A DNA stretch of 64,000 bases from Branchiostoma floridae (Eukaryota > Chordata > Leptocardii > Amphioxiformes > Branchiostomatidae). Under the pieces are notes generated by a model. That model ran no database searches. It was not told where the DNA came from and was given only the letters and a program-made list of their open reading frames with translations. The stretch lies in contig NC_049979.1 in NCBI RefSeq assembly GCF_000003815.2, positions 1,654,998-1,718,997 on the forward strand, given 5' to 3'. Positions 1-64,000 of the stretch are shown piece after piece (position 1 is the stretch's first letter; each line of letters starts with the position of its first letter). The position numbers and the translations under genes are program-made.

Positions 1-489
1 GTTTAGAAAAGCCAATGGTCCGTGAAAGATGCAACATGACTTATACCAAGGAGCTTTAAAAGCCATTTTAAAGCTCCTTAACTTGTTTATACATGTTAAG
101 GCTGGACAAATGAAGTCATTTGTTTAACAGACAGCTGGGGTAAAATCTACAAGTAGGTCTTGCTTTTACCAGTAGAGAAATTTTCAATCTTTTTGTTTCA
201 TGTAACGTTATATTTGACAAGTCATGCAGTGTCATTCACAGTTAAAGATATTGGACCTGAAAACAGGAACTTGAGCAATTAAATAATTAATCAACTTGCA
301 CCATCTAAGTTTTTTTAAATTGACAACAAGAAGGAAATGCAGTCTAGAGCATAACCTTGTTTGCAGAAATTAGACAAAGGTATTTAAGTTTTTTGATGAT
401 GTTCTATTTAATATTTATCACCTCTTTTTATTCACCTGTCACGGGCTCTATTGAAAGCAGCCCAATTCAGCTCAATGGACTATCCATAT

Positions 490-618
490 ATATGCAATAT
501 TGGTATTAAAATATGCAATATTGGTATTAAGATATTCAATATTGGTATTAAAATATGCAATATTGGTATTGAAATATGCAATATTGGCATTAAAATATGC
601 AATATTGGTATTAAAATA
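490..618. repeat. About 21-bp tandem repeat, intronic
   Basis: Six to seven imperfect copies of a unit reading ATATGCAATATTGGTATTAA occur in the intron upstream of the first visible exon. The small open frame across it (ICNIGIK repeats) is a by-product. Confidence 0.85.
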
Positions 619-969
619 AATGAAAATAAGTAATTAAGTACAACATGCAATGCGCTTCTTGCGGCCCACCTAATAGTAAATTAATGAATCAGTCAATTAA
701 TCCGAGATTCAATCAAATCGATTAATCTTGGTTAGTGAGAGATTATGTAAACATAGGCAACAGGTAACAACACAATTCTCGGCACCTTGGTAAATGATAA
801 TCATCTTCGGGAGGGACGTAAAACGGGGGTCCCGTGCTCGAGGAGGTGCCTCGACCACGTAAATCAGCCTCATTACCCAACACATTGGGTACCTACTGGC
901 TTGCAAAATACACCAGATGTAATGATAAATAATAATAATACACGTAATTCTGTTGTCTGTTTTTGCCAG

Positions 970-1231
970 TCCCAACACATACAGGATCTTCAATGACACC
1001 ATCCCAGATGCCAGCCTACCCCCCCTGGCCAAGCCACCCCCTCCGGCCAAGCCGACAGGCAGGGAGACGCCCCCCCTGCCCATCAAGAAAGACGGGGAGA
1101 CCCGGGGGAACATGCCCCACCCCCTGGACGTGGGATTCCTTAGGAAGGACCCTCGACTCATCAACGAACCGATCTGCCACGTCAGCACGTGGGACACGGC
1201 ACACATACAGCACCAGTGGTGGCCGGATAAG
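970..1231 (+). CDS. Unidentified gene, first visible exon
   Basis: The acceptor is TTTTTGCCAG at 960-969 and the donor is AAG|GTAGGC. The exon enters with one base completing a codon from an exon outside the window and ends in phase 0. It encodes a Pro/Lys-rich stretch followed by NMPHPLDVGFLRKDPRLINEP and a Trp-rich end (HQWWPDK). Confidence 0.7.
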
Positions 1232-3870
1232 GTAGGCTAATTTTTTTGTTTGTTTTTTTGTTATTAGGTTTGCTGACTACTCTCTCTTGGCAGCCAGGGG
1301 CTGAATTGTGAGGAGCTTACAATAGGCGGAGCTAAATCGCAAGTGTCTGGAGCGAGCTGCCATTTGGTGCAACTCAGGTGACCTCAATACGACAGTTATT
1401 GCCCCAGATGCGGCCAGGGACTGTAGGTTTTTGAACCACTCACACCGCACCATCACACGTGTGGCGGGTTCTTTATCGTGCTCGAGGTGTGGCTCTCCCC
1501 AAACACGGGACCTCCATTTAACGTCCTATCCGAGAGACGGCCCTAGCCGAACCTAGTCCTAACTAGTACTCATTAACAAAGTCATTAGAAACAATTTGTC
1601 ATGTTGAGCATATAGATTTGTCAGTCTGTCAATCAAGGACATCATATTGAAATCATTGAATCATTGACAAACCCATCAACTAGCATTTACCCATTTGTAT
1701 CATCACTTATTGGGACATAACACATATCCAACAAATGACAAGACATCACTCAAATAGGTAAGAAGAACAAATCATCACTGACAGTGACATCAATGTCTCA
1801 ATTTGCCTGACAGGTACCAGATGACACCAGGAAACAGCCGAACTTCGACCCCTCCACGACCCAGAGGGCGGACTACCTGCTGAAGGACGGGACCCCGCCT
1901 GGACAGACCAGACACGCCAGCAACCCTAACATTTCCCCAGCACATGGCATAGGTAAGAACCAGCAACCCCAACACTGTACCTGCACATGGCATAGGTAAG
2001 CATCACACACCAGCAACCCTAACACTGTACCTGCACATGGGATAGGTAAGGGTGGCACCATATATTCCTATTGTGTTCTGACAACGTTATGTTCAGTGGC
2101 ACCCCAACGTTTAACGACACCCTAACATAAGGGTGACAAACACGGGTATTATGTTATAGGTAAGAGCCAGCCTAGCCTGGTATCCAGCCATAATATAGTT
2201 CCTGAGTCTCTTCTCTCCTCTCCACAATTACGTAATTGTGGAGAGGAGAGAAGAGACTCGGGAACTATAGTATGGCTGGATACCAGGCTAGAGCCATCCA
2301 ACATGGGTTAACACTATAGTATCTGCCACCTGTTTTTTGTGGCAATATTTTGTATATCGACTGCTTGACAATTTAAAGTTTATATTCAACAGTTATGACA
2401 ATCATTAACAATAACATTGAAAAAAAATATATGTGCTGAGCTGTTCCTTTTGCTTCCAGCTCCCGTGACGTTTCTGCGCCCGCGGAGCGCGGAGGGGCCG
2501 CGGGTCCTGCTGGAACAGATCTCGTACCAACACCAGTACAACAGCAGGCTGGACCCCAACCAACCAATCAGGGCCAAGGTGAATACACTCTGTCAGACAG
2601 TCATGACTTCAAGTACCAGAGTTACCAACCTAGGATTGATGTGTTCAAAAATTTGTATTTTTCCAGAACTATCGTAGAGTGGAATTTGTTATCACCAAGT
2701 AGAGTAGGGGCCTCTTCTCTGGGTAGTTTTAAAGAACACTAACGTCTTGCAGATAGATGAGCAAAAGGTAGCTGTGACGTTCAGTGTAATATAACCAGCT
2801 GCTGCTGTGTCATGTGCCCCAGTTAAGAATCTTCATTGTAGTCTTTTAATATCGTATCTAAGAGCAAAGTTTTTAGCCTGGAAAGAACTTCAAATTCATA
2901 TGTTGTTCCTTCTCTGTCCCTACAGCGCCATGGCAGTTTTGTGTGGAGCAACTTGAAACCGTCCGTCCCGTCCGAGGTCACGTCAGAGGCCAGCTCGTCC
3001 CACGCCTCATCGCAGGAGGGTTCGCGCCGGTCGTCCGCCGCCCTGGAGGGGCCCAGAGAAGCCCTGGTGCCCGCGGAGGAGCCTGAGGGGAGACTAGAGG
3101 ACACCTGGCACCCGCAGACGCCTGGTGACCAGACTACAGAATCTCCTGCACCACAGGAGCCTAACGCATCCGTCCTTCCTGCACCCAAACCGAAAGCTCT
3201 GACACCGAAAGCCTCCAAACCGACGTCCATCATCCACTCCCCAGAGGCGAAACCTCAGGCAGGGAACGGGCGCTCCCCGGCGGGATCCAAGCCAGGTTCC
3301 GCCGGCGGGTTCTCCACGGGCTCGAAGCCTCTGTCGGCAGGCTCGCAGCATCCGTCCAGAGCGCCGTCAGCAAAGTCGCTCCAGTCCGCCCTAGCGGCCG
3401 GGATGCCGCAGCTGACCAGGGCTCCATCGGGGTCACAGGTCGTGTCGGGGTCACAGGTCGTGTCCGCCCCTACATCCAGGCGGTCGAGCGCCGGGTCCCT
3501 GAGGCCGCCGTCCGACCAGCTGGGCACGCCGGTCAGACTTCCGCCGGGCAAATCCATCCAGGACCTGCAGGGGCCGCTCAAGCTGCAGGTGCCGTCGGGA
3601 ACCACAGGTGAGCCGCAGGTGCCCGCACCTGTGACGTGTGCGTCACCTGGTGGAGCCACGTCGCACGGAGGCAGCCCCACTTCCAAGAGGAACATGACGC
3701 CCGTTGCCACGGAGGTGTTTGCGCCGGCGGATTTGTACCGTCCGATGAACTCCCGTCCCGAGAGCATGAAGTCGTCGCGGAGCAGTGGTCGGGGTTCGCG
3801 GAGAGCACGTGCTTCTCCTGGGTCCGTCCACGCGCAACCGATGTCCGACACACTGCCACCTGTCGGCTGA
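970..3870 (+). CDS. Unidentified chordate gene, last four coding exons (C2orf73-like?)
   Basis: Coding exons are 970-1231, 1814-1952, 2460-2578 and 2926-3870 (stop TGA). Each intron is GT-AG and the phases join cleanly (entry phase 2, then 0, 1, 0), giving about 487 residues; earlier exons lie left of the window. The first three exons carry the conserved-looking part: a proline-rich stretch, then RLINEP, a WWP motif, NFDPSTTQRADYLLKDG, HASNPN and EQISYQHQYNSR. The last exon opens with KRHGSFVW and becomes a Ser/Pro/Gly-rich low-complexity tail with a short internal repeat (SGSQVV twice). No membrane segment or enzyme motif is visible. The NFDP/RADY, HQYNSR and RHGSFVW pattern reminds me of vertebrate C2orf73-type uncharacterised proteins, or of axonemal microtubule-associated proteins, but this is memory only. 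That it is a gene is well supported; the name is not. Confidence 0.75.
1814..1952 (+). CDS. Unidentified gene, second visible exon
   Basis: The exon begins after GCCTGACAG and ends GGCATAG|GTAAG. It encodes VPDDTRKQPNFDPSTTQRAD and continues to HASNPNISPAHGI. Two further copies of its 3' end plus donor follow immediately in the intron. Confidence 0.7.
1914..2050 (+). repeat. Three tandem copies of an exon 3' end plus splice donor
   Basis: The real exon end GCACATGGCATAG|GTAAG (exon ends 1952) is followed by two copies ending at 1995 and 2045, each preceded by a CCAGCAACCC(T/C)AACA stretch. Reading on from the real donor in frame meets a stop just after the second copy, so copies two and three look like non-coding decoys. 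Confidence 0.85.
2173..2290. mobile_element. Palindromic MITE, TAGCCTGG termini, 9-bp target duplication
   Basis: The element is an almost perfect hairpin from TAGCCTGGTATCCAGCC to its reverse complement, centred near 2231. It is flanked by GAGCCAGCC and GAGCCATCC, a 9-bp target duplication with one mismatch. A 9-bp duplication suggests a Mutator-like foldback element; the superfamily call is inference. Relatives lie at 17602-17717 and 55005-55400. Confidence 0.8.
2460..2578 (+). CDS. Unidentified gene, third visible exon
   Basis: The acceptor TTTTGCTTCCAG precedes 2460 and the donor is AAG|GTGAAT. It encodes VTFLRPRSAEGPRVLLEQIS followed by YQHQYNSR. Phases match both neighbouring exons. 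Confidence 0.7.
2926..3870 (+). CDS. Unidentified gene, last exon
   Basis: The acceptor TCTCTGTCCCTACAG precedes 2926. The exon encodes 314 residues and a stop, starting RHGSFVWSNLKPS and continuing as a disordered Ser/Pro/Gly/Ala-rich tail. It is clearly GC-rich compared with the AT-rich flanks, as expected for coding sequence here. The opposite-strand frames over this exon are shadows. Confidence 0.72.
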   Translation, partial: RHGSFVWSNLKPSVPSEVTSEASSSHASSQEGSRRSSAALEGPREALVPAEEPEGRLEDTWHPQTPGDQTTESPAPQEPNASVLPAPKPKALTPKASKPTSIIHSPEAKPQAGNGRSPAGSKPGSAGGFSTGSKPLSAGSQHPSRAPSAKSLQSALAAGMPQLTRAPSGSQVVSGSQVVSAPTSRRSSAGSLRPPSDQLGTPVRLPPGKSIQDLQGPLKLQVPSGTTGEPQVPAPVTCASPGGATSHGGSPTSKRNMTPVATEVFAPADLYRPMNSRPESMKSSRSSGRGSRRARASPGSVHAQPMSDTLPPVG

Positions 3871-4398
3871 ACGATGAACTGCAGAGGGTTTTGGAAAGTA
3901 ATCTTTGAATGGGAGAATGGGACTGAAATATGTACATGTCATCTAACATGAGGCTGGTCACTTTTATTTGGAAAGGCACAAAAGTCTAAACTGCTCCATT
4001 TTGGGAGGCCTACATTTTTTACCTGTATCTGGATATAACAAAAAAGGGTTTCACTAATGGAAGTGTTTTCATTGGTATCATCAAGATGACATTAATTTTT
4101 GGCATAACATTTCTTTGATGAATGATTTTGACAGATATTTGGCTTGGAAAAGTGGTTCCAAATTTTTTGTGTCTTTCCAAGTCTCGTGTGAGCAGTTTTA
4201 TGTTTTACATCCATTGAATTGCCAAATCATTTAAACGAGACACTTTTTTTTACTCTACACCTTAAAAATGCTGTTGTGTCTGTGTTCAATGTCCACAATG
4301 TTACAAAAGTGTTGTGTTCAGTCTGGTGTGATGTTTGTGCCTGTAAATGTGACGCAATTTTTAAAGACTGCATCTTGCTGCTATTTGATATGATATGA
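3871..4398. other. 3' UTR and downstream spacer
   Basis: AT-rich sequence follows the stop of the first gene. It probably holds the 3' UTR, but I see no clear AATAAA. No other gene or repeat was recognised. Confidence 0.4.
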
Positions 4399-4400
4399 TA

Positions 4401-4976
4401 CGAGGGGCGTTCAATAAGTAATAACTCTGACCCACTTTCAGTTGTCTGATCTAGATGAAATTTTGCATGTGTAATGATACATATCCCCATAGTTTATGTT
4501 GCAAAAAAGAGCTCTGAACTAATTGTGGTTTCTGATTTACTGGTGTTTGAACTGAGTTAGGTGTGAAATGGACCAGGTGTGAAATGGAGCCAGTTGAGTG
4601 TCGCGCAGTGATCCGGTTTTTGTATTTGAAAGGACGCACACCAAAGGAGACTTTTGATGAAATGAAGGAAACTTATGGTGATGATGCCCCATCATATGAC
4701 CTTGTAAAACGCTGGCATCCTGAATTCAAACATGGCCGGAAGTCTGTGGAAACAGCTCCCAGACCTGGTCGTTCCTCCTATGCCATTGGTGAGGCATCTG
4801 TTGGAGGACCAACCTGGGGTGTCCTACAAAAACGGTGTCCAGAGCTGCATCAAACGATGGGAGAAATGCATAACTCTGGGTGGTTCCTATGAAGAGAAAG
4901 ACTAATAACTGCCAAGTTTCATTAATCTCCTGCTATGGGAAATGGGTCAGAGTTATTACTTATTGAACGCCCATCG
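4401..4976 (+). mobile_element. Internally deleted mariner-family element
   Basis: 33-bp terminal inverted repeats (4401-4433 and 4944-4976, one mismatch, core GGGCGTTCAATAAGTAATAA) are flanked by TA at 4399-4400 and 4977-4978, the signature of Tc1/mariner insertion. Inside, an open frame at 4563-4892 keeps a SETMAR/Mos1-type N-terminal helix-turn-helix region (RAVIRFLYLKG, APSYDLVKRW, HPEFKHGRKS, PRPGRSS). The catalytic DDD region is missing, so it is a non-autonomous deletion derivative. Confidence 0.88.
4563..4892 (+). pseudogene. Truncated mariner transposase (HTH part only)
   Basis: About 109 codons are open. The first 75 resemble the DNA-binding half of mariner transposases of the SETMAR/GVQW3 kind: an HTH with YGDDAPSYDLVKRWHPEF, then the PRPGR linker. 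The rest, downstream of AIGEASV, is out of register with the family and the catalytic domain is absent. It lies inside the inverted repeats of the 4401-4976 element. Confidence 0.8.
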
Positions 4977-5599
4977 TATAATGATGTACTGACTGCATGG
5001 GCCAAAGTTCAACAATGATAGTAAGAAGTCATTTAGCAACACAAGAGGATACATACAAGTGAAACAATAACGCTAAGAGGTACGTAGCAATACAGTTTTA
5101 TGCTGCTAATATCATCCATGTATAATCAAATTAACCTGAACATTTTCTAGGGCTAACATCATATAATTCAATAAATTGAGATTATCATGTGATAAATTTG
5201 CAAGGAAAAGACCAGCTTTTTTTTAAAGAATAGCTCATATACTTTATTTCTTATGAACAATGCTAAATTGAATGCATCCATATGTACAGAACAACAATAA
5301 AATATATATTACCAGTGAATGCAATCTTTGTAGTTGACTTTTTTTCACAATGTACAAACTTATATACAAATGGTCTGTGACAACATCTCAAGTTGTCATA
5401 TTAATATACAGGACCTGGGAAGCCCAGTAATCAAACTAGAGTGGCTCCCAATCTAATGAGTATAGACATACAGTAACAGAATACTATTCTACAGTTACAT
5501 AGCCCAGCAGGGCTGTTGGGGCATACGAAAAACAGTGTATTCTAATTATATTTCAGCCATACATAGTATGGTGAAATATATTGTATTCGTAATGTTTCT

Positions 5600-6300
5600 T
5601 TCTTTCTTTCTTTCTTTCTCCTGTCAAATCTTCAAAGTGATTCATCTCCGCCGTTCCTGGACCGAAGGACCTGAAATTTGGCACAGGGATAGAATGGGCC
5701 AATACCTTGATGCTTTTTTCTCAGTTTTTTCATATCTGCCTCTAAAATGATTTTATTGAGATTTTTTGGTCAATTTTAGACCAAAACTGTATATTTTGGC
5801 CCCTGTACCCTGGTATTACAACCAAATGAGCTGAAATTTGACAGAGATGTGCCTTGATAATGCCCCCATATAAATTCGATAACACTTTTGGTGTACAGTA
5901 CAACAAAATGCTTATTTTTGCGATTTTTTGACCAATTTTTGACCAAAAAAGGACACTTTTGGCCCCTGTACCCTGGTATTACAACCGAATGAGCTGAAAT
6001 TTGACAGAGATGTGCCTTGATAATGCCCCCATATAAATTCGATAACACTTTTGGTGTACAGTACAACAAAATGCTTATTTTTGCGATTTTTTGACCAATT
6101 TTTGACCAAAAAAGGACACTTTTGGCTCCTGTACCTTGGTATTGCAACCGAATGAGCTGAAATTTGACAGAGATGTGCCTTGATAATCCCTTCATATAAA
6201 TTCAATAACACTTTTGGTGTACAGTGCAACAAAATGCTTATTTTTGCGATTTTTGGCCAATTTTTGACCAAAAAAGGACACTTTTGGCTCCTGTACCCTG
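5600..6300. repeat. 163-bp tandem repeat array
   Basis: The landmark GTACC(C/T)TGGTATT recurs at 5805, 5968, 6131 and 6293 (spacing 163, 163, 162), with near-identical intervening sequence including GCTGAAATTTGACAGAGATG. A more diverged copy lies upstream from about 5640. Minus-strand open frames across it are repeat artefacts. Confidence 0.88.
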
Positions 6301-7615
6301 GTATTACAATTAAATGACCTGAAATTTGGTATAGATAGGCATTAGATACTTGGTAACAAGATTCAAGTAAAATTTTTGACATAAACAACTTTAAAATGAT
6401 TAATTTTGGCACTTTTCTGAGGGGAAATTTGTTTTCTTTTGGCCTCCTGACGTGACCTTCCGTGACCCCGCACAGAGCCACACCTGTGCGCGTCAGCCGG
6501 AGAGTTAATTGAATCAAAGACCTAGCCAATCAGCGAAGAGGAGGCCAAAGGCTAATTAATATTCATAAGCGGGGCCTCATGATCCCGTATATAGCAGTGT
6601 TCCCGCCAGGGGGAGCGAAGCCCGCCTAAGGCTCTCGCATTTTAGACTATTCAGAAGGCTTTATATTGTATCACTTCTTAGGGGCATATCTATGATAATC
6701 GCAGCAGTCACTTAACTTCTCTTCAGGAGTTTAGCGTAACACTATTTCAGGTCAAACCGTCAAAGGCAACTAAAAACAAACTTTAACGTTACTGAGTTCA
6801 ACAGTACTTATAACTTGTTATCCGAAGTTGAAACGCTAGCGATGGTATTTTCGCTGCGCTGTTAGCTCCCTGCGACTGTTGTTGACGGTCTTATAACGGT
6901 ATATTTTGCACCCCTGTACCCTGGTATGAGTAACATTTGGTATAGATAGGCATAAGATAGTTGGTAAAATGATCCAAGTAAAATTTTTGGCATAAAGTAC
7001 TGTAAAAGGCTTAATTACAGCACTTTTTTTAGGGGAAATTGGTTTTCTTTCGTTCTCCATGCCATGACCTTTCGGACGTTCACCCCACAGAGCCGACATC
7101 TGCACCTGCGTCTAGCCGGCAGGAAGAGTTAATTCAATTAATGGTTCAGCCAATCAGCGAAGAGGAAAGCGAAGGCTAATTAATATTCATAAGCGGGACC
7201 ACACAATACGTTAACTTGAAGACTCAGGCCGTACAGACTTCTCGCCAGGATTTTTTCAAAGCGTCGGACAGGGGTCCGGGGGCCGCCGAATGTCCCAGGC
7301 GGGGTCCAGGGGCAGGGCCACTGTGGGGGGGACCCAGGTGGGCGAAGCCCCCCCCGGAAGCTCTTGCATTTTAGGCTATTGAGAAGGCTTCTTTTATCAG
7401 TTTTTTTAGGGCCATATCTACGATAATCGTAGCAGTCACTTACTTCTCTTCAGCAGTTTGACTTTAAAATATTTACCAAGCTCAACAGTATACAAAAATA
7501 TTGTACGGGTTGCCATCATTATTATTATTATTATTATTAGTTGAAGCGCTTATTTATAGCGCTAGTATCTTCGCTGCGCCGTTAGCCGCCGTGCGACTTT
7601 TGTTGACGGTCTGAT
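6293..7615. repeat. Diverged tandem duplication of a 0.6-0.7 kb unit
   Basis: Unit A (about 6293-6897) and unit B (about 6903-7612) share, in order: CCTGTACCCTGGTAT, a GGGGAAATTTG block, CAGCCAATCAGCGAAGAGG, GGCTAATTAATATTCATAAGC, a GCGAAGCC block with CTCTTGCATTTTAGGC, ATAATCG(T/C)AGCAGTCACTTA and GTTGACGGTCT. B carries extra GC-rich sequence at 7255-7355 and an (ATT)n run near 7520. The order suggests a dispersed transposon copied in tandem; the family is unknown. Confidence 0.75.
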
Positions 7616-9106
7616 ATCCCTACGTCGCTGCCTCGCTGATATTCCCACGGACATGTTTCAAGAAAAATACCCAGCAAAAAACGCTGTTCTGCGTCAAATT
7701 CTATTCTATAAAACATGTGGGACTCAGTGTTACAGTCTAAATATTTTGTAGAAGCACCGCTGTAGGAAAGAAGGTCCAAGCAATGTAAAACATCACGTAG
7801 CATGAAGTTCGCTGTCAACTGGCACACAGCACATGACTGTTTGAAACTCTAAGTCTAATCAACAGCCGTGTTTGATTGATAGCCGGCGGTCCTTTGATGA
7901 TGTCGGCGAAAGGTGCGTTAGTTAGAAAATCTGCGTTTAGTTTTGATACGTAATTATAAGTTAGACAGTGGCGAGAATGATTATTTTCTCATCAATATTT
8001 CTCTTCAGAATTATATGAACTTAATTGTACATCTAAACAATTGGCTTACCTGTGCAATGTTTATATGATTAATGATCAGTGTACTGAAATCATGTGTAAC
8101 GTATGGCTCCTAGTCAATAGATCAGCATTTTCTCTATAGTGACCACCTGTCTATAGTGGCCACATTTCCTAGTGCTGTTGTTGTTTGACATAAACTTTGA
8201 ACATTTAAATTGTAAGTAACTTTAAACTGCCAGAGTTTCAGCCCAATAAAACACTCTCAGCGCCAGGGTATGAACAGACTGACCAGACAGACGAAAATAA
8301 ATCCTCGAACAAGGTTCAATCGTATCTTCCGGGTCTGGCAGGACTGAGTTGTTAAACTAAAATAAGAATAGGCTCGATGGCTGATTGCATAGCTTGAAGA
8401 AAACAAACGCTCCTACAGTACCTGCACCTGCTTGATAATTATTAAATCGTTTGCCCTACTTGAATAAAAAAAGTTCACTGCAATAATAAATGTACCCACA
8501 TCACAAGGAGATTATACTTTTTTAAACTTACACCTAGTTATCGTACTGAAAATTGTTAATGACATTACATGAAGTCATTCAACAATTTTCAGTCATGATG
8601 AAAATTTTCTGAATGGAAGGTGTGATTATTGTCATTTTCTGAAAAATAGAAGCAAGCTCTGTCTTTACCTGGAATCAATTCACAATACCAGTCCACTTTG
8701 GGGGATAATGTACTGTTAAGAGGATGTTCCATTTTTGCGCAGGGGTGATTTGGAACAGTCCAATGTTGCGTGGGAAGGGGTATGGCTGAAATATGCTGTA
8801 TTTGCTCTTAAGCAAATGTCGGCCTTTCTAGTCTAAGAAATATCATAGTATTACAGAAATCACGCTTAATGATAATATTAACTTTTTTTCACATCTTGTG
8901 TGTTTTGTAATTTTCGTTCCCCAAACCACCCAGCCAGGCACCGGTATGGAAATATGATCCCCGCTTTGGCAACTACATTGGTTAGTGGGTCCCTGAAAAA
9001 ATATGTCTTCTGACACGTAATATATCTACAAAATGTACATCTGACATTGAGTGGAAGACTTTCTACTCCAATGGCTTGGCTGAGAGTCTATCACAGTTTC
9101 TTGTCT
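7616..9106. other. Intergenic spacer / NOXRED1 3' flank
   Basis: No gene was recognised. A perfect-looking hairpin lies at about 8547-8594 (CTGAAAATTGTT arms). The NOXRED1 3' UTR should occupy the right end on the minus strand, but no polyadenylation signal was obvious. Confidence 0.4.
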
Positions 9107-9278
9107 TCACTGTTTTTTCTGCTTGACCTGTTTGATACCCTTCCAGTAGTAGAACTTGTCGAAGATGGAGACGTACTTCTTGCAGAAAAGGTTCCTGACC
9201 CCCTGGTTCTCCTTAAGACAGCGCGTCAAGGGCGTGTCGTTCTCTGTCACTAGGGAGAGGTCGAATCTGGGGAAGGGT
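9107..9278 (-). CDS. NOXRED1: NOXRED1 exon 6 (last)
   Basis: The acceptor is TTTATTCCCCAG. It encodes PFPRFDLSLVTENDTPLTRC followed by KENQGVRNLFCKKY and a lysine-rich end. The stop is at 9107-9109. Confidence 0.88.
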
Positions 9279-12200
9279 CTGGGGAATAAAGATGAACATA
9301 GAACATCAGCACGGCACAAAATACCTTTTTTCTGCATATCCGCATCGGTGCAGGTAACATTGGAAATCACTTGCATCAGACAACATTTACCTGCACCACT
9401 CAGAATTTAGGAAGCATTGTTCGTACTAAAATCTGTTCAGAAACCAATGCCATTATTACTTTTAAACTACAGTACATAGGTCCGTAACAGTAACAGTCAA
9501 TGCAGGTAGTAAAAATAAAAAATACATAGTACATAAATATATAAACCCAGTACATGGACCAGTGTAGGTTAGGTTGAGGTAGACACCAGAAATACCTGCA
9601 CAGCTCCAATTTGTATAGCATCTTGATAAACTAAACTGAGCCACTGAACTTACGCTGCAGGGTTTGCAATGTTTCTTGGTGAAGTTCTCAATAAAAAAGA
9701 CAACAGCAGAGGAGGCTATGGCTGTTTTTGGACATCTAAACGGAGCCACCAAACTTGCGCTGCAGGGTTGGCAATGTTTCTTGGTGAAGTTCTCAATAAA
9801 AAAGAAAGCAGCAGAGGAGGCTATGGCTGTTTTTGGACTGTCTAAACTGAGCCACTAAACTTACGCTGCACAGTTTGCAATGTTTCTTGGTGAAGTTCTC
9901 AATAGAAAAGACAACAGCAGAGAAGGCTATGGCTGTTCTGAGACATCTGAACTGAGCCACCAAACTTACGCTGCAGGGTTCGCAATGTTCTTGGTGAAGT
10001 TCTCAATAGAAAAGACAGCAGCAGAGGAGGCTATGGCTGTTTTTTGGACATCTAAACTGAGCCACCAAACTTACGCTGCAGGGTTGGCAATGTTCTTGGT
10101 GAAGTTCTTGGTAGAGAAAAAAGCAACAGCAAAGTCACCATGGTTTTGGCTTGTATTTAGGCCTTTTTGATAAACTAAACTGAGCCACCAAACTTACGAT
10201 GCAGGGTTGGCGATGTTCTTGGTGAAGTTCTCAATAAAAAAGACAACAGCAGAGGAGGCTATGGCTGTTCTGAGACAGAAAGAAGGCAGAAAGAAAGCAA
10301 GGTCAGTTTTGGCTTGTTTTGGGGCCTTCTTCTCAGGCTCTCTAGTATGTCTAGTATCATGAGCCACCAAACTTACGCTGCAGGGTTGGCGATGTTCTTG
10401 GTGAAGTTCTCTGTTGAGAAGGCGGCCGCGGCAGGGTGCGTGCTGGTCTGCCCCAGGATGACCGTGTTGGCCAGGTCCAGACTCTGCTCCCAGGACAGCT
10501 GCAGGTCCGAGCACATGTTCAGGAAGATGTAGACCGCCAGCTCCGCCCACTTCTCACCCGTACGGATCAGACACTCTGGTGGAGAAAAAATGACAATGAC
10601 AATGAAGTTTATTGCATATTCATGCCCCCTTGGAGCTTAAATGCAGTAAGTCGCATACAAGGAGACTGATAGGTAAGCTATTCTATATTCTACTTATGTC
10701 TATATTTCTGTATATTTCTATATGCTTCTTCCCTCTTAAAACATGTAAAGACAAACTTACAGAGTTCTTCTATAAGGTTGTAGTTAGCTGATGAAAAAGG
10801 GAAATCTTTGATGTTTAACATTACAGATTCATAATCTGTCCTTAGAGTTGGGGTGACCCGGTTCTTTAAGCTAGCCACAACAGCCTGTGAAACTGGTGTG
10901 GCTCTACCAGCCATGCAGATACAGATACATAAAGTATATGGAAAGGTGGGATCCTTCGCCTTCCACTGTCTAAGCAAAAGGAGTCAAACCCGATAAGTCA
11001 GAATTTAGAGTCAGGTTTTGAACTACCGGGTAGAGTAAACATGCTAAGAGCGACAAACCTGTATTTATTATTCATGCCAAGGACGTTATATTAAATGATA
11101 GCATCCTTGGCTTGAGGCACAGGAACGTACCATCTGGTTGCGGAGGGAGGGGGCAGGTGAGGCTGGCAACCCGGCTGTCCTCCAGGCAGGAGCACACGTC
11201 CTTCGACACGTCCCAGCTGGCCTGGCCGTCGTCTCTCCAGCTCAACTCAGGCTTCAGCACGTTGGAAAATCTGAGCAGGAGATTTGAGGGAAAAAAGGTC
11301 AATCCTTTGGCCAGTAACATGAGAGATCGATCCATGACATAGATATGACGAGTGTCATGGGTTCTTCAACGTGCTCTCAAGCCTCGAACAGAAAACCGGT
11401 GTCTTAATGTTCCCTCTACAGGAACCGAGTCTGTAACCTCACCCTCACCCACCTGAACATCTCAGGATACAAAAATTCTTTATACTGGACAAACCAGGTG
11501 TTTATTGCCTACGACTCACTAAATTGTCGGCTGGGAATAAACACTTGGTTGTGTACAATGACATGCCAAAAAGCAGTTACTCAGACAACTGGATATGATT
11601 TTGGAAACGGTCAGACGTTTCAGCTAACGACTCCGCTATCTTCCATCAGTGACACTGACAAAAGATAACTGAGATTATCTAAAACATCTGACCGTTTCCA
11701 AAATCATATCCAGTTGTTTAAGTAATTTGTATTTGGTGTAGGTTACTACCTGGATGTCTATCCTTCATCAATGTGTGTGTGTGTGCAAAGATCTTTAACT
11801 TTTTATCCTGTGACTTACCAAATGAGGAAACTATTCCCCCACCTGAATATCTGTTTGAAGCGCGGGAGGGGCACCCCGATCACGAAGCTGTACACGGTGC
11901 AGTGGGCAGCGATGCGACCTTTTATGTCCTCCGCAACAACGTTCAGCTGTGAGGGCAGACAGCAGAGGAACAGCACGTCGCAGGAGGCCGCCACCCGCCG
12001 GTTGTCATAGAGACAGGTCACGCCCTGCTCCTCGAGTTTCACTGGTGGGGAGAGAATGTTTCCATCGTCAGACAACTGAAGGAGGTTGAAAACAAAATAT
12101 CTCTAGTAGCAGGCGGGAAAGAGGAGGAGTGCGCGAAGTTCAAACGTGTCTACAGTGTCATATTAGGCCGATCAATGTAGAAATTGACGTAAATCAACTT

Positions 12201-13315
12201 TTTAATGAGTAAACTGCTGGAAAATAATGAATTTCAGATCTTCTGATGCTTTTCTTTAACGTAGGTACGCGACCATTTTTCCATGATAGTTTTTGACTAC
12301 AGTCTATGGCACTACCACAAACTTAAAACCACCGCAAACACTCCATTTTAGATACCGCTAAAGTAAATCCCCGCGAACTTAAATGCATAATTCCATACCG
12401 AGTATTTCTGGTCTCCTGGTGGAGATGACCATCTCGTGTGGCTCCACGTCTCCGTAGGTCAGCAGGGCCTGCGCCAGCTGACCGCCCAGCCGCCCCCCGC
12501 CGATGATCCCCACACGGACGGGGTTCCTGGGCGGGGCCTGATGCAACAGGCGCGAACTCCTACTGTGCCGGCTCACCGGCGTCTGCAGTTCCACCACAAG
12601 CTGCCTGGGGGAGCAAATATCTGTCAGTTTTGATAGTATCAGATACTTTTGATAGTGGCCAATAATATTGTTTCAAAAAATGCTGTGACAACATACCAAT
12701 GTTTGTAGTTCCACCACCTGCTGCTAGGGGGAGATAGTCTGTTACTGTTAGTTTTTAGTCTCAAAAACTGCCAACTGTTCAAACATTTGTATCTTGTTAC
12801 TAATATAAGCTTTCCACTGCTGTAGGGATGTGGGTTTACCGGTTTTTACATTAAAGATAACATTAAAAAGTTCCCTAAATTCTGAATGTTGTAATTGTAC
12901 TAGTAGAAAGTTATTTGCGAATAATTCAAGTCAAAAAATGCATCCCCTTGCAGTTAAACATCTACACATAAAAGACAATTTGATTGAATGGCAGTTAGTG
13001 CTATCTATCATATCAATGGAAACTGTATATCTACAATTTAATTGGGATTTCGATGTCGCAAAACGTAAACCGTTAACGGCGCCCGTTATACCGTTAGTAG
13101 TACGTTAGTTAGTACCTTGCTTCGTTCAGGATGGCCACCAGATACGCGGCCTGCGCGCACGCGCACACCGTCAGGGCGTGTGAGCGGGCCCTCAGCACGA
13201 GCAGAGGTTTCTCGCCGTCTGTCAGCGCGCTCTCGAACTGCAGGGACGGCAGGTTGTTGGTGATATCCGCCACGGTAGGGATCAGGCCAGCAAAAATACT
13301 CTCCTGGGCCGCCAT
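9107..13315 (-). CDS. NOXRED1: NOXRED1 orthologue, P5CR-like oxidoreductase (complete, 6 exons)
   Basis: Exons on the minus strand, in order, are 13116-13315, 12399-12604, 11843-12041, 11131-11270, 10377-10575 and 9107-9278. All introns are GT-AG and the total is 1116 nt, exactly 371 codons plus stop; from memory the human protein is about 359 aa. A Rossmann dinucleotide motif VGIIGGGRLGG spans residues 98-108 (GGGRLG at 102-107), followed by VISTRRPE, as in pyrroline-5-carboxylate reductase-type NADP enzymes. Exon 3 carries a CDVLFLCCLPSQLN strand matching the family's cofactor-domain end. The C-terminal half is helical (EKWAELAVYIFLNMCSDLQL; SFENFTK-like region) and ends KQVKQKK. The substrate is unknown in any species, so a cytosolic oxidoreductase role is family inference. 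The start ATG sits in CAAAATGGCGGC. The gene is divergent from DUSP10. Confidence 0.92.
9340..9625. mobile_element. Fragment of the CAGGGCTCGAAATAC MITE family
   Basis: The internal sequence matches other family copies (AATTTAGGAAGCATTGTTCGT, CCCAGTACATGGACCAGTG, GACACCAGAAATACCTGCAC), but the CAGGG termini are not visible. It sits in NOXRED1 intron 5, between the last exon and the decoy-donor array. Confidence 0.7.
9640..10376 (-). repeat. Array of six decoy copies of NOXRED1 exon 5 3' end and donor
   Basis: Exon-end copies terminate at 9654, 9759, 9865, 9970, 10075 and 10198 (real end 10377), so the core period is about 105 bp. Each reads, on the minus strand, GAGAACTTCACCAAGAA, a short AACCCTGCAGC-like end and GTAAGT. 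The copy ending 9759 has GCAAGT. The three outer copies carry an extra T that breaks the frame; the inner three keep the FTKNIANP reading. Confidence 0.9.
10377..10575 (-). CDS. NOXRED1: NOXRED1 exon 5
   Basis: The acceptor is TTTTCTCCACCAG and the donor GCAGC|GTAAGT. It encodes ECLIRTGEKWAELAVYIFLN, then a Ser/Thr/Ala-rich segment ending ENFTKNIANPAA. Its last 40-60 bases plus the donor are repeated six times in the following intron. Confidence 0.88.
10580..11045. repeat. Dispersed repeats filling NOXRED1 intron 4
   Basis: The stretch containing AATGAAGTTTATTGCATAT and CCTCTTAAAACATGT recurs at about 62690-62810. The right part (AAAGGTGGGATCCTTCGCC and GGAGTCAAACCCGATAA) recurs at 24858-24960. 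On the minus strand the latter has a GGGTTCGACTCC-like box B, suggesting a tRNA-derived SINE fragment. Confidence 0.6.
11131..11270 (-). CDS. NOXRED1: NOXRED1 exon 4
   Basis: The acceptor is CCTGCTCAG and the donor AGATG|GTACGT. It encodes RFSNVLKPELSWRDDGQ to LPPQPD. Phases match exons 3 and 5. Confidence 0.85.
11573..11760. mobile_element. Inverted-repeat MITE in NOXRED1 intron 3
   Basis: Arms CAACTGGATATGATTTTGGA and its reverse complement flank a core with TCAGTGACACTGAC. Related sequence occurs at 31440-31510 and in the two halves 49470-49547 and 49901-49950. I cannot assign a superfamily. Confidence 0.65.
11843..12041 (-). CDS. NOXRED1: NOXRED1 exon 3
   Basis: The acceptor is CTCCCCACCAG and the donor TTCAG|GTGGGG. 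It encodes EEQGVTCLYDNRRVAASCDV followed by LFLCCLPSQL, the rest of the Rossmann fold. Confidence 0.88.
12286..12388. mobile_element. Partial TACTGTAAATGC-family MITE
   Basis: It shares CTACAGTCTATGGCACTACC, AACTTAAAACCACCGCAAA and CCCCGCGAACTTAAATGCAT with the copies at 14263, 42011 and 63075. It ends about 10 bp from the NOXRED1 exon 2 donor. Confidence 0.7.
12399..12604 (-). CDS. NOXRED1: NOXRED1 exon 2 (NADP-binding motif)
   Basis: The acceptor is CTCCCCCAG and the donor CTCG|GTATGG. It encodes the nucleotide-binding loop VGIIGGGRLGGQLAQALL and VISTRRPEIL. A TACTGTAAATGC-family fragment lies directly downstream in the intron (12286-12388). Confidence 0.9.
13116..13315 (-). CDS. NOXRED1: NOXRED1 exon 1
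   Basis: The exon starts MAAQESIFAGLIPTVADI and runs to ILNEA, with donor CAAG|GTACT. It gives 66 codons plus two bases. The ATG lies in a YY1/TISU-like CAAAATGGCGGC. Confidence 0.85.
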
Positions 13316-13319
13316 TTTG
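13308..13319 (-). promoter_or_regulatory. YY1/TISU-like start context of NOXRED1
   Basis: The minus strand reads CAAAATGGCGGC around the start codon. This is one mismatch from the TISU consensus SAASATGGCGGC and contains the YY1 core. Confidence 0.5.
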
Positions 13320-13971
13320 AAACGGTTGTCATGGCAGCTGACCCTTGACCTGCCGTTCTATGATGGACTAGTCCAAACACTGTTAGAAAGGGGAGTGACA
13401 TAAAAATCTTTATTTTCCTAATTCACACTTACAAGGTAGTTACTTATAAATATACACCGAAATTGAAATATACATCATTCATATAGAGGAATAATATGCT
13501 TAGACATTTCATCATCTGATCAAGGTATCTTATATATACCCCCTAACCATATACGTTTTTGGAACCGCCCTCGTACACAGAGCCTTGGGGGTACCCGGTT
13601 AGGAGCTGACAGGTGAACAGGTGCTGCGGAACTTTTATCAAAATGATCTCCAAGGACAAATGCAAAGGGTTATTTCTCATCATGTAGCTCAGCAACATCT
13701 AGATCTTTGTTTAAAGCACAACTAGACTAACACTGTGCTGATTATGTGCTGATAAACTGATAAGAGGTTAACGTTAACGTAAAACCTTGAAACATGACGG
13801 CACGTCACAACGGTGCGCTTTTGAAAACCAAGAGTTAAAAATAAAGAATCTGACTGTGCATCCTGTAACCAACAACATTATGCTGTAAAAGGCACAATTT
13901 CAGAAAAATTATCCTTGAGCGTCAACTGATAAAACTCATAATTCTTTGGTGGGAACCATATCAGGCCCTTC

Positions 13972-14156
13972 TACTCTCCAAGCAGAGGTTCGGCCCGGCT
14001 GTTTTTGACGTGTTTGATGCGTTTTTGTCGGGCTTTGTCTTTGGTACCGTTTCTTTCATCACAACGGTACGTGAGATAAACTGTACGAAATAAGAGCCTC
14101 ACAAAATGGCCTCTAAAAAACGTTAAAAACGGAGCCGAACCTCTGCTTTGAGAGTA
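13972..14156. mobile_element. Foldback MITE, TACTCTCCAAGCAGAGGTT family
   Basis: The termini TACTCTCCAAGCAGAGGTTC and the reverse complement of AACCTCTGCTTTGAGAGTA form an inverted repeat extending through the CGGCTGTTTTTGACG arms. The same family at 31116-31296 has a clear 9-bp target duplication; none is clear here. Confidence 0.75.
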
Positions 14157-14262
14157 TAGTGGGCTACCGGATTTAAGAGTCGGACCACAAGAAACCGAAT
14201 GCAACCAGAAGAAAAGCAGCTAGACTCGTAGACCTTGCAAAAGAGGCAAGAGTAGGAGCCAA

Positions 14263-14462
14263 TACTGTAAATGCAGAAATGTTCGCGGTGGATTAGTTTT
14301 CGCGGTGACCACTTCACCGCGAAGTTAAATTCACCGCGAACATTTTTCTATCTTTGTATTAGACTGCAGTCTATGGTGTTACCACGAACTTAAATCCACC
14401 GCAAAAAGTCCTTTTACCCGCTACCGCGAAATTTAATCCCCGCGAACTTAAATGCATTCACA
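14263..14462. mobile_element. TACTGTAAATGC-family MITE
   Basis: It begins ATACTGTAAATGCAGAAATG, contains several CACCGCGAA/TTCGCGGTG inverted motifs and CTGCAGTCTATGGTGTTACC, and ends with CCCCGCGAACTTAAATGCAT. The right terminus is degraded. Confidence 0.8.
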
Positions 14463-17149
14463 GGTCAGTAATATAAAGCTGTAAAAACAAGTCACTGGTT
14501 ATTTTTGCTCTGCCATAAAAAAGACAAAGGAGAGTTGCGCGCTGCTGTACTTTATTTCAGTAGACCATAAACTCGAGGCTGCAACCGTCAAATGCTTTAT
14601 TTGTATGGTCATTAAGTCAAGGCTGCGATTCTTTCATTTCTGGAGTCGTTTGAAAATGACGTAATGCTTCTCCGATATCTAAACGCAGTTGTTCCTTCTC
14701 AGTGTCATCATCACGTGCCACGGCAACTTTACCATATCAAATCGTGTTTCATTTTCCACGGCCATTCATTGCGGTAGCATTACGTTGGTAGTCCTATATA
14801 TCTACTAGCTGACCGAAATAGCATATCCAGAATGGAAATATCACATGTGCTATTATTAATCCTTGGCGCTCTATGACATTTGCGAGTATGGGCAGTGTTG
14901 GGACAAAAATGGGCATGTCATGCAGCTTGGGTCATGTCACTCGGAGCCGATGTCAATGACTCAGAGTGACCTCCCTTCAAGGATATGTATGAGTCACACC
15001 GAGTGGAAACTGAAAACCAGTCCAGGACCGGATCACTTCCTGACTCTGGGAGGTCAACAAAGTTGTGTTCATGTCCTGTGCGGTTTTGCTCCTAATTTAG
15101 TCGCGAACTTGTAGCGCACAGAGCACAGCGCAATCCCAAAAGAATGCGTCACAGGTCGGCCTGTTGACATAGAAGGTTTTGTTTTGGTGGGTTGTAGGAA
15201 TTTAGGATCATAATTTGGTCACAAGATTAGAAAATTCTCAACTTCGCAGCTTACTTAAAAAGGGCATCGGCGGCCCGTTAGATGTTACGCTGAAGCGGAA
15301 ATAATAGTTCTCTGAGTAATTAACAATGGCATTACACGCTGAAACATAATCTTCGAGCATATAAAACGGTAACATATTCTAGGAGTCTGATTTTCTAAAA
15401 GCTCACACATGCCCCAGTATAGTAACTGCTTTGACAAAAATAAGGGTGATACATTTGAAAAGAATTTTGCGGAGCCCCCGTAATATTATGGGAGTTGCCG
15501 TTTTGTTTTCCTTTTCAGAAAGTAACTCAACGATGATTGACTGACCGTGCTTCGTAGTTCTTAGAAACCGAAAGAACTTCCATTCTCCATGATGACTTTT
15601 CTTTACTTAAACGGACACGGATCTGGAAATATTAAATAAACATGGCCATTTTTTTCAACGGTCTTCGGAATCAAAATTAAAGGAAAATCTCACCAAGCGT
15701 TTTTTTAAAATTCAATTATACAACTTGTCTTTTGACAATTGGAAAAGTGGGTTCTTGATTTAGTAGTTCAACAATATGCATTGGACTAAAAAGTTTGGTA
15801 TTATTTGAACATCCGATGATGATGCATCAATGTTTGAATTTCTCGGGTATTTTGGCCACTGAGTGATACTGACAGGTACGAGACAAATGTACAGGTCGGA
15901 GCGGAAGGAGGTTCGAATTCTATCAGGCTCTTCGCGTAACAGTGCCTCTTATTATGAGTTTACAATGATATCTAGTACGTTCTGTAGTATTATCATTATA
16001 GTGAATGGGATCAGGATTTCTTGCATATTTTCTGTTTAATACCTTACAGTTAGTGAAAAGTTCTCGGACTGCGCTCTAGAATAGTTATGTATACTGGTAT
16101 GACTATGATCATGCAAGGGCAAAACTAGCTTTCTGTCATCTTGATGAAAAAGATATATACAGTGACATGTCATAACTGGAATGTGGAACAGCTGATCGTC
16201 AATGGGCCGGTCCAAACCGGAGGAGCTGTTGACGTCACCGTCTCATGAGACGATGTCGTCTGCAGACTTGTCAATCAAACAATCTCCTGGTACAAGCGCG
16301 AACTTGTGTCATGTGGTCAGAGCGGAGCATTACTCAGTGTTTGAAGACTCCGTCACACGCGTTAGTCACGAACATGTCTACAGACACATCCTCCGTGCTG
16401 ATACATATCGGTCTTCTTCTTGGATGTCCATCTCAGAACGGTGGTCAATGGCGTAAAGGCACCTAAAATACTGCTGCACAGAGTCACTGTCAATGGACTG
16501 GCCAAATTTGAACACGATGGGCCATGGTCAGTACCTCTAGAGATACATTTATCCATATACATAAGTAAACATTGAACAGAACAGGTAAGTTTAGTCACCA
16601 AGATTTACAATTCATTGGTTGTTCTTTTAAATTGTACTTTTGTTATGGGTTTGAAAAAAAAAAAAAACAGCGCTTATTGCTCAGTTGGCTTTGAGCGGCC
16701 TATAGTATAAACTGTTCCCGCTATGCTATCACGAGGGAGTCCTTCGGCATCAAAGAAGCCAATGACAAAACAGTTTTGAGTTGCTGTTTTAGTTATATCC
16801 TTCAATGGAATTTTTTATTCCCGCCTTTGCATCATTGCAGGCAATCAAATAAAAAGTCGTTTCAATCGGTGAGTCATGTGTTGAGGAGGCTGGTCAATGA
16901 TCTCAAGTTAGTCATGTGACTTTTGCTAATGAACAGTCAGGGTCACATTGTAGCTGCATTGCCTGCACCCTCACACTCAGGGTTGACATCGCGGCAAAGC
17001 CTAACGATGAGACAAGTCATCAGGGTCTACCTAGGCAGCTTTGGGCTGGTAGCGGCAGAACCTACACGGAAAAAGAAACTGCAAGAAGCTATGGATGGAT
17101 TGTTATGATATTTGGCTTGGCGGTTAGAACTTGACCAGACTTTGGGCCC

Positions 17150-17826
17150 TTAAAGGGGCATTCCACTCACAAGGGAGTGTTATTTTCCAATTGATAATGT
17201 ATCAATGAATACATGATCAGCCGACTTTGGGTGGAATTCCACTTGTGGCGAATTACGCAACGTGTGTTTGTAAAACAATATGACAGTCACTAAACCCATG
17301 CAAACCCTACCCATGTATTCCCTATGTGTGTAGACACTTCCTTTATCGTGAATATTTTCCGCATAAATGAGGGGCGCTTAGCAAACCAAGAAGGTCAATT
17401 GTTCACAAGATATCAAAAAACACATAACAAGACGTGTTTTTCTTAGCGCCCCTGAAATAAACTTTGTAACCTAATTTAAGTCAGGCGTTGTCGGGTACAT
17501 TATATTAAGCCATAGGCTGAGATTGATTTAATCAAATTAGAGGGTACTTGGGGAGTTTTGTAGAAGACTGAATGCTTTTTGATGCGCGTGGGGCTAATGG
17601 GTAGCCTGAGTATCATCCGTATTCTACCGGGGCTCCTTACACTCGCTACCCTAAAAAATACTTTTTAGGAAAGTGAGTGTAAGGAACCCCGGTAGAAATA
17701 GGATGGTACCCAGGCTAGCTAATGGGTACTCTATCGTATAATGTTACGTATCATACATTTGTCACTTCCTACAATTAATATCTATCGGAAAATATCAGTC
17801 CCGTCTGGAGTGGAATCCCCCTTTAA
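17150..17826. mobile_element. piggyBac-like non-autonomous element (TTAA termini)
   Basis: TTAA at 17150-17153 is followed by AGGGGCATTCCACTC. The mirror GAGTGGAATCCCCCT precedes TTAA at 17823-17826. TTAA-flanked inverted repeats fit a piggyBac-type MITE (inference). A second, palindromic MITE (17602-17717) is inserted inside it. Confidence 0.65.
17602..17717. mobile_element. Palindromic TAGCCTG MITE nested in the 17150 element
   Basis: This is a long hairpin with arms containing CTACCGGGGCTCCTTACACT and its near-complement. GCTAATGGG occurs on both sides (17593-17601 and 17718-17726), a perfect 9-bp target duplication. Confidence 0.85.
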
Positions 17827-18410
17827 GCTTGTTAATAAGTTGTTGCCTATGTTTGATTGATATCGATATCGAAGATTGTTGCCTTATACCTGGGGGTTTC
17901 TCGACCCCAGGGTACATTGAAAAACTCCAGTACAGGCGATATGCCCACCTCGATAAGTAATGCAAACAATAGATCTTCTAGTCTGACTTTTATATTTCTC
18001 AAGTTCGCTCTCCTCGTGAAAAAATATGAAGCTTCCGAAAATTATTTCATCAGGTTGGTAGGTCATAGGTTCCAGTTAGAAGCTCTGAGGAAGATGCCTG
18101 GCAAGACATCGAAACGTCAGTTAAGGTGAGATTAACTAGTTGTGTAAAAGAAAACTCTTAACGTTATATCCTAAAATAGAGGAAGACCTTTATTGCGCGA
18201 CAATTGTAACAGGTACAATGTATGGCAATCTGAATATACATGGTAGTTGAACTATATACTATTGCAAAGCTTTAGAATAAGTCATAACAAACGGCATTGC
18301 GTCATAACCTGGTCATACCGTTGTAATGTTACAACAGCCTATAGGCTATACGCAGCCCAGACAGACGACACATTAATGATAATGCGCACCGACCCATAAA
18401 GTGATAAACG

Positions 18411-18418
18411 TGACGTCA
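18411..18418. promoter_or_regulatory. Candidate CRE (TGACGTCA)
   Basis: A perfect 8-bp CREB/ATF palindrome lies 2.5 kb upstream of DUSP10, beside a CpG-rich patch. Others are at 16230 and 23770. About one such site per 64 kb is expected by chance, so three is only suggestive. Confidence 0.25.
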
Positions 18419-20335
18419 CCGTGTTTCTGTACGCGCGCGCCGAACCGAGACGGCATTACCTGCCCCACGGCACGTACATCTGCAGATGACGGAATGATCA
18501 TCTCGCAAGGTCTCCACTTGGCTATATCGTGCATCGTGATGTAGATTCGTGTGCGCGTGCCAACTTCTGTGGTTCATTGTTTGTAATTTATGTGTGTTAT
18601 TATGGCATGATGATATAGTTAAGATCATGATATCCATCTGCCTTTGCCATGTCGAATTTATATCAGTGTTTTGATGTGTGCATGCTAGACGTGATATCAG
18701 CGATACTTGTACGTAATACCAGTGTATGTGAAATCGATATAGAATTTGAAATTAAAGAGTACTGTAACAATAACTCAAAACTTTCAAAAGGAAAATGATT
18801 TTTGTGCCCAATATCACAATCTTTCTCAGTAATCTGACATTTTTCTCCCATTTCAATTTGTGGTTCGTTCGCAATCACAGTTACGTCATCAGGTTTCCGC
18901 AAGTGCTCCCTAGGTAGTGACCGGCTATTATCATGCAACGGACTGATAGAAAATTCACAATTTCGTTTTTCATTTTCAATTTATGGTTCGTCGTTTCTTT
19001 TATCAAAACTCACGATCCGTCGAGTACAGCTTGTCGGGATAGGGGTTGGCTTCGGTGGTGCTGGCGGGAAATTACGTCACCAAGTTAAATGTAACTCTGA
19101 ACGTAGTAGTGAATGTACAACTGACTACAACGTGGAAATAGACATGTTCTCATGCCACGGAGAAACCATTAGTGGCACATTCCCAAGGTCACACATATGT
19201 GGTAGAGTGATGTCTTTGACCGGCCAGAGAAATCAAGCACCGCCAAGTGGCTTCGGTTATATCCCTTTATAGTCAACTACCAAAACTACATAGCTATTTG
19301 TCTCATATAATACACGCATATGAAATATGTAACCCACATATACTATATGTAACCCACATCCACACGTGTAACGTTACTAATATGCAACCCACTAATAATA
19401 GCTAGGTAGCCGATTTGTCTTCTGAAAACTATACTCAGTAGAGCATTTCAAATTTCGCGGCATTCAAAGAAGAATCAGACGAAGAAGTCGAGGACGAGGT
19501 AAATTATATAAGAAGTCCCAACGTATCGTAGTAGCAGTTTCTTCGCGGTCATCTGCTAAGAAGTGAAACCTGTACGCAGTATATATTATATGTATATATA
19601 ATCAACTTTCCGTATCTTTGTTCTGACTTTTTGCTTCCGCTCCGGAATCATCTAGATCATTCTCTGGCTTGAATGAATGTATATAGCATTAACATTACAC
19701 ATTTAACTCAATTTCCGTTGTGTTTCCTTTTTCCAAGTTACTTCTGGAAACTTCGACTTTCGTCTTCTTCTGGGGATATAGTAAACCCTTACCAGTGTGC
19801 CAAGCAAGGTTAAATGACGTGGAAGTTGGCAAGATGGTGTTTACTCGAACCCATTTCCTCTTTGTATTTCCTACACATGCGAGGTCGTCATTTCGTTTCT
19901 TTGCAATTGACCCAAATGATAATGGACTCTGCAATTGACCGAAGGACGTGTATTTGGCTTTATAATAATCAAACGGATATCAAAGTGATAAAATTGAATG
20001 AAATCCTGAAATCTTGTAACAGAAATACAATGTAACGTTAAGCGCCTCATGTTTTCATTTGCATCACGTATTTCACAACTAATTACATATCGTGTGTTTT
20101 TCCTCAAATGTTCCAGGGCTCTTAGCTCTCTGTTATTCATTAACTTTGCGTTTATTTCCGCACGTAGTACTATATCATTTAGGATGACAACAACATCCGA
20201 GCTTGCGCAAACTAGCGCCCGCGAGGACAAACCAGTTTTTACGCTACCTCCCACAATGCCCTGCGTCACACGAAAATAGATGAATGATCTCATCCTCCCA
20301 TATATGGTCATTGATTTACATAAGAATGCCCAAAT

Positions 20336-20710
20336 ATGGCGGGTATGAGTCATACTTTCCTCAGCAGCATAAATAGTGGTAAGCGGAGACGGTTCACCTG
20401 GTGTCACTTTACGGCGTCTGTGGAGTACGATTCAGGGGTCAAAACTGCCTTACGAAAGGACTTTAGGACCAGAGCTGAAGCTTTAAACTACCAAGAAGAC
20501 TACAGTACATTCCAAAGGACCGCTCCACGCACTTGGAACCGAGACTCCGACGTTTTCGCGAGCATAGCAACCCCAACAGCCCTGAAGGAACAGTTTCGGG
20601 CTGGAGTAAATTGTTGTCAAAGCTTTGAAAAGGCCAAAGGTTTCCTGAACCTCTTCTGGGACGCTTTTTTATCGTTCGGAGTTTCAGCAGCCCTCGTTTG
20701 TTGCGGGTAG
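20336..20710 (+). other. Open frame upstream of DUSP10, probably not a gene
   Basis: 124 codons are open from ATG at 20336 to TAG at 20710, ending 170 bp before the DUSP10 start. No domain is recognisable. If DUSP10 transcripts start upstream it could be an upstream ORF; more likely it is chance. Confidence 0.15.
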
Positions 20711-20878
20711 GAGGAAAGTTTTACACACATTCTCTGTGCAGTAAGTTGGTCTTCCCGACCACCCCGACTTTTTAATGTCTGGAGGGTTGGTCCTGTTCCC
20801 TGCCGCAGAGTTAGGACGTCTTCAGCGCTGTGGTGGTGACACTTTGCGGCGGTGCTCGAGAGAAGTTCCGAACAGTCT

Positions 20879-20890
20879 CAACATGGCGGC
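20879..20890 (+). promoter_or_regulatory. TISU/YY1 element at the DUSP10 start codon
   Basis: CAACATGGCGGC matches SAASATGGCGGC at every position, with the ATG at 20883-20885. TISU elements act as both a promoter element (YY1 core) and a start context for mRNAs with very short 5' UTRs, so transcription would be predicted to begin only tens of bases upstream. This favours 20883 over the upstream in-frame ATG at 20775. Confidence 0.6.
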
Positions 20891-21291
20891 CAGCAACCTC
20901 GCCCGCGCCGCCTCCAACCCAAACTTGCTGGACTCCGTCAGGACCATCGGCCCAGAGGAACTCGCAGAGAGGCTGGCGGGCATGCAGAAGCAGCCGATAA
21001 TGCTAGACTGTAGGTCCTTCATAGACTATAATCTGAACCACATAAATGGCGCTCTGAATGTCAGTTGTTCGGACAGGTTTAGCAAGAAGAGACTCCAACA
21101 GGGCAAGGCGTCGCTAGCCGACCTGGTGCCCAACAAGGAGGGCAGGGACATACTCATGAACAGGCTGTCCAGAGAAATTATTGTTTACGATGAAAGTACG
21201 AGCGAACCAGAACAGATCCAGCCGTCACAGCCGCTACACGTCGTGTTGGACTCTCTCTTCAAAGAGGGGAGGCAGGCCGCCATTCTGAAGG
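20883..21291 (+). CDS. DUSP10: DUSP10 exon 1 (rhodanese/CH2 and kinase-docking motif)
   Basis: The exon starts [20 protein letters not shown] and ends ILKG, with donor AAGG|GTGAGT. An in-frame ATG at 20775 would add 36 residues in a weak context. Confidence 0.88.
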
Positions 21292-24200
21292 GTGAGTCAC
21301 GATTGGTTGATCATCAACTTCCTTGGAAGTATGTCTCATCACCCGAACAATTGTTGGTCATCACAGAAAAGTCATTTAGCCATTGTTTACAATTGTTTGT
21401 TTGTTTGTCCAGATTGTATAATCATAGCAAACCATGGTGTCTAAAATTGGATCTTAGGTAGCATATCTTTGTTTGACTGACCAAAGCATATATAAGTTGC
21501 TAAATCATCCAAAGGATAGGAAAAGTCAACATTGTCATGAGTCTAAACTGAGTCATGAATCATGACACTGGACAAATCTTGGTGATGATTTGAAATTGTA
21601 GTATCATCTGATCACTGTCCATCCCCTTTTTTGCAACCAAAGATTGTACACAACTCTACTCTTCTCTATTCTCCTTCTTTCAAAGTTTCATAACTGCTGA
21701 GCCCCTGTAACATGGATTACTAGCAGTGCGTACTCTACTCTATATCTACTCTACTTTTAAAGTTTTGCAATTTGTTGGGATTTAGTTTAACACCAATCTT
21801 TGGGAATAAAGTTTAGGTATTGTCCCTGTCTGCAGTGTGTCACACTTTTGGGTCTCCCAACTTGTACTTTGCTCAACTACAACATTGAGATTCAGAGATA
21901 GAGACTCAGAGAGACTCTTTGTAACATATTGTTGACCTGGTAGAAGTCAATGATTTATTTCATGTGCAAATTTACACCTAGCTATAGGTAGTACAAAATA
22001 AACATGCAGCAATTATAACATCAGTAACAACTGCATGTAGTACTACTAGTAGTTGCCAACTCTGACCAGAAATACAGAGCAAGGTGGTACTGTAGTACAC
22101 CACAGTAGGTCTGAGGTGTATGAAAGTTAGCACAAAACAAGAAAATTTTGATGAATTTAGGCAAAATTATAGAAATTTGAAAATTGTCTGTGTAGTGCTG
22201 ACGAGATACATAGCATTGAGTGAAAGCCCTGAGGAGGCCGAGTCCTGAGATGTTGGGAGAAAACTCCAGAGCCTAGCGTAACGCTGTAGTAAAGCAGGAG
22301 GTATTATGTTCTTCCCCTCCGTGTCCGCATGAGTGGGTTTACACCATTACATCATCACGGAACACCTGCCTCCCTCATCCCGGAAGATTTCCTCAAACCA
22401 GGCAGCTCATCAGCTGATCACAACAAGCCTGCACCCACTCGCATCTCCATCACATTAGAGTTATTACAGTCAGAGGGGATGGTATTATATAGATTAGAGT
22501 AGGCCAGTCACATGTATTGTACATGGGAGTCAGTGTGCTGCATTTTGATGGATATGTTTCACAAGTGTGGTTTTTGGTACAGCTAGGAGGCAGGTATCTG
22601 AGAGATAACAGTCTCATTAGAATTATACTATATATAGTCATGCCATGTCCAAAGCTCAGAGGAGTTGGTAGCTGTAATTGCATTGGAGCTTTAACTAGCT
22701 TGCCTATCGCTTGCATTCTGAGTGTGCTGCATTCTGATGAATTCATTTACAAGTATGGCTTTTTTTTATTAACAAGGTGTCACCAAAACAGTCAAATTAA
22801 AATCATGACAGTGTCAAGTCCAAATCTCAGAGACGATGGTAGCAGTGCTAATGTGTTGGAACTGCCTATCAGTTAGTATCACATGAACTGTGAGTGCCCA
22901 CATCGTGATGGATGTGGTACAAGGGGAATTTTGATAAAGCTAAGGGGCAGCCACCTCGCTAAAACAGTTAAGGACCAGAAGACAATAACGATGACCACAA
23001 CATGAATAATGAAGGCAGCCCCGTGAGGAGGCAGAAGTGAATTCTAGTTCTACAGCCAATCGGTGGTGCTTGTGTGTACCGCAGGGCGATAAGTATGTCC
23101 AATTGCTGGGTGGAAACATCAGCGGGTTGTGTGTGATCCACTTATTGCATCTCCCACCGCTCGTCAGAGGAGGCGGCAATCAGTTATGCGTGCGGCGCTC
23201 CGTGGGTGAAGGTGGCGGGGTTTGGATGGAGACACGTATCTACCGAACGTGCCGAATCAATATCCTCGGGGCACGGCATTGATGAGTAAATCTTTGCGGA
23301 TGTACGGCCGGGCTGTCTCCGGAGAGGTGATGAAAGTTGGCTGCTGAGCGTCGAGTGTGCGTGGCCGTCCGCCTCCCCCCCTCCCAGGGATCGTGTGATG
23401 TTCTGCTTCTGCCAGCAGGAGTGTAAAAATGAGGACGGACGTAAGTTGTCTGCAGTACTGTCAGTATTGTGATGTACATGGCGTCCTCTCCCTAGAATTT
23501 GTTACAGTACATGTTAAACGTGTTGCCATTATCCCCAATAGTTTGGCTATTTGTTGGTCGTTAGGGAAGTTGCCGGACATATGTTATACCTGGATGTGTG
23601 TCCGTGGATGGGGGTTTCGAGGTCGGTTTGTGCTTGCAGGGAGAGACTGTGTGTGGACTATGATTATGCCATGGGCGCATGAGGTAATTGTTATGGTGGC
23701 AGGGTGTCAATAGACCGGTTCTGCTGGGTCTGTTTTCATTGTCGGCCAGTGTTTAGCAGTGCAGAGAGGTGACGTCATGTTTGTCCTGCCAATTCATGAT
23801 TACCCCCGGCGAGATTAGAAGGTTATGTTTTCGCCAGCCGCCTGGGTATTAGACTGCTTCTATGTTTAGATGTTGTTAATGGATTGTCATGATTGGTTTG
23901 TGCTTGTAAGATGAAGATGGTGATGAAGATGAAGTGAGCAATTTTTGCAGCGCCTTTACGAAGGAGAGAGATGACGAAATCAGACCCTGGAGATATTTAC
24001 AAAGCCAATAAAGGTTATGGTGAGAAATTTGCAGTGGTAGATTATTACTTATGTTATGGTGAGAATACAAACATGGTTGCTGCATTAGTTTGTAGGGCAT
24101 CAGGTTGGTCAGGCCAATCCAATGGAATTCTTTGTTATCCATCAAATCCTAGTTTATAAATTTTTGTTGTTGTTTATGTTGTTACATGCTACATGGGTGT

Positions 24201-26171
24201 TAACTTTAGTTTATGTTCCACAAGAAGTGTAGATTTTTATCCAGTTCCCTCTGTTTCATTCTGCTCTGGAACAACAGAACATACGTTTGTCTTCTTTCTT
24301 TACAGGCAGTATCCTAACAGACATAGTATTAGTAGGAGTCAGCATGTGTTAATGGTTGCTACATCTCTTTGCAACACGTATGAATATAATGCCTGTAGTT
24401 TTGTAGGAATATATAAAATTGTGGGGGGATTTTTCCTAGTTCCTGCTGTCCAATCCATTCTTCTTCAGACACACACAGGGAGCGTATGTTTATGTCTTCT
24501 CCCATCCCGGGCAGCGCCCTAACAGCAGTGCAGCGGCTTACCCAGTCAGACAGCATGTGCTGTAGTCATCCATCACGACAGTGCCGCATGTTTTATCTCT
24601 GCAGAGCACACGCTCGCCGGGCGGCCCCCGGATCCGACCGGTCCAATAACTCTGTATCGTCTCTTACAGGTGGGCTCAAGGTAGAGCACACACTCGCCGG
24701 GCAGCCCCCAGATCCGACCAATAACTGCTCTTTCTACCGTCACGAAAGAAAAGAGCTGTTTGAAGAGCCCACCAAGTTCCACCCAAACTTCTTTACATTC
24801 ACTGACAAAAAACAATTTCTCCTTCTAACATCAGAAAACCCACACATGATAAATAGGAAAGGTGGGATCATTTGTCTTCCACTATCTTCGAAAAAGGAGT
24901 CGAACCCAATAACCCAGGATCTAGTGTTAGCTTTTACTAGTTTTAGACTAGAGTAGACACTTGTGATATTGTTTTTACACTGTTCGAATCTCTCATGTTA
25001 CCTGCAATTAGCCTATGGGCAGGAATTTGCAATAAACTTTACAATAACTCCGTGTCGTCTCTTACAGGTGGGCTCAAGGAGTTCAAGGAGCAGCACGAGA
25101 GCCTCTGCGCCAACAGTCTCAGGAAAGTCAGCAGCGCGTTCGGAGGCGTGCCCGTCGGGGAGGAGTGCGAAACGCCGGACATTGATTCCGAACCCCCCTC
25201 GCTCGTGCTGCCCTTCATGTATCTCGGAAACGAGCGGGACGCGGCGGATATCAGGACGCTCTTGAGACTGAACATCGGGTACATCCTGAACGTGACGTCG
25301 CACATTCCTCTGCATCATGAAGGATTCTGTGGGATTAAGTACAAGAGGCTGCCGGCAACCGACAGCCAGCACCAGAACTTGCTACAGTACTTCGAGGAAG
25401 CTTTTGAATTCATTGGTATGTATAATATATATCCAGCAAACTATTAGTGAAGGAACATAGCAGCATAGAAAAATCAGAAACTGTAAAGGTATCTGTACAT
25501 TACTACATGTATCATGGGGAGAGGGGGAGAGAGATAAAAATTGAGAGAGGTTTGAGAGAGAATAAGAAAGATACAGATAAAATCTGGTCTGTATGGACAG
25601 AGGATCCCCATAGACAGAAATCCTGATGTTTGTGTCAGTGGGAAAAATTATCTAAGGGATCACTAAATGGTGGTCACGATGGCCAGGTGGTCTGTATGTA
25701 AGGTGGTGACTAGTACAGGTTTGACTGTAGTTAAATTTCTCTTCCAGCTGTTTCACATTCAAAGAACAGTCGAATGATACTGTAATTTATATTTGCAGAC
25801 TATTGTGGCGTGTTCTATCTGGACGTGCCTTTTGAGTTAGTAATATGTGACATTTGCTGACATTTTGCCAACCGTTCCTGCCATTGTTGATGTTTTGTCA
25901 TGCAGATGAGGCCAGGTCAAGTGGGAGAAACCTGCTGATCCACTGCCAGGCGGGCGTCTCTCGCTCGGCAACCATCGCCATCGGTTACATCATGAAGCAC
26001 ACGCGCATGACCATGATGGACGCGTACAAGTTCGTCAAGAACAAGAGGACGGTCATCTCCCCGAACTTGAACTTCATGGGACAGCTGGTCGAGTATGAGA
26101 CGGCCTTGAACATCGGGCTCACGCCCAGGGTGCTCTACCCGAGGCTACGCGGCTTGGAAACGAGCGTGTGA
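20883..26171 (+). CDS. DUSP10: DUSP10/MKP5-type dual-specificity MAP kinase phosphatase (complete, 3 exons)
   Basis: Exons are 20883-21291, 25068-25415 and 25906-26171; phases join (1, 1) to give 340 residues. The N-terminal rhodanese/CH2 domain (about 19-135) has [19 protein letters not shown] and the basic MAPK-docking motif [13 protein letters not shown] (about 63-75), then REIIVYDE. The catalytic domain (about 170-330) has [32 protein letters not shown] (predicted general acid Asp235) and the P-loop HCQAGVSRS with Cys266 and Arg272. The C-terminus resembles vertebrate DUSP10 ([16 protein letters not shown]). DUSP10 dephosphorylates Thr and Tyr of p38 and JNK. The long vertebrate N-terminal extension is absent unless the in-frame ATG at 20775 or an upstream exon is used; 20883 is chosen for its TISU context. 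Confidence 0.93.
21292..25067 (+). other. DUSP10 intron 1
   Basis: No exon is seen. A diverged repeat of about 190 bp runs over 22529-22950 (GTGTGCTGCATT(T/C)TGATG landmarks). A GC-rich complex block at 22980-23420 and a CRE at 23770-23777 could be regulatory. A second copy of the exon 2 acceptor lies near 24669. A tRNA-like SINE fragment is at 24858-24960. Confidence 0.55.
24600..24740 (+). repeat. Duplicated DUSP10 exon 2 acceptor (decoy)
   Basis: AATAACTC(T/C)GT(A/G)TCGTCTCTTACAG followed by GTGGGCTCAAGG occurs here (AG at 24668-24669) and at the true junction (25066-25067). The flanking GCTCGCCGGGC and GATCCGACC sequences are themselves doubled. After 12 matching exon bases the copy diverges. 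Confidence 0.88.
25068..25415 (+). CDS. DUSP10: DUSP10 exon 2 (first half of catalytic domain)
   Basis: The acceptor is GTCGTCTCTTACAG and the donor CATTG|GTATGT. It encodes [19 protein letters not shown] through [12 protein letters not shown] and FEEAFEFI. Its acceptor and first 12 bases occur a second time at about 24644-24681. Confidence 0.92.
25906..26171 (+). CDS. DUSP10: DUSP10 exon 3 (active-site loop and C-terminus)
   Basis: The acceptor is TTTTGTCATGCAG. It encodes [35 protein letters not shown] and [11 protein letters not shown], with TGA at 26169-26171. Confidence 0.94.
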
Positions 26172-26467
26172 GACCACAAACATTTTTTGTTCCGAGACTC
26201 GCCAAGGTCTGGACCTTTCCTTGACTCTGTCCATCCATCTTATCGCCGACAGGGGGACAACAGGAGACCCCACCCCTCAGGGTCGGACCAAGGGGCTCCC
26301 CAGAAGAATAGACTTTTCTTTTTTCTTTGTGTTGTTTTGAGTTTCAAGGCCGTCTCATTCAGAGGTTGTCAGGCTCCTGCTGAAATTACAGTGCGGTGAG
26401 GTCAGTCCATTCCTTTCATGCTGAGGGTCCTTCTGGAGTAAACATCTGTGCCTCCTACTAGAAGGAG

Positions 26468-26847
26468 CAGGGCTTGAGATACTTCTTCCTGCATGCCTGC
26501 ACCCGGTGTAGGTAATATAAAAATTTTATCTGCAGGGCAAGAAGATTTGTGGAAGTTTATATCAAACTGGAAACTGCACATGAACCATTTCAAATTTTTT
26601 GTTTGTTTGGTACTTCCCCTGTAAAATCTGCATGCATTCAGTACACATATCCAGGTCTTAAACCAGTGCAGGTAGACATCATATTCGGAAACACCTGCAC
26701 AACTCCAATGCTACCTACACTGCGCCCGTATGTACCCAGTACATGGCCCAGTGCAGGTTAGCTGCAGGTAGACACCAGAAATACCTGCACAGCTCCAATT
26801 TTACCTGCACTGACCTGTATGAAATGCAGGGGGTATTTCGAGCCCTG
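26468..26847. mobile_element. hAT-like MITE, CAGGGCTTGAGATAC termini, 5-bp target duplication
   Basis: The element runs from CAGGGCTTGAGATAC to GTATTTCGAGCCCTG. AGGAG flanks both sides (26463-26467 and 26848-26852). Internal motifs CCAGTACATGGCCCAGTGCA and ACACCAGAAATACCTGCAC are shared with other copies. Confidence 0.82.
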
Positions 26848-27234
26848 AGGAGGAAGTGTTCAGTTCCAGGCACTACAATGTTGACATGATGTCATAGTCT
26901 GTGGCCAGTCCGTTCTCTTTGTGTTGTTTTGAGTATCTGTAAACAAACAGTTTCTCATTGTTGTAAGCCGGTTCATGTTCCCTCCTGGTACTAGTACCTA
27001 GTTCGTGGACTGTATATATTTTTGTATACTTGTATGAACTTGCTGTCAACTGTGCAGACGGTAACAGAATGTGTATTTTGTATTGTTTTCTCTTGTTACA
27101 ACTCTGTCAGCATTGCTGGTGCCATGTCCCCTACTGCAGCAGGGAAGTGATACATCTGGCCAGGTGTGGGACATTCTTGTCGGATGAGCAAAGCTTTTAA
27201 AGGAAACCAAATCTGGGTCTCCTACATGCTCTTT

Positions 27235-27580
27235 CAGGGCTCAAAATACCTGTCTAGAATCTGCAATTAGCAAAGAAAATTTCAAAATTATGTAAAGAGA
27301 TAAGCAACTTGCAGTTTTTCATACTGAAAAAATAAAATTCTTTTAAGGTATGTACCAGGAATCAAAAAGCTTGTATTTCTTAGTTTAGTAGAATATGATT
27401 TGATGAGAGATGAATTAATTCTTATGAGTTACACAGCTTTGTATATTGATAGTTTTCTTTAGGATTCATCTGCATATTTGATATTTGCAGAGATTATTTT
27501 TTTGTTTTTGTTTAAAAACGGCAGATAAAATTTCTGACAACTCTTGCAGCTTACCTGGAAAAACAGTACTTCGAGCCCTG
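27235..27580. mobile_element. hAT-like MITE, CAGGGCTCAAAATAC termini
   Basis: It begins CAGGGCTCAAAATACC and ends GTACTTCGAGCCCTG, with a body different from the 26468 copy. No clear target duplication is visible. Confidence 0.65.
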
Positions 27581-27857
27581 ACTTATTTTTGTTGTTCTGT
27601 ACCTGTACTGTGCTCCTATCTCTCCTCAGTCTGACCAAACCTGTACCTGTCCCAGGCTGTTTGTTTTCCCACCTTAGTTAATATTCAACCCTCCTACATG
27701 GCCTTGTTGCTGAGATGTTCGAATGTCATGTGGAAATTTGCCAAAGACCAAATCTTAAAGGGGCCATTTTGTAAATATTGTTATAACCAGAGCGGGGATT
27801 TCAAACGCCTTCAGAAGAGTAGTAGTCCCTGCTCCCCTTTGACTGTCAGATTTTCAG

Positions 27858-27863
27858 AATAAA
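27858..27863 (+). promoter_or_regulatory. Candidate polyadenylation signal of DUSP10
   Basis: AATAAA is followed within 20 bases by a T-rich GGTTCTTTGTAATTT stretch, about 1.7 kb after the stop. Confidence 0.4.
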
Positions 27864-28183
27864 GGTTCTTTGTAATTTCCAGTCATGGCTGTTAGTCTCA
27901 TTTCTGTATGTTTATCAATGTCATTATCGTAGATGCAAAAGTGGAAATCTATTACTGTTAACTACATATTTTTTTTCCATCCTTTTAATGTTACATGCAA
28001 GGTCCTAAATTTAGTCCTTGTAAATTGGTAACTTGAATGTGTAGTATGCCTAACACTTTCCAATAGTGGTTCTTGTCTCATTTCCTTGTATTGACCATTG
28101 ACATTGTTGAAGCAAACTGTATTAAAATTTAGCTGCCAATTTCTAGTGCTGCAAAGTCCTACCAAAATGAATGCTCGTATCAC

Positions 28184-28456
28184 CAGGGTTGGACAAGTCC
28201 ACTAGCCCTATTGTCCAGGGCAATTAAAAGTGCTGTTCAGGCAAGTGCATGACCTACCCCACTTGCCCAATCTTTTTACAGTCATGACATCAAACAATGG
28301 TCAACATAGAAAAATAGATGCAATCGTAAGAATTCCTTTACTGGAAGTGGAAATGCATATAAAAGTGACATTTGAATTTTGGGCAAGTGAAAAATTGGTT
28401 CGGGCAAGTGCCTGTCTGATAGGACAAGTGAGTTTTAGAAAACTTGTCCAACCCTG
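28184..28456. mobile_element. hAT-like MITE, CAGGGTTGGACAAGT termini, 5-bp target duplication
   Basis: The inverted termini CAGGGTTGGACAAGT and ACTTGTCCAACCCTG enclose repeated GGCAAGTG motifs. ATCAC flanks both ends (28179-28183 and 28457-28461). Confidence 0.82.
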
Positions 28457-28725
28457 ATCACCAACTTAGAGCACTGAAAACAAGAAGTCTTCCTCATGCT
28501 CATTATTTGCTTGAACCTTTTTGTATTTGTCTATTGAGGAGCTCAATGTGGCCCACAGGCCACTTTTCATTGAGGTCATGAGGGAAGAGGTAATGATGGG
28601 ACAAAGCGTAACAAAGATTCAGATTACATGATCCATTAATGCAAGGTATGTCTCTTTGATATTCCCCCCACAGTAATAGGTGGTGGTCTGTTCCAAGTGA
28701 CGCAATGTTTCCCTCAATTCCCCTG

Positions 28726-28924
28726 GTTAGGCTTAGGTCACATTTCCAAAGCGGGCCTGGCCAGGATGTTTTAAGAAACGAAAAATGAAACCGTATACCT
28801 AGAAATATACACAGATCATTCTCATGATTCTTATTTTTTTCATTTTGTGTATTTTTATGTCTTTTATATCATTCTTTTTGCTGCCCAGCCGGGCCCCGCT
28901 TTGGAAATGTGACCTAAGCTTAAC
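28726..28924. mobile_element. MITE with GCTTAGGTCACATTTCCAAA inverted termini
   Basis: The left arm GTTAGGCTTAGGTCACATTT and the matching right arm ending at 28924 extend about 30 bp into GCGGGCC. No clear target duplication is visible. Confidence 0.75.
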
Positions 28925-28939
28925 ATCTCATCCAAGAGG

Positions 28940-29340
28940 ACGGTTATGACTGCTATACTATGGAGGGACAGTGGGTAGGATGGGTGATGTATACCCCATG
29001 GTATGTGGTGGTCAGTGTTGGGTGGGTTATGTATGCAGGCTGGTATGTGGTATACTATGGGTGATAGTGGGTAGGATGGGTTATGTATGCAGGCTGGTAT
29101 GTGGTGGTCAGTGTTGGGTGGGTTATGTATGTGGTATACTATGGAGGGACAGTGGGTAGGATGGGTTATGTATACCCCATGGTATGTGGTGGTCAGTGTT
29201 GGGTGGGTTATGTATGCAGCCTGGTATGTCGTATTCAAAGCAGGGGCAGTTGGTAGGATGTATGCAGGCTGGTATGTAGTATACTATGGAGGGACAGTGG
29301 GTAGGATGGGTTATGTATGCAGGCTGGTATGTGACGTAAT
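28940..29340. repeat. GT-rich minisatellite (TATGTATGCAGGCTGGTATG units)
   Basis: About eight imperfect, partly reordered units combine GGTTATGTATGCAGGCTGG, TATACTATGGAGGGACAGTG and GGTCAGTGTTGGGTGGG. The open frames on both strands are repeat artefacts. Confidence 0.85.
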
Positions 29341-29429
29341 GCACAGTTATGTGCAGGGCCCGCGTCGGGCATGTGTGAAACCCACAGGAATGGCTGGCAG
29401 TTGATCCCACTTGACTGTTAGGAGAAACA

Positions 29430-29640
29430 AACACACATACAGGCTTGCTGCCATCCTTTAAAACCTACAATGAAGTAGTAAGCACACACGCAGGCTTGCT
29501 GCCATGCTTTAGAACTTGCAACAAACAGTAAACACACACAGGCTTGCTGCCACCCTTTAGAGCCTATAACGAAGTAGCAAGCAAATATACAGGCTTTCTG
29601 TCATCATAAAGACCTACATTTAAGCAGTAAAACACAGTCT
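29430..29640. repeat. Tandem repeat of about 60 bp (CAGGCTTGCTGCCATCC units)
   Basis: Three to four diverged copies of ACACACAGGCTTGCTGCCA, a CTTTA(G/A)A stretch and GTAGTAAGC. Confidence 0.75.
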
Positions 29641-32300
29641 TGCTACCATCCCTTAGGACTTTACTAGGAAACAACAATGGCTTTACATAAAACCAGATAG
29701 AATGTGGTGTCCTAATATAATTGGTCGTGGACACTTCAGTGTGTTTCCTACTCCATTTTGACTGTTTTGATGTGTTAGCAGACACATGTGTGCCAATGCT
29801 ACTATCTAGTACCGGTAGATGTAGTGAAAAGACATACTAAAATGGTTGCCTTTTCTGTATGGAAATATCATAGCAGGTCCATGAAGAAGATATCTGTCAG
29901 GGTATAGTTGACAATACACAGAAACAAACACTTTCTGGATCAGTTGATGAACTTGATCTGTAGTATGCAGTAGCCCTTCCAGTTTATATAAAGATAATCA
30001 GAATCCAGTGTATTTAAATTCTTAAGAATGATTTGTGGTTAGCATAATTCAAGATGATGATGATTTGGTTTATTATTTCACACACAAAGTTTTACAGTTT
30101 CGCAGTGCACGCAAACACATGCACTGAATTGCACTGGAAAATACAATCAGGTCGACTGTCATTGACAGCCTTACTACATTACAACATTATATCTTTTATC
30201 TACTTGCTGTTATTTAAAATGAACTATGCTTCTTAAGATATTGTCTATATTAAACTTTGTTTAGCATAAATATTCTTTTACAGTAGCATATTTACACCAA
30301 TCGTTGAGAGCATAAAATATTACATGTGCTTGATTTAAAATTTAACTGAACAAGTTTCATTTGGTTTTACAATAAAACGAGACATTTAAAAACAGACTCG
30401 ACAGCATATTCAGTAAAGACTAGAGGTAATCAAGGAGGTTATAGGGAGGAAACAGGCCAGGAGAAAACATGTGAAAGAATGTCTTAAAGAAGGGCTGCTC
30501 CTGATGTACATGTAGGTATGACCTTGACAGGTATAACTGATGCTGATGGATCCTTTCCTGCTCGCATGCCCAACACCAGAAGAAAGGATTCACAGCTTGT
30601 TGAGGATGTAAACTTGTATCCAGTGCTCACATCACAACTCGTGTGACCTCCGCTAAGCTACATCCCCGCCCGGAATGTCTCGCCCCTGCGAGAAGTGTAT
30701 GGACATGACGTATGCGGTATCTTGGTGGTGCTGGTATGAGCCCGGCGGGAGAGGCCTTGCCTTGTTAGGACCAGCCTGTTGAGGAGAACATCCAAGCTTT
30801 GGTTTGACCTCACAAGTCTCTATTTCGGTACAGGGTAAGCCACTGAGAATGTTGGCAACACAAGGCAGAGTACTCAGGTCAAGGTTCAAGGCCGAAGGTC
30901 CAGGAAAACTTAAGGTGCACTCTCACTGCACTTGGGTCAAGCTTGCGTCACTTCGGGGTTCAAAGATACTCAAAGAATTTCAGAGAAAACAACAAATTTT
31001 CTTACTTTGGGTGTATTTTGTCGTCTTCTAACTCATACTTTTACGTATTACACAATATCTAAATTATTAAAAAAATTGAAGATAATAACAAAACAGTGGC
31101 GCAGTGAACGAACCCTACTCTCCAAGCAGAGGTTAGGCTCCGGCTGTTTTTTTGACGTTTTTTTAGTTGTTTTTATCGGGCTTTCTATTTTGTCATTTTT
31201 CACAGCAAGATATAAAAAAAAAAAATAGAAAGCTTGATTAAAACGACTAAAAAAACGTTTAAAAAAAGCCGGAGCCTAACCTCTGCTTGGAGAGTAAACG
31301 AACCCCACAGTGATGCAAGCTTGATGCAAGTGCAGTGAGATACCACCTAATTACTGGAACTAGGACAATTTTAATGCTATGAAAGCAAATGACATTACTG
31401 GCAAAGTCAACTGTCAACAACAACTAGAAACCTATGCCAAATTTTGGAAAATCATTATCCAGTTTCTTGAGCAATTGCTATTTGGTGTATCTTAGTTATT
31501 ACCTGGATATCGAACCTCCACTGATGTACCTAGAAACCTGTATACTGGGAGGCTTGGTACCTCACCTATGATGTGTTATCTTGTATGTGCAGCATTTGTT
31601 CTGGCAGTTACAGTGAAATTTATCATGATTCCTTTTGATCCATGTTTGACAAATGTAGCATCAGAATTTTAACACAACCATATGGAAACTATATAAGGTA
31701 TCATCCTTATGCTAGTACAGACGAGCACAACGTAAGCACATGACATCTAAATGCAGCTGAAGATGCAAATGAATTTTGACATTGCTTTTAATGCGACAAG
31801 CTTTAGACCCAGCTTGACAACGAAGTAAGCATCAATGCAATGTTGAAAATGACAGTAGGAATCAGAACCCCTCCCAGGTGTTTCTGCCAAGATGTGCCAC
31901 TTTAAAAGCTCAATAAATTATTCATATTTTCAGCTCCACTCCAAGCTAACACATCCCAGCATTCTGCTAGGTCTTGATATCGCCCAGTCTACAGCCCTGT
32001 GGATCATATCAAGCCCATAATTAGACTAAGTGTGCTGAACTCAATGCTGAGACAGCAGAGATTGGGACAAGTGAAGGTTGCCTCAGCAGGCAAATACAAT
32101 GTGTGTTTACCAGGGAGGATCTTCGGTGCTCACCGATGTGGAAGAACATTAAAAACCCATCGATCAATGTCAGGAGAGGCCGCCAGTCGGGTGGAAAGGG
32201 GAACAACCTGTTGTCATCATCATCGTCATTCAACGACCTATTGGATTGATCTCCAAGCGGATGTAGGGGTAGGGGTGGGTGGAAGATCAAGCCCAAGTAG
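29641..32300. other. Intergenic spacer
   Basis: No gene was recognised. It contains the foldback MITE at 31116-31296 and, at 31440-31510, a relative of the 11573 element. Confidence 0.4.
31116..31296. mobile_element. Foldback MITE, TACTCTCCAAGCAGAGGTT family, 9-bp target duplication
   Basis: The 181-bp near-palindrome has outer arms TACTCTCCAAGCAGAGGTTA. It is flanked by AACGAACCC at 31107-31115 and 31297-31305. A perfect 9-bp duplication suggests a Mutator-like element (inference). Confidence 0.9.
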
Positions 32301-32315
32301 GGGTGGGTGCCGGTA

Positions 32316-32388
32316 CAGAAAATTCAGGTACTGGTCCAGAGGATCAGGTACTGGTCCAGAGGATCAGGTACTGGTCCAGACCTGAAAC
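32316..32388. repeat. 20-bp tandem repeat (CAGGTACTGGTCCAGAGGAT)
   Basis: Three to four direct copies of the unit. Short intergenic minisatellite. Confidence 0.85.
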
Positions 32389-32517
32389 TGGATCTAATTA
32401 TCTGTAAAAGCTTGTGAATTGGCGATACTCAAAACAATGGTCCATATTGCAACAAAGGAACCTGTTTGGTGGAGTATCCGAAGTCCATCGGGCGTTCAAA
32501 AATCCCATTTTTATGTA

Positions 32518-32966
32518 AGGCCACAGCAAGTAAATTTTATGGATGACATCCGCGCGCTCATTAATTTTCGCCTGATTTCAGAAAAAAAAATATTTTTTTT
32601 CTTTTTTGGAAATGGTCAACATGACGAGAAAGTGTCAAAATGGGAAAGTATGTTGTGTTTTAGCCTAATGATTGTACTTGGATGAAGTCACACTAGCTTG
32701 GTAGCCATTACTGTAGTTATAATAGAAGTGAAACCAGCTGAATAGCTGTAAAAGTGGCACCACTATGGAAGTCATGAACACTAGTTCACTTCTTGAATAC
32801 AGGAATGAATGATTTGTTGTCAGTGTTACCATGTTTTGTCACTTAAACTATTGTTACGACGTTTATGGTGTCTATTTTGAAAATTTACCCATCTTGTTTT
32901 TTTTTGGCCCTATTATTTTTTCAGTCTGCAGAGGATGTCATCCATAAAATTTACTTGCTGTGGCCT
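32518..32966. mobile_element. MITE with about 40-bp inverted repeats (AGGCCACAGCAAGTAAATTT)
   Basis: AGGCCACAGCAAGTAAATTT and the following TATGGATGACATCC are mirrored at 32927-32966. The interior is AT-rich and non-coding. Confidence 0.8.
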
Positions 32967-33352
32967 AAACAACACTAACTGCCTCTGTTTTATACCAAGT
33001 TTTACTGTAGTAACTCTGACATTGGGGTGGAGTTAGAACCCATTCTCCTACTCAGATTCAAATCGCTAGATCCTAGATCTCCATTCAGTCTTTGTTTCTT
33101 TGACGCGGATTCAGCTCTTAATGGGAGAATGGAAAGTCCTGGCAGTCAAACAATGTTATAATAATCCACCCAACATCTGCTTGGAGACTGCTCTCAGGTT
33201 GCGAACAAGTGAACGCAAACCGTTTTCATGTGTTTGGTGAAATGGGCCAGGGGTATAGAAATATGAGTTTCTGCTGGCTTTTATGAAGGATCATTCTCCT
33301 CCCAATGTATCTAAACAACTGTTTCTGGCTGCTTAGCATGATGTAAAGCAAC

Positions 33353-33485
33353 GTTGGAGTGATGCCCACTGAGCCTCTTCGGCATATTTGTCAAAATTTT
33401 AAAAAATGTGCCGAAAAAAAACAGATTTGGTGTACCAGTGTGCCATTTACATCTGCACATTTGCCACCGAGGGCCGTAAATTTTT
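33353..33485 (+). mobile_element. SINE tail fragment
   Basis: It shares GGAGTGA(T/C)GCCCAC(T/C)GAGCCT, then ATTTGGTG, CCAGTGTG and ATCTGCACA(T/C)TTGCCAC with the SINE at 44410-44632. The tRNA-like head is not evident here. Confidence 0.6.
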
Positions 33486-33829
33486 CAGTGTGATGCAAAA
33501 GGCAATAAAAATCTGTATATCTTAAAAGATTAGCAGCACTCAGACACAGTGGGGCTTGCCTGGTTACAGAACATTAGATGGATGGATCAATATTCCAAAC
33601 GTGCGCTGGGGCGAGCGCACAGGAGATGAGGTAATGACCCCAGGTAACCCCGTTTAAGGACACATAAAAGTTTCATTTCAGATGAGCTTCCCAAGTCGCT
33701 TGGGTGAGCATTGACTTTTAAGGCATGATCAAATCCTGCTGGTTGTCATCAACCAGGTTCGATTCATAGGCATTACTTGAGTGCTACTCAGTTTGCGCAA
33801 GGAATGAGAGGGAAATGTACATGTGTCAC

Positions 33830-33974
33830 ACACATAGTACACACACACACACGTAGACGTACAAACACACACGCACACACACACGTAGACGTACACACAC
33901 ACACACACACCGACATACGTGCACACGCATACATATACATATACACGCACACACGGACATACACATGCACATAA

Positions 33975-34019
<45 letters not shown>

Positions 34020-34020
34020 C
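33830..34020. repeat. CA-rich microsatellite
   Basis: Interrupted (CA)n with ACGTAGACGTACA interruptions, ending in a pure CA run of more than 20 units. It generates spurious His/Thr and Cys/Val frames. Confidence 0.95.
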
Positions 34021-34259
34021 TCTGACACACTGACACAATCACCGTATAGACACACGCAAATCTTTTTCATTGATTGTACAATGTGAGTGAAGATTATCAT
34101 TGACTCACAGACTCAGTGTTTCAAGTCGTATTTTCTATGTCACACCAAGGCATCTATATAACCTCCTTGGTCATACTAACATGACCAAGGGATCTCCAGG
34201 GGCCTCTGATCGGAGAGTAGTGCACAATCAAAACTCGGCCGCCTAGCGGAACGTTCAAA

Positions 34260-34544
34260 CAATGCACCCATGGATCCCACAATGCTCCGGGCATAATGGC
34301 TGCCGTCGTAATCATGTGGCGTCTATGAATTTTATTTCAGGTGAGAAAGGTGAAATCCTCGCCTTTTTTGCGTCTTCCGAGTGGATCATATGACCATGCT
34401 CTGACAAAAACTTAACGAAGGACAGGGTCTGACAGTCTTGGTCGTTTATCGTGGCGTAGTTTGACTGCAATCTGACCACGAAGCGCGGCGCACGTCGACT
34501 GACCCCCAAGAAGAAGAAAAGAAGAACGCGCGTGAGCTTGTAAG
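34260..34544 (+). promoter_or_regulatory. YLPM1 promoter / 5' UTR region
   Basis: This is the sequence directly before the YLPM1 ATG (34545). It includes GGCATAATGGCTGCCGTCG (34290-34308), a YY1-like motif that could mark a start of transcription. There is no TATA box. The transcription start is not determinable here. Confidence 0.35.
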
Positions 34545-34826
34545 ATGTACCCATCGTGGAACCAACAGCAGCCGTACGGCTCGCAGCAGGACATGCACCC
34601 GTACCAGCACCAGTCGCAGATGAACACCTACCAACAGCAGCTCTATTGGCAGCACTACTACGCCTTGCAGCAGAACCAGCAGAGTGGCACCCAGCCACCG
34701 GCGTCTTCCGCCGCTACTCCCGGGGGCCAGAACCCCCCTCTGCCGTCCGAGACCGGTGAGAAGCCCCCCTTGCCGAGCGAGCCCCCGCCGCAAGACAACC
34801 CGCCTCTGCCAGGCAATGCGACAGAG
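34545..34826 (+). CDS. YLPM1: YLPM1 exon 1
   Basis: 94 codons, MYPSWNQQQPYGSQQDMHPY and onward, ending NATE with donor GAG|GTACGT. The region is rich in Gln, Pro and Tyr; PPLPSE recurs as in vertebrate YLPM1. Confidence 0.9.
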
Positions 34827-37800
34827 GTACGTTAACGTTTGTTCTTGACCTTTGTGTGCCTGTATCTGTAGTCGTGTGAAGGATCCGGATCTACGAAGGC
34901 ATCTCAGAACTGCAGAACAAAGCACAAGATCAAGAACCCCCCCCCCCAAAAAAAACACACAATACAACTAAAATTTTCATAATAGTAAAATACAGAAAGT
35001 TTTGCATAGAGAGTTTTGGCAGGTATACTACAAAAAGGAATTGAGAGACAGAAACCTCAGAATTTGACTTAATCATGTGCCCAAGGAGGTTTTAACCTCC
35101 TTGATGTGCCCAAACTGTGGTTGTGATGTCAATGTGTTCAAAAAGTAACTGAGAAAGAAACAATATCCTGACTCCAGGGATTCGAACTCGGGCCATCAGA
35201 TCACAAACCCAGCAATGCAAGCCATTTTGCATGGTCGTTTGGCAGTGCTTCAACCCCACTGTTACACTACTCCCCCTTTTCTTTTCAAGATTCGTCCGCG
35301 AATCTCTCAGTTCGATATCGCTGTATGGTACATCTCTAGCCTGTTCCGCACAGTGTGGCCTGTTAGTGTTAGTATAAACAAAAAGAAACAATATCCTGAC
35401 TCCTGGGATTCGAACCTGCGTTGAATCTAGGCCACCAGATCACAAACCAAAGCGCTTTAAACCACTACGCTAAAAAGCCGACATAAGCTACCATCATCAA
35501 TGGAAAGATCATGCCTTCCTACCTACCCACCACATGCATAATGATAGATTTGTTATGAGCTTGTGTGTTGTTGCCCTGTTCTAGTCTGGCACAGCCAGCT
35601 CCGCGGAGGCAGCAAAGATGACCCAGCTTGCCGAGCAGGCCCGCCAGTGGCAGGCCATGAAACAGTGGCAGGAGTACCAGTACAGCATGATGCAGCAGAC
35701 CATGCAGCAGCAACAGGCCTGGATCGTACAGCAACAACAGAACATGCAACAACAGGTCAGTACTAGGCTAGATCCACACACACAGGGGTAGATTAGTGTA
35801 AGCTACAGTAAGATGTAGGTTAGTGTGAGCTACAGTAAGATGTAGGTTAGTGTGAGCTACAGTAAGATGTAGGTTAGTGTGAGCTACAGTAAGATGTAGG
35901 TTAGTGTAAGCTACAGTAAGATGTAGGTTAGTGTAAGCTACAGTAAGGTGTAGGTTAGTGTAAGCTACAGTAAGGTGTAGGTTAGTGTGAGCTACAGTAA
36001 GATGTAGGTTAGTGTGAGCTACAGTAAGATGTAGGTTAGTGTAAGCTACAGTAAGATGTAGGTTAGTGTAAGCTATGTACAGTAAGATGTAGGTTAGTGT
36101 AAGCTACAGTAAGATGTAGGTTAGTGTAAGCTACAGTAAGATGTAGGTTAGTGTTAGCTACAGTAAGATGTAGTTTAGTACCAGTACAGCATGATGCAGC
36201 AGACCATGCAGCAGCAACAGGCCTGGATCGTGCAGCAGCAACAGAACATGCAACAACAGGTCAGTACTAGGCCATATCCACACGGGTAGGTTAGTGTAAG
36301 CTACAGTAAGATGTAGGTTAGTACCAGTACAGCATGATGCAGCAGACCATGCAGCAACAACAGGCCTGGATCGTACAGCAGCAACAGAACATGCAGCAAC
36401 AGGTCAGTACTAGTCCATATCCACACAGGTGTAGGTTAGTGTTAGCTACAGTAAGATGTAGGTTAGTGTTAGCTACAGTAGGATGTAGGTTAGTGTAAGC
36501 TACAGTAAGATGTAGTTTAGTACCAGTACAGCATGATGCAGCAACAGAACATGCAACAACAGGTCAGTACTAGTTGTAGTTAGTTGAATAAAAGAGCTCA
36601 GTCGGTATACATTGTAGACTTGAATTCAGAACGTCCAGTTTCTTCTCTCAACCGACTTTCCTTCTCTGTAAACTTTTCTGCATGACATAATGTTTAGCAA
36701 GATAACAATGCAAATCCTGACATTAGATACTGTCAGGTCTACATACAATTTTGATGCCATTGAGTTTTCTGGCAGGCAGACAAAACCAACCACTGACAAG
36801 GTTTGAAGACAGCTTTTTCCAAAACAAGCCATCTGAATTTTGTTTGTTTGAGCCTTTGTTTTTTTGCCATGAAAAGCTCAAATTGGCCTACAGGCCACTT
36901 TTTATTGATGTGAGACACATGTCTTTTCATTGTAAACCATGCCTTCAGATTTGGTCATATGACGATCGTGCAGCAAATAACAAGTATTCCTGTCTGTCCC
37001 AGCATGCCATGCAGCAGATGACCCCTGACCAGATGGACAACGAGCTGGAGCGGCAGGCGGAACAGTTCCAGAAACAGTACGAGCAGTGGCAGAAGCAGTT
37101 CGAAGATTGGAAGGAGCAGCATAAAAACCACCCCAACCAGGTAAGCAGTGGAGCAGGAACGTTTATCTGTGTCAGTCAGTAGGGCACACTTTGATAACAG
37201 TTCCAGAAACAGTATGAGCAATGGCAGAAACAGTTTGAGGACTGGAAGGAGGTAATAGGGCCTTCACACTGAAACTGAATCAGCAGGAATCAAGCAGAAT
37301 CAGCCGGAATGAAGTACTGTATTTGCAAAATTCGTGCCACATTCGGGGCCATTCGGGGGGAATTCCAAATGGGCCATCAGTGGACGGAGTAGACTGCTTG
37401 TTTGTTTGTTTGTTTGTTTGTTTATTTGTCCTACAGGGTCAGTTCCTGCAGTACAAGTAGCAGTGGATGGAGCAGACTAATCGTTTGTTTGTTTATTTGT
37501 TTGTTTGTTCAACAGGAACAGTTTCTGCTGTACGAGCAGCAGTGGAAGCAGAATATTGATGGATTGTTTATTTGTTTACCTCAGAATATTGATTGATTGT
37601 TTATTTGTTTATTTGTTTGTCCTACAGGAACAGTTCCTTCAGTACGAGCAGCAGTGGAAGCAGTGGCAGAAGCAGATGGAGCAGATGTGGGCTGCGCAGA
37701 AGGAGCAACTCCAGAGAGCGAAGGACATGGCCCAACAACAACAGCAACAACAGCCTGTTAGCTCAGGCACAGCCTTCAGCCAAGCTGGATCCATGTCCAC

Positions 37801-40800
37801 AGCCCCCTATAGCCAGGCTGGCACCATGTCTGGGCCCGGCTTCAGCCAGTCAGGACCGCCGTACAGTACGCAGACTGGGACTATGTCTAACCAAACCGGA
37901 ACTATGTCGAACCAAACCGGTTCCATTGCCGGCCCCCCACACAGCCAGACTCCAGGGACAAGCATGCAAAACACCCCCTACAGCCAGACCGGGCCCATGC
38001 AGGAGCCGGGTCATCACCAGGGTTTCGGTCCCAGGGGACCAAGGTTTGATGGGCCCAGAGGCCCGAGATTCGACGGGCCACGAGGGCCACGATTTGGGGG
38101 GCCAAGAGGCCCGGGATATGACAGCTCGTCTGGCCCCCAGTTCCGAGGCAGAGGTCCCATGATGGAGCAGAACCGAGCCAGGTTCGGGCCGCGGGGCGGT
38201 CAGCAGCAGCCCGGGATGAGGGGGCCAAGGCCACTGATGGACGACTATGGTCCAGCTGGGAGGGGGGGCATGTACGGTCAGAGACAAGATCAACAAACAG
38301 GGCCAGGGGGTGGGGAGCAAGGCGGAGGACCCATGGGCAGGGGGAGGGGCTTCTCACAGGAGTTTGGCAGAGGCATGGGCCGTGGAGGTGGGGAAGTACA
38401 GGGAACTGGCCAGCTCTCAGGGCTCGGCAGTAAAGAGGACCTAGCAACTGGTGACTTCACTGAAAGCCAGGATGCGACACAAGGGGCAGAGATGGGCCAA
38501 GAGTATGGTGATAGTGCAGGTCAAAAGCCTGGCATGGGTCGAGGCTTTGGTGGCCAGGGACAGGGTCCAGGCATGGGTCAAGGCTTCGGCGGCCAGGGAC
38601 AGGGTCCAGGCATGGGTCGAGGCTTCGGCGGCCAAGGACATGGGCCAGGAATGGGTCGAGGCTTCGGTGGCCCAGGTCAAGGACAAGGAATGGGACGTGG
38701 AATGAGTGGCCCAGGACAGGGGCCAGACAAAGGTGACGGCTTTGGTGGCCCAGGGCAGCGGCCAGGCATGGGCCGAGGCTTTGGCGGGCCAAACCAAGGG
38801 CCAGGAATGGGTCGCGGCTTCGGCAACAACCTGGGTCCTTCGCAAGGACCTGGCATGGAGGGGGGCTTCCCCAGAGGTCAAGGTTCAGGGCAGTTTGGCC
38901 CAGGAAGGGGTCGTGGGAGAGGGCAAGAGCCGGGCTTGCAGCAGGGCAGAGGTCCTGGAATGGGACGGGGGTTCCAGCCGGACAGCCAAGGCATGGGCAG
39001 AGGGTTCGGACAGCAGCAGGGAGACTTTGGACAAGGGAGAGGCCGGGGCTTTAACATGTCTGAACAGAGCGAGGAAGATGCCAAGAGACCGTCCTTACTG
39101 GGAGACAGTCCAGGCACAGGCCAGGCAATAGAGGGCCAAGAAACAGGGGAGGAGGAAGGCCAAGAAAGTAGTCAAGTGACCAAGGAATCTCTGGGCATGG
39201 ACGAAGACTTCAGAAAGAATCAAGGCATAGCGATCGGACCTCGGGGACAGTCACCGATGCAGAGGCCGCAGGGGCCCGGGTTCGGTCCAGCCGAGGGGCA
39301 GAGATTCGGGCCCAGGGGGAGAGGGTTCAACCAAATGGAGGGCGGACCACGCTTTGGTCCGAGAGGAGGTGGTTTCAACCAGGCAGAAGGACAAAGGTTC
39401 GGCCCCAGAGGCAGGGGCTTGGATCAGAGCGAGGGCCCGAGATTCGGTCCAAGAGGGAGAGGTTTCGATCAGACCGAAGGGCCAAGGTTCGGCCCCAGAG
39501 GTAGAGGTTTCGACCAGTCTGAAGGTCCAAGATTCGGTCCAAGGGGCCAGAACGTTGGTCAGAGATTCGGGCAGAGAGGACGGGGCTTCAACCAGGCCGA
39601 GGGGACAAGGTACGGACCAAGAGGAGGCCTGGACCAGTTTGGTAGACCAAGATTTGACCCAAGAAGCCAGGAAGGTTTTGGGCCCAGGAGCCTGATGGAG
39701 AGCCAGGGTCCCAGAGGAATGGGTCCTAACCAAGGCCCCAGGCCAGTGGGTCCAGGCTCCGCTGGCCAGGCTGAGGAGGTCAAACCAGCTCCAGCACAGG
39801 AGGGGCCGAAAGATGTGGACATGCGAACAAGCCGCGGCAAAGTAGACGAACCAAAAGCTTTAACAGACAAAGGCCCCGAAAAGAAGGGTCCTGACGTGAA
39901 AACGGAACAAGGGAAGAAACCGGAAGCGCCAAAGCAGGCTGGCGCGGCATCTACTGCTCAGCCCTCCCAGGCTCCGGCAAAACCCCCCGCTCCCTCTCCC
40001 GCCAAGCCAACGGACAAGCGTGCACCTGAGCCAGACAAGTCGGGTTCTCAGCCTGGTATGGCGAAGACATCGACTACTCCATCCAGCAGTTCTCAAGCCC
40101 CAACAGCATCCACGTCCACCGTCTCGGGTGCAGTACAGACACCCCCTGCAAGGGGGAAGGCCAAGACATCAGCCTCAGAAACGTCAGAAAAAGGAATGGA
40201 AGGCAAGGAGGAAGAAAAAACGGAAGATGGTACGCCAAAGTTCTCCCAGCGAGAGGCCGACCTGTTGGTGAAGGCTGCCAAGGACCTGAAGATGATCAGG
40301 CAAGCCCAGGAGCAGCTGAGGAGGCTGGAGGAGATCTCTGCCCTCGGCAAAGTCACCACCGTCATGTCCAAACACCTGAGGCCAGGGGCAAGCAGAGGCA
40401 TGGAGTCTACAGACAGCAAGGGACCCGGGCACCTCTCCACCACGGAAGGGGGAATAAGCAGGGGAAAAGATGCAGCGAGAGGTTTGTTTGTTTGTTTGTT
40501 TATTTATTCTTTATTCAACCAGGGTGAAAGCGTATTGCCTGACAGAATTTTGAAAGCCCCCTGGGGGGAGAACCCCGAGCATAAGTCATACATCAAGTTC
40601 AACAAAACCAAATTAATTTCAGTAACATAATCCTACATAAAGTTCTATGAAACCAAATTACTTAAGTAACATAAACATAAAGATTGTACAAACCCAGAAT
40701 TAATTTAGAAAACATAAAATCATACTGCCAAACGAGTGAAATCAAAAGTTTAACCTTAACGTGAGATAACATGACAAAAAGAAGTCAAATTTAAGACCAA

Positions 40801-43800
40801 GATTGAATTTGCATATGCTGCAGCAGGAGAGCTGGGTAGAGGGCCGGAAGCCAGCCTGGGTCAGGAACCGTCGCGTGGCCCGGAGAATCTACACGAGGCT
40901 GCCGGAACCGAGCAGGACATGGACTTGGAGTCGGAAAGAGCCAGCCATTCCAGCCGGGGGTCCAACCAGGGGAGGGACCTGGGCGGGCTGGAGGGGGCCA
41001 GGGGGGGCCTCGGCGGGCCAGACGAGCCCAGGAGGGGCCGCGGCGGGCAGGAGGAGGCCAGGATGGGGTACGAGGAGAGGTACAGGAGCTACAGAGGAGG
41101 GGAGGAGGCTGACTATGGGGAACAGCCGTACCGTGGTTACGTAAGTCTGCCTTTTCTCTGTTTCACTTGCCGCTAAGGTGTGTTGCTTCGTGTTTTGTAG
41201 TACCACTAGGTAACTCAAACTGGAAAATGGTACCATGGGAAGATGTTTGCCACAGCTCTTGGGGGTATCTGTGAAGCATTTTCCCTCAAGTTATCTTTAA
41301 CAAAAATCTCAGTAACAAAGAAATAAACGTCTCTTCTGTTCATTGAATCACTGCATAACATTGTTCACAACCAGTACATAATCACCTGCTGATGTTTCTG
41401 TCACCTTCCTGAAGACAATACTGAATGGTTCAGCTTCACTCTGCAGCTGGGTGTCGCTTCTGCAATGTGAAGAATATGGTCCCAAATGTGACAGTTGGTC
41501 ACAGAAACATTGTCAGGTGATACTGGTTGCGTACTATGGTATGTTATTCCAAGGAGGTTATATAACCCCCATGGTTTTTCTAACAAACTGTTCTGTCCAC
41601 ATTGAACAAAGTCTTCTTCGTAACATAACCTTCTTTTAAACGTTTCGACGACCATCTGTCGCCTTCATCAGAAAAAAAATGTACTTATGAAGGCGACAGA
41701 TGGTCGTCGAAATGTTTACGGAAGAATTAAAAGAAGGTTGTGTAACGAAGAAGACTTTGCTCAATTGGTCTACCAACCTGATGAAATTATTTATGGATGT
41801 TTTGTCCACAGCAGGAAGACTACTACGAGGAGGAGAGCGTCAGAGACCCGTACGGTAGAGACCCGTACCGTGGGCGTGAGCAGGCGTATGGTGAAGATCG
41901 TGACTTCGGGGATCGGTACGAGGACCCGTACTACAGCAGAAGGGAGGAGTACAGGGAGGACTACCGGAGGGAGACTCCGTACTACGAGGCATGTGTTGTT
42001 CTTGTTATATTACTGTAAATGCATATAAGTTTGCGGGGATTTACTTTCGTGGTAGCGGAAAAATGGAGTGTTCACGATGGTTTTAAGTTTGCGGTAGACA
42101 AGCGTGGGCTTCAGTTGTGCATGGACTTACCCCATCCCCTCCGGGGCTTTGACGAGTGAAGTGAAGTGATAGACTGTAGTCACAAACTGTAATGGAAAAA
42201 TGTTCGCGGTGGTTTTAAGTTTGCGTTGAAGCGGCCACTGCAAAAGCAACGAAGATAAAATTAAAACCACAGCGAACATTTCTGTATTTACAGTATAGTG
42301 GTCTGTTTTTCATCATGAGGTCATGGAGGAGGTCAATACAAGACACCTTCAAGATATTTGTACATTTGTCTTGTCTATGGCTAGTTTCACTTGATGTACA
42401 TGTAGCTAAATGTACACACACACAAGGACTGGTACACACATAGGCATGCAGACGCACACATGTACGCACATTCACATGTACACAGACACACATGCAAACA
42501 CGAACACACACACATGCACAGACACACATGCATACACGCACGCACGCACGCACACACACACACGCACACAGACACACACAGTAACACGCACACACACGCA
42601 TGGGCACAGACACACACCTTGGGGCCAAGTAATTAGATATACCATGTGTATTAAATTTTTACTTCCATTTTCTGCAGGACGACAGGCCAGGTGAGAAGTA
42701 CAGAAGAGAAGAGCCCCTCCGGAGAGCAGAGGAGTACGGCTGGACGGATGACTACAGGAGGGCCGAGGTGTACGGGCGCGGGGAGGACTACCCCAGGGGT
42801 CGCCTGGAGAGGGACAGGGAGCCCCAGCCCCCCGGGGTGGACGACGCTTACCTGTACGAGCGACACGCCTACTCAGATGATCAGTACATGTTGGACAGGT
42901 GAGCAGGCATTTTAAGACATTGCAGTAATCTGTAAGGGATTGTATTCTGTCATTTCAGTTGGAATTTTACATGTTTGACCATCTCTGTGCTTTATTCCAG
43001 ACCTGCAGTTCGGGAAGACAGCCAGAGCCGTGGATTAGCTGGCCGAGTGGTGGAGTCCATCGATTATGGGCATGGAGAAAAAGGTCAGGAAACGAGCTAC
43101 AACTTATCGTACTTCTTGTACACTGCTATGTCAGGCAATGATAAAACCTTTGTTGTGTTACTTGTTTAAGATTTTGAAATTACCTATAGAATTTTAGATT
43201 TGAATCAATTCGGTAATGTTTTATTCAGTAATGCCCTCACCAAAATATTGAGTACACCTGAATTTTCCTTATTACACAGGCTTTAAACCAATAACCACAT
43301 GAAAACAATGGCATTTTACACTAATTCAAAGCACAATAATTGATTAAAAATCATTTCATTTCATTTGGGCAACTAGAGCAATGTTAGAATTTGTGCAGAA
43401 AATGCCTAAGTGTTCATGGTAAACTGGGTAATTACCTTGTTATTCCAGCCCAGGAGAGAGAGTAAGGCAGGTAATCAGGTTTTACTGATATTCTACTTAT
43501 ATTTTGATGTTGTGCACCTATTCTGAAACTTGCAGGTGGAGTCCGGATTTCTCTGTCGTGTCTGTAGCGCCAGGAAAACATTTACGTGTCAAAAGAGTAA
43601 TAGGAATTTAAGAAGTCAAACTGGTAGTCACAACTAGTGTGCTGCTGGTGAGAAGCTTTCATGTGGTATCTGCCATATTTCTTCAGCTCTGACTGAAGGG
43701 TCATGTGACCTGGGGGTTGGAGGTCACTGTCTCTCAGGTCACGTGACTGGAAGCCTTATAGAGGCATAAAAGTTTGAAATTAGGTCTTGCTTACATTTTC

Positions 43801-46800
43801 TTTTTGTCATATTCCAATACTTGTATATTGAGTCCTGTTTTCTGTGTCGTGTCTGTAGCGCCAGGAAAAGCATTCAGCCATCTGCTGACCACATCCCCCG
43901 CAGAGGCGGCCAGCAAGTCGTCCTTCAGCCACCTCCTGTCGGCCTCCGCTGGTACTGCACCCGAGGCTCCCGCCACCAGCCAGGGCGGGCTGTTCGCCAG
44001 GTATGTACTCTGTACCTGTAGTTATATAGCCAACTCCTGAACGTGATACCCTCTTAGAGTGTTTGTTTGTTTGTTTATTTCGATCTCCAATTACATGTAG
44101 TTTTGCTCAGTATTTTTATTGAGATGAACACTCCAACTTCTGTACCTGTATCTGTATAGCTGGTTTAACCGCCCTTCGGCGTGACACACCAGCCTCTTTG
44201 GCATTATGCACCAGCTTTAAGGCGCAACAGCAGCTGGCTATATGACACCGAATGGCCGTCACATATATATGTAACCTTTATTCATCTAGCTACAAGTATT
44301 GTTTAAAGCTTGGTGTACTTGGTCGGTGGCAATGAGTTCCAAGTTAACAATAATTGTTCCGCAAATCTATCTGTACATCATTTATAGTCTGCACATTTTC
44401 CCTCTCAGGTCGGGCATGGTAGGGTGTATGTGTGACATAACGGCTAGAGCGTTGGAATCAGAATCAGTAGGTCCTGAGTTCGATACTCGCCATGCCCCTG
44501 CCCCCATTATGGTGGAGTGACGCCCACCGAGCCTCACGGCTAATCTGTCTAAATGTGCCAAAAACACCTATGGATTTGGTGCGCCAGTGTGTCAATATCT
44601 GCACACTTGCCACTTACGTTACACCCGTGATTTTTTTTTCAGGTCAGGCATGGTTGAGGAGATAGACTACGGGCACGGGCAGCACGCTCCTCTCGGCCGA
44701 GAGGTCGGAACCGACACGTTCCTGCGAGAGCGCGGCGTCCTGGTCGGGCGGGCGGAGGAGGATCGCTTGTCCGGTCGGGGACTGGAAGGCGTGCCGCGGG
44801 AGAGGTCTGTATCTGTATCGATACAGCCGGTATAACCGCCCTTCGGTGGAACACACCAGCTTTGTTATCTGTATAGCTGGTATAACCATCCTTTTGTGTA
44901 ACACACCAGTACCTGTATCTGTAAAGTCGGCATTACCGCCCTTCGGCGTAACACACCAGCTTCTGTATCTGTATCTATATAGCCGGTATAACCGCCCTCC
45001 GGCATGACACACCAGCTTCACAGGCACGTTGCATGGCAGCAACTGGATATATTACACTGAACGATCCGTCACACCTAACTTTTGCACATCTATCTGCAAG
45101 CGTTCTTTAAAACTATCCAGAGAAGATTCCCCTACTATGCTTGGTGATAACAAATTCCACATAGTTCTTTTTTGAGCTGGTATTAGATACTTGTCAGTCG
45201 GTACGCCCACCAGTTAATTGGTCATTTTGTACATCATGCAAAGTCTGGACATTTTCCTTCAAACTGTCAGGTCGCGGGAACGGTCCAGGGATCGAACGTC
45301 GTTAGAGGAGGGCAGCAGGCGGGGCAGGAGCATCGAGGACGTGAGGCTTCCTCCTTCCCGAGAGCGGGAAGTTTCGCGGGAGAGGGACCGAGAGAGGAGC
45401 TGGGACAGGGACAGGGAGAGGAGCAGGGATCGAGAGAGGGATTTCGTGAGGGAGGGGGACTTACCCAGCCGTGCGCGGGAAAGGGACCTGCCCAGGGACG
45501 ACAGAGATCGAGCCAGAGGTACTCATGTCATACCCCCTTTACACTAGGACGGCGCTCTCACCACGCTCTCTCTGTGACCTTAACTTTGACATATCGCTCA
45601 ATGAATTGTATAGAAAAGAAACAAATATTTTTACACTTTCTGTGTTTTGTTGTCAAAAGGCACACTTTCACATTTTGTACGATATGACCAGTGTGAAAGC
45701 GAAGTATACACATATCCTATTTAGGTTGCAGTGAGAGCGCAGCATGATTGCTGTCTAGTGGAAAGGGGCCTTATAAAAAAAATCAAATTGGCCTGCTGGC
45801 TGCTTTTAACTGAGGTCAGGAGATAACAGATTTTCTGGTGTGATTGGATCATTTCAATCAGTCCTTTACACAGCTTGTACACTGTACTAAACATATAAAA
45901 GTAGACTGATCCCACTGTCCTGCGCACCGCCGTCAAACATAGAATGCAAAATAAAAATGTAAAAATACATACAGTCAACAACATGTAGCCACTCTCTCAT
46001 TAGTCAAATTGCTAACTGCCATGTTATCTACGGTTACTGTGTTAATGCTAATTTTAATGGACTGTCAAGACCTGTCTTTTGGGTGTTGTACCCTTTGGCT
46101 GTATGCTTTACAAACTAGCAGACAACATACCAAACTACATGCAAATGCAGCAACAGGATCGTAAGATATAGCTGAGAAACTACCACATGACCAACTACAA
46201 TACTCAGAGTCAGAGGTAGTAAACAAAATAACAAAAACTGTGACTGGATCTTTACCCAGGATTGGATGACCGCTATGACCGGTCGCGCCGCCGGGAAGCT
46301 GACGACCTTGACCGGTACCGGCTGGGGAGGGAGCGCGACGCTGACCGGGACAGGCTCTACCCCGAGACGTCATCGCTGTACCGAGACTACGATCGTGATA
46401 NNNNNNNNNNNNNNNNNNNNNNNNNNNNNNNNNNNNNNNNNNNNNNNNNNNNNNNNNNNNNNNNNNNNNNNNNNNNNNNNNNNNNNNNNNNNNNNNNNNN
46501 TGCATGATTTATTTTGTATCAAGTAATGTTCTACCTGAATGTTTAACCTACACGTATGTACTGGTCAAATTTAGAAAGCCAGTATATGTCAACCTCCTAA
46601 TGCCCGGTCCCCAACGGCATTAGCCTATGGGGCCCTGCTATCTCATGCCCTATCAGCAGTTATTATGATTGTCGCCACAACCAATCAGAGAATAGACTTT
46701 TCTTGGGCTTTTTGTTGTCGCAAGCTGTCTCGGGAAGCTATCAGCCAATCATGTTACTTATTACATGGTTCCATCCTCCTATGCCCGATCCCCAACGGCT

Positions 46801-49800
46801 GACTGCCCAAGTAGGGCGGTCCCTAACTGGTCTGAGTGCACAAGATAGCAGAAGTAAACACAAGGTGTTTTGACACGACTGTGGTCCCTCTGCATAGGAG
46901 AATGGTATATGTCAACTTACAAAATATATTTGATTGGAGCTGTAAGCCATGGCATAGCTGCCATTTTATTCTATGCTATTGAAAAAGCATTACGCTTCTT
47001 CTCAAGCATTACGCTTCCAGTTCATCTTGCTTTGGCATAATTAAGTCTTTTCTTTCAGCTGTTGCTCGATCTACTGTAAAGTAAAATGTCCATTACATGA
47101 GCATGCTACTCTCTAATGGCTCTATATATCATTTATTTCTGCTCCTACCTATAGCTATATTGCACATGTAGTTCCTTTAATGCTACATCAGCGCTCGAAA
47201 TGCTTTTTCTGCATAATAGGTGGCATTCAAAATTACATCACACAATTTTTACCTGCATACCTGCACAACTGGCTGCCTATCCCTTCAGTCAATTGAGTTT
47301 CAGTCAATACAAAAACATGGTGCCATCTAGTTTTCGTCAGTGGCACTGAAGTGATGTGGAAGAAACTGGTCTTTTACACCCTAACTTTGAATGAAGACAA
47401 TTTTAGCTGTCTTGGAGGTATTGTGTTTGAGGAGAGCCAGACCTTGAGCACGTTAAAAAGAACCCGCCACACTTACAAGAAAGAGAAGAGGTCCTTTCCA
47501 ACTTGAGTGTATCAACTAAATCTGCTCAGATATGCAGCTACTTTGGACCATTGCAGGTTAGCTACAGATTGACATCAAAAGTATGTCCACAACTTCCATT
47601 AACTACAATATATTTGTATGTGGTATTTCAGGGCCTGACAATGTACATGTCCAGGACTGGCGTAGCACTGGTGCAGCATTAAAAATTACCTGCACCAGAC
47701 AAATTGTACTTGCACCACTGTGAATTTAGGAAGTATGGATCATCGTAGTAAATTTGTTCAGGAACCATTGCTATTTTTTTCTTTTATTCTTCATAGCTGG
47801 TAACAGTCAATGCACATACACCTACATCATAAGACATTTATGTATAAAACCCAGTACATGGACCAGTGCAGGTTAGGTGCAAGAGACTCCAGAAATACCT
47901 GCACAGCTCCACTCTTACCTGCACTAACCTGCATATGCAGGTGGTATTTCAAGCCCTGATGTCCATCTCCATGTATTAAGCCTCTCTCTCCTTCCTCTGC
48001 CTCCCTCTGTCCCCAGTCCTCCAGTGGGGGCTGACTCCCCTTCTCAGGGATCCTCTCAGTCCACGTAAGTTCTTCCCCCACAACTTCTGTGTGCACGTCT
48101 TAAAAAAGGCAGATGCTTGTGTCTTTTCTGCTGCATAAGGCAAACTGGCTACTGCAGGAGTAACAGTCTTGTCAGTGTTTGGGGTTATGGCTTGTTCACA
48201 TTTGTCTGGCGATTATCCTACGACTGAAAACTTGTTGCCAAGTCCATCAGATACAGCTGTACCTGTGTCTCACGATTGCCGCACGACTGTCCTACAATGG
48301 CAAACAGCCTGCCAGGACGAATGTGACCAAGCTGCAATGTCTGATGTGCATGATGCAGTTGTCTGTTGATAAATGCAAGTACACACAGTATGCACAGGCT
48401 TTTTGGCATGCGGGTCCTCGTGCTCTTAACTTTGCCATACAGAAAGCATGACTGCTCTGTGATACAGCTGTGTTAAATCTATTGTACAAACCTGCGACGA
48501 TCTTTGCACCTCCAGGTTTGCTCCCCCTCTCCCACCCACATCACGCTACGAGAGAGATCCCTACACTCGCGAGAGGGAACACTACTACGACCGGCCGCCA
48601 TACGAGAGAGGAGCGTACGGCGGTGGCCCCCCTCCCCCCGGCCCTTACGATGTGCGAGACCCGTACGCGGCACCCCCGGGCCCCCCTCCCCAGCCGCCGC
48701 CCGAGGAGCCCAAACCTGAGACGGTGTCGGCTGAGGACATCCTGAAGGAGCCGGGCCGCAAGACCAGACCCAAACAGGTAAATAAATAGACAAACAAACA
48801 AACAAACAGGTACTGTAAACTTGGAAGTGTTTGCAAGACCAGACCCAAACAGGTACCGTAAACTTGGAAATGTTTGCAAGACCAGACCCAAACAGGTACT
48901 GTAAACTTGGAAATGTTTGCAAGACCAGACCCAAACAGGTACCGTAAACTTGGAAATGTTTGCAAGACCAGACCCAAACAGGTACCGTAAACTTGGAAAT
49001 GTTTGCAAGACCAGACCCAAACAGGTACCGTAAACTTGGAAATGTTTGCAAGACCAGACCCAAACAGGTACCGTAAACTTGGAAATGTTTGCAAAACCAG
49101 ACCCAAATATGTACCGTACACTTGGGAATGTCTGCGTGGGGTGATTTTCCACTTAACCCCAAAATTATGTGTATTTGTTTTGTTTTGTTTCTACCTTTAT
49201 TTAGCCTTGAGTACATGTTGATGCAAAGATAAATTTTCTTTTTATTACTACTGTACTATTGTTCCAATTACAAACTTGAGTTGAGGGACAGTAAAATTTT
49301 TCCCTCTTCCTTGGACTGCAAAATTAAGTCCCTGTAAAAATAAATGAATTGACAGTAATTTCATCTTTAGAGCTGATAGCTTGTAGAGAAGACTACTTAG
49401 TGATTTCTGAGATATGCAACATTTCTGTACAGGACCAAGAACTGAAAATGTACGCTGAAAATGTTGCCGAATTGCAATTACTCAAGCAACTAGATGTGAT
49501 TTGGAAATGGTCAGACATTTCAAGTAGTATCCACTACCTTTTGTCAGCAGGGCTCGAAATACTGGGTGCATGTGCACCCAGGTGCACCCAAAATTGGAGC
49601 TGTGCACCCAATTACTTTCTGTGGGTGCACAGGGTGCACCCAAATATTTTCTTAGGTTTATGTATGTAAAGATATCAAAGCATAATAGTATACATCATAT
49701 TCTTGACATTTTCTAAGTGTTAGAAAGATAATAAAATGTCTGTCATTGTACTTGTTTAAGAATTTGATAGCTCGAATTAAGTTTTATTATTAGGTTATTA

Positions 49801-52800
49801 CTTAAATTAAAGTGGTGCACCCAAAATTTTTTCGGTGCACCCAATTTTTTTAGCTGGGTGCACCAGTGCACCTAATCCCAAAAAGGAATTTTGAGCCCTG
49901 GTCAGTGACACTAACATTGTATCTTATTACCTGGATGTCTAACCTTTATTGACGTAGCTGAAAATGCAGGTGTAGATATTTACTGATGACACAATTTGTC
50001 TTTCGCCACATTTCAGCTTGTTGCAATCCTACGAGGTCCTCCCGGGTGTGGCAAAACCCATGTGGCAAGACTTATCAAAGTAAGATGTCTTTCTTTATCT
50101 TTTTTATTAAGCTGGAACAATGTAATGATCTCAATGAAAAGCGGCCTGTGGGCTGATTTGAGCTTTCATGAATAAACCAAGGTTCAAACAAAGAAACAAA
50201 TAAACCTGAATATATGTACAAAATAACAACATAAAGGTGCAGAAAAACTATTTGGTAATTTTCTCGCGAATCTGTGATGTTCTTCCCAGGAGAAGGAGAC
50301 AGAAGCCGGCGCCAGCGCACCTCGTATCTTCTCGTTAGATGACTACTTCATGACAGAGGTGGAGAAGACAGAGAAAGACCCTGAGACGGGCAGGAGGGTC
50401 AAGACCAAGGTGAGTCCTCTGTTCTGACGGGCTGAAGCCAAGGGTCAGGAGGAGAAAGGTTAACACTGCATTGTGTAGTCCCGAATCACAGAAAACACAT
50501 GTACATGCATGTACACTCTTATACACATACATACACACACACTCACACACACACACACAAGTTTCACACAGCATCCACTATCTTGAGTCACAGATAGAAG
50601 ATACAAAGTGGACGCACACACACTTATGCATACACAGACAGACAATCCAGGAAAAAAGGATTCTCATCTCCATGGTACTGGTGATGAAGCAGGCACAATT
50701 GTTCACACACACACACACAAACAGATAAGCAAGAAACAAACTTTCTATCTTCCCTGTAGGTTCTAGAGTATAAGTATGAGCCAGAGATGGAAGAGACTTA
50801 CCGCGCCATCAGAAACACAGATAGACACACACACATGCACACACAGACAATCCAGAAACAAATATCTTTCTCCCCTGCAGGTCCTAGAGTACGAGCATGA
50901 GCTTGAGATGAAAAGAGACTTACCGCACTATCAGAAACACACACAGACACACACATGTACAACATGACAGACAAACCATAAACAACCTTTCCCTCTCCCC
51001 TGCAGGTCCTAGACATACACACACACACACACAGACAGACAGACACACATATGTACAACATGACAGACAAACCATAAACAACCTTTCCCTCTCCCCTGCA
51101 GGTCCTAGACATACACACACACACACACAGACAGACAGACACACATATGTACAACATGACAGACAAACCATAAACAACCTTTCCCTCTCCCCTGCAGGTC
51201 CTAGAGTACGAGTATGAACCAGAGATGGAAGACACACACACACACACAGACACACATGCACACACACACACACACACACAGACACACACATGTACACACA
51301 AACAGAGAAGCAACAAACAACCTTTCCCTCTCCCCTGTAGGTCCTAGAGTATAAGTATGAGCCAGAGAAACACAGACAGACAGACACAGACACATACACA
51401 TAGACACCCACATGTACAACATGACAGACAATCCATAAACAAACTTTCCCTCTCCCCTGCAGGTGCTAGAGTACGAGTATGAGCCAGAGATGGAGGAGAC
51501 TTACCGCGCCACCAGAAACACACATAGACAGACACACAGACACAGACACACATGTACACACAGAGAAGCAACAACAACCTTTCCTTCTCCCCTGCAGGTC
51601 CTAGGGTACGAGTATGAACCAGGCATGGAAGAGACATGCCACGCCATCAGAAACACAGACACACACACAAACACACACACACACACAAACACACACAAAC
51701 ACACACACACACAAACACACACACAAACAAACAAAGAAGCAACAACAACCATTCCCCCTCCCCTGCAGGTCCTAGAGTACGAGTATGAGCTAGAGATGGA
51801 AGAGACTTACCGCGCCATCAGAAACACAGACACACACAAAAACAGAGAAGCAAGGAATAAACTTTCCCTCTGCCCTACAGGTGCTAGAGTACGAGTATGA
51901 GCCAGAGATGGAAGAGACTTACCGTGCCATTAGAAACACAGACAGACACACACATACACACACACGTACACACACACAAACAAAGAAGCAAAAACAACCT
52001 TTCCCTCTCCCCCGCAGGTGCTAGAGTACGAGTATGAGCCACAGATGAAAGAGACGTATCGTGCCACCAGAAACACAGACACACACACACACACACATGT
52101 AGTACACACAAATAAAGAAGCAACAACAACCTTTCCCTCTCCTGTGCAGGTGCTAGAGTACGAGTATGAACCAGAGATGGAAGAGACTTACCGCGCCAGC
52201 ATGCTCAAGGCCTTCAAGAAGAACTTAGACAACGGGTTCTTCCCCTTCATGATCGTGGATGCCGTCAACGACAAGGTCAAACACTTCCAGCCCTTCTGGA
52301 GCGCCGCCAAGAGCAAGGGCTTTGAGGTGTGTGTTTGGTAAATTTTGAAGTGTGTTCAGTTTTTTCCCTGATAGGAAAAAACATATTGTTTTTGCTGATG
52401 TGTTTTGTTGCTGTCTTGTTCCTCTTTGTCTGCCTGTAGCCAGACTACTGTTACTTTGGATATTACAAATGTAGCTGTAGATATGAGCCAATCAGAGCTT
52501 ACTTTGGATATTAGCTGTAGATATGAGCCAATCAGACCTTACTTTGGATATTAGCTGTAGATATGAGCCAATCAGAGCTTACTTTGGATATTAGCTGTAG
52601 ATATGAGCCAATCAGAGCTTACTTTGGATATTATCTGTAGATATGAGCCAATCAGAGCTTACTTTGGATATTAGCTGTAGATATGAGCCAATCAGAGCTT
52701 ACTTTGGATATTATCTGTAGATATGAGCCAATCAGAGCTTACTTTGGATATTAGCTGTAGATATGAGCCAATCAGAGCTTACTTTGGATATTATCTGTAG

Positions 52801-55800
52801 ATATGAGCCAATCAGAGCTTACTTTGGATATTAGCTGTAGATATGAGCCAATCAGAGCTTACTTTGGATATTATCTGTAGATATGAGCAATCTTTGCAGG
52901 GCTTTGAGGTGTGTGTTTGTATCTGGTAAATTTTGAGAGTGTTTGCAGTGGTTTTATTCTATGGAAAGATCTGTACTTTATCATGGAAGCTCATCTGTGT
53001 TGGTAGTAATCATAGTACAAAAGCTTAACTTGAATAAACCATTCATCATCATCATCTTCTTCCAACACATATCTCACGAGTTTACGGTCTGAAGTGATTG
53101 GCTGTGTTGATCCTGAAGAAGGCGACAGTGGTTGTTGAAAATTTGATCTGTGTGTACTGTTGTGTTGGTGGAAAGTTTACCTTTGTACTAAGATCTGTAC
53201 TTTGATTCATTACACTTTCGTTCTACCATGTAACAGACAGTAGAATCTAGGAGTAACTTTCTTGTACTCCGTTCTACTTTCAGGTGTACCTAGTTGAGCT
53301 GACTGCAGAGCCGCACGCCTGTGCCAGGAAGAACACCCACAAAAGGACACTGAAAGACATCACCAAGGTAAGAGATGCACTGGTTTCCCCTCGTCGATCA
53401 TTCTTCATCCTCATCTCATCATCTTCTCCCTCAGTCTGATAGTATTCATGTTCAGGTGTAACTAAGTTAGAGATGCACTGGTTTTCCTACGTCGATCATT
53501 CTTCATCCTCATCTCATCATCTCTCCCTCAGTCTAACTGATAGTTTTCATGTTCAGGTGTAACTAACTTAGAGATGCACTGGTTTTCCTACGTCGATCAT
53601 TCTTCATCCTCATCTCATCATCTTCTCCCTCAGTCTGATAGTATTCATGTTCAGGTGTAACTAACTTAGAGATGCACTGGTTTTCCTACGTCGATCATTC
53701 TTCATCCTCATCTCATCATCTTCTCCCTCAGTCTGATAGTATTCATGTTCAGGTGTAACTAAGTTAGAGATGCACTGGTTTTCCTACGTCGATCATTCTT
53801 CATCCTCATCTCATCATCTTCTCCCTCAGTCTGATAGTATTCATGTTCAGGTGTAACTAAGTTAGAGATGCACTGGTTTTCCTACGTCGATCATTCTTCA
53901 TCCTCATCTCATCATCTTCTCCCTCAGTCTGATAGTATTCATGTTCAGGTGTAACTAAGTTAGAGATGCACTGGTTTTCCTACGTCGATCATTCTTCATC
54001 CTCATCTCATCATCTTCTCCCTCAGTCTGATAGTATTCATGTTCAGGTGTAACTAAGTTAGAGATGCACTGGTTTTCCTACGTCGATCATTCTTCATCCT
54101 CATCTCATCATCTTCTCCCTCAGTCTGATAGTATTCATGTTCAGGTGTAACTAAGTTAGAGATGCACTGGTTTTCCTACGTCGATCATTCTTCATCATCA
54201 TCTCATCATCTATCCCTCAGTCTAAGTGATAGTACTCATGTTCAGGTGTACTAGTATCTAGGAGTAACTTAAAGATGCACTGGTTTCCTCATAATCATCT
54301 CATCTATCCCGAAGCCTAACTACTGTAATTCACTTTGTCTTCTCGGTACCTAACTTTCACGGTCTGAGGAAATTTAACTTGTTCTCTGTTCTAACTTAAT
54401 GTTCACTGTTGCAGCATCTGCACATTAAAAAAGTCTGTGAATTATTTGTTATCAGTAATGATAAGTTCACGCTACAGTCGTCACCGTGAAAACCGTGAAC
54501 ATAACAGTACATTGAAAAAAATCAGGAATTACAGTATTTGACTGTTAGGGCACCACTGAAGATCTGGCAACCAGTTTTCTGTGCTGTTTGATGTTCTTCT
54601 CCGTGTTTCACTTAGTGTCATGCTTATCCATTCTCTGATATTGTTCTCCCATCTTTTCCATTGCCCTACTTTTTTTTCTTGATATCATGATGATAGTTTC
54701 CCTTGTCCGAAAAATGGTGAAATGTGCCCATACCACTTTATAATCACTGTCACAAATGCTTTTCTTGATTTTGCTGGTGCTAGTATTTCATCTGAAATTA
54801 GACATGTACGTAGGAGTAAGGAAATTGTGCTTGCTGTTCATAAGGCAAATAGAATGGAGTACTAGTGAAAGTGTTCTCTGTTGCACAGATCCTGGACAGG
54901 TGGGAGTCGGCTCCTCGGCACATGATGAGGATGGATGTGCGGATGCTGCTGCAGGAGGCTGCCATTACAGAGGTACAGCACACGTCTGAAACATAGTCTG
55001 CCGGTAGCCTGGGTACCATCTTAAAAGAAGTTCGCTCTGGCATTCATTATATACTATATATACAGTCGCTTCTAGCTCTGACATTCATTATACACTATAT
55101 ACAGTCGCTTCTCTGTGTTTCCGTCTGGGAACGCGGACCATCTAAACGTCTGGAATCGTCCAAATTTTGGACGCAGGCGCTGATTGGTCCCTACACGGAA
55201 GCGAATTATGGAATAGGTTCATGCGCTCGTTTGAACAATCATTCTGTCCGCTTGTGGGAGGCCTGTTGTCATCGGAACAAGCGCTCTAGAACCCATTCCT
55301 TACTTTGCTCATTAACTGCAAAGCAGCAAAAGGTTTGAATGTGCAGGTCTCCAGACAGCGAACATAGGAGCAAACTACTATCCAGATGGTAACCAGGCTA
55401 GTCCACTGGCCATTATGACCACTTTTTGGTGGTCCCTTAGAAAATGTTCCCATTGACACATCCTATATTGACCCATGAGTAGTTTTCTTGGGCAGGTTTG
55501 ACTTCAAAGTGACTTTATAGACATGTAGCACAAGACCATTGGTCTGACTCTGAAATGTAAAACATACATACAGATTCTACACCATTGTAATTCCTCATAT
55601 GCTTACTTTGTGTGTCTGTGCTGTTGATATTGTGATTCATTTTGTTATGATGTTGTAGTGTTACTGTAGTGTACAATGATTAATATTGCTGCTACATTGT
55701 TTTGCTTCTTAAACATGTAAATCCCAGGACTACCTGAAAAAACAGGTCAATCTCCACCCGAGTTGTATTGGTTGAATAAATGAAGTGAAAGATTCAGTCA

Positions 55801-58800
55801 TCATGTCTCCCCAAGTTGACCTACACCTGTGTGTTTTGCAGGTAGAGATGGAAGACTTTGATGACAGCCAGGACTCCTCCCAAGGGGACCCCCAGCAGAG
55901 CGCAGGGGGTAAGGGTCCGGAGGAAGAGGAAGATGTCGAAGAGGGGGTATGTACAAACAAACAAACAAATAAACAAACATTTACACTGAGGAACACACCG
56001 TTTTCCTTAACACAGCCTTGCTTCACAGCCTTTATGTCAGGTAGGTGGGAAGATGCTCCAAAGATGGCAGCAGGTGGCAAGACGTGGGACAGGTGTGGTG
56101 AGTAGACGTCTTGTTTCGATCTAAGACTTTAACAAAAGATTACTTCCAGGTGACACAGAAAGGTGTCCCTGCAAGACTTGGCTGTACCATTCAGCTGGGA
56201 GGTAGAGGCAGGTCTGCTGGGCTGTACTTGTCAAGCAATTGTGCAAAGGTTTGTAAGTGATGCTTGTGGGATTGGAAACAACGAAAAATGATTTCAGAGC
56301 CTTCGTTTAGTTTCCCCTTTTACATGGTCCATCTACTTCAGGTACATCAGTCTCAATTCAAAGGTAGTCATTTATTTTAAGTGGGTTACCTGGCTTTAAT
56401 TAGAAATACTTGTCATTGGAAATGACAGTATAGTATAAAATGGATGCTTGGCATTTGGTAACGTTTTGCATATCTGTTTGCAATCGTCCATTGCCACAGT
56501 TAAGTTTGTGCAAGAAAGTTATTATTTCATTTATCTTACTTACCCAGGAACTGGATATAATGCCACTGGGGCAGTTTTCAAAGGGCCATGCGGGCATACA
56601 TAATCAAGATGTAGCATAGTGAAATAACAAAATATAGGAAAAAGATACAAAGTAATTAATTACAGATAAAGCTTTATCACTCACTATCCATATCACTATA
56701 GTACATCAAAATAACACCACAAAGTTTCTGTTCCAGTAAACTGCCTTTGAGCATAACACACAATTTGTACAGTTAAGGTACAAGCTAACAAATACAGTAC
56801 AACAAATGTTGGGGATATCATACACTTTGATTAAGTCTTTGAAGACTGGGTGTGGCTTGCCACTGCCTGAGTGGCTCTCTGAGTTTTTTCCTCATTTCAA
56901 GATGAAGAATTTCTGCCTCAGCCTTCCAATGCCATGGGTATAGTTTGACCATGCCCTGACTGTTTATAAGTATAAATTTTAAAACACTGCGCTGTTTGCC
57001 CAATAGCTTATTAATAAGCCTTTGTTGAATTATCAACTAGATAGTCAGGCGTGCATGTCATCATGTCCTGCTTTTGATAAAAATGGTAGTAGTCTAGTGT
57101 ATGAAATGGCATCCAGCATGTGTTTACTATAAACTATGTGCGTTTTTACTGCTTTGGGTTTTAAACTCTAGATGTCTGACTGTTCCTCTCTTGGATGGCC
57201 TCTTTGTTTTACAGCAATTTTGAGAACTAGCCAGTCAACTACAGCTCCCTCCCCCCAATCACAATGGTATCGACAAGCTTGAATCTAAGCCACGTTTTGA
57301 AGCTTTTCAGAGTAGCTTTTTGGTCTTGATGCTAAGTGAGATTTCTAACCACAAGCTTCTTTGCCAAAGTGGATGTTGTGGGTGAAAGGAAGATCGTCCT
57401 GGCTGCTTGGAAGATAAAGAGAGTTTAATGTTGATGAAATATGCCTCTTGGCATAATTGGATGTCATTGTGGCCTGATTAAATCTCGCTTATAGCAGCCC
57501 GCCCAACATCCGCCAGCCTCCACAGGGAGGGGCCAGTCCCAGCCCCGGACAGCAGAGTTTGTATTACACAGACTAGATGTCATTGGTGCAAGGAAGGTAA
57601 AGACAATGGAATATGAATAAGATATCCCTTCTCCAATAGTTCAAGTACCCTAAGCTGTGCCTCTAATCAGGGAAGATTGTCTTTTTTGTAGCAGTTTGAT
57701 CTGTTGTGGAAAGTTTTTGTTCAGCTTGAATGTAGTCTTTGGACATCGTTGTATGTGGTTTCTATTTCCACTATCATTTAAATCATGGTACAAGACAAGG
57801 GGATAACAAAGTTTTTAACTCAACCAGTACATAATCACCTGCTGACATTTCAATGACCATCTGTCACCTTCTTTAGGGCCCTCCTGACATGTTCTACTTC
57901 TCACTGCAGCTAGGTGTCACTGCTGCAGTACTTCACACTGCAGCTAGGTGTCGCTGCAGTAGTGTGAAGAATATCCCAAACGTGACTGAGTCTATACACC
58001 CACCCCTCATCACGGTTCATGATGGAGTAGATTTCCTGATCCATACAGCCTCCTTTATCCAACAGGGGTATCTGTTGTCCTCTCTGTGTATCACCTTGCC
58101 CCCATCACAGTCTATTTCAGAGTTGTTTCTTGTGATATGGGTCCAAGACCACTTACACATGCATTCTATGGCTAAATCTTAAATACCCTGCCTGCTGAAA
58201 GTGCTTATATACTTCACCCCATGCATGTCAAGTCAAGACCAACTGTACAAGACAGTACCGATTCTGGCTTGTTGTTCTTAATCAATCGATGTGAATGTCA
58301 TACATAGAAAAGGAAAATATCACAGACCTTATACTATTGAGAATGAAAAGGGCAGGAGAATTCCATGCCTGTTTCACATTGAATCTTTATTCTCGGCCCT
58401 TTTGTCAGTCCTCTTGTTATGAACAGTGGGTGTATAGCTTTTTAGCAAGCAATGTATTTTGATTCAATTGAAGCTTGGCTATGATTAAATAAAGATACAG
58501 TCATAGTACCCTCACAAGATACATAGGCTTGGTATTTAATTTCAAGTAGCTGTGGGAATCAAGTAGCTATTCACTTACTCTAAAGCTTTTAGGCTAAATC
58601 CATACCTCCCATGGTCAGTCTTGTAGGCAAGTACTTTTTCTTTTGGTTGAGGACTCAGGTAGCGTATGGTGAGATTCATATAGCTATAGGTCTTAAAAGA
58701 AATGAGAAGCCAGTGTTGTCAAATAGAGGTCCCAGGAAATAGCAGTATGTGAAGAGGGAGCCAAGCTCTGTTTGGAGGGCCCTTAACTGATGTTTTAGTC

Positions 58801-60713
58801 TTTCATAGTTGTGTTAGTGTCAGTAGTATAAGGGAACAATGCTTTGTCATTGATGCCATTGTTCTGTGTAATAATGTACCATTGATACCATTGTTTTAGG
58901 AAACAATGCCATTGACACCATTGTTTATGAAACAATGCTGTCATAGGTACAATTGTTTTGCAAGGCAATGTGTATTGTAGCTATTTTTTGCAAAGCTTCT
59001 CTGCCTATGGTATGCTGAATTGGTACTTAACACGTCAAGCTTCATTAGATGCAGTTTTCAACAATGCTCGATGACTGATCTGCCAGACATAAGTGTAACA
59101 ACTGTCATGTTCCATATCCATGTGCCTTGCTGATTTCATGCAATACTCTGCAGTGCTGCTAGGTGGGGTGACTGTACAACGCTTGGATCACAGCAATTCA
59201 GCTTTGATATCTTGGCAGAAAAGGAGGACCAAACAAATTACAAGTTACTTCAAGTGGTCAAATATTGAAAGGTAACCAAACAAACAAAGAGACGAGTAGA
59301 TTTTTCATGATTTTAATGTTTTTAAAGGATAAGATTCATTATTTAATGCAACTAAAGGTGGGTGATTTGAGGTTAACAATGTCAAGGTGAAAATGTTAGT
59401 GATCATCCTCTGCAGAAGTTTTCTTTGTCCTGATTGATCCTCAGTGCTTGCTTTGCAGCCATAGCTTATTAGTAAAAGCAAGACAGTCATCCACATTTGT
59501 CAAGTTCGATGATTTAAATGATGCAGCTGTTGCTTTACAAGATGACATGGAGGAGGACTGGCTTGTATCTCCCTCAGTTTGCATTGTTTCTAAATCGTCC
59601 TCTAAATAGTCTTGATGACCTTGAAGTGATTGAGAAGTGCAATTTAAAGGTCACCCATCTTGTGTCTATCTGTCCAGAGCTGGAACAAAGACCCTGTATG
59701 TCTTAACCAACACACGCCTGCTCGATTAGAGGTCTAATTACTGCCACATCAAGGCACCTAATGGGCCTTGGTAAGACAGTTGCATCAGTCGGTGGGCTTT
59801 GGTTTAAAAACACCAAAGGGAGAAAAGGGAAGATGTTCTTTTCTTGGTAATCCTCCTGACACGTTTTAAACATCATCCCCCGTGAGTTTGAGCTTTGGTC
59901 TGTAGAGCACATGGCACCAGATGGAGGGATAAGGTAAGTGCAGGCACGTGTACTGGGCACTGTGTGAATGAATGCAAGACATTGCCTCTTGCTCCAAACA
60001 CCCGAAAAGAAAGAAAAATAGCAGTGTTAAGAGTGTGCATATCTGCTATGTTTACATAAACTGAATGTACGATTAGTTGATTTTATGTCAGATGTATATG
60101 CACAAGAGTGCTACCTATAACAGTGAAGGTTTCTGCCACAAATTTGCTGTGATGTTATAGAAACTGGTACAAGTGATGCAAACATCATGATATATAGATA
60201 TCAATTCATGCGCTTGAAAGTTAAGATGCTTTAGACGAATAGGAAGACGAATATTGAGATTGTACTATAAACTTTTGCTACATGCAGTATCATCTACTTT
60301 AGTTGTCAATGCAAACAATATAAGCTGATTTGATGTGATGAGGTGTACGTGAGGTATGGCTGTATGTTTTCCTCAAAATGGGGTGATGGGTCCTTACTCT
60401 TGACTTTTACAAAAACGTTAATTTGATCGTCTTTGCTTTCCTCCAGGGTCGGTTGCAGGGGGTATGCAGAGCCTGATACTGTCCGAATTCCGTCTATGAT
60501 ATCATTTATTGTTTGATATGGTTTGACATGTCTTACAGAGTATATTTTCAGCTTCTGGCATCCTTACGACAGTTATCCCAGGTTGAAGCTGCTCTGTCCG
60601 GATTTGTTTGAGCGTTTTGTTCTGCCTAACCTTTGACCTCGTGCGCTCCCACTTCAAGCAGGTCTTCTACGCCAAAAGCCGCTGGGAGATGGACACTTCC
60701 GAGCACCAGCTAG
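34545..60713 (+). CDS. YLPM1: YLPM1/ZAP3 orthologue, 21 coding exons seen, 3' end beyond window
   Basis: Exons: 34545-34826, 35585-35755, 37003-37140, 37628-40481, 40824-41140, 41812-41988, 42678-42898, 43001-43083, 43859-44000, 44643-44804, 45271-45518, 46260-46400 (cut by gap), 48017-48064, 48516-48777, 50017-50079, 50290-50409, 52150-52326, 53284-53367, 54889-54972, 55842-55946 and 60662-60713, about 1,977 codons. Phases agree everywhere checkable. The order matches vertebrate YLPM1: MYPSW start, Gln-rich coiled region, GPRFDGPRG low-complexity region, SQREADLLVKAAKDLKMIRQ helix, IDYGHG motifs, RE/RD-rich region, ILKEPGRK, the P-loop GPPGCGKTHVARLI, LDDYF, YEYEPEMEETYRASM and SRWEMDTSE. 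Vertebrate YLPM1 is a nuclear PP1-binding protein with a polynucleotide-kinase-like P-loop domain, implicated in repressing telomerase transcription (established knowledge, from memory). The PP1-binding tail would lie in missing exon(s). Confidence 0.94.
35158..35480 (-). mobile_element. Pair of tRNA-derived SINE copies in YLPM1 intron 1
   Basis: On the minus strand both have box B (GGTTCGAATCCCAGGAGTCA at 35392-35415, GAGTTCGAATCCCTGGAGTC at 35170-35192). The right copy also has a box A-like TTAGCGTAGTGGTTTAAAGC. Both end in the AAAGAAACAATATCCTGACT sequence. Confidence 0.75.
35585..35755 (+). CDS. YLPM1: YLPM1 exon 2 (Gln-rich)
   Basis: The acceptor is GCCCTGTTCTAG and the donor CAACAG|GTCAGT; 57 codons, phase 0 at both ends. 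It encodes MTQLAEQARQWQAMKQW followed by a Met/Gln-rich helix. Three truncated copies of its 3' part follow in the intron. Confidence 0.88.
35790..36520. repeat. 27-bp minisatellite in YLPM1 intron 2
   Basis: The unit is GTTAGTGTAAGCTACAGTAA plus GATGTAG, about 14 copies from 35790 to 36178, then further copies between the exon 2 fragments. Confidence 0.92.
36179..36562 (+). pseudogene. Three partial copies of YLPM1 exon 2 with donors
   Basis: Copies lie at 36179-36259 and 36322-36402 (81 nt each) and 36521-36562 (42 nt, internally deleted). Each begins TACCAGTACAGCATGATG after a TTAG and ends CAACAG|GTCAGT. All three are multiples of three, open, and phase-compatible with exons 2 and 3, so they could be cassette exons. 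Their upstream sequence is minisatellite with a poor pyrimidine tract, so decoys are more likely. Confidence 0.75.
37003..37140 (+). CDS. YLPM1: YLPM1 exon 3
   Basis: The acceptor TTCCTGTCTGTCCCAG precedes 37003 and the donor is CAG|GTAAGC; 46 codons, phase 0. It encodes MTPDQMDNELERQAEQFQKQ and repeated W/Q/E helix turns, matching the vertebrate FQHLYQEWEREFQLWEEQL region in character. Confidence 0.85.
37201..37251 (+). pseudogene. Partial copy of YLPM1 exon 3
   Basis: 51 nt (FQKQYEQWQKQFEDWKE) repeat the middle of exon 3 with several substitutions. The copy is preceded by AACAG and followed by GAG|GTAATA. It is phase 0 at both ends, so splicing it in would be frame-neutral; use is unproven. 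Confidence 0.7.
37399..37665 (+). repeat. Triplicated acceptor of YLPM1 exon 4 with GTTT repeats
   Basis: Three units of (GTTT)n then TCCTACAG/TCAACAG then (G/GAA)CAGTTCCTGCAGTAC-like exon start occur, with exon-like starts at 37437, 37516 and 37628 (real). Unit 1 has an in-frame TAG (TACAAGTAG) and unit 2 runs into TGA, so only 37628 leads to the long exon. Confidence 0.85.
37628..40481 (+). CDS. YLPM1: YLPM1 exon 4 (very large, low-complexity repeats and conserved helix)
   Basis: 951 codons plus one base. It opens EQFLQYEQQWKQWQKQMEQM. A GPRGPRFDGPRG block at 38030-38130 is shared with vertebrate YLPM1. Then come about eight GQGPGMGRGFGG repeats (38520-38850) and about nine PRFGPRGRGFDQ(T/S)EG repeats (39290-39640), both RG/FG-rich. 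The Ala/Pro/Lys-rich linker is followed by the conserved SQREADLLVKAAKDLKMIRQ helix (about 40244-40360). The donor is AGAG|GTTTGT. The frame stays open to 40632 if the intron is retained. Confidence 0.92.
40824..41140 (+). CDS. YLPM1: YLPM1 exon 5 (NAGNAG acceptor)
   Basis: The acceptor GCTGCAGCAG allows starts at 40824 or 40827, both in frame. It encodes EQDMDLESERASHSSRGSNQ, an RG-rich stretch and YRSYRGGEEADYGEQPYRGY. The donor is TAC|GTAAGT. Confidence 0.85.
41372..41800. mobile_element. Inverted-repeat elements in YLPM1 intron 5
   Basis: Arms around CGTTTCGACGACCATCTGTC at 41640-41670 are mirrored at 41690-41716. The outer arms AAGTCTTCTTCGTAACATAA and TTGTGTAACGAAGAAGACTT extend the hairpin. 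The left part (ACCAGTACATAATCACCTGCTG) recurs at 57823. Confidence 0.7.
41812..41988 (+). CDS. YLPM1: YLPM1 exon 6 (probable GC donor)
   Basis: The acceptor TTTTGTCCACAG(CAG) is another NAGNAG. 59 codons of D/Y/R/E-rich sequence (EDYYEEESVRDPYGRDPYRG). It must end in phase 0 at GAG|GCATGT to join exon 7; no GT site gives the right phase. Confidence 0.82.
42011..42295. mobile_element. TACTGTAAATGC-family MITE in YLPM1 intron 6
   Basis: Termini TACTGTAAATGCATATAAGT and TGTATTTACAGTA, with CGCGGTGGTTTTAAGTTTGCG motifs inside. It starts 22 bp after the exon 6 donor. Confidence 0.85.
42411..42620. repeat. CA-rich microsatellite in YLPM1 intron 6
   Basis: Interrupted (CA)n with CACGCACGCACG runs. 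It precedes exon 7 by about 60 bp. Confidence 0.95.
42678..42898 (+). CDS. YLPM1: YLPM1 exon 7
   Basis: The acceptor is CCATTTTCTGCAG and the donor GACAG|GTGAGC. It encodes DDRPGEKYRREEPLRRAEEY to DDQYMLD; charged, tyrosine-rich. Confidence 0.88.
43001..43083 (+). CDS. YLPM1: YLPM1 exon 8 (first IDYGHG motif)
   Basis: The acceptor is GCTTTATTCCAG and the donor AAAAG|GTCAGG. It encodes RPAVREDSQSRGLAGRVVES and then IDYGHGEK, matching the single DYGHG motif I recall in vertebrate YLPM1. Confidence 0.88.
43540..43600 (+). repeat. Decoy copy of YLPM1 exon 9 acceptor
   Basis: CTGTCGTGTCTGTAG followed by CGCCAGGAAAACATTT (AG at 43566-43567) resembles the real junction ending at 43858, with GGAGTCC upstream in both. 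The copy diverges within 20 bases. Confidence 0.75.
43859..44000 (+). CDS. YLPM1: YLPM1 exon 9
   Basis: The acceptor is GTCGTGTCTGTAG and the donor CGCCAG|GTATGT. It encodes APGKAFSHLLTTSPAEAASK and a related second block SSFSHLLSASAG, an internal SHLL(T/S) duplication. Confidence 0.82.
44140..44230. repeat. GTATAACCGCCCTTCGG-type repeat, isolated copy
   Basis: CTGTATCTGTATAGCTGGTT followed by AACCGCCCTTCGGCGTGACACACCAG is one unit of the array at 44808-45020. Confidence 0.75.
44410..44632 (+). mobile_element. tRNA-derived SINE
   Basis: A box A-like TAACGGCTAGAGCGTTGGAA and box B-like GAGTTCGATACTC, spaced as in a tRNA gene, are followed by the GGAGTGACGCCCACCGAGCC body and GATTTGGTGCGCCAGTGTG tail. 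Its end abuts the T-rich tract of the exon 10 acceptor. Confidence 0.75.
44643..44804 (+). CDS. YLPM1: YLPM1 exon 10 (second IDYGHG motif)
   Basis: The acceptor is GATTTTTTTTTCAG and the donor GGAGAG|GTCTGT. It encodes RSGMVEEIDYGHGQHAPLGR and an acidic/basic region ending GVPRER. The second IDYGHG suggests an exon duplication. Confidence 0.86.
44808..45020. repeat. About 50-bp tandem repeat, GTATAACCGCCCTTCGG units
   Basis: Four units of TATCTGTATAGCCGGTATAA, CCGCCCTTCGG and (C/T)G(T/A)AACACACCAGC begin within a few bases of the exon 10 donor (GTCTGTATCTGTATC). Confidence 0.85.
45271..45518 (+). CDS. YLPM1: YLPM1 exon 11 (RE/RD-rich)
   Basis: The acceptor is CAAACTGTCAG and the donor CCAGAG|GTACTC. 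It encodes SRERSRDRTSLEEGSRRGRS and a long run of R-E/R-D dipeptides, the counterpart of the vertebrate RD-rich region. Confidence 0.88.
46260..46400 (+). CDS. YLPM1: YLPM1 exon 12, truncated by assembly gap
   Basis: The acceptor is CTTTACCCAG. It encodes GLDDRYDRSRRREADDLDRY to YRDYDRD and then enters the N run. Its 3' end, and possibly further exons, are missing from the assembly. Confidence 0.85.
46401..46500. other. Assembly gap (100 N)
   Basis: Exactly 100 N, the usual placeholder for a gap of unknown size, interrupts a repetitive RD-coding exon. Confidence 1.
46501..48016 (+). other. YLPM1 intron 12, right of the gap
   Basis: No exon is seen. CCTCCTA(A/T)TGCCCG(G/A)TCCCCAACGG occurs twice (46590-46616, 46775-46800). 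A CAGGGCT-family element fills 47189-47959. Confidence 0.5.
47189..47959. mobile_element. CAGGGCTCGAAATAC-family element(s)
   Basis: It starts CAGCGCTCGAAATGC and ends GTATTTCAAGCCCTG, with family motifs GACAAATTGTACTTGCACCA, CCCAGTACATGGACCAGTGC and CCAGAAATACCTGCACAGC. At 770 bp it may be two copies; CAGGGCCTGACAATG at 47630 may start the second. Confidence 0.7.
48017..48064 (+). CDS. YLPM1: YLPM1 exon 13
   Basis: A 48-nt exon between CTCTGTCCCCAG and CCAC|GTAAGT encodes PPVGADSPSQGSSQS. Its phase fits exon 14; the left junction is lost in the gap, so it is less certain. Confidence 0.7.
48516..48777 (+). CDS. YLPM1: YLPM1 exon 14 (proline-rich, ILKEPGRK)
   Basis: The acceptor is TTTGCACCTCCAG and the donor AAACAG|GTAAAT. 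It encodes YERDPYTREREHYYDRPPYE, a Pro-rich stretch and AEDILKEPGRKTRPKQ, matching the vertebrate DDILKPPGRE region before the kinase-like domain. Confidence 0.92.
48802..49130 (+). repeat. 43-bp minisatellite carrying copies of the exon 14 end and donor
   Basis: Copies of GCAAGACCAGACCCAAACAG followed by GTAC end at 48852, 48895, 48938, 48981, 49024 and 49067 (period 43). A degenerate seventh ends near 49110. The first 20 bases of the unit are the last 20 of exon 14. The long minus-strand frames here are artefacts. Confidence 0.93.
49460..49950. mobile_element. Older MITE split by a younger hAT-like insertion
   Basis: The halves 49460-49547 and 49901-49950 match consecutive parts of the 11573-11760 family (TTACTCAAGCAACTAGATG, AAATGGTCAGACATTTCA, then GTCAGTGACACTAAC and ATTACCTGGATGTCT). 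The 49548-49900 element lies between. Confidence 0.75.
49548..49900. mobile_element. hAT-like MITE, CAGGGCTCGAAATAC termini, 5-bp target duplication
   Basis: Termini CAGGGCTCGAAATACTG and TTTTGAGCCCTG are flanked by GTCAG at 49543-49547 and 49901-49905. The interior has repeated TGCACCCA motifs. Confidence 0.88.
50017..50079 (+). CDS. YLPM1: YLPM1 exon 15 (P-loop)
   Basis: 21 codons between CGCCACATTTCAG and AAA|GTAAGA encode LVAILRGPPGCGKTHVARLI, a Walker A motif (GxxxxGKT) of the polynucleotide-kinase-like domain. Confidence 0.95.
50290..50409 (+). CDS. YLPM1: YLPM1 exon 16
   Basis: 40 codons between ATGTTCTTCCCAG and AAG|GTGAGT. They encode EKETEAGASAPRIFSLDDYF and TEVEKTEKDPETGRR, closely matching the vertebrate LSLDDYFITEVEKEEKD region. 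Confidence 0.95.
50735..52149 (+). repeat. Array of eleven decoy acceptors and exon starts before YLPM1 exon 17
   Basis: Units of TTTCCCTCTCCCCTGCAG plus GTCCTAGAGTACGAGTATGA(G/A)CCAGAGATGGAAGAGACTTACCGCGCC, followed by (CA)n, place exon-like starts at 50760, 50881, 51006, 51102, 51198, 51341, 51463, 51598, 51769, 51881 and 52018. The real start is 52150. Copies at 51006 and 51102 keep only the first few exon bases. Periods run from about 92 to 171 bp because the CA tracts differ. After the copied exon segment every unit reads into CA repeat with no obvious donor. Confidence 0.95.
52150..52326 (+). CDS. YLPM1: YLPM1 exon 17
   Basis: 59 codons between CTCTCCTGTGCAG and GAG|GTGTGT encode VLEYEYEPEMEETYRASMLK and then FFPFMIVDAVND and FWSAAKSKGFE, near-identical to vertebrate YLPM1. 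It is chosen over the eleven upstream copies because only this one continues into the rest of the exon and has a donor. Confidence 0.95.
52330..52945 (+). repeat. 40-bp minisatellite flanked by a duplicated exon 17 donor
   Basis: ACTTTGGATATTAGCTGTAG plus ATATGAGCCAATCAGAGCTT (40 bp) repeats about ten times over 52450-52886. GGGCTTTGAG|GTGTGTGTTTG and GGTAAATTTTGA then recur at 52899-52937, copying the exon 17 end and donor at 52317-52352. Confidence 0.93.
53284..53367 (+). CDS. YLPM1: YLPM1 exon 18
   Basis: 28 codons between TTCTACTTTCAG and AAG|GTAAGA encode VYLVELTAEPHACARKNTHK and RTLKDITK, matching the vertebrate VYLAEM region. Confidence 0.93.
53368..54260 (+). repeat. About 97-bp minisatellite starting at the exon 18 donor
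   Basis: The unit contains GAGATGCACTGGTTTTCCTA, CGTCGATCATTCTTCATCCT and AGTCTGATAGTATTCATGTT. About nine copies occur; the first starts within the donor itself (GGTAAGAGATGCACTGG). Confidence 0.93.
54889..54972 (+). CDS. YLPM1: YLPM1 exon 19
   Basis: 28 codons between CTGTTGCACAG and GAG|GTACAG encode ILDRWESAPRHMMRMDVRML and LQEAAITE, matching vertebrate HWETAPRHMMRLDIRSLL. Confidence 0.94.
55005..55400. mobile_element. MITE with TAGCCTGGGTACCATC termini
   Basis: The inverted termini TAGCCTGGGTACCATC and GATGGTAACCAGGCTA relate it to the 2173 and 17602 palindromes, with a longer unpaired interior. The flanks GTCTGCCGG and GTCCACTGG are only weakly alike. Confidence 0.7.
55842..55946 (+). 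CDS. YLPM1: YLPM1 exon 20
   Basis: 35 codons between GTGTTTTGCAG and GAGGGG|GTATGT encode VEMEDFDDSQDSSQGDPQQS and a Glu-rich end. Vertebrate YLPM1 has VEMEDFD at the same place. CAAA repeats follow the donor. Confidence 0.93.
55947..60661 (+). other. YLPM1 intron 20 (4.7 kb)
   Basis: No exon was recognised. It holds a dispersed repeat at 57820-58000 (related to 41372), a GC-rich patch at 57490-57560, a CATTGTTT/AAACAATG cluster at 58825-58980 and a block at 59720-59950 with low repeat content that could be conserved non-coding sequence. Confidence 0.45.
58825..58980. repeat. Cluster of ACAATG/CATTGT motifs
   Basis: About nine ACAATG or CATTGT cores occur in 155 bp, several as facing pairs (CATTGTTTTAGGAAACAATG). 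This is either a short degenerate tandem repeat or a SOX-type binding-site cluster. Confidence 0.55.
60662..60713 (+). CDS. YLPM1: YLPM1 exon 21 (last seen)
   Basis: 52 nt between CACTTCAAGCAG and CTAG|GTAAGT encode VFYAKSRWEMDTSEHQL, matching vertebrate SKWEMDTSEAKLD. One base is left over, so at least one further exon must follow. Confidence 0.88.
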
Positions 60714-60734
60714 GTAAGTTTGTTCAACCAAAGA

Positions 60735-60945
60735 TCCGTTGATCGATTGATCAATTAATCAAGTAATTGATCGGTTGGTTAATCGATATCAGTATGTCCA
60801 TCAATCGATCAGTTTATTGGTCTAGAGGTCCAGTAGTAGTAGGTCAAGGGTCAATGTAGCAACAGCTACAGGCTCCTCCTTAAATCAATTGATCAATCAA
60901 TCAATGATCGATCTATTGATTGATTGATTGATCAATTTGACCTCT
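60735..60945. repeat. ATCGATTGATCA-type simple repeat
   Basis: Interrupted ATTGATTGATCAAT tetranucleotide tract beginning about 20 bp after the exon 21 donor. Confidence 0.85.
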
Positions 60946-62059
60946 GCACTTGATAGTCTTTTAGGTTCTAGTCATAGGTCGAGTAGGAGGTCAAGGTTCA
61001 ATACAATGATCATTTTCTCTGAACGTTTCATCGTTCAGTTAACGTTAACTCTGGGAATCACAGGTTGTGGAATCACAGGTCATTCAGCTGACCTTCAGGT
61101 GAATTCTCTGATTCCACAGCTGCACAAGATTCTCTTGATTTGCATAATTGTAATGTGACGAGCCTTTTAAAATGTTTAAAACACAGATGGTGGGCGGTAC
61201 AAACTTCCTGGCACTTATGGCCGCTAGGTCATGTGATCTAGTTGTTAGTTATATGAACTCTAAAGAGGACTGCAGTAGGACAGTCAAAACTTAGTTGCAC
61301 TAAGTGTTAGAAGAAAGTTTTAACTCCTACCATATCAATTACCAACTTTCATGCTAATCGAAGAGGCTGAGTTGAGCCTGGCATATGGCCAATGATTTTA
61401 TCACATACTTATCTAATCACCCAAAAGTCTTGAACAAGAATAGAAGTAAGCTATACATTAACTATTGTTAAGTACATCATCATTGTTACTTTCACTGAGT
61501 TGTTGCTTGGAACAGTTTTATGTGGTTGTGTGGGAGATCTGGTCTTTGTTAGTGAACACAGGAAACTAAAAGTGGTTAACAGTATGGTTGCAATTTACAT
61601 CAACCCATATAACTTCCACAAATATTGTAAGTATGTATGGTTAAGTGTTGTTAACTCTGATTGAGTGTCAACATACAGAATCTCAAAGCATCGTGCAGAT
61701 TGGTTTCAGAATTAACCCAGAGAAGCTACCAAGGGATTTGCCGACATTGGAAGCACCTGTGTTTCTGTGCACGCAATGGTGTTGTGGTTAAGCCCCTGAT
61801 CTTAGATACAAAATACAGTATGGAAACAGGAGTTGTAAGATACCACACATCTAAACCAGTAGAGTTTCTCGCATGCATTGTTTAATAGTAGTTCATTAAT
61901 TATGCAAAGAAGATTTTGTTTACACAAAAAGCCAGTTGACCACTTTCTGACCCTCTACAGTGAAAGTGACTAGCATATGGAAATGTAAACTGCAAAAACA
62001 CAAACCAAAAACAATACCAACCCTTTCGTAGATGCAATAATAGAAATCCCCTCTAGATA

Positions 62060-62412
62060 CAGGGCTTGAAATACTACCTACATATGCAGGTTAGTGCAGG
62101 TAAAATTGGAGCTGTGCAGGTATTTCTGGTGTCTACCTGCACCTAATCTGCACTGGTCCATGTACTGGGTTTTATACATATATGTCCCATAATGTAGGTG
62201 TATATAGATTGTTACATTTTTTGTATTAGCTGCATTGACTGTTACCACCTATAAAGTATAAAATGAAAAAATAGCAATGGTTTCTGAACAATTTTAGTAT
62301 GATCCATACTTCCTAAATTCAAAGTGGTGCAGGTAAAACTTGTCTGGTGCAGGTAATTTTCAATGTTACATGCACCAGTGCAGGTATGCAGAAAAAAGTA
62401 ATTCGAGCTCTG
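62060..62412. mobile_element. hAT-like MITE with recognisable empty site
   Basis: It runs from CAGGGCTTGAAATAC to AATTCGAGCTCTG, flanked by AGATA and AGATG. The flanking sequence occurs without the insertion at about 63890-63925 (CTCTAGATGTATATATG). Confidence 0.85.
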
Positions 62413-63074
62413 AGATGTATATATGCATCTTCAATTGGTACTATATAAGCAAAGCAGTGATTGGAGATCCATGACAGTTGAGAGAGACGTTTGTCCTTGC
62501 TAGAAGTCTAGGTGAAGCAGTACTATTTGTGAAGTGACAATGAGTTGAAAATGTCTAAAGTAAGATACTCTAAAACATAGCTTTAACTATTAGTAACTAC
62601 TATGTAAGGGCAACTAGAATCAGAGCTGATCTCATCTGTGATTACAGTTGCATCATACAATGTAGTGGTTAAAGACAGTGATAGATAAATGAAGTTTATT
62701 GCATATGATGCCCAACTGGGACTTAATGCATAAAGCTAGATTCATTCGACAACTGTGCAATGCTTTATCCATAATTTAAATGCTTCTTCTCTCCTCTTAA
62801 AACATGTGTCAACAAATTTGCCAAGTTTCTACTTGTACATATACAGAGGCCTACATATACATGCCAAGTGTGTATATATAGAGCTACTTTTGATACGTGA
62901 CATAAGATTGAAATTTGCAAATGCAGAACGCAGTTTCCAAACAATCTGACTTGCCGTACATACCACAGATAGTTTATTAGACTGCATCTCTAATCGCTGC
63001 TGATTCCAACAGTGATTAAAGCTGCGTGACGGTTAGTCCAGCTATGACCAGGGTGGGCCAGATGCACGGAGCAG

Positions 63075-63246
63075 TACTGTAAATGCGTTTAAGTTTGCGG
63101 GAATTTAATTTCGCGGTAAAGGGAAAAAATGTCTTTGTGGTGGTTTTAAGTTCGCGGTAGCACCATGCACTGTACATAGTCTCTTACTGGCATGGTAAAT
63201 GTTTCGTGAACATTAAACCCCCGCGAAAGTTCCTGCATTTACAGTA
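63075..63246. mobile_element. TACTGTAAATGC-family MITE
   Basis: Termini TACTGTAAATGCGTTTAAGT and CCTGCATTTACAGTA, with GGTGGTTTTAAGTTCGCGGT inside. It is the most intact of the four copies. Confidence 0.88.
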
Positions 63247-64000
63247 TTAGTAAGTGACTGCCACTGCTGTGAAACTGTAACCCGAGTTCTCATGTGACTG
63301 TAACATGAGTCCTCGAAGGCTGTCCTACAACAGCCTGGAGCTTTCTTTTTCCCCCTTTTAGCAGATGTGGAATTTTTAAAAGGGCCTCATTCCATTTTGC
63401 CTTCTGTAAGCTCGAGCAATGAACAAGCTTACACCAACAGGGTATTTTTGCATCCAGCTTGTTGGAGGGAAAAATAGCCTAAACGTGTGGCATTCCTCGT
63501 AATAGTTTAAAAGCTATTTCCTGCTAGTTACTGTTGCATTGACTGTATCAGCCATAGCACATAAGCAAAATATAGATATCAATGATTTTTACTGTTTTCC
63601 ATTTTATGAAGTTAAGTGTCTAGAAACAAGCATGTCTTATGAAAAATGTGCTCAAAAGTTTTATCTTGATGACATGAATCTAGGTATGACTAAATATTTT
63701 TTCATGCAGAACATTTTGCTCTTTCTTTTTGAGCCTTGGTATTGTCTGATGGTTTTCATGATTACTCTGTTCTAGTTTCATTAAATTGATACCAGGATGC
63801 TTGTAAACAATAGACTATAAGTAAGCTAAGCTAAGACAGATTATCTAAGGAACAACCCTGTTTTCACAGAGGCAATACTAGAAAGCCCCTCTACTACTCT
63901 AGATGTATATATGTATCTTCAATTGGTGCTAAGCAAAGTATACACGGAAACTAAGCTAAGGCGGATTATCTTAGAGAGAACCCTGTTTTCATGCAGAATT

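Follow-up and report, generated by a model that had tools for sequence, protein, structure and literature searches.

Copies of splice junctions within the introns of four neighboring amphioxus genes and their likeness to mirage minisatellites

The window considered here is a stretch of 64,000 nucleotides of Branchiostoma floridae DNA, in which segments straddling exon-intron boundaries recur inside the adjacent introns. Such copies raise the question of whether exon edges attract a duplication process of their own, or are crossed by duplications that arise without regard to them. Amphioxus minisatellites of this type, "mirages," have been described in single genes together with the idea that they lead to intron gain (accessible text of PMC3087553 and PMC3902484); both the mirages and that idea are known already, and what is added here is an estimate of density, a control with intron interiors, and a candidate exon of 51 bp in intron 3 of YLPM1. 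The copies are probably mirage-type minisatellites (probability roughly 0.7), that is, undirected local duplications, mostly tandem, that go unseen by selection when they cross an exon edge.

Gene models and copied junctions

The four genes of the window were rebuilt with a small splice and coding model and then by eye, which placed 57 splice junctions in the predicted models; the YLPM1 exon 17 donor was set by hand at 52326. Joined exons contain no internal stops (YLPM1 exons 1-12 and 14-20, NOXRED1 exons 3-7, DUSP10 exons 1-3, and CIMIP6 exons 1-4), and the least certain sites are the donors of YLPM1 exons 4 and 6. NOXRED1 exon 2, YLPM1 exon 13, and the 3' end of YLPM1 were not found in the rebuilt models; YLPM1 includes an assembly gap of 100 N at 46401-46500, where its missing exon 13 may lie. 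DUSP10 is securely identified (PDB match 2oud, E 1.3e-71; Rhodanese and DSPc domains), and the gene left without a name in the preliminary description is CIMIP6 (ciliary microtubule inner protein 6; Pfam CMIP6, E 2.7e-42). The remaining two genes carry their expected domains, F420_oxidored in NOXRED1 (4.3e-11) and AAA_33 in YLPM1 (5e-9); we take them to be NOXRED1 and YLPM1 from resemblance together with these domains. A PDB search with YLPM1 exons 14-20 gave no match.

A copy in the adjacent intron is present for 10/57 junctions: five donors and five acceptors, on both strands and in all four genes (CIMIP6 1/7, NOXRED1 2/10, DUSP10 1/4, and YLPM1 6/36). Eight of the 57 satisfy a strict definition, an ungapped local copy of at least 8 bp on both sides of the junction (score at least 16); these are the CIMIP6 exon 2 donor, NOXRED1 exon 3 acceptor, NOXRED1 exon 6 donor, DUSP10 exon 2 acceptor, and, in YLPM1, the exon 2 donor, exon 4 acceptor, exon 17 acceptor, and exon 17 donor. 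Two further junctions have short overhangs, the YLPM1 exon 9 acceptor (5 exon bp ungapped, 10 gapped) and the YLPM1 exon 14 donor (20 exon bp and 3 intron bp). The copied junctions, followed by one array that abuts a junction, are:

1912..2171, + strand: CIMIP6 exon 2 donor (1952/1953), two copies in tandem plus a partial one at 2151-2171
9623..10429, - strand: NOXRED1 exon 6 donor (10377/10376; exon 5 of the preliminary description), 6 copies of a unit of ~105 bp with about 35-59 exon bp and the donor
12563..12733, - strand: NOXRED1 exon 3 acceptor (12601/12600), one degraded copy at 12683-12733
24603..25079, + strand: DUSP10 exon 2 acceptor (25067/25068), one copy at 24644-24681 (12 exon bp), adjoining an intron duplication with an 80-bp offset at 24603-24719
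35673..36574, + strand: YLPM1 exon 2 donor (35755/35756), three copies in a 27/143-bp array, with as many as 83 exon bp
37378..37687, + strand: YLPM1 exon 4 acceptor (37627/37628), two copies of a 79-bp unit with 36 exon bp
43519..43869, + strand: YLPM1 exon 9 acceptor (43864/43865), one copy at 43519-43578
48758..49135, + strand: YLPM1 exon 14 donor (48777/48778), a 43-bp array holding 7 copies of 20 exon bp and GTA
50704..52201, + strand: YLPM1 exon 17 acceptor (52149/52150), 11 copies lying among CA repeats and including as many as 52 exon bp
52316..52936, + strand: YLPM1 exon 17 donor (52326/52327), one copy at 52898-52936, past a 40-bp intron array
53368..54319, + strand: 98-bp array that abuts the donor of YLPM1 exon 18 and is no copy of the junction

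The preliminary description had already placed such copies in all four genes, at both site types and on both strands. Nine of the ten junctions that it named stand; the YLPM1 exon 18 donor does not, its units having no more than about 6 exon bases, loosely matched, and lacking the AG/GT of the junction, and the NOXRED1 exon 3 acceptor had been missed. The tandem repetition that it ascribed to these segments is found at six of the ten junctions, where copies form arrays (CIMIP6 with 3 copies found, NOXRED1 exon 6 with 6, YLPM1 exon 2 with 3, exon 4 with 2, exon 14 with 7, and the exon 17 acceptor with 11), whereas the other four have single displaced copies.

Several further sites were considered and left uncounted. 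At the donors of YLPM1 exons 9 and 10 the repeats are confined to the intron side; the YLPM1 exon 10 acceptor has a mere 12-base match with one mismatch, and the NOXRED1 exon 4 donor appears at the score-14 threshold only.

Junctions compared with exon and intron interiors

Repeat pairs with a score of at least 16 number 404 in the real window and 1 to 5 in each of five Markov-shuffled windows; low-complexity pairs were set aside, a filter that at score 18 reduces 1077 pairs to 361. For the comparison of junctions with other points, the 60 bp around each point were aligned with gaps to the intron, and a match was required to span the center by 8 bp; 55 of the 56 intron ends were scored, the one filtered out being presumably the end at the N gap. 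At score 16, copies are found for 9/55 junctions, 6/617 exon-interior points, 1/1100 points with shuffled introns, and 275/1042 intron-interior points, the last count being inflated because one array covers many bases. At score 22 the corresponding figures are 9/55, 5/617, 0/1100, and 242/1042, and the ungapped repeat scan places 27% of intron-interior points within local repeats. Copies of junctions are far commoner than copies of exon interiors, in keeping with the preliminary description; base for base, junctions are no hotter than intron interiors. Given this intron control, the copies in this window can be accounted for without a special junction mechanism.

The junction lies between 8% and 89% of the way along the copied segment, with no preferred position; its distribution fits a uniform one (KS p 0.51, 10 events, copy extents entered by hand). 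Repeats within exons are offset by multiples of three in 26/28 pairs, while intron-intron offsets under 300 bp leave remainders 0/1/2 in 52/39/38 pairs and exon-intron offsets in 18/10/14, the pairs not being independent in any of the three sets. This frame bias of exon repeats, combined with uniform geometry, is expected from undirected tandem duplication with coding-frame selection. Every one of the 42 exon-to-intron repeat pairs traces to one of nine junction events or to a single copy of the interior of YLPM1 exon 3, which is also matched by a related stretch of exon 4; the tenth junction event, the copy of YLPM1 exon 9, falls outside these pairs because it has too few exon bases.

Duplications would arise irrespective of the junction. 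Exon-internal ones would be removed unless in frame, and intron-internal ones would stay; those that cross an exon edge would stay as well, leaving the message unchanged, because their copies come to lie in the intron and splicing holds to the exon-proximal donor or acceptor, presumably the site in use. Once retained, edge-crossing duplications would be amplified and scrambled like other minisatellites. The location of the copies in the adjacent intron, the reading frame maintained across the genuine sites, and the wealth of repeats in the introns favor this explanation. Counting against it are an excess of junction-spanning events, considered below, the four of ten junctions with single displaced copies, and a richness of third-position differences that plain neutral decay does not predict: differences among copies number 12, 12, and 27 at codon positions 1, 2, and 3 (27/51 at position 3, P 0.003). 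Perhaps sequence continues to be exchanged between the arrays and the real exon.

The preliminary description had likened the copies to amphioxus mirages, and the comparison fits, as the units span the exon-intron boundary at 10/57 junctions. The mirages of Adh3, the globins BflGb6 and BflGb9, and troponin C are, in the accessible accounts, likewise mostly tandem duplications spanning a 5' or 3' exon-intron boundary; they share with the copies in the window the splice signals carried and a variable unit length, and single duplicates are known there too (BflGb9). Of the ten cases here, 6/10 are arrays and 4/10 single copies. Mirages of Adh3, TnC, and globin genes are reported not to disturb splicing (PMC3087553 and PMC3902484, accessible text), and in the window the genuine exons stay in frame in the predicted models. 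In contrast to these accounts of single genes, the copies here involve 10/57 junctions in four neighboring genes and are known from one sequence. Lancelet PGBD5 offers a further parallel, in that its 60-bp and 108-bp repeats are imperfect repeats at 5' and 3' splice sites; the PGBD5 repeats were checked against reads (PMC3902484), whereas the arrays in the window are seen in the assembly. No genome-wide count of such junction copies is among the literature matches listed, which is weak evidence of absence with most subscription papers outside the search; the accessible part of PMC5896119 has nothing on mirages.

A candidate exon in YLPM1 intron 3

Some copies may become real exons or new introns by way of mirages, a tentative proposal that is compatible with undirected duplication and for which one copy in YLPM1 could represent the end point:

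37201..37251, + strand: YLPM1 candidate exon 3b, 51 bp, phase 0/0, part of the copy at 37196-37251 of the exon 3 interior at 37061-37116

The copy at 37196-37251 is the sole event whose copied exon stretch misses the junction, by 24 bp. It differs from exon 3 at 6/56 bases, all of them third codon positions and synonymous, with no indel; the homology stops at GAG/GT, and an AG lies just before 37201. The chance of differences falling in third positions throughout is 0.0008 to 0.017 depending on the model, uncorrected for the approximately ten events examined. Against this stand weak predicted splice sites: the acceptor scores -1.2, compared with 4.0 for exon 3 and 5.1 for exon 4, and the donor 1.4, compared with 5.2 for exon 3. 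It is therefore possible, though doubtful on these sequence features, that candidate exon 3b is a real exon. A similar route was proposed by Ebner et al. (accessible text of PMC3087553), and a predicted exon inside the PGBD5 repeats, described in the accessible text of PMC3902484, is comparable to exon 3b. The YLPM1 exon 2 copies are not claimed as extra exons; all 6 of their exon mismatches are at codon position 3, but mostly in changeable CAA/CAG runs.

The preliminary description had also seen in the copies intron gain caught midway. In the gain of introns by tandem duplication at AGGT sites (ATP2A1, potato RdRp), duplicated coding or boundary DNA supplies the splice signals, as it does here; in that model, however, the new intron is bounded by the AGGT sites, whereas junctions in the window occupy no favored position within the unit. 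Judged indirectly from this uniform position, duplicated AGGT sites do not serve as ends of new introns, and what is left of the suggestion is one candidate gained exon, 3b. Should roughly one junction in six have spare splice sites, the proportion seen in this window, the genome would provide a natural experiment on site choice among equals; at that density, it would also be somewhere to search for nascent exons or introns.

Junction-directed duplication, decoy sites, and assembly

A mutational process directed at junctions, such as breakage or slippage starting from AGGT or close to splice sites, would favor exon edges themselves. This was assessed with founding events, for which clusters of repeats were collapsed to one event each, giving 27 events, with events and unit lengths set by hand; clusters 35154/35191, 47544/47593, and 44009-45033 were taken as one event each, 37060-37687 was split in two, and the count omits two repeat pairs (12268, 12353) that connect a NOXRED1 intron with flanking DNA. 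Eight events span a junction against 3.45 expected under random placement in their own introns (P 0.010), or 10 against 4.28 by a looser count (P 0.0033). The excess is similar for the 22 events with units of at least 30 bp (8 against 3.35, P 0.008; looser count 10 against 4.06, P 0.002) and under window-wide placement (8 against 2.53, P 0.002; looser count 10 against 3.24, P 0.001). Donors and acceptors on both strands are affected, as a directed process would have it. The excess fades, however, if the founding units had 1.5 or 2 times the length that can still be aligned (P 0.13 or 0.42; looser count 0.051 or 0.21), and the position of the junction anywhere in the unit, together with the higher score of intron-interior points, argues against direction. 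Moreover, a junction copy retains a conserved partner for its exon half, so old junction copies should remain detectable for longer, and the modest excess may arise without any directed process. Seeding at junctions or AGGT, as first suggested, thus gains no support from the intron interiors, the junction positions, or the fading excess, and is unlikely. It is improbable, too, that exon edges in this genome are true hotspots of tandem duplication, at roughly two to three times the level of introns; if exon 3b were real as well, such duplicates would be giving rise to exons at present.

Retention of decoy splice sites by selection had been offered in the preliminary description as another explanation; such sites might, for instance, regulate splicing of the host gene. 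GT or AG is kept in 35/36 copies, the remaining one having GC, and the pooled mismatch is 1/72 at bases of the dinucleotide against 176/1781 at other bases (Fisher P 0.012, copies not independent). Bases beside the donor are kept about as well, however: within 10 bases of it each position differs in only 0-2 of 9-20 copies, compared with 1/40 for GT itself, and near the acceptor most columns are likewise well kept, apart from three with differences in 10-12 of 15-16 copies. Across the copies, any preferential loss or retention of GT/AG therefore cannot be told apart from that of neighboring bases. Single-base indels in 3/6 NOXRED1 exon 6 copies and a stop in 1/2 YLPM1 exon 4 copies also speak against selection, which is very unlikely to explain the decoys.

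By a generic matrix, 26/36 decoys fall short of the genuine site by 1 unit at most, the seven YLPM1 exon 14 decoys being lower; the splice matrices are approximate. With scores so near those of genuine sites, position rather than strength would decide at most sites if splicing is normal.

That the arrays are assembly artefacts is least likely of all, in spite of the N gap, the 98-100% identity of the YLPM1 exon 14 copies (6/7 compared), whose number is less safe, a globin mirage misassembled in the draft genome (PMC3087553, accessible text), and PGBD5 repeat numbers that differ between two assemblies, because in two of the four arrays compared pairwise identity falls as low as 59% (NOXRED1 exon 6, 59-93%, 6 copies) and 64% (YLPM1 exon 17 acceptor, 64-90%, 6/11 compared), unlike what duplicated assembly gives, and the PGBD5 repeats are supported by re-examined Sanger and Illumina data (PMC3902484, accessible text).

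The window contains other repeats of varied kinds. YLPM1 exon 4 includes several coding tandem repeats at 38017-39770, with periods such as 39, 45, and 90 bp, and a chain of repeat pairs at 6501-7616, with offsets of ~620-730 bp, represents a larger decayed duplication. An open frame at 4551-4889 encodes a Mos1-type transposase helix-turn-helix domain (HTH_48, E 9.3e-10). In CIMIP6 intron 2, a directly abutting 60-nt inverted repeat, 97% complementary, occupies 2172-2291, right after the last partial mirage copy.
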